The translations under genes and the position numbers were made by a program. Positions 1 to 32,637 of a stretch of 32,637 nt of DNA are shown here, piece after piece. The stretch is from a virus. The first letter of the stretch is position 1, and each line of letters begins with the position of its first letter. The notes under the pieces are model-generated. The model ran no database searches and was not told the DNA's origin. It saw only the letters and a program-made list of their open reading frames with translations. The stretch covers positions 1 to 32,637 of IMG/VR virus record IMGVR_UViG_3300027777_000087, one strand, 5' to 3'.

Positions 1-543
1 AAGACCGCCCACACAGTGGCCGAGGAATACATCCGCGATGATGTGCCAGTTCCCCCTGCTTTTGATTACATGAAACCCACGTTAGACGTGCTGAAAAGCA
101 TTGAAGGAGAAAAGTTATGCGAGGTGAAGTTGGGGCTGACCAAAGACCTAGAAGCATGCGATTTCAGTGCACCGAATGTATGGTGGCATGGGATAGCCGA
201 CTTGGTCATCATCAATCGGGAGAAGGGGATAGCCTATTCTTTGGACTACAAGACAAGCAAGAGTGCGAGGTATGCGGATGTGAAGCAACTGGACATCGTA
301 GCCTGTGGCCTGTTTGCCAAGTTCCCGGAGGTGCAGAAGGTGAAGTCCGGCCTTGTCTTCGTGGTGAGCAAGGAGTTTGTACGGGCTGTGCACCATAGAG
401 AAATGCGGGACAAGTACCTAGAGAAGCCAGCACAAGACGTTGCCCGTATCGAGGCAGCGGTAAAGAACGGGGTGTGGAACCCCATAAGCGGCCCACTGTG
501 CAAGTTCTGTGCGGTAAAGTCATGTGAGTACAACAGGAGTTAA
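1..543 (+). CDS. PD-(D/E)XK nuclease, Cas4/RecB-like (5' partial)
   Basis: The reading frame is open from base 1, so the N-terminus lies outside the window; a GTG at 16 is in frame but need not be the start. The visible part shows the core of a PD-(D/E)XK (RecB/Cas4-type) exonuclease: GIADLVI supplies the acidic residue, YSLDYKTSK the D-x-K pair, and QLDIVACGLF the following helix with a conserved Gln. The C-terminus CKFCAVKSCEYN has three closely spaced cysteines as in Fe-S-cluster members of this family (a fourth would lie upstream or be absent). Family members degrade or process DNA ends; in phages they sit with replication/recombination genes, as here, followed 2 bp later by an HNH gene and a helicase. 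Family assignment is fairly sure; the exact polarity and substrate are not known. Confidence 0.8.
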   Translation, partial: KTAHTVAEEYIRDDVPVPPAFDYMKPTLDVLKSIEGEKLCEVKLGLTKDLEACDFSAPNVWWHGIADLVIINREKGIAYSLDYKTSKSARYADVKQLDIVACGLFAKFPEVQKVKSGLVFVVSKEFVRAVHHREMRDKYLEKPAQDVARIEAAVKNGVWNPISGPLCKFCAVKSCEYNRS

Positions 544-545
544 TC

Positions 546-821
546 ATGCCCTACGTAAACAAACCCCGCCCCTACAAAAAGGAATACCAGCAACAGCTAG
601 ACCGAGGCGAAGAGAAGCCCCGCCTTGAACGCCAACGTGCCCGCACCGAGATGGACAAGAAGGGTGTTGACCGAGCCGGTAAGGACATCGACCATGCAAT
701 CCCACTATCCAAGGGGGGCACAAACGCTGCGGGTAATCTGAAGCTAAAAAGCCCAAGTGCCAACCGCTCTTTCTCCCGCAACTCAGACCACACGGTCAAA
801 GTCAATAAGCCCAAAAAATGA
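546..821 (+). CDS. Small HNH endonuclease-like protein
   Basis: A 91-aa basic protein. Residues about 48-75 contain DIDHAIPLSKGGTNAAGNL and a later SPSANRSF, matching the HNH pattern (D-H-x-x-P-L-x-x-G-G ... N-L ... N). The first His is in DH, and the usual terminal His is replaced by Asn (an HNN variant). The first half is charged and probably helical, rich in R, K, E and Q. Proteins of this size occur widely in phage replication regions and are annotated as HNH nucleases; activity is inferred. AGGAG lies 6 nt before the ATG, just inside the end of the nuclease gene. The stop overlaps the next start as ATGA, so the helicase is probably translationally coupled. Confidence 0.75.
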   Translation: MPYVNKPRPYKKEYQQQLDRGEEKPRLERQRARTEMDKKGVDRAGKDIDHAIPLSKGGTNAAGNLKLKSPSANRSFSRNSDHTVKVNKPKK

Positions 822-2206
822 ACCTATCAGAGTATGAGTGGCCCCGTCCACACGGGTTCACCCCGTTTGCGCATCAGAAGTTAACAGCCGAGTTCCTATT
901 AGCAAACCCCAAAGCTTTTTGCTTCAACGAGCAGGGTACAGGTAAGACAGCATCAGTGATTTGGGCCGTGGACTATCTCATGCAGATAGGGCTGGTGAAA
1001 CGAGTGTTAGTGGTGTGCCCCCTGTCCATCATGAAGTCAGCGTGGCAGGGTGACCTATTTAAGTTTGCGTTGCATCGCACCGTTGCGATAGCTTATGGCA
1101 GCGCAGATAAGCGCAAAGAAATCATCAGGGGCAATGCGGAGTTCGTCATCATCAACTTCGATGGGGTCGGCATCGTCAAGAAGGAAATCCTTGAAGGCGG
1201 CTTTGACCTTATTGTGGTGGACGAGGCATCCGCATACAAGAACGCACAGACGACACGCTGGAAAATCATGCGTGACCTGAACAAAGCCATTAAGGGCCTG
1301 TGGATGCTGACGGGTACACCCGCTGCGCAATCTCCTGTGGATGCTTACGGACTAGCTAAGTTGGTCAACCCCAAGGCTGTGTCGCCGTTCTTTGGGCAGT
1401 TCAAGGACACGGTGATGACCAAGGTGAGCATGTACCGCTGGGTTCCTAAGCCCAACGCCAAAGACATCGTGCACAAGATTCTTCAGCCAGCTATCCGGTT
1501 TGAGAAGAAGCAGTGCCTTGACCTACCTCCGGTTGTTTTTGCCGAGCGGGATGTGCGGATGTCGCCGCAACAGCTTAAGTACTACAACACCCTGAAGAAG
1601 CAGATGCTTATCGAAGCCGACGGGGAAGAAGTGAGCGCGGTCAACGCTGCGGTACAGATAAGCAAGCTACTGCAAATTGCCGGTGGTGCGGTGTATACCG
1701 ACAAGGGCGAAGTCATCGAGTTTGATGTAAGCAGTCGGCTGAACGTGGTGCAGGAAGTCATCGAAGAGTCGAGCCACAAGGTGCTGGTGTTCGTGCCCTT
1801 TACTCACACCATAGAACTGCTGGAGAAGCACCTAACCAAGAACGGCATAACGTGTGAAGTCATCAACGGAAGCGTCAGTGTCAACAACCGCTCCGACATC
1901 GTTAAGCGGTTCCAAGAACAACCCGCAACCAAGGTGTTGCTCATTCAACCACAAACCGCATCTCACGGGTTAACCCTGACTGCGGCGAACACAATCGTCT
2001 GGTACGCTCCCTGTACAAGCGTGGAAACCTACCTACAAGCTAACGCACGTATTGACCGTCCCGGTCAGGTCAACAACATGACCGTAGTGCACGTCACGGG
2101 CAGTCCGATTGAGGCCAAGATGTACCGCATGCTGCAAGGTAACATCGAAAACCACAGCAAAATCATAGACTTATACCGCCAAGAAATTTCTACAGAAACA
2201 CGTTGA
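818..2206 (+). CDS. SNF2/SF2-type DEAD-box DNA helicase
   Basis: A 462-aa superfamily 2 helicase/translocase. Motifs visible in order: Q-like region FTPFAHQ (15-20); Walker A NEQGTGKT (37-44); motif Ia VLVVCPLS (63-70); Walker B VVDEAS (133-138), so DEAS rather than DEAH; motif III LTGTPA (164-169); motif V QTASHGLTLTAANTIVWY; and motif VI QANARIDRPGQ (407-417), typical of SNF2 proteins. It would use ATP to move on or remodel duplex DNA during phage replication or recombination. It starts inside the HNH gene (ATGA overlap), and its stop codon lies within the -35 hexamer of the promoter for the following genes. The length is normal for stand-alone phage SNF2-like helicases. No specificity domain is visible. 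Confidence 0.88.
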   Translation: MNLSEYEWPRPHGFTPFAHQKLTAEFLLANPKAFCFNEQGTGKTASVIWAVDYLMQIGLVKRVLVVCPLSIMKSAWQGDLFKFALHRTVAIAYGSADKRKEIIRGNAEFVIINFDGVGIVKKEILEGGFDLIVVDEASAYKNAQTTRWKIMRDLNKAIKGLWMLTGTPAAQSPVDAYGLAKLVNPKAVSPFFGQFKDTVMTKVSMYRWVPKPNAKDIVHKILQPAIRFEKKQCLDLPPVVFAERDVRMSPQQLKYYNTLKKQMLIEADGEEVSAVNAAVQISKLLQIAGGAVYTDKGEVIEFDVSSRLNVVQEVIEESSHKVLVFVPFTHTIELLEKHLTKNGITCEVINGSVSVNNRSDIVKRFQEQPATKVLLIQPQTASHGLTLTAANTIVWYAPCTSVETYLQANARIDRPGQVNNMTVVHVTGSPIEAKMYRMLQGNIENHSKIIDLYRQEISTETR

Positions 2207-2230
2207 CAATGTCAAAAGTTATGGTATAGT
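2203..2230 (+). promoter_or_regulatory. Near-consensus sigma70 promoter with extended -10
   Basis: TTGACA at 2203-2208 is a perfect -35, followed after 16 bp by TATAGT at 2225-2230, one mismatch from TATAAT. TG at 2222-2223 gives an extended -10 (TGGTATAGT). The helicase stop codon TGA (2204-2206) is embedded in the -35. The expected start is at about 2236-2239, exactly where a long hairpin begins. This is the clearest bacterial-type promoter found in the window. It would let host RNA polymerase transcribe the lipoprotein cassette and downstream replication genes independently of the upstream nuclease/helicase genes. Confidence 0.75.
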
Positions 2231-2237
2231 TCTTTTC

Positions 2238-2300
2238 GTGGGGGTTGGTTTCGGCTTGTTGCTGTGATAGACGGAGCCGCTAGAAAAAGCCAGCCCCCAC
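2238..2300 (+). promoter_or_regulatory. Long 5'-terminal leader hairpin (structured 5' UTR)
   Basis: GTGGGGG (2238-2244) pairs with CCCCCAC (2294-2300), and the stem continues through 2251/2287 for 14 bp with two G-U pairs. An inner stem CGGCT (2252-2256) pairs with AGCCG (2275-2279), leaving a 3'-side bulge (2280-2286) and a loop of about 16-18 nt. There is no U-tract after the stem on the plus strand, so it is not a simple terminator. It lies at the predicted transcript 5' end and is followed by a 26-nt single-stranded stretch with AGGAG before the lipoprotein ATG. Possible roles are mRNA 5'-end protection, a regulatory element, or a small RNA. No known Rfam family was recognised. Confidence 0.6.
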
Positions 2301-2326
2301 ACCTTAACTAACCATAGGAGTAAACA

Positions 2327-2734
2327 ATGAAACGCACTATTGCAATCATCGCCGCCGCTTGCGCACTCGTCGCTTGTGGTAGCAAAGAAGTTAGCTTTGC
2401 CTCGTTGGAGGAAGCCAAGGGCACAGCGCGTGAGAACGCAATGTGGAACGCGCAACGCTATCGGCAGGAGAACATCCTGTACAAGGGCTGGGACATCATT
2501 GGCCGGGGTGACTCGACTCAGGACAACGCATGCCCCCAAGGTGATGGCTGGGCCACGCTGGAGTTTGTGAACCCTGAGAAGACCAAGCTCGTCAAGGTCA
2601 AGTGTTCTACTGTGTCGGGCAACACTGGCTGCTTAGAGGATGGCGACTTTAAGACCAAGCCGTTTGCGTCCGAGGACGGTCACTGCCAGCCCATCAATAA
2701 GGTTCCCTACCCACTGCCCAAGGTGGCGAAATGA
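2327..2734 (+). CDS. Predicted phage lipoprotein
   Basis: A 135-aa protein. The N-terminus has a KR charge pair, a hydrophobic stretch (IAIIAAACALVAC) and a lipobox LVAC at 14-17, so it should be exported, lipidated at Cys17 and cleaved to leave a mature protein starting CGSKEV. G at +2 does not signal inner-membrane retention, so outer-membrane sorting is expected. The mature part has four more cysteines (in NACPQG, VKCST, TGCLE and GHCQP) that could form two periplasmic disulfides. AGGAG is 6 nt upstream of the ATG. It is the first gene behind the strong promoter and leader hairpin and overlaps the next small membrane gene by ATGA. Phage lipoproteins can act in superinfection exclusion (for example T5 Llp); that role here is only a hypothesis. 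The family was not recognised. Confidence 0.8.
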   Translation: MKRTIAIIAAACALVACGSKEVSFASLEEAKGTARENAMWNAQRYRQENILYKGWDIIGRGDSTQDNACPQGDGWATLEFVNPEKTKLVKVKCSTVSGNTGCLEDGDFKTKPFASEDGHCQPINKVPYPLPKVAK

Positions 2735-2832
2735 TGGTACTGGACATTCTCATTGGCTTGGGCATGTTGGTGTTTGGCGCAGTGTGCTGGACAGCGGGTG
2801 TTACCTACGGTCGCCTGACCATCCGTAAATAA
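2731..2832 (+). CDS. 33-aa single-pass membrane peptide
   Basis: The ATG at 2731 overlaps the lipoprotein stop (ATGA). The product starts MMVLDILIGLGMLVFG, continues through AVCWTAGV and ends TYGRLTIRK. Roughly residues 3-25 form one hydrophobic membrane helix with a short positively charged C-terminal tail, suggesting the tail stays in the cytoplasm. It ends 19 nt before the next ATG and fills the otherwise empty gap. Its function is unknown. Its coupling to a lipoprotein makes an envelope-acting pair possible. The tight overlap, clean membrane profile and lack of alternative coding support it as real despite its length. Confidence 0.6.
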   Translation: MMVLDILIGLGMLVFGAVCWTAGVTYGRLTIRK

Positions 2833-2851
2833 TTTTCTACAGGAGTAAACA

Positions 2852-3277
2852 ATGGACGAAGCAGTTCAGGGGGAATCAGCCCCCGTTGATATGGACAAGC
2901 TAGCTGCCGTGTACATCAAAATACGCGACAAGCGGGCTACGGCCAAGAGAGAGTTTGACGAGAAAGACAAAGGGCTCGAAGAGCAGATGCAGTTGATCGC
3001 AGATGAGATGCTTGAAGCATGCAAGCGCATCGGAGCCGACAGCATCAAAACCCCACACGGCACAATCATGCGTTCAGTTAAGTCACGGTACTGGACAAAC
3101 GATTGGGATTCTATGTACACGTTCATCGAAGAACAGGGTGCATTTGGCCTACTGGAGAAACGACTTCATCAGACAAACATGAAGGACTTCCTTGCAGAGA
3201 ATCCCGACTTGTATCCCGTTGGTCTCAACGTGGAGAATTCTTACACCGTGGTAGTTAGACGTTCAAAGGAAAACTGA
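2852..3277 (+). CDS. Conserved phage protein, N-terminal coiled coil
   Basis: A 141-aa protein of unrecognised function. Residues about 14-62 are strongly charged and helical (KIRDKRATAKREFDEKDKGLEEQ then QLIADEML), a probable coiled coil. The remainder, with KTPHGTIMRSVKSRYW, FIEEQGAFGLLEKR and a beta-like ENSYTVVVRRSK end, looks like a small alpha/beta domain. The arrangement resembles Gp157-like or Gam-like phage proteins that sit by ssDNA-binding genes, but identity is not certain. Its initiation site (AGGAGTAAACAATG at 2841-2854) is identical to that of the lipoprotein gene. The next gene starts 2 nt after its stop. Confidence 0.7.
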   Translation: MDEAVQGESAPVDMDKLAAVYIKIRDKRATAKREFDEKDKGLEEQMQLIADEMLEACKRIGADSIKTPHGTIMRSVKSRYWTNDWDSMYTFIEEQGAFGLLEKRLHQTNMKDFLAENPDLYPVGLNVENSYTVVVRRSKEN

Positions 3278-3279
3278 AA

Positions 3280-3426
3280 ATGAGTAATGCGTTAAATGCA
3301 GATGAAATTCTGCGTGTTCAAGCTATGGAGATGGCAGTGAAACTCTGCCTAAAGGACTTCGACCAAGATGCGGTCTTGCTTGCTCAAGCAATCTATAAAT
3401 TTTTCAAAGGAGAAGTAAATGAGTAA
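3280..3426 (+). CDS. Small 48-aa hypothetical protein
   Basis: ATG at 3280, starting MSNALNADEILRVQ and ending FFKGEVNE; predicted almost wholly helical and amphipathic, with no signal or motif. It follows the previous stop by 2 nt and overlaps the start of the putative ssDNA-binding protein gene by 8 nt; the AGGAG that serves that gene lies in its last codons. AAAGGAAAAC upstream gives a plausible ribosome-binding site. The even fill between two real genes supports it. Function unknown; it could assist the ssDNA-binding protein. Confidence 0.6.
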   Translation: MSNALNADEILRVQAMEMAVKLCLKDFDQDAVLLAQAIYKFFKGEVNE

Positions 3427-4333
3427 TATCGCTCTGCTCAACCAAGACCTCCCCGACTTCCTGCAAACCGCTGGGGTCAGTGAGCTTACAAAGCAACTTG
3501 CTGGTCGTACCGGCGTCAAGCGCATCGTGCCTAAAAATGGCATCTTCCGCAAAGTAGTCGGCGGCGAAGAGATGGGTAAAGTCAAGGGTGACCTCAACAT
3601 CATCGTGGTCAACGCATCACCCAAAGTCGGGCGTATCTTCTACGTCAAGCAATGGAGTCCTGATGCCGAGCCGACCGCACCTGACTGCTTCTCCAATGAT
3701 GGCACTGCGCCTGATGCTGGTTCGGCGAATCCCCAAGCTGACCGCTGCGATAGCTGCCAGCAGAACATCAAGGGTTCGGGCATGGGCAACTCCAAGGCAT
3801 GCCGCTACTCGCGCCGCATTGCTGTGACGCTGGAAGAGGACTTTGGTACTTCGCTTGAGGGCGAGGTCTATCAGATGAACTTGGCTTCCAAGTCGCTGTT
3901 CGGTGATAGCGTCGGTGACAACACCCATCCGTTTGAGAGCTACACCAAGTACCTTGCTAACAACGGCAAGAGCTTGGACTACGTGGTTACACAGATGAGC
4001 TTCAACGAGGACAACGACAACCAGTCGGTGTTGTTTACCCCTGTGCGGTTCATCAACAAGCATGAGCATGGTGTTACGAGCAAATTGGCAGCAGACCCTG
4101 TGGTGCAGAAGATGGTCACCATGACCCCGTATCAAGCCGACGCATCAGCCCGTGCACCCCGACTGGAAGCGCCAGTACGTGTAGCTGAGCCACCGAAAGC
4201 CCAAGCCCCGGCTAAGGATGAACCGCCCTTTGAGGAACCAAAGAAGCGCGAGTCCAAGAAAGCAGCCGAGCCGGTTGCCGCAGTCAAAAAGTCCTTGGAT
4301 TCTGTAGTGGCAGCTTGGACTGACGAGGAATAA
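3419..4333 (+). CDS. Putative phage single-stranded DNA-binding protein
   Basis: 304 aa. Residues about 60-240 form a beta-rich core (VKGDLNIIVVNASPKVGRIFY, RRIAVTLEEDF, YVVTQMSFN, SVLFTPVRFI). A cysteine cluster (CFSN, then DRCDSCQQN and KACRYS) may bind a metal or stabilise the fold. Residues about 245-295 are a Pro/Ala/Lys-rich flexible tail, and the protein ends in an acidic aromatic tip AAWTDEE, the hallmark of SSB-type tails that recruit replication partners (as in E. coli SSB and T7 gp2.5). Placement between replication genes supports this. The OB fold itself is not proven by sequence, so the call rests on tail and context. Its start has AGGAG 6 nt upstream within the preceding gene. 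Confidence 0.6.
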   Translation: MSNIALLNQDLPDFLQTAGVSELTKQLAGRTGVKRIVPKNGIFRKVVGGEEMGKVKGDLNIIVVNASPKVGRIFYVKQWSPDAEPTAPDCFSNDGTAPDAGSANPQADRCDSCQQNIKGSGMGNSKACRYSRRIAVTLEEDFGTSLEGEVYQMNLASKSLFGDSVGDNTHPFESYTKYLANNGKSLDYVVTQMSFNEDNDNQSVLFTPVRFINKHEHGVTSKLAADPVVQKMVTMTPYQADASARAPRLEAPVRVAEPPKAQAPAKDEPPFEEPKKRESKKAAEPVAAVKKSLDSVVAAWTDEE

Positions 4334-4336
4334 AGC

Positions 4337-4576
4337 ATGAGTTATGGTTACAGCCAAAGATTAGTGGACGCCAACAAAGGGGCCGACGCTAAATCTTTGG
4401 GCGTAACCTTGGGTCGCCTATGTATCAAGCATGGGGTGCCTGTTAGTGAGGTAGCGAGATACCTGAACGTAAGTCGGATGACGGTTTACAACTGGTTTTG
4501 GGGAGTAACTACCCCCACCGCTTCCATGAACAACAGCCTCTTTAGTTACATAGAAAAGCTCAAGAAGCGCAAATAG
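4337..4576 (+). CDS. Small helix-turn-helix DNA-binding protein
   Basis: 79 aa. The segment GVPVSEVARYLNVSRMTVYNWFWG fits a helix-turn-helix: first helix VSEVARYL, turn NVS, recognition helix RMTVYNWFWG. The N-terminal part (TLGRLCIKHG) adds a preceding helix, as in XRE/Cro or transposase-like HTH domains. A basic C-terminus (IEKLKKRK) could add DNA contacts. It could be a transcription regulator of the replication block or a replication accessory. GAGGA lies 8 nt before the ATG, in the end of the putative SSB gene. The primase-helicase follows 3 nt after the stop. Confidence 0.75.
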   Translation: MSYGYSQRLVDANKGADAKSLGVTLGRLCIKHGVPVSEVARYLNVSRMTVYNWFWGVTTPTASMNNSLFSYIEKLKKRK

Positions 4577-4579
4577 TAC

Positions 4580-7432
4580 ATGTCCAACTTCGACTTGCTG
4601 GATGCGGTTCTTCCCGTAGGGGGAAGGTACTGCGTGTTAGGGATTGGTAGGTACGTAGACCAGCAATTTGCAGACACACGAGAAGAGGTTGACAAGCTAG
4701 TTGAGAAGTTTGTAGAGCGCAAAGTTGATGTGTATTTTGGGTGCGCCAAGTACGGCCCCCTGAACAACCGCACACACGAGAACGCCACTTACTTCCGCGC
4801 ACTGTGGATGGATATTGACTGCGGCCCCACGAAGGCCGAGCCCGATGAAAAGGGCAGGGTCAAGGGTTACATCGACCAGCAAACTGGGCTTGTTGAGTTT
4901 CAGAAGTTCTGCAAGGTTGTCGGCCTACCAAGGCCAATCCTAGTGAGTTCCGGTTACGGGATTCATGCCTACTGGCTGCTTGAAGAAACGGTATCCCGCG
5001 CAGAGTGGGAACCGCTATCGGGTCGGCTACGTGAGTTGTGTGTAGAGAAGAGTCTCATCGTTGATTCGTCGGTGTTTGAAGCATCACGAGTCCTACGTAT
5101 CCCCGGCACATACAACTTCAAGAACGAAGAGCCAATGCCTGTAGAGGTGTTGAACTCCGATACTGTGCGCATCCCGTATGCGCAGATGAAAGAGTTGCTG
5201 GGCGCACCTGACCCCAAGCCTGAGAAGCCTGACTTCATTCCAAGCTCTATGAGCCCGATGATGGAAGCGTTGATGGCAAACAAGGTCAAGCGGTTCAAAA
5301 CCATCATGATGAAGTCGGCCAAGGGCGAAGGCTGTAACCAACTGATTCATTGCTTTGAGAATCAAGCAACCCTTGAGGAACCACTGTGGCGTTCAGCCTT
5401 GTCGATTGCTGCGTTCTGCGTAGACAAAGACAGTGCTACCAAGAAGATGTCAGACCAGTATCCCGGCTACGACCCTGACGAGGTTGAAGTCAAGGTACAC
5501 AATCTGCTGACCAAGGGTGGGCCGCACCACTGCACTACGTTTGAGAAACAGAACCCCGGCGGGTGCGATGGCTGTGCGCACAAGGGCAAAATTAAATCCC
5601 CGATTGTGCTGGGGACAGAGATAGAGGAAGCCGACGATGAAGACAATGAAGTGGTTGTTGAGGTTGAAGAGGGTAAGCAGGTAACCGTAAACATACCTGA
5701 GTATCCATTCCCATTTTTTCGTGGGAAAAACGGCGGGGTTTATAGACGCGCCGACGATGAAGAAACAGACCCTTTGCTGGTCTATGAACATGATTTTTAC
5801 GTGGTTAAACGTATGCGTGACCCTCAAGCGGGCGAAGTCATATTGTTTAGGCTGCACCTGCCACACGATGGCATCAGAGAATTTTCCATATCCACCGCAG
5901 CTATATCGTCCAAAGACGAGTTGCGCAAAGCACTGGCCCAGCAAGGAGTCATGGCCCACCACAAGCAGTACGAGAACCTCGCTGTCTACGTGGTGACTTT
6001 TGTTAAGAACATGCAGTACACAAAGAAAGCGGACATTATGAGAACACAATTTGGTTGGGTAGAGAACGATAGCAAGTTCATCATGGGCGACAAAGAGATT
6101 ACCAAGGACGGTACGTTCTACAGCCCACCGTCAGAGGCAACGGAGTTCTTCGCCGAGAAGATTCACGCCAAGGGCACTATGGAGAAGTGGAAGGAGGTGT
6201 TCAACCTGTACGCCCTGCCGGGGATGGAGCCGCATGCATTTGCTGCCCTCACTGCGTTCGGTTCGCCGCTGATGAAATTCACGGGTTTGGATGGGGCAAT
6301 CATCAACGTCATCTATGAGATGGCAGGGTCGGGGAAGTCCACCATTCTGCGTATGTGCAACAGTGTGTATGGCCAACCTAAAGAACTGATGGCGATTGAG
6401 AAGGACACGTTGAACGCCAAGATGCAGCAGCTTGGGGTGATGAACAACCTGCCCAACACCATCGACGAGATTACCAACATGACGAGCGCGGAGTTCTCCG
6501 ACTTGGCCTACGGCATCAGCCACGGGCGGGGCAAGAACCGGATGCGGGGCAACGTCAATGGTCTACGCCTCAACAACACCTCATGGAACAACATGACCTT
6601 GGCCTCGGCGAATTGCAGCTTCTACGAGAAGCTGGGTGAGTTGAAGAACACACCGGACGGTGAGTCTGTGCGTCTGCTGGAGTACAAGATTGAGCCCAAC
6701 GACGTAATCGGCGTAGCTGTCGGCAAGCAGATGTTTGACCACCAACTGAACGAGAACTACGGCCACGCTGGAGAAATTTACCTCAGCTTCTTGGTCAACA
6801 ACCTTGAGTACTGCCAAGACCTAGTGCGCAAAGTACAGGCCCGCATCGACAAGGAAGTCCAGTTCACCTCACGGGAACGCTTTTGGTCTGCGCAGTCGGC
6901 ATGCAACATTGCCGGTGGCTTGATTGCCAAGGAGTTAGGACTGCACGACTACCACATGGGCAATGTGTACGGCTGGTTGAAGGGCATGCTGGGCGAGATG
7001 CGCGTCGATGTGAAGCCCCCTAGCCTGTCCCCCATCTCTACGCTGGGTGAGTTCATTAACGGGCACATCTACAACACGCTGGTGGTCAACGGGGAAGTCG
7101 ATTCTCGAAGTAACCTGTCGGCGCTGCCGACGCTGGAGCCACGAGGGGAGTTGCTCATACGCTACGAACCGGACACCAAGCACCTCTACATCTCGGCCAA
7201 GCAGTTCAAGGGTTTCTGCGTCAAGCAGCAGACGGGCTACAAGGAGCTACTGAGGAAGCTGACCGACCTAGGGATTTTCCTAGAGGCTACCAACAAGCGC
7301 ATGTCCAAGGGCATGAAGATTGTGTCCCCTGCTGTGCGCGTTTTGAAGTTCGACACTTCTGCCGACGAGACCCTACGGGTAGAAGCCATATTGGGCACAG
7401 ATGAAAATCGAGACAGTAGCGTACAGAGTTGA
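4580..7432 (+). CDS. Primase-helicase: AEP-like primase fused to DUF927-type helicase
   Basis: 950 aa, the main replication protein of the window. Residues about 1-210 look like an archaeo-eukaryotic-type primase: WMDIDCG (76-82) supplies the D-x-D metal site and SSGYGIHAYW (123-132, His129) the second motif, with SRVLRIPGTYNFK (169-181) completing the core. A His/Cys cluster HHC...CDGC (316-332) may bind zinc, followed by an acidic linker (347-365). Residues about 375-900 match a DUF927-like helicase: FGWVENDSKFIMGDKEI (491-507), Walker A MAGSGKST (581-588), Walker B TIDE (627-630) and GRGKNRMRG (649-657). It should prime and unwind DNA at the fork; no polymerase is in the window. The start has only a weak ribosome-binding site 3 nt after the HTH gene, so coupling is likely. 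Confidence 0.85.
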   Translation: MSNFDLLDAVLPVGGRYCVLGIGRYVDQQFADTREEVDKLVEKFVERKVDVYFGCAKYGPLNNRTHENATYFRALWMDIDCGPTKAEPDEKGRVKGYIDQQTGLVEFQKFCKVVGLPRPILVSSGYGIHAYWLLEETVSRAEWEPLSGRLRELCVEKSLIVDSSVFEASRVLRIPGTYNFKNEEPMPVEVLNSDTVRIPYAQMKELLGAPDPKPEKPDFIPSSMSPMMEALMANKVKRFKTIMMKSAKGEGCNQLIHCFENQATLEEPLWRSALSIAAFCVDKDSATKKMSDQYPGYDPDEVEVKVHNLLTKGGPHHCTTFEKQNPGGCDGCAHKGKIKSPIVLGTEIEEADDEDNEVVVEVEEGKQVTVNIPEYPFPFFRGKNGGVYRRADDEETDPLLVYEHDFYVVKRMRDPQAGEVILFRLHLPHDGIREFSISTAAISSKDELRKALAQQGVMAHHKQYENLAVYVVTFVKNMQYTKKADIMRTQFGWVENDSKFIMGDKEITKDGTFYSPPSEATEFFAEKIHAKGTMEKWKEVFNLYALPGMEPHAFAALTAFGSPLMKFTGLDGAIINVIYEMAGSGKSTILRMCNSVYGQPKELMAIEKDTLNAKMQQLGVMNNLPNTIDEITNMTSAEFSDLAYGISHGRGKNRMRGNVNGLRLNNTSWNNMTLASANCSFYEKLGELKNTPDGESVRLLEYKIEPNDVIGVAVGKQMFDHQLNENYGHAGEIYLSFLVNNLEYCQDLVRKVQARIDKEVQFTSRERFWSAQSACNIAGGLIAKELGLHDYHMGNVYGWLKGMLGEMRVDVKPPSLSPISTLGEFINGHIYNTLVVNGEVDSRSNLSALPTLEPRGELLIRYEPDTKHLYISAKQFKGFCVKQQTGYKELLRKLTDLGIFLEATNKRMSKGMKIVSPAVRVLKFDTSADETLRVEAILGTDENRDSSVQS

Positions 7433-7595
7433 CTGGTCCAAGTTCCGCAAGGGCTATTCATTTTTCATCCCCTGCATCGACCACAAGGCGGCGCGGGCTA
7501 CGTTGGCTGTAGTCACAAAGCGGCTGAAGATAACCACCATCACCAAGGTGGTCATCATGGATGGAGTGAAGGGCTTGCGGGTCTGGAGGACTTGA
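7401..7595 (+). CDS. Small 64-aa conserved-type phage protein
   Basis: It overlaps the 3' end of the primase-helicase gene by 32 nt in another frame. The product has KGYSFFIPCIDHKAARATLAVVTKRLKI followed by a beta strand and the ending KGLRVWRT. This alpha/beta pattern (W/F-x-P-C, basic helix, VVIxxGVKGLRVWR) is common in small phage proteins of unknown function. It is the last gene of the plus-strand block, ending 48 nt before the terminator stem. Ribosome-binding site weak, so translation probably depends on coupling. Confidence 0.65.
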   Translation: MKIETVAYRVDWSKFRKGYSFFIPCIDHKAARATLAVVTKRLKITTITKVVIMDGVKGLRVWRT

Positions 7596-7642
7596 GCTAC
7601 ACTGATAGCGTTTGCTCCTCCTTGGAAGTGGTACTTCCCTTA

Positions 7643-7676
7643 CCCCCGGCCAAAAACCGGGGGTTTTTTATTTTTT
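7643..7676 (+). terminator. Rho-independent terminator ending the plus-strand block
   Basis: CCCCCGG (7643-7649), loop CCAAAAA (7650-7656), CCGGGGG (7657-7663), then TTTTTTATTTTTT (7664-7676). The stem is a perfect 7 bp, all G-C, with a strong U-tract. A second small hairpin, GGAAGT/ACTTCC at 7624-7638, precedes it. The U-tract overlaps the stop codon (7668-7670) of the convergent giant late gene. On the minus strand the stem is not followed by a T-run, so it should stop plus-strand transcripts only. Confidence 0.9.
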
Positions 7677-10600
7677 GCGCCCTTTTGCCTCGGCTTCGTC
7701 GGCAGCTATCCTAGACGGCATTACCACTTCAGAGAACAACCCTACATTTTTCTTAGTAGGCACAAACCCTTGCCAAGCTATGCCGCGTTGTTCTGCGCGT
7801 TTTTTCAACGAGTCAATTATGTTTTCCGCATCAATTCCGTACGTTGGGTAGCGCCCGTTGAAGTCAATTATCTTGTCAAGGTACTTGTCGTAGCCATCAA
7901 AATTTTCATTCCTGTACTCACGGTCTAGGTTGTTCAAAAGTTGGGTGCGCTCGTTGAGGATGCGCTTCTCCAAACCAATCACTTTGAAGTTTACGTATTG
8001 CGTGTTAGTCAGCAGGTCTGACCGGAAGCCAACTGATTGCCCAATCAACAGTCCGGTATTGAAAGAGTCTTTGGACAAGAGTTCCGCGCCCTTGTTGTCC
8101 TTGGCCCCTTGGGTAGCTAGTTCGTGCGCGTTGACAAAGTTGCGGAACCCAGCGGGGACCCACTTCTTTACCGCCTTAGCGTAGTCTCCTTGCATAGCGG
8201 CATCCGCACCATCGGCTACAGACAAAATCATGTTTGCTGCGGGACCAGCTTTTTCCAAGGCAATAGCAGTTGCACTTTCCCGTAAGGTAGCTGTCTCTTT
8301 TGTATCTCTAAGCCAAAGGTTGTCTAGGCTGGTGCGCCCTGCAATGTCCAGTCCGGTAATGGCATTTGCAAGCCCACGATCAACCAGCGTGGACAATTTG
8401 ACCCCACCAATCTGTACTTCGCCAAGCAGGTCATCTAGGCACTTGGTACGGAACCAAAACCCAAAATCCATGTCCCGTACTTCTTCAGGCCAATCGTCGT
8501 CCTTCATCTGCCCCCATGCAGCACCCAGCATGCCCATGACGGTGCTAAATAACGGGAGACCCGCAGCGCCAGCAAGGATGAATGTAGTGCCGAGCGTGCC
8601 AAAGAACTTCTGCGCAGCCTCTGCCCGGTCTTTGCCGTTCATCGGAGCAACCATAGCTTTGAAATTGGTTACTAAGAACGATGTGGTGTGTAGCGGATAC
8701 ATCATAAATTGGGTCAGCACCTTGCCGCCAAGCCCATTCATAAACGCAGGTCGGTTGTACTCGCCGTAGTTACCTAGGGCTGCGTTGGTGTCCATAACTG
8801 CTTGGTCCACCGCACGACTGAAATTCCCATGTTCTTTCATGTTGAGGTTGAAAGAAGCCATGAACATGGCCTCACGGGATAGCTTCTCTGATGTATTCAT
8901 CAGACCACCAAACACCAGCGCATCCACAGTGCCCTTGGCCACCTTCATATTTGGCGACCGAAGCTTGTCGGTAGGGGTAGCCTTGTAGTTGAAGACCGCG
9001 CCCGCTTGTGTAGCCGAAAACAAGTCCATAGCCTCGGCAGCTTTGTACGCTCGGCGTTGCTGTGGAGTCAGCCCTTTTGCATACTCCATAGATGGCATAA
9101 CCCAAGACTTGGTTCCATCAGCATTGGTTTTGTAGATACCGACTTGGTTCCACACCTTGAGCATTCCAGCAATTTCTTTGGTTGCGTTAAATGCGCCGTA
9201 ACGAGCAAGTACAGGCAGGCCAGTTTGAAAAATGCTCAGTGGTTGCAACAGCGCAGATGACGCGCCGCTCAAGTAGTAGATGAACGAAGCCTTGTTGAGT
9301 CCGCTAACAACAGAGGATGCCGTGGATTGCTGCTTAGGTGCTATTGCCGCATCTACACGTTCCTTCATCTCATTCACAAAGGGCTCAAACTGCAACCGCC
9401 CCTGAATAGAGTCTTCTGCCGCCGACAGTGCATTGCGCAGCATGGGGGAGTACTTGATACGCGCCAACTGGGTTGCCATCTTTGCCGACGTATGCGCTAC
9501 GTTACGCAGCACGTCTACACGGAAACCAGCCACACCCTTACGATGAATAAACTGTTTACGGAAAGCTTGGTCGGGCATCGTTTCTAGGAATGCTTGATAA
9601 ATGGCATCCTTCAACTCGCTGTTTGCCTCGGCACTTCCCAAGTCCGTGTTGTCGATGGCGTTGAACACATCGGTGAGCATTTTGTTGCTACCTTGGGAAT
9701 ACGACTTTTCACGTAATGCACGGATGTTGTCGCCCATTTCAAAAGTGCTGTCTGCTACAAGCTCACCCAGCTTGTCGTCAATGCGTTTGTTCCATTGGGC
9801 TTCGGTCTCATTAGCCCCACGCAGTAGTTGGTCGGCAGCAAACTCCCGCGCCGCATTGTCCCGCTCTGCTGCGGTCTCGGCCATGAAGAATGTGCGAGTA
9901 GACCCAGACCCCATAGACAACCAGAAATCACCTTCACGCACAAGAGGGAAGTACGGATTGATTTTGCCGCCTTGCTCAAAGACCGCTCTGATTTTCTTCA
10001 TCAGATTCGCTTGGTCAACAAGGTTTGATGTGGAGCTAGCTACTTGGTCATCCAGCAACTTAGATAGGTACTTAGACAGCCCATCAAAGTGGTCACGGAT
10101 GCGTTTGTATATACGCTGCCCTTCAGGGCCAAGGTCTCTCCATAACTTATCCAGTTTTTCGCTACGCTCGGCAGTGTCAATGGTGCCGGGGTCTACTTCA
10201 GCAAGGGTAGCTACAGAGGTGATTTTGTCCAGCTTGGCCCGCAGTGTTGGGTCTGCACGGAAAGCCCGTTCGACTTCATTGGTCAGTTCCCCGGCGGTCT
10301 TGAGCAAGCCGTTGGTCATACCCGCCATCTTCTGCATCAGCTTGTACGTAGCCTGAAGCTGTGGCACTTCTTTCCGTACCCAGTCAACCAAGAACGACGT
10401 AGGAGGCAGCTTTACTAGCAGCCTGCGTTGCGCAGCCGTGGCCCGGTTCCACACTTGTTTCAAGATAGGGACTACCTTGCGGGGGTCTTGCGCCATCTGC
10501 GCTGCGGACACACCTTTAGCCGCCTCTTGAGCCTTGGCCGACTCTTCAAATTTGAACTCGGCCTTCTTTACCGCAAGGTCAACTTCCTTTTGACTGCGCA

Positions 10601-13600
10601 CAGCATCAGTGGTTTCCTCTTCAGAAACGTCAAAGTCTTCGTCGCCCTCTTCTTCGGTACGGCTAAAGCTTGTATCACCGCCCACCGCACGGTTGACGCG
10701 TTCACTTTCTACAAAGTTGCGGGCAGGAAGGATGTAGTTGGCAATCAGGTCGTTGTTGTTCAGCTTCAGGTCAAGGCCAATAGACCGTAACCCACGACGC
10801 ACAGCAGCAATAGCCCGTTGCACAATACCCATATTGGGTTTGGTAGCAGCTAAGTTAGCCAGTATTTCTTCAGCCGCCTCGGTTACATGTTTAGGGTTGC
10901 TAAAGTCAAGGCCATACTTTTCAGCCAAGGCTTGCATTTCTTTTGGGAAATCCCGTGCAACTTGTTCCAGTATGGGCTTCAGTCCTTTGCCAAAAACTCC
11001 ACGCAGGCCGTAATGTCCGAGTGCTTCATGCAGCAATGTCTCTACGACATCTTTTGTGCTGGTCATCTGGTCGGCAAAAATGTACACCTTGCCTTTGTGG
11101 AGCACGCCATTAGCCACGCCTGTAGCCCCACGCGCTACAGCTTGACGGTCAGCCTCTTGCAACTCAATTGGCACAGCCGGGTCATTGATGCTCTCTGCTA
11201 CCACCACTTCCGGTGCGTTCTTCCAACGTGCTTTGATGGTTTCAATGATTGCAGTGACCTTGGCCATGCCAATAGAAGGTCGTGGCTTTTTACCCTGCCG
11301 CATAAACCGGGGTTTGCTAGCCTGTGCAACGACAAAGTTGTAAGCCATCTCCAACCCAGCTTCATGGGCTTCTGATTCAGGGTCTTTGGCCGACTCGGTA
11401 ATAGTGTCCAAGTGGCGCTTTGCGTCCTTGCGGATGCCCAAAGGGAACCGAGGTGAGTCGATGATTTCCTGAAGTGCGCCAGCAATTTGCTTTTCAATGG
11501 GTGCAGTATCTACATCACCTGCACGGGCTTTGGCTGCTTCATCGCGCTCGGCAGCTTCGGCTGCGGCTACCTCTTCTGCCGTGGCCTTTTCTTCCTTAGC
11601 AATGCGGTCTTCCTCAGCCTTGCGCTTCTTCTCTTCTGCCTCAAAGTCCTTAACCTTTTTACGGTCGGCCTTTTCCTTTGCTTCTTCCGCAGCAATCTGT
11701 TCGCTAATGGACGGGCCAGTAGCTTTTGTGGGGAAAGCAGGTTTTTTGGCCCCAATGTAGCCCGCGTAGCCCGGCTCTTCGGGTGCTTCTGGCTCGATAG
11801 CAATATCAGCCTTGGGCTCTTCGGCCTTGGCTTTTTCTTCCGCAGCTTTGGCTTCAGCGTCAGCCTTGGCTTTTTCTTCCGCAGCTTGGTCTGCCTCTTG
11901 TTCCGCTTCTTCTGTAAGCTCGTCGACGCGCTCGTCTACTGCATCGTCTCTAGCGGTTTCAAGCTGGTCACGCATTATGTCGAGCACGTCATCAGCAGTC
12001 TGCTCACGGTCACTCAAGGCTTCTTGGATGTCACTGATGTCATCGAGTACGCCATTTTTCTCCAGCTTAAACATGAAGGGGCGTAGTTGTGCCTTGGTCT
12101 CAACCCGGTCACCGTCTTCAATGCGGCGCAGTGCCTCGCCAATAGGCCCAGCGTCTATTTCAGCTTCAGCCTTCTCCCGAAGAGCTTGTTCTTGCTTCTC
12201 GTCTTTTTCTCTCTCAGCCCTTGCGTCGGCTTTGGCTTTTGCTTCGGCATCGGCCTTGGCTTTTTCGCTAATGCGCAAGTTGTTGGCTTCTACGTTAGCC
12301 TTGGCTCTTGCCTCAAATTTTTCTTCAGCGGTAGGTTTTTTTGTTTCAACTACCGGAGCAGGGGTCTCCGCAACAGGCTCTTCAACCGCAGGGGTCTCCG
12401 CAACGGGTTCTTCAACTACCGGAGCAGGGGCAAGTTTTTCAGTGAGTTGGCGCTTTAGTTGGCCAAGTTCATCCAGACGCGTACGCTTAGTCGTACCCTT
12501 TTTAGGGAACCGTCCGTCTTTGCCGAGCAGGGTAGCCCCTTCTGTTTCGATGTCAGCAAGGTGCTGTTGGATTTCAGCCGGGTCGGTTGCAGCGGCAGCA
12601 GTAGCTACATCAACCTTGACGCCTTGGGCTACTGGGGCTGCGGGTGCTTTTTGTTCTTGCGTTTCTGTTTGCTTGGCTTCAGCTTTGGGGTTTAATGCCT
12701 CTGCTACTTTAGCGCCAAGGATTTGTTTTTCTTTGCCACTGGAGGACAACCAATTCTGCAAAGCACTTACAACAGGCGCTGGCAAATTAGGATACATAGC
12801 TGGCAATTCAGCAGCGGAAAATACGTTAGGTCGCCCATCGTATTTTTTGCCCTCCGCGTAAAATGTATTCCCAGTACCGTCGGATTTTCTTACAAGAAAT
12901 TGGGGTTTACCGCCATTGTTGCTAAGTTCAAATTGTGTATCGCCTTGGTTGAATTGGAGATGCGGGTCACCTGACCCAGCATCGCCTCTATAAGTAAAAG
13001 CGGGCGCAGGGGGTTTAACTACTGCGGCTGCGGGTGCTTTTTGTTTTTGCGTTTCTGTTTGCTGGGTTTGAGCGGCTTGAGCGCCACTTGGGGTTTTTTC
13101 TATTTTGGTTACTAAGTTGTCAATATTCCTACGTACAGTAGTCAACGTACTAGGCGTACCGTTTTCTGCTGGATTAAACCCCGCATTAATAGCATCTATA
13201 TGTGCGCCAGTAGAAGAAACACGCGGATGCGTGTCATTAGAACGTATATCTCCAATTTGTTTGTCAAGCGTTTGCGCAGCGTCACGCAATGCGGGGCTAC
13301 CATAGTAGTCCACCATTTCTTTGCCACCGGTTTTATTTATCCACCCATCATTGCCAATACCAAAAAATGGATACCATTTACCAGCAGGAACATCAACTTT
13401 TCCACCGCTGCCTGTGCTTAAATAAAACGGTACTTGTACACCGTTTACATTTACTAATACAATTTTTCTTCCGTTGTAGTCGATGATGTTGCTTTCACCG
13501 GAACTACGTTGCAATGGTTGCCCTGCCCCCGCAAACGAAACTGTTTCGTACGGGATAGTTGTTAAACTAAGGTTGGTTCCTTCACTTAGTGCAGCGGGTT

Positions 13601-15293
13601 CAGGTGTTTTTCCTGCATCAGACACTCCAGCATTCGGTTCAACAGGAACCACTCCATCTCGTGCAGGTGTTTCAGGTCCTCCGGGGGCTTCTGCTCCGGG
13701 CTCACTAACCACGCTAGCGCGCTTTCGACTTGGCTTGGGCTTAGTTCCTGTAACATCTAGTGCTCCTTGCTCTTTTGCAAGAGCGTCGTTTTCAAGTTCA
13801 TCCGCAATCTGTTGGGTGGCCGTAGCATACGCTTGATTGGGCTCCATGCCAGCAGCAATGAGTTCTTGGGCACGGGTCTTTACGGCAGTGTCGGTTGGCC
13901 CTGCTGCCATCTTACGGTTACGCTCATCTTCCGCAGCTACTTCGTCTTCAGCAAGACGGGCTGCATCTTCTTCGTTTCCAATGACTTGCGCTAGCTCTTG
14001 CGTGCGTTTAGCAACGCGTTCTTGTCGAGCCTGTTGTGCTGCCGCAGGGGGTGGCGGTGGGGTTTGTGTTCCACCGGGAGGAGGTGGGGGGGCTTGTGTT
14101 CCGCCGGGAGGAGGTGGAGGAGCAGTGGCGGCTTCAGGGGTTTGGCGTCCTTGTAACAAACCAACAGTGCTACCCATACCAAAACCACCTAGGCCTGCTT
14201 GTGCAGCAGTTGCCCCCAAGCCCTGAGTCAAACTTTGCTCAGGGTTAACCATACGAGCAGCTATGTTCTGTACACCTTGACCGCCAACCTCTTCAACTAT
14301 TTCACCGGGGGACTCTTTCACTCCACCTACAACGGCTCCAGCAACACGGCCCAGCTTGCCTTTTTCTCCAGCAAGCGCACGCTCCATAGCCTGTGCACCG
14401 GGCAAGCGTTGAGCCAGCAAGGAAATGACCGCGCCCGCAACACCAGCGGCTCGGGCTTTGTTTATAGTTTGTTCTGCGGCCTGTTCTGGGGAAACGCCTT
14501 TGGCTATCAGTGCGTCATAGACCTGCTTGTAAGCACCAACACCTACGTCTGTACCTTGTTGTACTGCTCCAGTACCTACGGAAGCTGCTGCACCGCGTTT
14601 AACCGCCGACTCAGTAGCTTTCTTTACGGCTACACCAAGCGCCTTCTCAGCAGCTTGTTTTGCTGCCACAGTGGTTGCTGCTTGTGCGGCAACTTGCAAT
14701 GCCTTAACTTCCGCTGCTGCTGCTGGCCCTACTCCGGGTATGAATGCCGCAATTATGGACGGGATAGAAGCGGGGGCTTGCTCAGCTAAGAACGCACCCA
14801 ACTGCATGGGGTCAGTCCCAGATTCATAAAGCTGTGTTTTGAACGCCGCCCACTGCCCACCAGTCTTTTCTGCTTCTTGAACTTTCCTTGCAGTCTCGGC
14901 TTCACGACGTTTTAGCTCCGGGGACTTCAGCGTTTTCGCATAGTCCTGCATCTCTTTACCAACACCTTGCATTCCGGTTGTAGCAAAGTCCTTATCCTTG
15001 ATTGCACCTGTAGCCAACCCGTACAACTGACCGGGAAACTGAGCAAGTTGCCCAAGACCGGATATAGCACTAGCGCCTATGTCGGTAGCAGCTTCACCCC
15101 AAGTACGTTCGCCTTTTTTTGCGGGGGCAACGGCAGGAACGGCAGTTTTTTTGCCCCCGTCAAGTGCAGTTACGGTTTTACCAAAGTCTTGTTCAGCACG
15201 GGTTTGTACTGCGGCAGGAGTAATGTCATCAGGTGCGCCCTTGTAAACATGGGACGAACCGTCATCAAACGTAACGGTGATGTCTCGTGCCAT
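7668..15293 (-). CDS. Giant internal virion/ejection-type protein with HEALGH zincin motif
   Basis: 2541 aa. N-terminal FDDGSSHVYKGAP domain (1-40); Ala-rich hydrophobic helices (about 165-240); polyproline linkers (about 389-416); Gln/Pro linkers and two beta-rich segments (about 565-873); a long Lys/Glu/Ala coiled-coil region (about 960-1280); a metalloprotease-like HEALGHYG (1422-1429; His1422, Glu1423, His1427) with a possible third ligand in EAAEEILA (1472-1479); a conserved NPYFPLVREGDFWL patch (about 1778-1791); and a membrane-like hydrophobic stretch near 2231-2262. The architecture fits large multidomain virion proteins ejected with DNA (T7 gp16-like in role, but with no lytic transglycosylase seen) and polyvalent phage proteins. 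AAGGAG 5 nt before the ATG fixes the start. It is the last gene of the late operon and ends at the early terminator. Confidence 0.8.
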   Translation of the reverse strand: MARDITVTFDDGSSHVYKGAPDDITPAAVQTRAEQDFGKTVTALDGGKKTAVPAVAPAKKGERTWGEAATDIGASAISGLGQLAQFPGQLYGLATGAIKDKDFATTGMQGVGKEMQDYAKTLKSPELKRREAETARKVQEAEKTGGQWAAFKTQLYESGTDPMQLGAFLAEQAPASIPSIIAAFIPGVGPAAAAEVKALQVAAQAATTVAAKQAAEKALGVAVKKATESAVKRGAAASVGTGAVQQGTDVGVGAYKQVYDALIAKGVSPEQAAEQTINKARAAGVAGAVISLLAQRLPGAQAMERALAGEKGKLGRVAGAVVGGVKESPGEIVEEVGGQGVQNIAARMVNPEQSLTQGLGATAAQAGLGGFGMGSTVGLLQGRQTPEAATAPPPPPGGTQAPPPPPGGTQTPPPPPAAAQQARQERVAKRTQELAQVIGNEEDAARLAEDEVAAEDERNRKMAAGPTDTAVKTRAQELIAAGMEPNQAYATATQQIADELENDALAKEQGALDVTGTKPKPSRKRASVVSEPGAEAPGGPETPARDGVVPVEPNAGVSDAGKTPEPAALSEGTNLSLTTIPYETVSFAGAGQPLQRSSGESNIIDYNGRKIVLVNVNGVQVPFYLSTGSGGKVDVPAGKWYPFFGIGNDGWINKTGGKEMVDYYGSPALRDAAQTLDKQIGDIRSNDTHPRVSSTGAHIDAINAGFNPAENGTPSTLTTVRRNIDNLVTKIEKTPSGAQAAQTQQTETQKQKAPAAAVVKPPAPAFTYRGDAGSGDPHLQFNQGDTQFELSNNGGKPQFLVRKSDGTGNTFYAEGKKYDGRPNVFSAAELPAMYPNLPAPVVSALQNWLSSSGKEKQILGAKVAEALNPKAEAKQTETQEQKAPAAPVAQGVKVDVATAAAATDPAEIQQHLADIETEGATLLGKDGRFPKKGTTKRTRLDELGQLKRQLTEKLAPAPVVEEPVAETPAVEEPVAETPAPVVETKKPTAEEKFEARAKANVEANNLRISEKAKADAEAKAKADARAEREKDEKQEQALREKAEAEIDAGPIGEALRRIEDGDRVETKAQLRPFMFKLEKNGVLDDISDIQEALSDREQTADDVLDIMRDQLETARDDAVDERVDELTEEAEQEADQAAEEKAKADAEAKAAEEKAKAEEPKADIAIEPEAPEEPGYAGYIGAKKPAFPTKATGPSISEQIAAEEAKEKADRKKVKDFEAEEKKRKAEEDRIAKEEKATAEEVAAAEAAERDEAAKARAGDVDTAPIEKQIAGALQEIIDSPRFPLGIRKDAKRHLDTITESAKDPESEAHEAGLEMAYNFVVAQASKPRFMRQGKKPRPSIGMAKVTAIIETIKARWKNAPEVVVAESINDPAVPIELQEADRQAVARGATGVANGVLHKGKVYIFADQMTSTKDVVETLLHEALGHYGLRGVFGKGLKPILEQVARDFPKEMQALAEKYGLDFSNPKHVTEAAEEILANLAATKPNMGIVQRAIAAVRRGLRSIGLDLKLNNNDLIANYILPARNFVESERVNRAVGGDTSFSRTEEEGDEDFDVSEEETTDAVRSQKEVDLAVKKAEFKFEESAKAQEAAKGVSAAQMAQDPRKVVPILKQVWNRATAAQRRLLVKLPPTSFLVDWVRKEVPQLQATYKLMQKMAGMTNGLLKTAGELTNEVERAFRADPTLRAKLDKITSVATLAEVDPGTIDTAERSEKLDKLWRDLGPEGQRIYKRIRDHFDGLSKYLSKLLDDQVASSTSNLVDQANLMKKIRAVFEQGGKINPYFPLVREGDFWLSMGSGSTRTFFMAETAAERDNAAREFAADQLLRGANETEAQWNKRIDDKLGELVADSTFEMGDNIRALREKSYSQGSNKMLTDVFNAIDNTDLGSAEANSELKDAIYQAFLETMPDQAFRKQFIHRKGVAGFRVDVLRNVAHTSAKMATQLARIKYSPMLRNALSAAEDSIQGRLQFEPFVNEMKERVDAAIAPKQQSTASSVVSGLNKASFIYYLSGASSALLQPLSIFQTGLPVLARYGAFNATKEIAGMLKVWNQVGIYKTNADGTKSWVMPSMEYAKGLTPQQRRAYKAAEAMDLFSATQAGAVFNYKATPTDKLRSPNMKVAKGTVDALVFGGLMNTSEKLSREAMFMASFNLNMKEHGNFSRAVDQAVMDTNAALGNYGEYNRPAFMNGLGGKVLTQFMMYPLHTTSFLVTNFKAMVAPMNGKDRAEAAQKFFGTLGTTFILAGAAGLPLFSTVMGMLGAAWGQMKDDDWPEEVRDMDFGFWFRTKCLDDLLGEVQIGGVKLSTLVDRGLANAITGLDIAGRTSLDNLWLRDTKETATLRESATAIALEKAGPAANMILSVADGADAAMQGDYAKAVKKWVPAGFRNFVNAHELATQGAKDNKGAELLSKDSFNTGLLIGQSVGFRSDLLTNTQYVNFKVIGLEKRILNERTQLLNNLDREYRNENFDGYDKYLDKIIDFNGRYPTYGIDAENIIDSLKKRAEQRGIAWQGFVPTKKNVGLFSEVVMPSRIAADEAEAKGRKK
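11824..11887 (-). repeat. 25-bp direct repeats in coiled-coil coding region
   Basis: The same 25 bp occurs at 11824-11848 and 11863-11887 (offset 39 bp, 13 codons), coding AEEKAKA-type coiled-coil sequence in the giant virion protein. Related K-A-D-A-E-A-K units continue through about 12170-12310. This is likely replication-slippage expansion of a helical rod. Confidence 0.8.
12345..12430 (-). repeat. Tandem VAETPAVEEP linker repeats
   Basis: A 20-bp unit recurs exactly at 12345-12364 and 12411-12430, and an overlapping 17-bp unit at 12358-12374 and 12388-12404. They encode repeated EEPVAETPA(P)VVE, a proline/glutamate-rich flexible linker in the giant virion protein. Confidence 0.8.
12636..13063 (-). 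repeat. 38-bp direct repeats flanking an in-frame domain cassette
   Basis: Positions 12636-12673 and 13026-13063 match over 38 bp with one mismatch (12656 C versus 13046 T). They are offset by 390 bp, exactly 130 codons, and encode the linker QTETQ(K/E)QKAPAA in the giant protein. The DNA between them encodes one compact, beta-rich unit (FTYRGDAGSGDPHLQF... to NPKAEAK). The layout suggests duplication or insertion of a linker-bounded domain by recombination. Confidence 0.85.
14046..14126 (-). repeat. Polyproline GGTQ-PPPPP repeats
   Basis: Three runs of five prolines separated by GGTQA/GGTQT, residues about 389-416 of the giant protein. Adjacent DNA units are nearly identical. This is a stiff extended linker separating the N-terminal hydrophobic region from the charged middle part. 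Confidence 0.85.
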
Positions 15294-15305
15294 TACGGCT
15301 CCTTA

Positions 15306-17393
15306 TTACCAATTACTTACTGATGGCCCACCTGTGGGGGCAGGACGAGCACCACTTGCGGCAGGCTTGCGTTGGTTCGTCCTATAGCCTTGTTCCACAC
15401 TTCTATCTGATTCAGCTTCCATTCTTTTCTTCACGTCAGAGGGAGCGCGGTTGTACTCCCTATTGAGAAGTAACGCCTCTCTAGCTTTTATTTGTGCAGC
15501 TTGAATGTCTTTTGCACTGGTATTACCCAAACCTACTTCTGTCAACCCCGCTTTAGTTGGCCCAACGTCGCTAGTTTTCCATGCAGCCGCAGCTTCTATA
15601 GCTGCTTGTGCGGCGGCTTGTTTAGCGGGGTTTTTAGGGTCTAGCTTAGCAGCAAGTATCGCCGCGTTCAAAGCATCGTAACCTTTTGGTGCCCCACCAC
15701 CTCCGCCACCTGTAGACCGGTATGGTTTTGCAGCGGCGGCAACGGCGGCGGCAATCTGACCCTGTTTCAGCAGTACATCGACTCTTTCTTTGTCGCCTTC
15801 ACGCAGAGCTTTAGCCAATTCAGCTTCACGAGCAAGAGCTTCTTTGCCGAGGCCCATGCGTTCCTTACGGCGCTCGCTAGCAAGCTGGAATAAGCCTTCA
15901 GCAGAAGCACGCTTACGCGCTCTGGATTCTTTAAGGGTTTGCCCGTAGGATGAACCAGCAGCCCCAAGTGCATTACCAGCAGCCCTTGCAAAGTCATTCC
16001 CTTGGAGCAATGCCGCTGCGCCTTGCATTGCAGCTAGTCCTTTACCCTCGGACAACATATTTGCATCTTCGGTATCAAACCCTTTCAATGTCTTTTCATA
16101 GTCGGCATAAGGGTCAGGGCCACCCATTTCTTGGGCTTGCTTAAAGTAGGCTTCAGCATCAGCCGCTTGCTCTTCACGGCTGCGGCCTTTTGATGGTTGG
16201 AAGTTACTCAGTGCAGCGTTATACCCCAGTGCATTTTGCAGTGCTTGGCTGTACAGCGCAGGATTACCCGGAGCATAAGAACCCGGAACAGAACCACCAT
16301 CATCAAAAGCAACCACGCCGCCGTGAGCCATGTTGTAAGCACCGGCAAGTCCGCCCCGCTCAGAAGCACGGGTAGCAAGTTCAAGTTGCGCCGCTTGGAG
16401 CTCGGCTGCGCTAGAGGGACTCTGAATAATTTGCTTCAGTTGTTCATCGGTCAGCTTATCTACCGCATCGGCCATTTGGTTCTGGTCGTTCATCGCGTTG
16501 ATATCACCGCCCCCAGCATAGCTATCTACTTGCCCGCCATCAGCAAACATGCCCAACTGTTTTGCGCCATACGCGCCCATACCCAAAGCACCAATAGTCT
16601 GCAATGTTGACGGGGGAGCTTGATATATCTGCGCAGTGGACTGCTGACCCAACGGTAAGCCGCGAATCAAGTCAGACATAAAACCAATCTGCTTGTACGG
16701 GTAGTTCTGTTGATTCATAAAGTCTTGATACCCAATGTCTAGACCTTTTTGCGCTTGCGCTTGTTGCTGATTGCCGTATTGGTTCTGCAACTGATTGATA
16801 GCCACATCTTGGGTAATACCTTGACGGAACTGATTTGCAGCTTGGTCGTACGCAGCTTGGGAACCCTGCGCTTGAATTTGATTCATTTGCTGGCCAAGGT
16901 TGCGCTCACGTTCCGCACGCATGATGGCATCGCGGCCACCTCCAAAAGCACCGGCCTGAGCAGCTTGCGCTTGTTGTTGCGTACCCATGATTCCCGACTG
17001 CCGAGCAGCCTCTTGCTTTTGCACGTCCACCACATTCTGCATGTAGGGAGACATGTACGCGCTCATGTTTTGCTGGAACGCCTCTGGCCCAGCCGACATG
17101 TTTGAAGCCGCTGTTTGGGCTTGCTCTTGCATGGGGGCAAACCCAGCAAGCCGGGGTTGGGTGTAAGTCTGGTACGGATTTTTGTTGATGTCCGTCAGGT
17201 TGCCTGCGTTTGCCAGCGTATCTTTAGCGTAACCCTTAGCCCAGTCTGGAAGTTCAGTGGAACTTACTGTAGTGTTTTGGGGGGTAGAACTACCACCTCC
17301 ACCGCAAACTAAGCCGCCATCGGCCTTACGATACGTTGCGGAGTCCCCAAGGGGCTCACCCATTGCATATAGTTGCCGACGAGAGTAGCTCAT
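15306..17393 (-). CDS. Virion (internal/ejection-type) structural protein, 695 aa
   Basis: 695 aa. It begins MSYSRRQLYAMGEPLGD with a KADGGLVCGGGG patch and then TELPDWAKGYAKD and NPYQTYTQPRLAGFAPMQEQA, a start shared by many uncultured podovirus structural proteins. Residues about 95-245 are Gln/Ala-rich helices (QQQAQAAQAGAFGGGRDAIMRAERERN, QGSQAAYDQAANQFRQGI). The middle has Gly-rich boxes MFADGGQVDSYAGGG and MAHGGVVAFDDGGSVPG, then a charged helical C-terminal half. It has no enzymatic motif and no signal peptide. It lies between the GNAT gene (4-nt ATGA overlap) and the giant protein gene, a position typical of internal virion or ejection proteins (T7 gp14-gp16 region). The exact role is inferred from composition and context. 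Confidence 0.7.
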   Translation of the reverse strand: MSYSRRQLYAMGEPLGDSATYRKADGGLVCGGGGSSTPQNTTVSSTELPDWAKGYAKDTLANAGNLTDINKNPYQTYTQPRLAGFAPMQEQAQTAASNMSAGPEAFQQNMSAYMSPYMQNVVDVQKQEAARQSGIMGTQQQAQAAQAGAFGGGRDAIMRAERERNLGQQMNQIQAQGSQAAYDQAANQFRQGITQDVAINQLQNQYGNQQQAQAQKGLDIGYQDFMNQQNYPYKQIGFMSDLIRGLPLGQQSTAQIYQAPPSTLQTIGALGMGAYGAKQLGMFADGGQVDSYAGGGDINAMNDQNQMADAVDKLTDEQLKQIIQSPSSAAELQAAQLELATRASERGGLAGAYNMAHGGVVAFDDGGSVPGSYAPGNPALYSQALQNALGYNAALSNFQPSKGRSREEQAADAEAYFKQAQEMGGPDPYADYEKTLKGFDTEDANMLSEGKGLAAMQGAAALLQGNDFARAAGNALGAAGSSYGQTLKESRARKRASAEGLFQLASERRKERMGLGKEALAREAELAKALREGDKERVDVLLKQGQIAAAVAAAAKPYRSTGGGGGGAPKGYDALNAAILAAKLDPKNPAKQAAAQAAIEAAAAWKTSDVGPTKAGLTEVGLGNTSAKDIQAAQIKAREALLLNREYNRAPSDVKKRMEAESDRSVEQGYRTNQRKPAASGARPAPTGGPSVSNW

Positions 17394-17848
17394 ACCTTCT
17401 CCAGAATCTTTGTAAATAGCTTGTCAGTAAGCTTGTACCCGAGGTACTCAAACAGATGCGTGTTGTCCATGTGGATTTTCGTGTGCATGATTATCCTATG
17501 GATACCTTCTTTTTTAAGCACGTCTTCAGCAAACTGAAAAAGACGGATTCCTACTCGACCCTTGCGGTGTTCCTTCTTCAAGAAATAAATATCCTCAAAG
17601 GCAGTCATACACGACCGGTAGTGCAGGTGTGGGTGCACTATAAAAATCGCGTACCCAATCAGCTCATTATCCTCTCGAACCGTAATGCAGCGCAACATCC
17701 CAGCCACATGAAGCCGTCCGTACGCCTCGTAGTCGGGCATAAGCGGAAAGTCCTTGGTAACGCACAACTCATCATAGTGCTCAGGCAAGACTCCCTTTAA
17801 CGCCTCAATGAACTCGGCGGGGTCTTCGGTCTGATATGTTACCGTCAT
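17390..17848 (-). CDS. GNAT-family N-acetyltransferase
   Basis: 152 aa. A GNAT fold is visible: beta strands ITVREDNELIGYAIFIV (55-71), the acceptor-side strand FEDIYFL (84-90), and the acetyl-CoA-binding motif KEHRKGRVGIRLFQFAED (92-109; RKGRVG at 95-100 is the pyrophosphate loop), then IIMHTKIHMDNTHLFEYLGYK, the C-terminal motif B. It should transfer an acetyl group from acetyl-CoA to an amine. It overlaps both neighbours by 4 nt (ATGA) between two large virion proteins, so it is expressed late with them. Such enzymes in phage structural clusters may modify a virion or host protein; the substrate is unknown. Confidence 0.85.
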   Translation of the reverse strand: MTVTYQTEDPAEFIEALKGVLPEHYDELCVTKDFPLMPDYEAYGRLHVAGMLRCITVREDNELIGYAIFIVHPHLHYRSCMTAFEDIYFLKKEHRKGRVGIRLFQFAEDVLKKEGIHRIIMHTKIHMDNTHLFEYLGYKLTDKLFTKILEKV

Positions 17849-20800
17849 GCGGGCAAGTACTTGTCGGCGCGGCTATTCACCGCGACTTTGCCTTTACCTA
17901 CAGACTTCTTGCGCCCAGCTTGGATTCGGTCCATCATGGCGTACAGTTTACGTGCACCGGCCTCTGTAGAGCCATTGCCAATTTCGGAGACGATACGGGC
18001 GGGAATCACGAATTCACCGTCGGCCAACCGAGCAGGGCGTCCCTTACCAATAGTGGCTGGAATTGAATCGGACACACCATCACCGGGGCCCTTGAGCAAC
18101 CGGCCACCGTCCGAGTACGAACCTAGGTTGTAGGGGTCGGAAACACCGCCATCCGCATACATTTGTGGGGGATGAAAGCTGTATTTACCACTTTGAAAAA
18201 ACGGCTGGGGCGGGCGTAGATTACCGCGCACGTTACCACCACGGGCCATACGTTCTGAAATCATTCCACCGTGTGCAATACCGTTATAACCCTCACCTTG
18301 CTCGCCTTTATCGCCTAGCGGATTATCTCCACTGGTATCAGGTGAACCTTGAGGCCCTTCATCAGCACTTGGGGCTGGTGGTTCTGCTTCCGTTACTGGG
18401 GCTGGATACCGACTTAGTAAACTTTGTATTTCTCTAGTGTTTTCAGCCGCAATACCTTCCGGGGAAGCATTAAATGCATTTTCCGCTCTACCTTGGCTAG
18501 TCAATACAGGGCCTCCAAACTGGTCAGTAACATTTCGCCAAGCACTTCCAAGACCGCCAAAACTTGCAGAAACGCCCGCAAGCCCATGACCACCCGTAGC
18601 GGGTGCGCCAAAAGCGGGGTTATACCCCCCTTGAATTCCAGCATCAGAAACTATGCCGTTATTGAGGGCCGCATACTCCCCAAGTGAAGGCCCAATCATG
18701 GCCGCAAAAGTTTCGGCACTAGGTATTCCTAGTGTTTCAGGTTTTTTACCTATATCGGTATCAGCCTCTGCTTTAATTTCATTAATGCCCACAATATCGG
18801 GGGCAGCAAACATCCTATCTGCTTCGTCTGCGGCGCTATAAGGGGTTAATGCTTCGTTGGCTTTATTTACCTCTGCTTGATATGCTTCTGGGGATAAAAA
18901 CTGATTGCTAAAATTTACAGGCGCAAAACGGTCACCCCGCTCAAGGTTATTTATTGCATTTGCATTGTCTTCCGCCGTATACATCCCCAAAGGGTTTTCC
19001 TGTACAAACCTGTCACTGTATGGGCTATCTAATTTGTTAATCTGGTTTTGTAAAGAAGATATTTTGTCCGATAAAGCAAGCCCTGAGTCCCCCTCCACAA
19101 CGCTAGGGTCCGCATTAACTAAATTAACTGATTTTTGCAATTCGCGCTGTAAAGTAGCTTTTTCAAACTGTTTTTGTTCAGCAGCAGCAATTTGTGCTTT
19201 TGTCGCCCTTTCTGCTGCATCTTCAGCTTCAATCTGAGCAAACGGGTCTACGGGTTTATTCGCCTCTATTGCACGTTGTTGAGCAAGCCCTTGTAGTTTA
19301 TTTTGGTCTGCTAAGGCCATATTACCACCGGCTGTAGTCCCTGCTGGTATTGAATCCCCCGGAGCAAATAAATTACCATATCGGTCTCTAAAAAACGCTT
19401 TGTCAGTATAGGCAGTGCCAGCGGGGAAAAACCCTGCCGGTTGGGTAGAGGGGTCAGCGTATTTCCCTACTTGATTTAACGTAGGGTCGGAGCTAAAGAA
19501 CCCAGCAAATGGGTCGCCTTTTACTTGCCCGCTTGCTGGGGCTAAGCCGCTTTCAAGACTACGTAGTTCAGATCCCCGCAAAGGGTAACCAGAAACATCC
19601 GTACGCGAACTTAATGGGGCGTCAGCAAAATTACCGGAAGGGTAAGCAGCAGGAGTTTCAGGGTTATAACCGCTTGGGAGCCCCACCATGCCTACACTTT
19701 TGGGATTGCTAACATCAGGCCCCATAAATTCTTGGAACTTGTCGTAGGCAAATTTTAACGGGGAGGTAATAAGCCCTAGCGCATCTTGTGCTAAGGCCGT
19801 ATTAGGGTTTTCTAACCGCCATGCTTCTTTTTCCGCATCGCTCATTCCAGCCCATCGGGCGCTAAAGCTATTTGGGTCTTCGGGTTCACGATTACCACCA
19901 CCGCCACCACCATCGCCACCACGGGCATTAGCGCGCATTCTTGCGGCGTATTCTTCTGGAGTTTCCGCAGGGGGTGTAGCAGGAGCATATGAATTACCCC
20001 CAGACTTCCACCATTCGTACTTGTTGGTGGGTGAAGTTGCAGCAGCGCCTGAGTTAGCCACTCGTTGGAGGTACTCGGCAAAAAGTTGCTGCTGGTTGCG
20101 TGGCGCAGAAGTAATACCGCCGGTAGCCATGCGTGTAACGCCCCCCTCAGCAGCGTAGTAGGGGCGGTTGTAGGTCTGCTCTACACCTTGCATGTTGGGC
20201 TTGGGTAGTGGGTTGCTCCAGCCGGGGTAGTAGCTAAGTCCAGCCCTAGGTCCACGGTCAGTATCCGCAGCCTTTTGAGGTGTTTTGTTTTCGTCGGGGG
20301 CTATCGCGGCTAAGCCTACACCAAGAGACGTAAGTGGATTGGCCTTGATGTAGTTGATTGCGTTGGTTCCGCTGGCCCCAGCTTTGAGCGCATCAAAACG
20401 CTGCCCCATAGACATACTATCCAATGCCGCTGCTTGTTGGGCTGCTTGGGCCGCAGGGGTTGCCGCCGCCGCCGCTTGGGCTGCTTCTGCTGGTGCTGCG
20501 CTAGCAAGAGAAAGATATTCGGGTTTATTGGTGAAGCTGCTTAAGCTGCCTAAAGAAGAGCCAGCAGTCGAAGGCGTGGCAGCAGAAGCACCAGTAAGGG
20601 CATATGGAGATGTTGCGCCCGCAGGGGTCTCAAGTACCGTCGCAGGAGCCGCAACACCAGCATTCATAAAAGCCCCAGCCATACCCGCACCGCCGTACGC
20701 ACTGATACCCGCCATCATTCCCTTCTTTAGGTCTCCACCGTTAGTTGCAGCGGACGTAGCTCCAACAGCCAATGCCGCATAGCCAGCGGGTACACCCATA

Positions 20801-21012
20801 GCGGCTAATCCAGCGCCAGCGGCTATAGGTAGCAGAGCAGACAGGAACCCAGCTTCGGGAAGTCCAGTGTGGGGGTTGGTAGTCAGGGAACCGCCGTGCT
20901 GCTGAGCCAACGCTTGCAGACTTGCTACCTCTCCGGGGGTCATATGGACGAGCGTAGTGTCGGGCCCACGCCCATGAGCGGCTAGGTGTTTGGCAGCGAG
21001 TTGTATGCTCAT
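17845..21012 (-). CDS. Large virion structural protein, 1055 aa
   Basis: 1055 aa. The N-terminus (QLAAKHLAAHGRG, VHMTPGEVASLQALAQQHGGSLTTNPHTGLPEAGFL) and C-terminus (GPGDGVSDSIPATIGKGRPARLADGEFVIPARIVSEIGNGSTEAGARKLYAMMDRI, then NSRADKYLPA) are conserved-looking ends known from many uncultured tailed-phage virion proteins. After the N-terminus lies a hydrophobic glycine/alanine-rich stretch (about 55-125), possibly membrane-active. The middle is low complexity with AEGGVTRMATGG, DGGGGGGN, MARGGNVRG and MYADGGVSDP boxes. An AT-richer interior (about 18480-19600) differs from the ends. It is probably an internal or ejected virion protein, inferred from size, composition and position. AAGGA 6-7 nt upstream supports the ATG; the stop overlaps the GNAT start. 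Confidence 0.7.
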   Translation of the reverse strand: MSIQLAAKHLAAHGRGPDTTLVHMTPGEVASLQALAQQHGGSLTTNPHTGLPEAGFLSALLPIAAGAGLAAMGVPAGYAALAVGATSAATNGGDLKKGMMAGISAYGGAGMAGAFMNAGVAAPATVLETPAGATSPYALTGASAATPSTAGSSLGSLSSFTNKPEYLSLASAAPAEAAQAAAAATPAAQAAQQAAALDSMSMGQRFDALKAGASGTNAINYIKANPLTSLGVGLAAIAPDENKTPQKAADTDRGPRAGLSYYPGWSNPLPKPNMQGVEQTYNRPYYAAEGGVTRMATGGITSAPRNQQQLFAEYLQRVANSGAAATSPTNKYEWWKSGGNSYAPATPPAETPEEYAARMRANARGGDGGGGGGNREPEDPNSFSARWAGMSDAEKEAWRLENPNTALAQDALGLITSPLKFAYDKFQEFMGPDVSNPKSVGMVGLPSGYNPETPAAYPSGNFADAPLSSRTDVSGYPLRGSELRSLESGLAPASGQVKGDPFAGFFSSDPTLNQVGKYADPSTQPAGFFPAGTAYTDKAFFRDRYGNLFAPGDSIPAGTTAGGNMALADQNKLQGLAQQRAIEANKPVDPFAQIEAEDAAERATKAQIAAAEQKQFEKATLQRELQKSVNLVNADPSVVEGDSGLALSDKISSLQNQINKLDSPYSDRFVQENPLGMYTAEDNANAINNLERGDRFAPVNFSNQFLSPEAYQAEVNKANEALTPYSAADEADRMFAAPDIVGINEIKAEADTDIGKKPETLGIPSAETFAAMIGPSLGEYAALNNGIVSDAGIQGGYNPAFGAPATGGHGLAGVSASFGGLGSAWRNVTDQFGGPVLTSQGRAENAFNASPEGIAAENTREIQSLLSRYPAPVTEAEPPAPSADEGPQGSPDTSGDNPLGDKGEQGEGYNGIAHGGMISERMARGGNVRGNLRPPQPFFQSGKYSFHPPQMYADGGVSDPYNLGSYSDGGRLLKGPGDGVSDSIPATIGKGRPARLADGEFVIPARIVSEIGNGSTEAGARKLYAMMDRIQAGRKKSVGKGKVAVNSRADKYLPA

Positions 21013-21050
21013 AAAAAGTCCTTAGACGGCAGTATGTGCCATTGTATCTT

Positions 21051-21401
21051 TTAACCTATTTTCCAGTTGGTTCCGTCCGAGTAGACGGGGACTTTGTTAG
21101 CCCCACCTCCAGCTACGGTAGAAGCAAAAACAGCTAGGGTGGCATCCGATACAAAAGACCGTGCTCCAACCCCGGCAGTAGCTGCGCTGGGAAGGGTAGC
21201 TACCGTGTAAACGGTTGGAGTTGGGATGTACGTGGAAGCCGAACTAAACTGCCCCAGCAAGTTATCTACTTGGTTGAAGTACAACCGCAAGATGTTATTA
21301 AGCTGGTTGATGTAGTTGATGTCGTATTGCACAGTAGCCGCAGGCAAGCGCGGCGCAACTATCCGGTTAAGGGCTGTATCAGAAGTAACAATATAGGTCA
21401 T
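21051..21401 (-). CDS. Small virion/tail-fibre-associated protein
   Basis: 116 aa. Residues 1-50 are helical (QYDINYINQLNNILRLYFNQVDNLLGQF). The C-terminal part YTVATLPSAATAGVGARSFVSDATLAVFAS followed by a glycine-rich turn and KVPVYSDGTNWKIG is a beta module found at the ends of many phage fibre or appendage proteins. The helix probably trimerises or anchors it while the beta module is exposed. Its ATG overlaps the stop of the nozzle-like gene (ATGA), suggesting it works on the same tail structure. A 38-bp gap follows before the 1055-aa protein. Confidence 0.65.
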   Translation of the reverse strand: MTYIVTSDTALNRIVAPRLPAATVQYDINYINQLNNILRLYFNQVDNLLGQFSSASTYIPTPTVYTVATLPSAATAGVGARSFVSDATLAVFASTVAGGGANKVPVYSDGTNWKIG

Positions 21402-23509
21402 CGTCTGCCGTCCGGTCTGATGTCAATACGGGGAGCGCCAAGCTGCCACTGCGTACCGATTGTGTTGGATGAAATCTTCATTTGCATTTGGCGACCACGG
21501 ATGCGGATGTAAACCTGCCCTGTGAACTCGTCTACATTGATGACCGATGGCGCAGAACCGTTGTAGGTCACCGCAGCATTGCCGGTCTGCGTAATGCCTG
21601 AGCCAGAATTAGTAAATCCTTGCAGGTACATAGTCACAGCAGGCGTTGTACCACCCGTAGAGCCTCGGAACGTCAGGTCAGGAATCATGCGGTACACAAA
21701 CGCAAAGTTGTGTCCGTCCCCAATGTCGTATTGAGCGGATGTGATGTACGCCTCAATCGGTAGGACTGTGCCTGTCTCGTTGTTATCCACACCAAATTCA
21801 TGACTAACAATGTTGTAGCTGTATGTAGCAGCAAGGGGGTAATTGCGCAGCCCGGTATCTAACCAAGCTGTACGAGCCATAGTACCGTACTGCCACACGT
21901 CTTCTGCGTAGTTGTAGATGACGTACCTGTCGATGGTGTTGCTGTCCTGTGAGCAGTAAAAGAACCAAGCCTCATTGAAGCCTTCATTGGTACTAGCAAA
22001 CACTTGGTCAAACTGAGACTGGTTAATGTCGTTGTAGATGAATTGCCGCAAGTCACAGCGAAGAGTCTGAATCCGTCCGTCGTACTTGTAGAACTTGTCC
22101 ACACCCATCCAGTAGGTAATCCCGGAAGCCATAGCCGCAGCGTTTGGCCCTGCAATAGATACGTTGTCGGCAAGTAGCTGAGTTCCCCACACATAGGGTG
22201 GCCCAAGGTACTGCAAAGAATACAACGCTTGGTCAGTCCAGACCACAATCTCCTGACGGCTTTGCAGCGTAGTGACAATCTTGGAGCCATGAGACAAGCG
22301 CACGCTCCCTGCTTGGTTAGTCACCGCTGGATACCACGTAGTCAGCGATTCTTGGTCAGACCACCGAATGAGCATGGGGTCAAGGATAGTGCTGCCGTAG
22401 TCGTTTGTGCCAAATACAAGTAAAAATCGACTGACATCTGAAACAGTGAACGTATTTTGGTACAGCGGGGTGTAGCCGTCTGCACCTGCAAGTGAGGAGA
22501 GCAAAATGCCCCGCTGGGAGATTGACTGCGTGCCAGATTGCGTACCAGTCGTAGTGATTGCAGCACCTCCATAAGTAGCTGCCAAGTTAAACGTACTAGC
22601 CGTAAGATATTTTGTCCAGTATGTAACCCCCGGCAACAACCCAGTCGGCAACCACCCCGTGGTAGACAGCGTGATAGGAGTCCCATCTGCAAGATTTATG
22701 CTAGCCGTAACTACGCAAGGGGCTGCAATGGTCATGGTTATAGTAGACCCACTAAGGCCTATAGTGGCATCCCAGTAATACATCGGAGACCCACGGGGGC
22801 CGTACACAAGGTTCTGCCCCCAGTTAATTTGATTCCAAATACGAATAGCATCCGTAGACGTTGTGCCAATACCCCAAGCTCCAGAACCCCAAGTGCCTGC
22901 GCCCCACCCGTTTAATGGAACAGTATCCGCAGGGCCGGTCTTAATTTGATAGACAGCGTAGATTGTTCCACCGCCAGACGAGCTTGCAGAGGCTGTGCCT
23001 GTGACTGTGATTTTGTAAGTCGTGGAACTTACGTCCGTAATCTGATACTGCGTACCAGTCGTGATAGTGATGCCGTTGAACGTGACCGAAGCCGCGCCAG
23101 AGCAGTAGTAGGTAACGTAGTTGTTGTTGCTGAACCCGCCGTTGGCATCTGTTACGGTGACCGTCGTGGTTGTGCCTGTATTAGTAGACGTAGCCGTTGT
23201 AAATGGGTTGGTTAGCGTAGTTGTGGCACGTATTGGCGTGATATCGTTGTAGACCCCGCCGCTCTCAATATAGAACTTTAGGTTTGTACCCACACCAAGC
23301 AAGTTTAAGGAGCCCAGCGTTATCCAGTTCCATAGGGAGCGGCATATACCGAGGAACGTATTTGTAGAGATGCGTTGCCAGCCACCAATTTTCTCAGGTG
23401 TACCTTGACGAAACCGAACCTTGTCGGACTCGTACCAACCGCCCTCATTAGTGTATCGGGTGTTCTCCCTGTTTACACCGGGCTTGAGGAGGACTTTTTG
23501 TAGTGGCAT
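21398..23509 (-). CDS. Tail nozzle / P22 gp10-like virion protein
   Basis: 703 aa. The opening LLKPGVNRENTRYTNEGGWYESDKVRFRQGTPEKIGGWQR is a signature of podovirus proteins related to the P22 gp10 DNA-stabilisation (tail hub) and tail tubular B (nozzle) group, which are beta-propeller-like rings closing the tail. Trp/Gly-rich strands (WNWITLGSLNLLGVGTNLKFY, LNGWGAGTWGSGAWG, INWGQNLVYGPRGSPMYYWD, RWSDQESLTTWYPA, IVVWTDQALYSLQYLGPPYVWG) fit propeller blades. Two threonine-rich inserts (about 103-185 and 245-330, the second with PITLSTTGWLPTGLLPGVTYW) look like fibre-type decoration domains. It lies 8 nt after the endolysin gene and overlaps the small fibre-like gene. The exact ring identity is inferred. 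Confidence 0.7.
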   Translation of the reverse strand: MPLQKVLLKPGVNRENTRYTNEGGWYESDKVRFRQGTPEKIGGWQRISTNTFLGICRSLWNWITLGSLNLLGVGTNLKFYIESGGVYNDITPIRATTTLTNPFTTATSTNTGTTTTVTVTDANGGFSNNNYVTYYCSGAASVTFNGITITTGTQYQITDVSSTTYKITVTGTASASSSGGGTIYAVYQIKTGPADTVPLNGWGAGTWGSGAWGIGTTSTDAIRIWNQINWGQNLVYGPRGSPMYYWDATIGLSGSTITMTIAAPCVVTASINLADGTPITLSTTGWLPTGLLPGVTYWTKYLTASTFNLAATYGGAAITTTGTQSGTQSISQRGILLSSLAGADGYTPLYQNTFTVSDVSRFLLVFGTNDYGSTILDPMLIRWSDQESLTTWYPAVTNQAGSVRLSHGSKIVTTLQSRQEIVVWTDQALYSLQYLGPPYVWGTQLLADNVSIAGPNAAAMASGITYWMGVDKFYKYDGRIQTLRCDLRQFIYNDINQSQFDQVFASTNEGFNEAWFFYCSQDSNTIDRYVIYNYAEDVWQYGTMARTAWLDTGLRNYPLAATYSYNIVSHEFGVDNNETGTVLPIEAYITSAQYDIGDGHNFAFVYRMIPDLTFRGSTGGTTPAVTMYLQGFTNSGSGITQTGNAAVTYNGSAPSVINVDEFTGQVYIRIRGRQMQMKISSNTIGTQWQLGAPRIDIRPDGRR

Positions 23510-23517
23510 GGTGACGG

Positions 23518-23856
23518 TTACACGTTCCGTTCAAAGTGCGGGCAGTCTACCAAGCTCTTGAAGTTTCCGCCCCAGCGGTTCTTGGGGTGCAGGCTTTCCC
23601 AGTATGCACCAAGCGAAGCAAGGATGGCTTTGTCCCAGATTATCTTCCCATCCAGAAAGAAGTTGAAATCAATGGCGCATCGCTTCAGGTGGATGCTGTT
23701 CATGGTCTTGCTGCGGCCTGTTTTAAAGTAAATGGCCTGCTGCTCTGGAGTACGGGCAAGCTCACCGCCGGTGACCACAAAACCTCGATTGGTTGCGTAT
23801 TCAACCAGCTTGCACACATCCAACAGGAAAGCCGCTTGTTCAGCTACTAAACTCAT
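23518..23856 (-). CDS. Endolysin, peptidase M15 family (L-Ala-D-Glu type)
   Basis: 112 aa. Zinc-peptidase motifs of the M15 family are visible: RTPEQQ (35-40), SIHLKRCAIDF (54-64; His56 and Asp63 as zinc ligands) and DCPHFER (104-110; His107 as third ligand). WGGNFKS (95-101) is also conserved. It should cut the peptide stems of peptidoglycan to lyse the host. It has no signal peptide, so it depends on a holin for release; a 3-TM holin-like gene lies two genes upstream. The first 17 nt overlap the preceding small exported protein gene, with AAGGGG 5 nt before the ATG. Confidence 0.9.
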   Translation of the reverse strand: MSLVAEQAAFLLDVCKLVEYATNRGFVVTGGELARTPEQQAIYFKTGRSKTMNSIHLKRCAIDFNFFLDGKIIWDKAILASLGAYWESLHPKNRWGGNFKSLVDCPHFERNV

Positions 23857-24046
23857 ACAAACCCCTTTTTTGAACGATCAAATCAATGCACGTTGCGTCC
23901 ACTTTTGCGCCCAGCTTGATGTACTCTTGCTTCTTTTTCTCAGCCGCTTCCATGCACTGTTGCCTGTCGGTATAGTGGGAAAGCTGCTGCAAGAACTCGC
24001 AATGCCCATTCATGCAGATGTACAAGACGGGAATGAAGATGCTCAC
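23840..24046 (-). CDS. Small exported/membrane-anchored protein of lysis cassette
   Basis: 68 aa. The N-terminus MSIFIPVLYICMNGHCEF is hydrophobic and may act as a signal or membrane anchor. The rest is charged and helical (DRQQCMEAAEKKKQEYIKLGAK) and ends with VDATCIDL and a polar tail. Four cysteines suit the periplasm. It is wedged between the holin-like gene (ATGA overlap) and the endolysin gene (17-nt overlap), so a role in lysis, possibly spanin-like, is plausible, but it lacks a lipobox and no spanin signature was identified. Confidence 0.6.
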   Translation of the reverse strand: MSIFIPVLYICMNGHCEFLQQLSHYTDRQQCMEAAEKKKQEYIKLGAKVDATCIDLIVQKRGLYEFSS

Positions 24047-24555
24047 TTGTTGCTCCGCATTTCTATAATCTTCTCAGCCGTCCTGCCAGCAAAATATGCG
24101 CCCATCACTAGCTGTCCCCAGCCAGCGAGCAAATTAACGTACCCCTCGTTAGCGTTGTACCCAAAAGCCGACATGGTTGTAAAAATAAAATAGGCCAACA
24201 AAATAGCCAAAAGGCATATAGGCCGGATGTTCTTTGAAAGCCAAGAGTCAGAAGACATGTCTGCCCGCCAGCGGTCAGTGATGTTGTCGGCATCGTTCTG
24301 CGCGGCCTTTGCAACCAATTCCATTTCAGCCATCTCCAGCTTGGCTTTCTCAATGCCTAGTTCAATCAGGCGCTCTTCATGGTGAAACTGCAACTCGCGC
24401 AGCTTCTCAACGTCTTCTGGTGTAGGGTTGTCGGGTATCTTCACGCCCAACGTGTTCTCCACCACTTCTTTGCCTTTGGCTTGGATGGCACTGGACAGCA
24501 GACCTAGCCCGTTTTGAGCCAGTGTGCTGAGTAACATACCGATGATTGGAATCAT
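24043..24555 (-). CDS. Holin-like membrane protein (3-TM GTA-holin type)
   Basis: 170 aa from ATG at 24555. An in-frame ATG at 24627 would add 24 residues inside the upstream gene, but 24555 is preferred because it overlaps that gene's stop as ATGA and has GGGGAG upstream. Residues 3-24 are hydrophobic (IPIIGMLLSTLAQNGLGLLSSA), 35-100 form a charged helical linker, and 108-130 (KNIRPICLLAILLAYFIFTT) and 139-160 (YVNLLAGWGQLVMGAYFAGRTAE) are membrane helices. This resembles the 3-TM holin family known from gene-transfer agents. It would open the inner membrane to let the M15 endolysin out. Confidence 0.7.
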   Translation of the reverse strand: MIPIIGMLLSTLAQNGLGLLSSAIQAKGKEVVENTLGVKIPDNPTPEDVEKLRELQFHHEERLIELGIEKAKLEMAEMELVAKAAQNDADNITDRWRADMSSDSWLSKNIRPICLLAILLAYFIFTTMSAFGYNANEGYVNLLAGWGQLVMGAYFAGRTAEKIIEMRSNK

Positions 24556-25022
24556 GCGCGTCTCCCCAAAAATAGAGTTGTGAAAAAATAACTCAGGCCG
24601 ATAGCCGCCAAAAATATTGCAATCCAAAAGGCCATACTGACAGCCTCCATTATCTGCTGACGCTTCTTGGCCTTAGCCAGCGCTGCTTCCATCTCCGCCT
24701 TCTTGCGCTTCTGGATGATGTTGTTGCGTTCCAGCAGCACACCCTCCCACACATCCGCATTGCCCGACCAGATGAGCATGTTCTTGAGTTCCGTCTCGGC
24801 TTCGGCAAGCTGCTTGGCCTGCATCACCGTTTCCAGCGCTTGCGCCGTGTCGCTCTTGAACTTCTTGGGGTTGTTCGCCGCCTGCTGAACAACGTCCTTG
24901 GCCTCAAAAAACTTACCCAAATCAGATGCAATGCCTTGGACATCCTTGCCCAGCTTGATGGCTGCTTGGATTCCTTTCACCGCTGCCTGAGCGGCTGCAA
25001 ATGCGGTGAACGGGTCTATCAT
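24552..25022 (-). CDS. Phage membrane protein with C-terminal TM helix
   Basis: 156 aa. It starts MIDPFTAFAAAQAAVKGIQAAIKLGKDVQG, an amphipathic helical start seen in many marine and freshwater phage proteins. A long charged coiled coil follows (about 70-122: AEAETELKNMLIWSG then ERNNIIQKRKKAEMEAALAKAKKRQQ). Residues about 126-150 (AVSMAFWIAIFLAAIGLSYFFTT) form a transmembrane helix, and the protein ends with basic GRRA. It precedes the holin (ATGA overlap), suggesting a lysis or membrane-associated role; a tail-associated function is the alternative. The family function is unknown to me. Confidence 0.65.
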   Translation of the reverse strand: MIDPFTAFAAAQAAVKGIQAAIKLGKDVQGIASDLGKFFEAKDVVQQAANNPKKFKSDTAQALETVMQAKQLAEAETELKNMLIWSGNADVWEGVLLERNNIIQKRKKAEMEAALAKAKKRQQIMEAVSMAFWIAIFLAAIGLSYFFTTLFLGRRA

Positions 25023-25180
25023 TTTCGGTTCACTACTACCCAGCGGCAGATGCGTCCGTCCTTATCTACAAACTCGTTTGTGCTTGGCTTGTCATCTTTC
25101 TTGGGAATGCGGCAGACCAACACCGTTTTTGTCTCGGTATTGGGCCACGGGCTGTCAGCAGATGCAAGCTGGTCAATCAC
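25019..25180 (-). CDS. Small 53-aa protein with GTG start
   Basis: The GTG at 25180 overlaps the stop of the tail-fibre gene (GTGA), and its own stop overlaps the next ATG (ATGA), so it exactly fills the gap. The product begins (V)IDQLASADSPWPNTETKTVLV, continues CRIPKKDDKPST and ends DGRICRWVVVNRK. It is basic at the C-terminus with two cysteines and no membrane segment. No clear Shine-Dalgarno sequence is present, so coupling would be needed. Function unknown. Confidence 0.55.
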   Translation of the reverse strand: MIDQLASADSPWPNTETKTVLVCRIPKKDDKPSTNEFVDKDGRICRWVVVNRK

Positions 25181-26583
25181 GGGTGGGCTGCTTTGTAAGC
25201 ATCAAATTCTGCTCTGAGTTCGTTGATGGCTGCAACAAGCAGTGGGATGGTATCGGTATAAGACATACCCAGCGTTCCCGTTTCTGGGTTCTGCACGTTG
25301 ACTGCTTCAGGCAGCACTGCTTGAACGTCTTGGGCAATTAAGAACGGGCGGCGGGTTTGCGTTGTGTCATTGTTGAAGTAGCCAATAACGGTGCGGAGCG
25401 TAGCAAGTTTTGCAGATGCATTTTCAATTGGCTCAACAATAGTCTTCATGCGCTCATCAGAAACAGAGTTCCAACTATTGCCGGTATTGGTTAAATAAAC
25501 TCCAGAAGTTCCAATAGTAGTACCCCCGGTGGTGATATAAAAATTGCTATCGCCACCGTCGCCAAATCCTATATTAACTTCAACTTGGGCGGTTTTAAAC
25601 ATGTAGATAGATAAGGGCGTACTTGCTGGTCCTACTATTTCAAGTTTTGATTCGCCCGACCTGTTTGCAACTGCGCCAATTAGTAACCGTCCGTTATGGC
25701 GACCACTGGTGTTCTGAAGTCGCATATCTTCCCTGTATGCGCTACTTGCATAACGGCTAAATGTTAAGTCGCCATCAGCCGAATTGCATCGCAATCCATA
25801 GCCGTCAGTTGCATTGCTTTGTTCTAGCTGAAGTTGGTATCCAGAAGTTCCTTGCTTAACCGTTACGTTAGCGCTTGCATTTGGCGAAGTAGTACCAACC
25901 CCCACTTTGCCGCCGTAAGGCTGAATTAGTAAATCCCCAGCAGACGAGCCGCCAGCACTCATCTGTATGTAAGGGAGGTCGCTGGGGCCAGAACCAAACT
26001 GCAATGAATACCCCGATGTGCTTTTTGGTATGATGTTGAAAGCCGCCAAAGAGTAAGCAGTTGCTAAAGATGATGCATTGCTTGTTCCACCAACAACGGC
26101 TAGCTTTGCAACAGGTGAAGCAGTTCCAACCCCCACGTTGCCGCTTGCATATAAGTCAGTAAACGCCCCCGCACCAGAGGTGTTGGCTACCTTTACAAAG
26201 TCTGTGCCGTTCCAAGCACACACGGCTTTTTCGCCTTGGACGATAGTTACCCCGGTGGTAGGGCCAACGCCGCGCAGCACGATGCTCTGAGTGCTGGAGC
26301 TTTTATTGATAACAACGTACACTTTGGACTGCGCTGGGGCTGTGATGTTACGGGTTACCGTGCCCCCTGCTGTCCACAAGATGATGGCTTCACGGGCTTC
26401 GTTGGCAGCACCGGTAGTTGTGGACAGCGTAATGTCTGCGTCTGTGCTGATTGTGGTTGTGCCTGAAACGGCAGAGTCCAGCAACGAGGTAATAGAGTTG
26501 TTAACCGTATCGCCCCACGTACCAGACAGTTCTCCAGTGACTGGGAGCGCCAGACCAAGTAGTGATGTATATGCAGTAGTCAT
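25177..26583 (-). CDS. Tail fibre with C-terminal S74 intramolecular chaperone
   Basis: 468 aa. Residues 1-140 form a head part common in phage fibres (LGLALPVTGELSGTWGDTVNNSIT, VYVVINKSSSTQSIVLRG, AVCAWNGTDFVKV). The shaft has GNVGVGTASPVAKLAVVGG and GKVGVGTTSPNASANVTV boxes typical of triple-beta-helix fibres. From 373, SVSDERMKTIVEPIENASAKL with Ser375/Lys380 and FLIAQDVQAVLPEAV match the peptidase S74 (endosialidase CIMCD) chaperone, which trimerises the fibre and then cuts itself off before the Ser. This is probably the receptor-binding fibre. GAGGT 7 nt upstream supports the ATG. A GTG-start gene follows by overlap. Confidence 0.88.
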   Translation of the reverse strand: MTTAYTSLLGLALPVTGELSGTWGDTVNNSITSLLDSAVSGTTTISTDADITLSTTTGAANEAREAIILWTAGGTVTRNITAPAQSKVYVVINKSSSTQSIVLRGVGPTTGVTIVQGEKAVCAWNGTDFVKVANTSGAGAFTDLYASGNVGVGTASPVAKLAVVGGTSNASSLATAYSLAAFNIIPKSTSGYSLQFGSGPSDLPYIQMSAGGSSAGDLLIQPYGGKVGVGTTSPNASANVTVKQGTSGYQLQLEQSNATDGYGLRCNSADGDLTFSRYASSAYREDMRLQNTSGRHNGRLLIGAVANRSGESKLEIVGPASTPLSIYMFKTAQVEVNIGFGDGGDSNFYITTGGTTIGTSGVYLTNTGNSWNSVSDERMKTIVEPIENASAKLATLRTVIGYFNNDTTQTRRPFLIAQDVQAVLPEAVNVQNPETGTLGMSYTDTIPLLVAAINELRAEFDAYKAAHP

Positions 26584-26591
26584 GTGTTACC

Positions 26592-27413
26592 TCAAGTTAC
26601 TATTTCCGTCCAATTAGCGGTTTGGGTACTGCTTATTGAGCCCCAGTTTGCTGTTTGTGAATTGCCTATATTTTGCCAGTTTGCAGTCTGCATGTCATCA
26701 ATCAACTTCCAGTAGACAGCGATAACAACACCGATATCTCCTTGTGCGTAATTGCCCGTCAAAACAAAACTTCTTGGCCCTAAACTGACCGTACCAACTG
26801 CGCCGCTGGCAGACCTGCCAGATAACGCAATAATTGTCTCAGGCCCAACTGTTCCAATGAAGCCCGCTGCTGTATCTGGCAACAACGGGACAATGACCTG
26901 ACCCAACGCCCCAACAGCCCCAACACCGGTCAAAGCCTCTGCGTTGGTTACTGCAACTGTTCCAACTGCCCCGCTGGCAGACTTGCCGCTCAAAGCAAAG
27001 GACGTATCCCTCGTTAGAGTTCCAACTGCGCCAGTAGCCACATCGCCGGTCAGGGCTACTGTTCTAGTAACGCCCAGCGTTCCTACGCTGCCTGTGGCTG
27101 CATTGCCTGCTAGGTCAAACGCTTTGCCCTGAGTAACCGTACCAACCGCGCCTGAAGCCGCCACGCCGCTCAGTGCAACCGTAATGACCGGGCCAACCGT
27201 ACCTACGAACCCGCTTGCAATGTCCCCCGTCTCTGCTGCGGACTGGCTTGGAGAGACTGTGCCTACCGAACCTGTTGCTGAATTGCCGGTGAGGGCAATC
27301 GTAATTCCCGGAGTCGCCGCTCCCACGGCCCCCGAGGCGGTATCTCCTGTTATCTGAAAAGCACCGCCCCAGCCGTTAGCGCCCCAAGTATCGTCGCCCC
27401 AGCCGAGAGACAC
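26592..27413 (-). CDS. Repeat-rich fibre-like virion protein
   Basis: 273 aa. After a Trp/Gly start (SLGWGDDTWGANGWGG), residues about 21-225 consist of about eleven repeats of roughly 20 aa with the pattern LTGxxATGxVGTVxxxxxxA. The C-terminus has three copies of QTANW (MQTANWQNI, SQTANWGSI, TQTANWTEI). Repeating short beta units suggest a beta-helix or fibrous shaft, probably part of a fibre or virion surface decoration. It lies directly upstream of the S74 fibre in transcription. Repeat number may vary between relatives. No catalytic motif. Confidence 0.7.
   Translation of the reverse strand: MSLGWGDDTWGANGWGGAFQITGDTASGAVGAATPGITIALTGNSATGSVGTVSPSQSAAETGDIASGFVGTVGPVITVALSGVAASGAVGTVTQGKAFDLAGNAATGSVGTLGVTRTVALTGDVATGAVGTLTRDTSFALSGKSASGAVGTVAVTNAEALTGVGAVGALGQVIVPLLPDTAAGFIGTVGPETIIALSGRSASGAVGTVSLGPRSFVLTGNYAQGDIGVVIAVYWKLIDDMQTANWQNIGNSQTANWGSISSTQTANWTEIVT
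26738..27353 (-). repeat. About eleven tandem 60-bp coding repeats
   Basis: The DNA for the GxxAxGxVGTV units repeats with a period of about 60 bp (57-63 bp), diverged but in frame. Copies around 26800-26825 and 26960-26990 share CCGCTGGCAGAC. They code the fibre-like repeats and are not CRISPR, since the whole unit is translated. Confidence 0.8.
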
Positions 27414-27422
27414 AGCCTATCC

Positions 27423-27908
27423 TTACGTTGTAGCCAACCGCAGCAAGCCAGTAGTCGTAGTATTGGAAGGCATAGTCAGTGTGAATGTGCCCGCCGTGAT
27501 GGTCTGGTCACCAAACGTGTAAACGGCCACAGCCTTGTTGCTCTGCGTGGAGTTGTAGACCAAGACCGCGTTGAACGCTGTAGTGATAGTCAGTGCAGTC
27601 CAAGAGAAACTTGCCGTAGGAGTCCAGTACGCCACACCGGCAGTCGCCGAACTGTTTGTCGCAATCGGAGCCGTACCGTTGGTCACCGTGACACCGCCAG
27701 CCGTGTATCCAGAGCCGGACGTATTGGTCACTTCACCAGTGGTGGAGTACGCGGTAGTGGCTGCATTAACGGTTGCAGAGGTGAAGTAAAGCGCAGCTTT
27801 AAACGTATCGGCAGTGGTAGCCGCACGAATAGGAGCCACACCAAAATTGTGCGTTCCAGTCATCAGTTCCCCCATGAAGGAGGTACACATTGAAGCAGTA
27901 TTTGCCAT
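27423..27908 (-). CDS. Small structural protein, paralogue of the gene at 28103-28519
   Basis: 161 aa, beta-rich and Thr/Ala-rich. Core patterns: ADTFKAALYFTSATVNAATTAYSTTGEV, SGYTAGGVTVTNG, SFSWTALTITTAFNAVLVYNSTQSNKAVAVYTFG and FTLTMPSNTTTTGLLRL. The same series occurs in the 138-aa protein two genes upstream, with shared residues at TTxYSTTxEV, SGYTAGGxT, IxxYNxTQxNKxIAV and FTxTMPxNT, so they are paralogues. This copy has an extra N-terminal stretch (MANTASMCTSFMGELMTGTHNFGV). Probably a virion surface or tail component; function inferred from location. AAGGA upstream supports the start. Confidence 0.7.
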   Translation of the reverse strand: MANTASMCTSFMGELMTGTHNFGVAPIRAATTADTFKAALYFTSATVNAATTAYSTTGEVTNTSGSGYTAGGVTVTNGTAPIATNSSATAGVAYWTPTASFSWTALTITTAFNAVLVYNSTQSNKAVAVYTFGDQTITAGTFTLTMPSNTTTTGLLRLATT

Positions 27909-27917
27909 GATTAGTCC

Positions 27918-28106
27918 TTAAAAAGTACCGGTTTCGCCGCCAAATGCGGGCATTTTCTTCAGCGTCACATGCACAGACCGGTGAACCAATTCACCATCTA
28001 GCCAGTATTCCGTCCACGTAGTCGCTTCATTGTCGTTGTCCACCGTGCCGGTACGGTGTTCCAACAGGGAATCATCCATGTCGCCTTTGGTCGTAGTGAC
28101 AATCAA
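27918..28106 (-). CDS. 62-aa protein with TTG start between the paralogues
   Basis: TTG at 28106 overlaps the stop of the preceding gene (TTGA). AGGAG lies 6 nt before it, which settles the start. The product (M)IVTTTKGDMDDSLLEHRTGTVDNDNEATTWTEY followed by WLDGELVHRSVHVTLKK is an all-beta-like small protein commonly found next to these structural proteins. Function unknown; a virion-assembly role is possible given the two flanking paralogues. Confidence 0.65.
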   Translation of the reverse strand: MIVTTTKGDMDDSLLEHRTGTVDNDNEATTWTEYWLDGELVHRSVHVTLKKMPAFGGETGTF

Positions 28107-28519
28107 TTTGAACTCCTGATAAGTGCGGTTGTGGAAGTGTTGGCAGGCATGGTGATTGTAAAGGTCGTGGTTGAGGTTTTGTCTGCCCCAAAGTCAATCA
28201 CTGCAATGGATTTGTTGCCTTGCGTCACGTTGTAAATCAATGCACACCGGGCGGTGATTGCTGCTGTCCAAGCTGTGTTTGCCCAGTTTACATAGGCCGT
28301 GTAGCCAGAAGAATTGATAGCTACCCCAGTCAGCGTATTGCCGCCCGCTGTATAGCCAGACGCTACAACTTCATTGGTGGTTGAGTAGACCGTGGTATCC
28401 GCATTCAGATTAGCATTGCCTGTGTACAGCGCAATCTTGAGGGTATCAGTAGCCAAGTTGTGGACGGCCTGATACAACTCCTTCTTGAAGCTGGTAGTCT
28501 GCGTTTGAACAATGCTCAT
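28103..28519 (-). CDS. Small structural protein, paralogue of 27423-27908
   Basis: 138 aa. TSFKKELYQAVHNLATDTLKIALYTGNANLNADTTVYSTTNEV is followed by ASGYTAGGNTLTGVAINSSG, AITARCALIYNVTQGNKSIAVIDFG and TFTITMPANTSTTALIRS. The pattern recurs in the downstream paralogue. It starts by ATGA overlap with the adaptor gene. Beta-rich, without signal peptide or enzyme motif; likely a virion component. Paralogy with the downstream gene is clear by eye, the virion role is inferred from context. Confidence 0.7.
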   Translation of the reverse strand: MSIVQTQTTSFKKELYQAVHNLATDTLKIALYTGNANLNADTTVYSTTNEVVASGYTAGGNTLTGVAINSSGYTAYVNWANTAWTAAITARCALIYNVTQGNKSIAVIDFGADKTSTTTFTITMPANTSTTALIRSSN

Positions 28520-29211
28520 GTTACCGCCTGCCTATACTGACCGCTGCGATACGCATCTTGCCGTTCCAGACCATCGCCCAGACGTTTAGCCAGTGCAAGG
28601 GCTTCCTTGTACTTGCCTTCATACAACGCAATCAGGTCGGGCTCACCCTTCATAAAGGTGTATGCCTCTACCAACGACCCATACAGCAGCACCGTATCAA
28701 AGTTGTCGCCCAGCCAAGTCGTAGAAGCAGTGACAATAGACGCAGGGTAATAGTAATAGTGCAGTTCAGCGGAGTAGGTTGCGTCAGGTGTTGGGCCAAG
28801 GATGAACGACAACTCGTTGCTGATAGTCGAGCCTGATACTGTCGGGCCAAACAAGGCGTAGTACTTGGGCGTTCCGGTGTCAGTCGGCGTAGGGTATGCC
28901 TCACGCATAAAGTTCACATCCTTATTGAGCAAGAACGTGTACGGGCCGGAACCAGAAAAGATAGCCAAGGAATACGAAGACAAGAAGTCGTCGGGGCAGG
29001 ACAGGTATTTATTACCGGATGTGATTGTCCCCGTCACGTTCTTACGTAAGAAGGGGAACTGTACCGAGTTGTATATACGCTGCTCTGCTTGCTGGATGAA
29101 ACGGTTAATCTGAGCCGTAGACGAGACCGTAGACGAATCCGCAAGGGTAATCGTCGGAAAGTTGTTTTCCGTGTAGGTCTGTATCGCCGATACAAGCTCA
29201 GAGTAGTTCAT
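28516..29211 (-). CDS. Head-tail adaptor-like structural protein
   Basis: 231 aa. N-terminal helix LVSAIQTYTENNFP and INRFIQQAEQRIYNSVQFPFLRKNVTGTIT, then beta strands (KYLSCPDDFLSSYSLAIF, YYALFGPTVSG, LSFILGPTPDATYSAELHYYYYPASI) and the C-terminal helices TVLLYGSLVEAYTFMKGEPDLIALYEGKYKEALALAKRLGDG. This helix-beta-helix layout matches the tail tubular A / P22 gp4-type adaptor group that connects portal and nozzle. It overlaps the preceding gene by 4 nt and the following by 4 nt (ATGA). Role inferred from fold pattern and position. Confidence 0.65.
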   Translation of the reverse strand: MNYSELVSAIQTYTENNFPTITLADSSTVSSTAQINRFIQQAEQRIYNSVQFPFLRKNVTGTITSGNKYLSCPDDFLSSYSLAIFSGSGPYTFLLNKDVNFMREAYPTPTDTGTPKYYALFGPTVSGSTISNELSFILGPTPDATYSAELHYYYYPASIVTASTTWLGDNFDTVLLYGSLVEAYTFMKGEPDLIALYEGKYKEALALAKRLGDGLERQDAYRSGQYRQAVT

Positions 29212-29471
29212 GCCATCGGGCCCCTTGCCATCAGGCCTTTGGTAGCTGCGCCAGTTCCCCGTACTTTGATGCCATCGGTTTTGGTGGGCTCGTTACCAGC
29301 AGATTTGCTCAACCCACCAAGGCTAACGTCCAAACTGTCCAGCTTGCTTTTGTTGGGTTCTTTACCGGGGCTTGCAGCAATCTTCATCGCCTTGCCATCC
29401 ATCGTGTGCGGAGCCGCGTAGACGCTGGCTTGGCCAACTTCTTTGCCGCCTTTTTTCATACTGTATGCCAT
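29208..29471 (-). CDS. Small Gly/Lys-rich virion-type protein
   Basis: 87 aa. It begins MAYSMKKGGKEVGQASVYAAPHTMDGKAMK and ends KTDGIKVRGTGAATKGLMARGPMA. The ending (TDGIKxRGTGAATKGxxARGPMA) is a recognisable conserved tail of small proteins in uncultured podoviruses. The protein is basic, flexible, without membrane segments. It sits with several similarly composed genes (29475-29672 and 31000-32582). Function unknown; virion association is likely. Confidence 0.6.
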   Translation of the reverse strand: MAYSMKKGGKEVGQASVYAAPHTMDGKAMKIAASPGKEPNKSKLDSLDVSLGGLSKSAGNEPTKTDGIKVRGTGAATKGLMARGPMA

Positions 29472-29474
29472 GAT

Positions 29475-29672
29475 TTACCCCGTTTTCTGGCTAGCTGCAC
29501 GAGACAGATTACGACCAAGACGCATACGGTCATCCGTAGTGGGCCCACCTTTTTTCAACTTCAACGAAGTGCCCTTGCCGCCCTTATGCTCTTGCGCATC
29601 GTGCTGCTTGAACGCCTTCTTAATCATGGCCTTGTCTTGCGCCATATCACTTTTCATGCCTTCTTTAGCCAT
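29475..29672 (-). CDS. Small basic KKGG protein
   Basis: 65-66 aa. Two consecutive ATGs (29675 and 29672); AGGAG at 29679-29683 is 3 nt from the first and 6 nt from the second, so the second is preferred. The product MAKEGMKSDMAQDKAMIKKAFKQHDAQEHKGG continues with LKLKKGGPTTDDRMRLGRNLSRAASQKTG, helical and strongly charged, the second half with a KKGG box. Such short Lys/Gly proteins recur in this region and are probably virion- or assembly-associated. No known enzyme motif. Confidence 0.6.
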   Translation of the reverse strand: MAKEGMKSDMAQDKAMIKKAFKQHDAQEHKGGKGTSLKLKKGGPTTDDRMRLGRNLSRAASQKTG

Positions 29673-29681
29673 CATGGACTC

Positions 29682-30071
29682 CTATGAAACCGTTACTGTT
29701 ACCGTGCCAACACTCGTGGTTCCGACCAAGTAGTTGGGTGTCAGACCCACATCAAAATTACTAGCTCCGCCAATCGGATTCCATCCCCACTGGATGTCTC
29801 TACTACCCCCACCGGGGTATCCCAACGTATCCAACCCAGAAGCTACATAGCTGCGGTCGGGGCGCGGATTACGTAAAGCCTGTGGGTCATCTACAGGAAA
29901 CATACCTAGCTGTAGTTGCGGTTGGTCAGGGTCCCAACATGCTGGGCATACTAGCAGATTGTAGTTCTTCGTCTTGATAATTTCTGTGCGCAGAACCTTC
30001 AACTTAAACCGCTGACCGCAGCGGTCACATTCGGAGATTGCATTCTTGCCAGAAGCAAATCTATTACCCAT
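29682..30071 (-). CDS. Zinc-ribbon-like structural protein
   Basis: 129 aa. Residues 15-46 contain CDRCGQRFK and, after a gap, VCPACWD: two C-x2-C pairs forming a zinc ribbon. The next part (PQLQLGMFPVDDPQALRNPRPDRSY) is a conserved-looking stretch in many podovirus small proteins, followed by a Gly-rich tail with YLVGTTSVGTVTVTVS. It sits between the 308-aa structural protein and the small KKGG proteins. It may contact DNA or another virion protein; function not established. Confidence 0.65.
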   Translation of the reverse strand: MGNRFASGKNAISECDRCGQRFKLKVLRTEIIKTKNYNLLVCPACWDPDQPQLQLGMFPVDDPQALRNPRPDRSYVASGLDTLGYPGGGSRDIQWGWNPIGGASNFDVGLTPNYLVGTTSVGTVTVTVS

Positions 30072-30073
30072 GA

Positions 30074-31000
30074 CTACCGCCCAATATAGGTCTGACGCGG
30101 CACCAAACGCAGGGCCGCTTTCTCATGGTCTTCATAGGCTGCAAGTTCCCAAGCCTCGTCATACTGGGCCTTCAGCATAGGTATGCGCTCCATGCCTGTA
30201 GGAATTTTGCCCGCGATGTGAAACGCTAGCCCTGCTGCCATGCAGGGGATAAACCGGAATGGTACGTCCATGATGTTCACGCCACCGCCAGCATCTTGGG
30301 TACGGCGCAGACGCCAGTAAGCCAGTGTGTATGTTTGCGCGTTGTCAGGTGTAGGCCAGACGGTCACGGCGGGAAGCTGTTGCCAGTAGACGGTAGCCCC
30401 AGAAGTGTGCGCCGCAGCGATGGTATTGTTCTGCGCACGAAAACAGCTATACAGGGTATTCCCTGATATGTAGCCGTAGTTGATGGTCTCTGAGTCAATC
30501 TTAATAAACCCAGAAGCAGGCAGGCCCACTGTGGAGCTAAGGGTAATCTGGGTATCCGTGCTCGTGATTGTGCTAGCTAAGGTCAACCCCACTACCGAAG
30601 TCTGGCCGTTGTACCGTTGAATCCAAATCTGGATAGGCCGCGCTTGGGTCAGCTTGTTAGGGATAGTGGCGTAGGTAGAAACACTGATGCGGGTAATGGT
30701 CAGGTCGGCCTGATTGGAAGTGCTGTTGGCATCCGTGCGGATTAGGTGCTCCAGCAAATCAATCGTATCGTCAGGCAGGGGGTAGGTGTTCTGCCCTTGC
30801 ACCAACTGAATTGTGCCCGGCTCAATCGTCCACAGGTTAATGCCTCGGTTAGCCCAGTCGGCAAACATGATGTTGAGGCTGCGCCGCGCTGTGCGCAGGT
30901 CATAGCCCGTACGTAGTTCGCTTCCAGCCCGCTCAAAAGCCTCCTCGACCAACTCGGTGAGGTCGAGGTTAAAAGCTGTGGAGCCGGAGGTATTTGCCAT
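30074..31000 (-). CDS. P22 gp4-like structural protein with inserted beta domain
   Basis: 308 aa. The N-terminal part DLTELVEEAFERAGSELRTGYDLRTARRSLNIMFADWANRGINLWTIEPGTIQL and PLPDDTIDLLEH, plus the C-terminal WPTPDNAQTYTLAYWRLRRTQDAGG, DVPFRFIPCMAAGLAFHIA and YDEAWELAAYEDHEKAALRLVPR, match adaptor or accessory proteins of podoviruses. Between IWIQRYNGQ and the WPTP strand lies an insert (about 140-208): LTLASTITSTDTQITLSSTVGLPASGFIKIDSETINYGYISGN ending AAAHTSGATVYW, a beta module frequent in fibres. It starts at the TAATG overlap with a 58-aa gene. Neck function is inferred. Confidence 0.65.
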   Translation of the reverse strand: MANTSGSTAFNLDLTELVEEAFERAGSELRTGYDLRTARRSLNIMFADWANRGINLWTIEPGTIQLVQGQNTYPLPDDTIDLLEHLIRTDANSTSNQADLTITRISVSTYATIPNKLTQARPIQIWIQRYNGQTSVVGLTLASTITSTDTQITLSSTVGLPASGFIKIDSETINYGYISGNTLYSCFRAQNNTIAAAHTSGATVYWQQLPAVTVWPTPDNAQTYTLAYWRLRRTQDAGGGVNIMDVPFRFIPCMAAGLAFHIAGKIPTGMERIPMLKAQYDEAWELAAYEDHEKAALRLVPRQTYIGR

Positions 31001-31176
31001 TATTTCTTCAGACCTTTAAGGGTTTCAGCCAGACGGGCACGTTGACCCATCTTGCCGGGAGCTTTTGCAGCCTTAGCAAGCTTTTTAGCGGGGATAGGCT
31101 TATCGCCCTTCACACCAAGCGATGCACGCAGTGCACCGGGCTTTTTAATTGCTTTCTGAATCCACTTCTCGGCCAT
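31000..31176 (-). CDS. 58-aa basic protein (gene e)
   Basis: ATG at 31176 overlaps the preceding stop (TAATG), with GAGGT 7 nt before it; its stop TAA (31000-31002) overlaps the next ATG likewise. It starts MAEKWIQKAIKKPGALRASL and continues GVKGDKPIPAKKLAKAAK, APGKMGQRARLAETLKGLKK. Such KKPGALRxSLGVK...KMGQRARLAETL proteins are common in uncultured phages; function unknown. Strongly basic, probably helical; it could bind nucleic acid or the virion. Confidence 0.75.
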   Translation of the reverse strand: MAEKWIQKAIKKPGALRASLGVKGDKPIPAKKLAKAAKAPGKMGQRARLAETLKGLKK

Positions 31177-31409
31177 TATCTGTACCTCGCTGTTTTACTT
31201 GCAATGCTCTTGGGCTGGGCTACGAACTGTTTACCTGCTGCTTTACCCGCACGTTTGGCTTTGGTGGTTGCAGCGTACTCGGATGGGGACAAGGACTTTA
31301 TAGCAGCTTCAGGGAGGTATCGCTCACCTGTTTTTGACGATGGCTTTCCCGACTTAGTGCGCCATTTCTGGTCACCCCAAGCTTTGAGGGATTGCTGCGG
31401 TGCTTTCAA
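31176..31409 (-). CDS. 77-aa basic protein with TTG start (gene d)
   Basis: TTG at 31409 with GGAGG 10 nt upstream; no in-frame ATG follows, so TTG is the start. The previous gene's stop overlaps it (TTGA). The product (M)KAPQQSLKAWGDQKWRTKSGKPSSKTGERYLPEAAIK continues with LSPSEYAATTKAKRAGKAAGKQFVAQPKSIASKTARYR, and resembles small basic proteins with the KW-x-TKSGKPS-x-x-TGERYLP signature known from phages and large viruses. Function unknown; no signal or membrane segment. Confidence 0.7.
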   Translation of the reverse strand: MKAPQQSLKAWGDQKWRTKSGKPSSKTGERYLPEAAIKSLSPSEYAATTKAKRAGKAAGKQFVAQPKSIASKTARYR

Positions 31410-31762
31410 TCTCTGTACCCTCCGCCTGCTTTCTTGTAGCGTTGTGCCACCATCTGAGCCTTACGGGCCGACCATTGCCCTGCGCCCGTGCCTGCTGTAG
31501 CTTCTGCCTTCACAGCATTAAAGATGCGCTTACGCAGTCCGGGCTTGGTATAGTTTCCCGCAGCATTCACTTTGGATTCCCCACCAGCAGCCATTTTCTT
31601 GGGCTTCTTGCCCGCTGTTTTCATAGCAATAGCGGTGGCTGCTTGTTGTGCTAACCCACCACTTTTGTACTCGGCAAAGTCGGTGTTATCCCGACGCGCT
31701 TTCTTCTTCGCGCCGGGCATCTTGGATGGGTTGATATCGCCCATGCCGCGAGAAGCAATCAT
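31406..31762 (-). CDS. 118-aa basic protein with SKVNAAGNYTKP domain (gene c)
   Basis: Starts MIASRGMGDINPSKMPGAKKKARRD right after the TAA of the previous gene. Residues about 54-118 (KPKKMAAGGESKVNAAGNYTKPGLRKRIFNAVKAEATAG, then GQWSARKAQMVAQRYKKAGGGYRD) form a conserved-looking basic module common in phage small proteins. KKMAAGG resembles the KKMASGG boxes of the next two genes. The ribosome-binding site is weak (GGAAAG). Likely virion- or DNA-associated; function unknown. Confidence 0.7.
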   Translation of the reverse strand: MIASRGMGDINPSKMPGAKKKARRDNTDFAEYKSGGLAQQAATAIAMKTAGKKPKKMAAGGESKVNAAGNYTKPGLRKRIFNAVKAEATAGTGAGQWSARKAQMVAQRYKKAGGGYRD

Positions 31763-32323
31763 TTAGCACATCTTTCCACGGGTTTTACCCTTAGATGCAA
31801 TGCCGTCCGCACGACTAGAAGCAGAACCACCAGAAGCCATCTTCTTGACCGTACCACCTTTTTTCATGCCGGACGATAGTGCAGCATTATCGCGGGCTAT
31901 ACGGGCTTGCCTATCGGCTAGCATGTTTTTTATACCATCAAAATCCCCTCTGGCTCTTACGGTTTTAGCGTAGTCAGTGTCACCGATAGACATAGAACCT
32001 TGGTTTTCTTTCTTAGCAGGAGCGGTGTTTTTAGCTGAGCTACTACCGGGGCCCATTTGACTACCAGCATACGGAGTTGCGCTTGGCCCTGCTTTTGCAG
32101 CCATTTGGGTTTTTGCAGGGGTAGCAGCAGGAGCGGAGCCATCTCGACGCTTCAGTCCCAACTGCTTGTTCATGTAGTCACGCAAGCTAAGGCCCGAGGC
32201 ATCTAGCTCTTCTTTAGTGACTTTAAGACGGCTTTGGTCGGGATGTTTAGGGGCAGCAACAGTTTTTTCTTCGCTGTCAACCACATCACCGTCAGCATAT
32301 CGTTTCATCATTTTAGTTGCCAT
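31763..32323 (-). CDS. 186-aa Ala/Lys-rich protein with KGG tail (gene b)
   Basis: ATG at 32323 preceded by AAGGAG at 7 nt; an earlier in-frame ATG (32422) would run 33 aa through the preceding gene and is rejected. Begins MATKMMKRYADGDVVDSEEKTV, has SGLSLRDYMNKQLGLKRRDGS, a Pro/Ala/Lys low-complexity middle, and DTDYAKTVRARGDFDGIKNMLADRQARIARDNAAL. It ends KKGGTVKKMASGGSASSRA, DGIASKGKTRGKMC. That ending is nearly identical to the tail of the next gene upstream. Flexible, basic, probably virion-associated. Confidence 0.7.
   Translation of the reverse strand: MATKMMKRYADGDVVDSEEKTVAAPKHPDQSRLKVTKEELDASGLSLRDYMNKQLGLKRRDGSAPAATPAKTQMAAKAGPSATPYAGSQMGPGSSSAKNTAPAKKENQGSMSIGDTDYAKTVRARGDFDGIKNMLADRQARIARDNAALSSGMKKGGTVKKMASGGSASSRADGIASKGKTRGKMC
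31809..31846 (-). repeat. 38-bp exact repeat, copy in gene b
   Basis: Identical over 38 bp to 32401-32438. It encodes the KKMASGGSASSRA segment in the C-terminal tail of gene b. Confidence 0.9.
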
Positions 32324-32333
32324 GATTTTCTCC

Positions 32334-32582
32334 TTAGCAGGCCATGCCGCCCTTGTTGAGCATTTTGCCTTTGGTCTTGCCCTTAGAAGCAATACCATCA
32401 GCACGACTAGAAGCAGAACCACCAGAAGCCATCTTCTTAGTAGCGCCGCCTTTTTTCATCATCATTTGCTTTTTGTCCAGCGCCATGTCGGCTTTGGAGC
32501 CTTCTTTCATTCCTTTTTTCTCTTTGTCTTTACCAGACTTTTCAAATTTAGCCATGAGGGCTGCGGGCATTTTAGAGGCCAT
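32334..32582 (-). CDS. 82-aa basic protein with KGG tail (gene a)
   Basis: ATG at 32582, with AGGTGG 7 nt before it; an alternative in-frame ATG at 32612 (MELFKKGGNT-) has a poorer ribosome-binding site, and that frame stays open to the right edge. Begins MASKMPAALMAKFEKSGKDK, then charged helices (KKGMKEGSKADMALDKKQMMMKKGG) and the tail ATKKMASGGSASSRADGIASKGKTKGKM shared with the next gene. Flexible basic protein; probable small virion component. Function unknown. Confidence 0.7.
   Translation of the reverse strand: MASKMPAALMAKFEKSGKDKEKKGMKEGSKADMALDKKQMMMKKGGATKKMASGGSASSRADGIASKGKTKGKMLNKGGMAC
32401..32438 (-). repeat. 38-bp exact repeat, copy in gene a
   Basis: Identical over 38 bp to 31809-31846, 592 bp away, coding the same KKMASGGSASSRA tail segment in gene a. 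The shared peptide extends beyond the identical DNA, so the tail was probably duplicated and then diverged at both ends. Confidence 0.9.
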
Positions 32583-32637
32583 AGTGTTTCCACCTTTCTT
32601 AAATAGTTCCATTTTGCCTTGTCGAGTTTCAGGCTTG

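Follow-up and report, generated by a model that had tools for sequence, protein, structure and literature searches.

The window analysed here is the whole of the IMG/VR virus record IMGVR_UViG_3300027777_000087 (32,637 nt), which stems from a freshwater phage. Exonuclease, HNH, helicase, lipoprotein-like and primase/helicase-like genes occupy the plus strand in the left part of the window, and the structural genes lie on the minus strand. The strongest plus-strand terminator (7642-7664) marks the end of a convergent transcription unit, and next to it the minus strand encodes a 2541-aa protein (7668-15293) with similarity to DarB-like antirestriction proteins (PHROG 10089, E 8e-47). No phage record was retrieved by blastn with positions 1-8000 of the window, and the best cultured relatives of the helicase are ~40% identical. 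The search for a host found none, the one match in a genome collection (L328) being, by eye, a chance match within coding sequence. PHROG and Pfam searches gave no match for the lipoprotein-like gene, and a blastn search with the hairpin that precedes it gave no match to E. coli, so that mimicry of an E. coli sequence was rejected. The features around the end of the helicase gene are summarized in Table 1.

Table 1. Features between the helicase and lipoprotein-like genes of the window.
Feature	Position	Strand	Remarks
Helicase ORF	818-2206	+	Stop TGA 2204-2206
-35 box TTGACA	2203-2208	+	Overlaps helicase stop TGA 2204-2206; hexamer identical in 84/84 loci
Extended -10 TGGTATAGT	2222-2230	+	TATAGT 2225-2230, TG 2222-2223; 16-nt spacer
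Predicted transcription start	2237-2239	+	From -10 distance; at stem foot
Type A RNA element, whole hairpin	2238-2300	+	z -6.14; model R1 88.8 bits
Outer stem P1, 5' strand	2238-2251	+	Pairs with 2287-2300; 96.5% of cells paired, 13 pairs, covarying
P2, 5' strand CGGC	2252-2255	+	Pairs with GCCG 2276-2279; invariant in 20/20 aligned
P3, 5' strand CTGT	2262-2265	+	Pairs with ACGG 2271-2274; pentaloop GATAG
P3, 3' strand ACGG	2271-2274	+	Pairs with CTGT 2262-2265
P2, 3' strand GCCG	2276-2279	+	Pairs with CGGC 2252-2255
Conserved 3' bulge, CNNGNAN type	2280-2286	+	From alignments
Outer stem P1, 3' strand	2287-2300	+	Pairs with 2238-2251
Shine-Dalgarno-like AGGAG	2316-2320	+	Beyond hairpin; read from sequence
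Lipoprotein-like 135-aa protein, first gene of the transcript	2327-2734	+	Signal and Cys by eye

An earlier, sequence-only reading of this region had placed a strong promoter at the end of the helicase gene, with the -35 box over the stop codon and an extended -10 box after 16 bp, and these coordinates hold; the promoter is of the sigma-70 type. The TTGACA-16-TATAGT promoter agrees with the consensus at 11 of 12 positions and is the sole site in the 32.6-kb window to reach at least 10/12, the remaining 12 of the 13 promoter-like sites scoring 9/12. A helicase-end promoter whose -35 box reads TTGACA and whose spacer is exactly 16 nt long was present in 84 of 84 related loci (slot 1), a set made up of 79 of the best 80 IMG/VR helicase matches (more exist) together with the window, L085, L141, L149 and L300, of which L149 is a repeat of the window's own sequence; L053 was left out as its gene end is missing. 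The scores of these promoters were 10/12 in 27 loci, 11/12 in 44 and 12/12 in 13, with a finder that takes the best of 70 positions and that gave at least 10/12 for shuffled regions in 44 of 1600 trials.

Folding confirmed the proposed 63-nt hairpin with a 14-bp outer stem at the expected +1 (MFE -33.3 kcal/mol), and 0 of 200 dinucleotide shuffles folded as well. On the minus strand the covariance model R1 gave the element 16.3 bits, as against 88.8 on the plus strand. If the promoter works as its sequence predicts, an early mRNA would begin directly with the element. The 5-bp inner stem of the sequence-only reading stands for the window, where the centroid structure contains CGGCU/AGCCG, but in the family as a whole four pairs only (CGGC/GCCG) are constant, and above them the family fold has a second 4-bp hairpin, CYGU-GAUNN-ACRG. 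As also proposed, the hairpin is not a terminator; a U-tract is absent after it (CCCCCACACCTTAAC), the terminator scan makes no call there, and an intrinsic terminator was rejected on these grounds. Nor did we find signs of a riboswitch or leader switch, there being no terminator near and AGGAG being unpaired in the fold of 2236-2330. The element had matched no RNA family known to the earlier reader, and in Rfam the window gave no match at the gathering threshold; with positions 2180-2340 and E<=5, two weak matches far under the cut-offs were obtained (viral microRNA and human lncRNA families). When the window and 22 loci with type A, B, C or kindred elements were searched with 4227 Rfam 15 families, none reached the gathering cut-off except a tRNA in L163, and neither ARAGORN nor Rfam found a tRNA in the window. 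A second structured RNA in the gap 3278-3418 was considered and rejected (z -1.29, nothing special).

The labels A, B and C, as well as types E and F, are our own naming. In three pattern scans of viral contigs, we identified 24 distinct IMG/VR sequences of type A, including that of the window. The first scan returned 39 stretches, 15 of them type A by reading, and the second 41 new loci with three type A elements (L300, L301 and L327). In the third scan the 20-nt core was left free, and of 73 new loci, 69 were scored for outer-stem pairing and 10 passed; nine of the ten had the type A core, the tenth (L348) being a chance match, and the remaining four loci were judged by eye not to be type A. 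Thirteen variants of the core were observed, every one of the form NUNNUGCYGUGAUNNACRGA. In alignment A5 (20 gap-free sequences) 97.9% of the cells are paired, and the outer stem covaries, with two-sided changes in seven pairs (24 cells). Compensatory change in the stem was the test that the earlier reader had set for a conserved pairing, and the element passes it. The covariation score of A5 was 0.266 compared with at most 0.145 when the alignment was slid, and 0 of 500 shuffles reached 0.266, although the shuffle counts overstate independence owing to the relatedness of the 24 sequences. Related sequences can exceed control (a), so that greater weight falls on the slide control. Four members with small insertions (L137, L138, L128 and L152) are omitted from A5; the earlier alignments A2 (15 sequences, including L137, L138 and L128) and A1 (13 sequences, including all four) agree with A5 on covariation. 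P2 is unproven by covariation because it never varies (20/20 sequences), and P3 has one changing pair, from U-G to C-G or U-A, which is still paired in 20/20. Model R1 gave members 74-89 bits and everything else at most 21.2 bits (259 sources). Type A is a real, undescribed family of small structured phage RNAs.

Type A was found in several kinds of position. It lies in the leader at +1 in the window, L141 and L300, just after a stop codon within operons in L158, L301, L327, L338 and L128, and at the 3' end in L137, between a 62-aa ORF (4060-4248, plus strand) and a convergent helicase gene ending at 4319. Tandem arrangements occur before type B in L138 and with type C in L360. Since in 16 of the 24 members the element stands no more than 60 nt behind an ORF on the same strand, most copies would be read within an mRNA. 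The genes downstream differ between loci, and as the ribosome-binding site is also free, a switch acting on the next gene is unsupported. A tie between the hairpin and the lipoprotein-like gene was likewise rejected because L141 and L300 carry type A without that gene and L085 has the gene behind a type B RNA. The lipoprotein-like gene itself was seen at 46 IMG/VR loci, in varied placement and often with structured RNAs adjacent.

Copy number was determined in 28 whole records, chosen for holding some element or as slot-1 relatives and none of them known to be complete. Every one of the 13 records that contain type A has it as a single copy, which is what is expected of any rare element in records picked for holding one; the several copies per genome typical of a repeat element (REP or MITE-like) were not seen in these 13. 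Type B was found in 14 records (once in 13, the other having a second weak match of 27.6 bits) and type C once in each of four. Type B was also present in five of the 13 A records, and the window holds type A only.

At slot 1, the promoter runs straight to the ribosome-binding site with no element in 47 of the 84 loci. The other 37 carry type C (22 loci), other hairpins (nine), type A (four) or type B (two), and in 31 of them the stem starts at index 7 after the -10 box, i.e. at the expected start. Fifteen loci share a near-identical promoter (a 29-base pattern with one base free); among these, type A was present in three (L141, L149 and L300), one other structured insert in L402 and L410, another in L404 and L406, and none in eight. 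L001, the helicase of which is 98% identical to that of the window, has no element. As the element is missing from 47 loci and replaced by other RNAs elsewhere, the hairpin is an exchangeable cassette; at this promoter the RNA element is optional and swappable, which suggests an interchangeable set of RNA parts among related phages. Swappable protein genes are well known in phage early regions, and phage-borne structured RNAs are already known as a kind. The new aspect is an exchangeable RNA slot at the transcription start site. In the open-licence papers searched, which give weak evidence of novelty, we found no description of these elements or of unrelated structured RNAs replacing each other at the start of a main early promoter.

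Sharp swaps between near-identical flanks are what recombination would leave, and the elements lie at gene borders. They might therefore function as DNA, as inverted-repeat protein sites or recombination linkers between mosaic modules, or be mere passengers. We regard this as highly improbable, since the G-U pairs kept in the stem and the strand-specific model scores point to RNA, and a neutral insert would not retain a 20-nt core across unrelated neighbourhoods.

Our tentative preference, held with less than even confidence, is that type A works mainly as an autonomous small RNA domain rather than as a stabiliser in cis. The phage has one strong promoter of host type, and the cassette would start where transcription from it starts; owing to this placement the RNA would be made early and abundantly. 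The near-invariant core (P2, P3, the GAUNN loop and the 3' bulge; ~35 nt) may be the surface to which a factor of the host or phage binds. The RNA could be free after processing or act as the head of the mRNA, and would not serve to switch the gene that follows. The outer stem, which is GC-rich, would hold the core and, at +1, also shield the 5' end, a protection that is likely to be secondary.

The sequence-only reading had given protection of the 5' end as a possible role, and a 5'-terminal stem that bars RppH and RNase E could indeed lengthen the life of the early mRNA, the core being incidental or bound by a decay factor. However much they differ, the elements found behind this promoter share a stem that starts at about +1, and the placement in 31 of 37 loci is compatible with such a role in cis as well as with the favoured one. 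Base-paired 5' ends are cut more slowly by RNase E, and 5' stem-loops stabilise the ompA and papA mRNAs, according to the part of the source available (PMC3997798). Type A resembles the latter in its GC-rich stem from the inferred first base of the transcript, but differs by its sequence-conserved core and by its operon-internal and 3'-end copies; the 5'-terminal position of stabilising stem-loops is not shared by the family as a whole. Moreover, a plain stem would suffice for protection, yet the core is conserved beyond that need, and more than half of the slot-1 loci do without any element. Protection thus fits the stem at the expected +1 but not as the general role of the family, and we consider a purely stabilising function possible though not probable. 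It is the conserved core, the copies at the 3' end and in mid-operon and the loci without an element that lead us to favour the small RNA domain.

Of the other elements, type B (GGGAAAGCGGAUGC...GCAGCGAGUACCC) is a very common phage intergenic RNA; at least 120 stretches contain it, and each of the 120 listed (L167-L286, e.g. L182:3541-3610) has a single strict match. It has a loop-E-like frame, GAAAGC...GAGUA, and a hypervariable apical hairpin, and looser variants were observed beside the strict copy in L171, L188 and L202. Clustering of the genes that flank the listed type B copies gave 45 clusters for 96 downstream genes and 38 for 98 upstream genes, and in nearly all listed cases the element lies in sense, 1-14 nt past a same-strand stop codon. 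A same-strand stop within 60 nt was recorded for 175 of 191 type B rows compared with 1013 of 3939 random positions, and a start within 150 nt for 173 of 191, the 191 rows representing about 96 elements, nearly all counted twice. This position behind stop codons, which type A shares in the five operon-internal loci named above, would suit an intercistronic or leader processing element, the core of which is read by a host nuclease or phage factor that cuts or caps the polycistronic mRNA. Such a function is unlikely, given that presence varies at one and the same junction, that an element at +1 has nothing before it to be separated and that a single copy per genome is scant for a processing site of general use.

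Type C forms a junction that has two conserved loops; 16 of its 25 predicted pairs show two-sided changes (12 sequences). It was observed in L005-L026, L074, L078, L094, L182, L191 and L360, and is composed of a long outer stem, a loop GGGUUAGCGCC and a hairpin CACUGCUUUAUGUG, with strong covariation and, by eye, a possible AGCG/UGCU loop-loop pairing. A broader version of the favoured reading, which we put forward as speculation and hold to be rather unlikely as a whole, is that compact RNA modules (A, B, C and others) form a pool common to freshwater phages, are traded as alleles and act in trans early against changing host targets. Trading would take place where transcription from the main early promoter starts as well as at further gene junctions, with one copy of a few types per genome. 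The modules might act in the first minutes of infection, e.g. by decoying or inhibiting proteins of defence or RNA handling, and would then be the RNA counterpart of early anti-host protein cassettes. If trans-acting, they would add a new class to the tools that phages deploy against their hosts; if cis-acting, they would show phages fitting one mRNA with different RNA heads. In both cases the residues to mutate can be read from the alignments.

In its size (~64 nt) and its place immediately behind an early phage promoter, type A is similar to putL of phage HK022, and it might accordingly bind the host RNA polymerase as nascent RNA and cause terminators to be ignored, an effect that put RNA exerts through the beta' zinc-binding domain. 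As described in the available part of the source (PMC9378689), however, put RNA comprises two stem-loops in about 70 nt, whereas type A is one nested hairpin, a comparison of descriptions rather than of sequences. Readthrough of the 7642-7664 terminator would run antisense into the structural genes, and the type A copy in L137 has nothing downstream to read into. Antitermination of this kind is therefore very improbable. The manA and wcaG motifs of cyanophages are also phage-carried conserved structured RNAs known mainly from environmental sequence, but the part of the source available places them in leaders of recurring gene classes (PMC2864571), while no gene recurs downstream of type A; Rfam gave no match of manA (RF01745) to type A here. 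RNA anti-CRISPRs (Racrs) are alike in that phages carry them singly as small non-coding RNAs; they mimic CRISPR repeats, as far as the available portion of their description goes (PMC10651486), and type A shows no apparent mimicry of this kind. Phage tRNA arrays likewise contain different structured RNAs in tandem between genes, and in L163 a tRNA (Rfam, 44.8 bits) directly follows the type A element, but type A in the window is not a tRNA according to ARAGORN and Rfam. A GOLLD-like giant RNA, suspected from the tRNA in L163, was rejected as there was no Rfam match.

In 14 type A members the outer stem is longer (CAACACGC...CGTGTTGG, or a variant), and several of them run on into a tRNA-like fold or, in L360, into type C. 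In L360 the space that separates a terminator-like hairpin (2316-2335) from the next promoter-like site (2544-2571) is filled by the A and C unit, which looks like a free-standing RNA gene, a putative promoter of its own being assigned by eye. On the minus strand of L102, ~500 nt upstream of type C, several structured modules stand in tandem, apparently non-coding: framed hairpin, tRNA-like part, framed hairpin and type C. In L152, L157, L159, L163 and L233, GUGUUGG, the 3' strand of the longer A stem, has two possible partners, the upstream CCAACACG or the downstream tRNA-like acceptor strand CCAACA. The two folds are mutually exclusive and sit just upstream of terminase-like genes.

What the first reader, a model, noticed from the sequence alone, without database searches (positions are those of the whole stretch)
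15306..32582. Recurring (A/M)-x-GG / KKGG peptide module across many late proteins
ADGG/AGGG/AHGG/ARGG boxes occur in the 695- and 1055-aa proteins (MFADGGQVDS, MYADGGVSDP, MARGGNVRG, MATGGITS, MAHGGVVAF), with KKGG, KKMASGG, KKMAAGG and YADGDVV in the small proteins. One peptide style repeated in at least seven proteins of one operon suggests a common role: a shared binding partner, a processing or sorting tag, or DNA/capsid contact. I know of no described function.
Basis: partly seen in the sequence, partly recalled or inferred. Interest (0 to 1): 0.6.

Follow-up and report, generated by a model that had tools for sequence, protein, structure and literature searches.

The report
Shared C-terminal tag on phage head-block proteins
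A lineage of uncultivated freshwater phages ends many otherwise unrelated small proteins, all encoded beside the capsid gene, with the same 16-residue tail, which most likely acts as an address label that gets them built into the virus particle, although no experiment shows this yet.

Summary
(1) In the small Lys/Gly-rich proteins the KKGG/KKMASGG boxes lead into a C-terminal tag, [KR]K[MY]A.GG..SAS.RADG[ICV]A.[KR]GKT[KR]G[KR]xx-COOH. The tag sits on at least 92 BLAST-unrelated bodies in uncultivated, mostly freshwater phages. Codons vary freely, so selection acts on the protein. Of 202 tags on contigs holding both landmark genes, 193 lie between the major capsid gene and an SU10-type neck adaptor gene, and 9 lie just after the adaptor. 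All 35 MCP-selected contigs with a complete interval carry some form of it. Conversely, 20 of 21 tag-selected contigs with enough upstream sequence carry the same capsid lineage. (2) In the 1055-aa protein the boxes precede a tape-measure-type C-terminal module. (3) In the 695-aa protein they form a conserved MA.GG[IV]VAF box. I found no published description of the tag; the library covers open-licence papers only. Best explanation, by analogy with T4 internal proteins and encapsulin cargo peptides: a virion-incorporation tag on hypervariable basic cargo proteins (confidence 0.45). No virion proteomics or binding data were available; the partner is unknown.

The parts
32334..32637 (-). 3' part of a tagged gene (92-aa ORF from 32612; true gene continues beyond window edge; relatives begin with an MPxTSKKQxxFM helical domain)
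   Evidence: last 25 nt encode KPETRQGK as in relatives; A2 alignment; AF2 folds residues 1-37 of a relative at pLDDT 84-93, tag region 40-50
32361..32405 (-). tag copy 1: RADGIASKGKTKGKM (preceded by KKGGATKKMASGGSASS, 32406-32456)
31763..32323 (-). tagged gene 2 (about 186 aa; N-terminal KRYADGD box, C-terminal tag)
32279..32305 (-). N-terminal box KRYADGDVV (35 tagged proteins matched a KR[YF]-x-GG-like N-terminus)
31766..31813 (-). tag copy 2: RADGIASKGKTRGKMC-COOH (preceded by MKKGGTVKKMASGGSASS, 31814-31867)
31406..31762 (-). 118-aa conserved block protein; boxes YKSGG and KKMAAGG before the phrog_17747 domain (31409-31567)
31176..31409 (-). 77-aa basic conserved block protein (phrog_14910), no box
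31000..31176 (-). 58-aa basic protein (phrog_20603-like), no box
30074..31000 (-). SU10-type adaptor (308 aa), distal landmark of the tagged interval
   Evidence: Pfam PF24175
29475..29675 (-). 66-aa protein, KKGG box; homologues elsewhere carry or are fused to the RADG tag
29208..29471 (-). 87-aa protein with MKKGG N-terminus and conserved KTDGIKVRGTGAATKGLMARGPMA C-terminus (29211-29282), possibly related to the tag
17848..18162 (-). 1055-aa protein C-terminal module MYADGG...YSDGGRLLKGPGDGVSDSIPA...; tape-measure-type
16293..16454 (-). 695-aa protein LTDEQL...MAHGGVVAFDDGG element, conserved across relatives
16506..16550 (-). 695-aa protein MFADGGQVDSYAGGG boxes

Best explanation
The core of the finding is a short, probably disordered C-terminal tag shared by otherwise unrelated small basic proteins encoded between the major capsid gene and the neck adaptor. 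Most likely it is a virion-incorporation signal. A common head component, perhaps the capsid protein or scaffold of this lineage, would bind the tag and draw a hypervariable set of cargo proteins into the procapsid, as the capsid targeting sequence does for T4 internal proteins. The GG boxes would then be flexible junctions between body and tag. Shown here: the tag's sequence conservation, body diversity, protein-level selection, strict gene location, mutual linkage with one capsid lineage, and a low-confidence (likely disordered) AF2 prediction for the tag. Inferred: binding to the head, packaging, possible ejection with the DNA, and the partner. The boxes in the 695- and 1055-aa proteins are separate conserved elements of ejection or tape-measure-like proteins.
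For: 363 distinct tagged proteins; 244 end exactly 5 residues after GKT. 92-96 BLAST-unrelated body clusters, 67 of 92 singletons. Conserved tag residues use different codons (within genomes 501 same, 497 synonymous). 60 hits vs 0 for a reversed-pattern control. 192+1 (circular) of 202 tags lie between MCP and adaptor, 9 just after the adaptor, none elsewhere. 35/35 MCP-selected intervals hold a strict, broad or minimal tag; 27 strict, 29 broad. 20/21 tag-selected contigs with upstream sequence have this MCP lineage. All 378 tagged proteins have pI above 9, median length 137. The commonest N-terminal domain matches the N-terminus of two PHROGs labelled virion structural. T4 precedent: highly diverse internal proteins with only a conserved CTS (PMC3012670). 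Encapsulin precedent: about 10-residue C-terminal cargo peptide binding the luminal surface of the shell (PMC7355545).
Against: No virion proteomics or binding data were found for any tagged phage. T4 CTS is N-terminal and removed by protease (own knowledge); no Peptidase_S78 was found here. Linkage with the MCP may be shared descent of a gene block, not interaction. Within-genome tags are only slightly more alike than between genomes (82 vs 78%). The strongly basic tag could bind DNA instead.
Confidence: 0.45

Rival explanations
1. The tag is a nucleic-acid-binding tail: a Lys/Arg/Gly peptide on small basic proteins that condense or coat the packaged DNA, with no specific protein partner.
For: All tagged proteins have pI >9 and bodies are mostly basic; the tag itself is rich in K/R; the tag region is predicted disordered.
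Against: Near-invariant RADG.A..GKT.G and fixed distance to the C-terminus exceed what charge alone requires; position-dependent Cys pattern; about 6% of bodies are acidic yet carry it.
Confidence: 0.2
2. The tag docks proteins onto the neck or portal (adaptor, 129-aa Zn-ribbon-like protein) rather than the head shell; tagged proteins would be neck-associated.
For: Genes abut the adaptor; 9 tags lie between adaptor and Zn protein.
Against: Often 2-5 diverse, largely disordered proteins per contig fit bulk cargo better than a symmetric neck; 193/202 are on the head side.
Confidence: 0.12
3. The tag is a recombination relic: a conserved 3' end through which bodies are swapped, kept by gene conversion and family expansion, without a shared binding function.
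For: Bodies are shuffled modularly; in the window the two copies share 38 identical nt over KKMASGGSASSRA; within-genome codon identity is slightly raised (49 vs 43%).
Against: Codon choice is otherwise free while residues are fixed, including the most invariant RADG-GKT part, so selection acts on the protein.
Confidence: 0.13
4. The GG boxes are protease sites (A-x-GG cut, adenovirus-protease-like) that release a basic C-terminal peptide.
For: A-x-GG lies just before the conserved tail; adenovirus protease cuts after x-GG and releases basic core peptides (own knowledge, a lead only).
Against: No Peptidase_S78 in 15 tagged genomes (the C48 search was uninformative); no protease among the Pfam families shown for one proteome except M15, the lysis type (first 25 of 39 families shown).
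Confidence: 0.05
5. Low-complexity Gly/Lys/Ala composition makes the boxes by chance.
For: KKGG counts in the 66- and 87-aa proteins are near expectation.
Against: Shuffle tests for the 695-, 1055- and 118-aa proteins; positional conservation; tag pattern 60 vs 0 control.
Confidence: 0.02

Closest known systems
T4 capsid targeting sequence (CTS) on internal proteins
   Same: One short conserved tag on a highly diverse set of phage late proteins, encapsidated through it (PMC3012670).
   Different: CTS is N-terminal and cleaved during maturation (own knowledge); no sequence comparison was made; packaging is not shown here.
Encapsulin cargo loading peptide
   Same: Short C-terminal peptide conserved across different cargo genes encoded next to the shell gene (PMC7355545).
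   Different: Different host structure (a cellular nanocompartment); binding to the phage shell is not tested.
Tape-measure module YA.GG.L.GPG.G.SDS..A...GEF (8zdo gp16)
   Same: Resembles the 1055-aa C-terminal boxes and module, occurring twice in gp16.
   Different: Weak match; explains only the 1055-aa boxes, not the RADG tag.
phiKZ PHIKZ165.1 / phrog_16759
   Same: 65% identical over 43 residues to a consensus I wrote for the MPxTSKKQxxFM N-terminal domain of tagged proteins.
   Different: Stand-alone 58-aa protein without the tag.
Planktothrix phage Pag-Yong1 UMO75986.1 / MinM2 MM2_5
   Same: Divergent tag RDGCAKRGRTKGRFI on a 308-aa protein between minor capsid and adaptor.
   Different: GRT instead of GKT; weak BLAST score (E about 1), so identified by position and eye.

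Membership tests
T4-type CTS/internal protein system | one conserved short tag on unrelated cargo proteins | tested here: met
T4-type CTS/internal protein system | tag at the N-terminus | tested here: not met
   tag is C-terminal
T4-type CTS/internal protein system | prohead protease removes the tag | tested here: inconclusive
   no Peptidase_S78 in 15 genomes; T4 gp21-type (S77) and other protease families not searched
T4-type CTS/internal protein system | tagged proteins are inside virions | not testable with these tools
   no proteomics of a tagged phage found; PHIKZ165.1 not found in papers
Encapsulin cargo peptide | conserved C-terminal peptide, cargo gene near the shell gene | tested here: met
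Encapsulin cargo peptide | peptide binds the luminal face of the shell protein | not testable with these tools
   no binding data; no solved structure matched the MCP by sequence
Walker A P-loop NTPase | G-x4-GK[ST] | tested here: met
   DG[ICV]A.[KR]GKT in nearly all strict tags
Walker A P-loop NTPase | pattern strictly kept and set in a P-loop fold | tested here: not met
   GRT, GLT and VKT variants occur; tag predicted disordered
Tape-measure C-terminal module (1055-aa protein only) | GG box followed by GPG.G.SDS.PA and GEF(V/I) | tested here: met
   E=0.0055 for the whole chain, weak per domain
Adenovirus-type GG cleavage | cognate cysteine protease encoded by the virus | tested here: inconclusive
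   no C48 match but controls silent

The most novel reading that the evidence does not exclude
A widespread uncultivated phage lineage uses one C-terminal peptide as a general capsid address, so that any body fused to it becomes virion cargo. The tag may hold one functionally needed cysteine in either of two alternative places (RADG-C or the C-terminus), suggesting thiol or metal contact with a conserved partner.
Probability: 0.3. Interest if true: 0.85.

Novelty: new variant of a known kind. Interest (0 to 1): 0.6.

Why it matters
If it is a cargo tag, any protein ending in it can be called as virion cargo from sequence alone. That would give a list of candidate injected or structural proteins for a common group of freshwater phages with almost no isolates, and a portable tag for loading proteins into a phage head.

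Tried and rejected
Chance or low complexity: rejected for the main boxes. DNA-level element: rejected by free codon use, though a 38-nt identical tract in the window hints at local gene conversion. Walker A NTPase: pattern fits but variants and disorder argue against. Known family: no Pfam, NCBIfam, PHROG or PDB annotation of the tag itself was found. Literature: no paper holds RADGIA or RGKTRG in a relevant sense, and none names Pag-Yong1 or PHIKZ165.1. Cellular origin: in 84,980 genomes the tag appears on only five contigs, all from MAGs or uncultured bins, one of them (L348) probably chimeric. Structure of the 1055-aa C-terminal module: AF2 mean pLDDT only 57, so the Foldseek result is not used. 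Coevolution of tags within genomes: effect too small to identify a partner. PHROG and Pfam scans of 92 bodies gave scattered families of unknown function and no clear enzyme or anti-defence domain.

Full report
WHAT THE WINDOW IS. The window is a 32,637-base virus record, probably a fragment. Late genes run on the minus strand. Its neck, tail and ejection genes resemble SU10-adaptor-type phages: two proteins hit Pfam SU10_adaptor, the 703-aa protein hits phrog_3287, the 695-aa protein weakly hits a 'DNA ejection protein' (E=1.4e-6), and the 2541-aa protein is DarB-like. No near DNA relative is in the phage collection.

CHECK OF THE OBSERVATION. All quoted peptides are present in seven proteins. 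Shuffle tests give [YFMK]A.GG 4 vs 0.20 expected (695-aa), 3 vs 0.26 (1055-aa), 2 vs 0.11 (118-aa); 219-aa is marginal, 92-aa not significant, and plain KKGG in the 66- and 87-aa proteins is near expectation. Tests were per protein, not corrected for the five patterns tried.

THE TAG. The 92- and 219-aa ORFs end in nearly the same tail. Relatives show it as a C-terminal tag: in 158 distinct tails RADG, which the search pattern required, is followed by an almost invariant GKT. In the enlarged set of 363 distinct proteins, 244 end exactly five residues after GKT. Bodies fall into 96 or 92 (other filters) BLAST clusters, most of them singletons; the largest cluster is a single-linkage chain. Conserved residues are encoded by different codons about half the time, so the protein is under selection. 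The DNA pattern gave 60 hits against 0 for its reversed control in 30 records; those records were chosen for carrying tags, so only the control speaks to specificity. In 84,980 genomes the tag appears on only five contigs, all from MAGs or uncultured bins.

WHERE IT SITS. On contigs with both MCP and adaptor, 192 of 202 tags lie between them, 1 more does on a contig that appears to wrap round, and 9 lie after the adaptor; in the whole genomes and loci read in detail these sit before the next neck gene. Many of these loci overlap or are related, so the counts are not independent. To avoid selecting on the tag, I took contigs by MCP: 35 had a complete interval, 27 with a strict tag and 29 with a broader one. 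I then read the intervals of five of the untagged ones, saw variants, and wrote a minimal core after that reading; it was found in 33, and the two it missed have strict tags, so 35/35 hold some form. Because that core was fitted to these sequences, 27/35 or 29/35 is the conservative figure. In the other direction, 20 of 21 tag-selected contigs with at least 6 kb upstream carry this MCP lineage (75-95% identical where found), and 52 of 52 with 4 kb downstream carry the adaptor, 77- or 118-aa gene.

WHAT THE TAGGED PROTEINS LOOK LIKE. They are small (median 137 aa) and all have pI above 9. AF2 of a full-length relative folds residues 1-37 (pLDDT about 84-93) and leaves the tag at 40-50. The N-terminal domain is 65% identical over 43 residues to phiKZ PHIKZ165.1, encoded near structural genes, and matches the N-terminus of two 'virion structural' PHROGs. 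Modules are shuffled: the 66-aa domain occurs alone, with the tag, or fused behind the N-terminal domain.

CYSTEINE. Cysteine is 5.2% of tag residues and 0.14% of body residues. Cys after RADG and Cys later in the tag rarely co-occur (16-mers: both 4, first only 71, second only 34, neither 46; Fisher p=5e-8). Relatedness was not corrected for, and the pattern was noticed in the same data, so this is a lead.

THE LARGE PROTEINS. In 47 aligned 1055-aa C-termini the glycines of both boxes are invariant. All 81 proteins collected by the GPGDG.SD pattern have a box within 35 residues upstream. The module resembles a unit found twice in tape-measure protein gp16 of 8zdo (weak). In the 695-aa family the box is MA.GG[IV]VAF after an L[ST]D[EQ]QL segment; the regular expression that collected the 19 sequences required a GG box, so the evidence there is the shared surrounding sequence. 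No tag was found on these proteins.

MECHANISM. I favour a virion-incorporation tag by analogy with T4 internal proteins (PMC3012670) and encapsulin cargo peptides (PMC7355545). Sequence, location, diversity and lineage linkage are shown; packaging, partner and ejection are inferred. A DNA-binding tail is the main rival.

Noticed in passing
tags in L098-L457: Cys at RADG-C and Cys near the C-terminus are nearly mutually exclusive, in bodies with almost no Cys.
   Followed up: partly
window 7668-15293: 2541-aa DarB-like protein also holds an HEALGH metalloprotease-like motif (read from sequence).
   Followed up: no
window 26592-27413: 273-aa protein built of a repeated TG..A.GAVGTV-like unit (read from sequence).
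   Followed up: no
window 29211-29282: 87-aa family ends in its own conserved tail KTDGIK.RGTGAATKG.MARGPMA, perhaps related to the tag.
   Followed up: partly
N-termini of tagged proteins, e.g. L101 12119-12592, L128 4841-5344, L215 2155-2481: A further short N-terminal style, LEGGG(A)G, in 11 tagged proteins.
   Followed up: no
OQ594354, OL906435, PP438419: Three 65,014-bp records giving identical match statistics are deposited with three different cyanobacterial hosts.
   Followed up: no
L348 162-2003: Tag appears fused to an acyltransferase-like ORF near a contig edge in a Patulibacter MAG; probably a chimeric assembly.
   Followed up: no
G001 and relatives: MCP is more conserved (83-95%) than terminase or portal among tagged genomes; a GroES-like gene follows the portal.
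   Followed up: no
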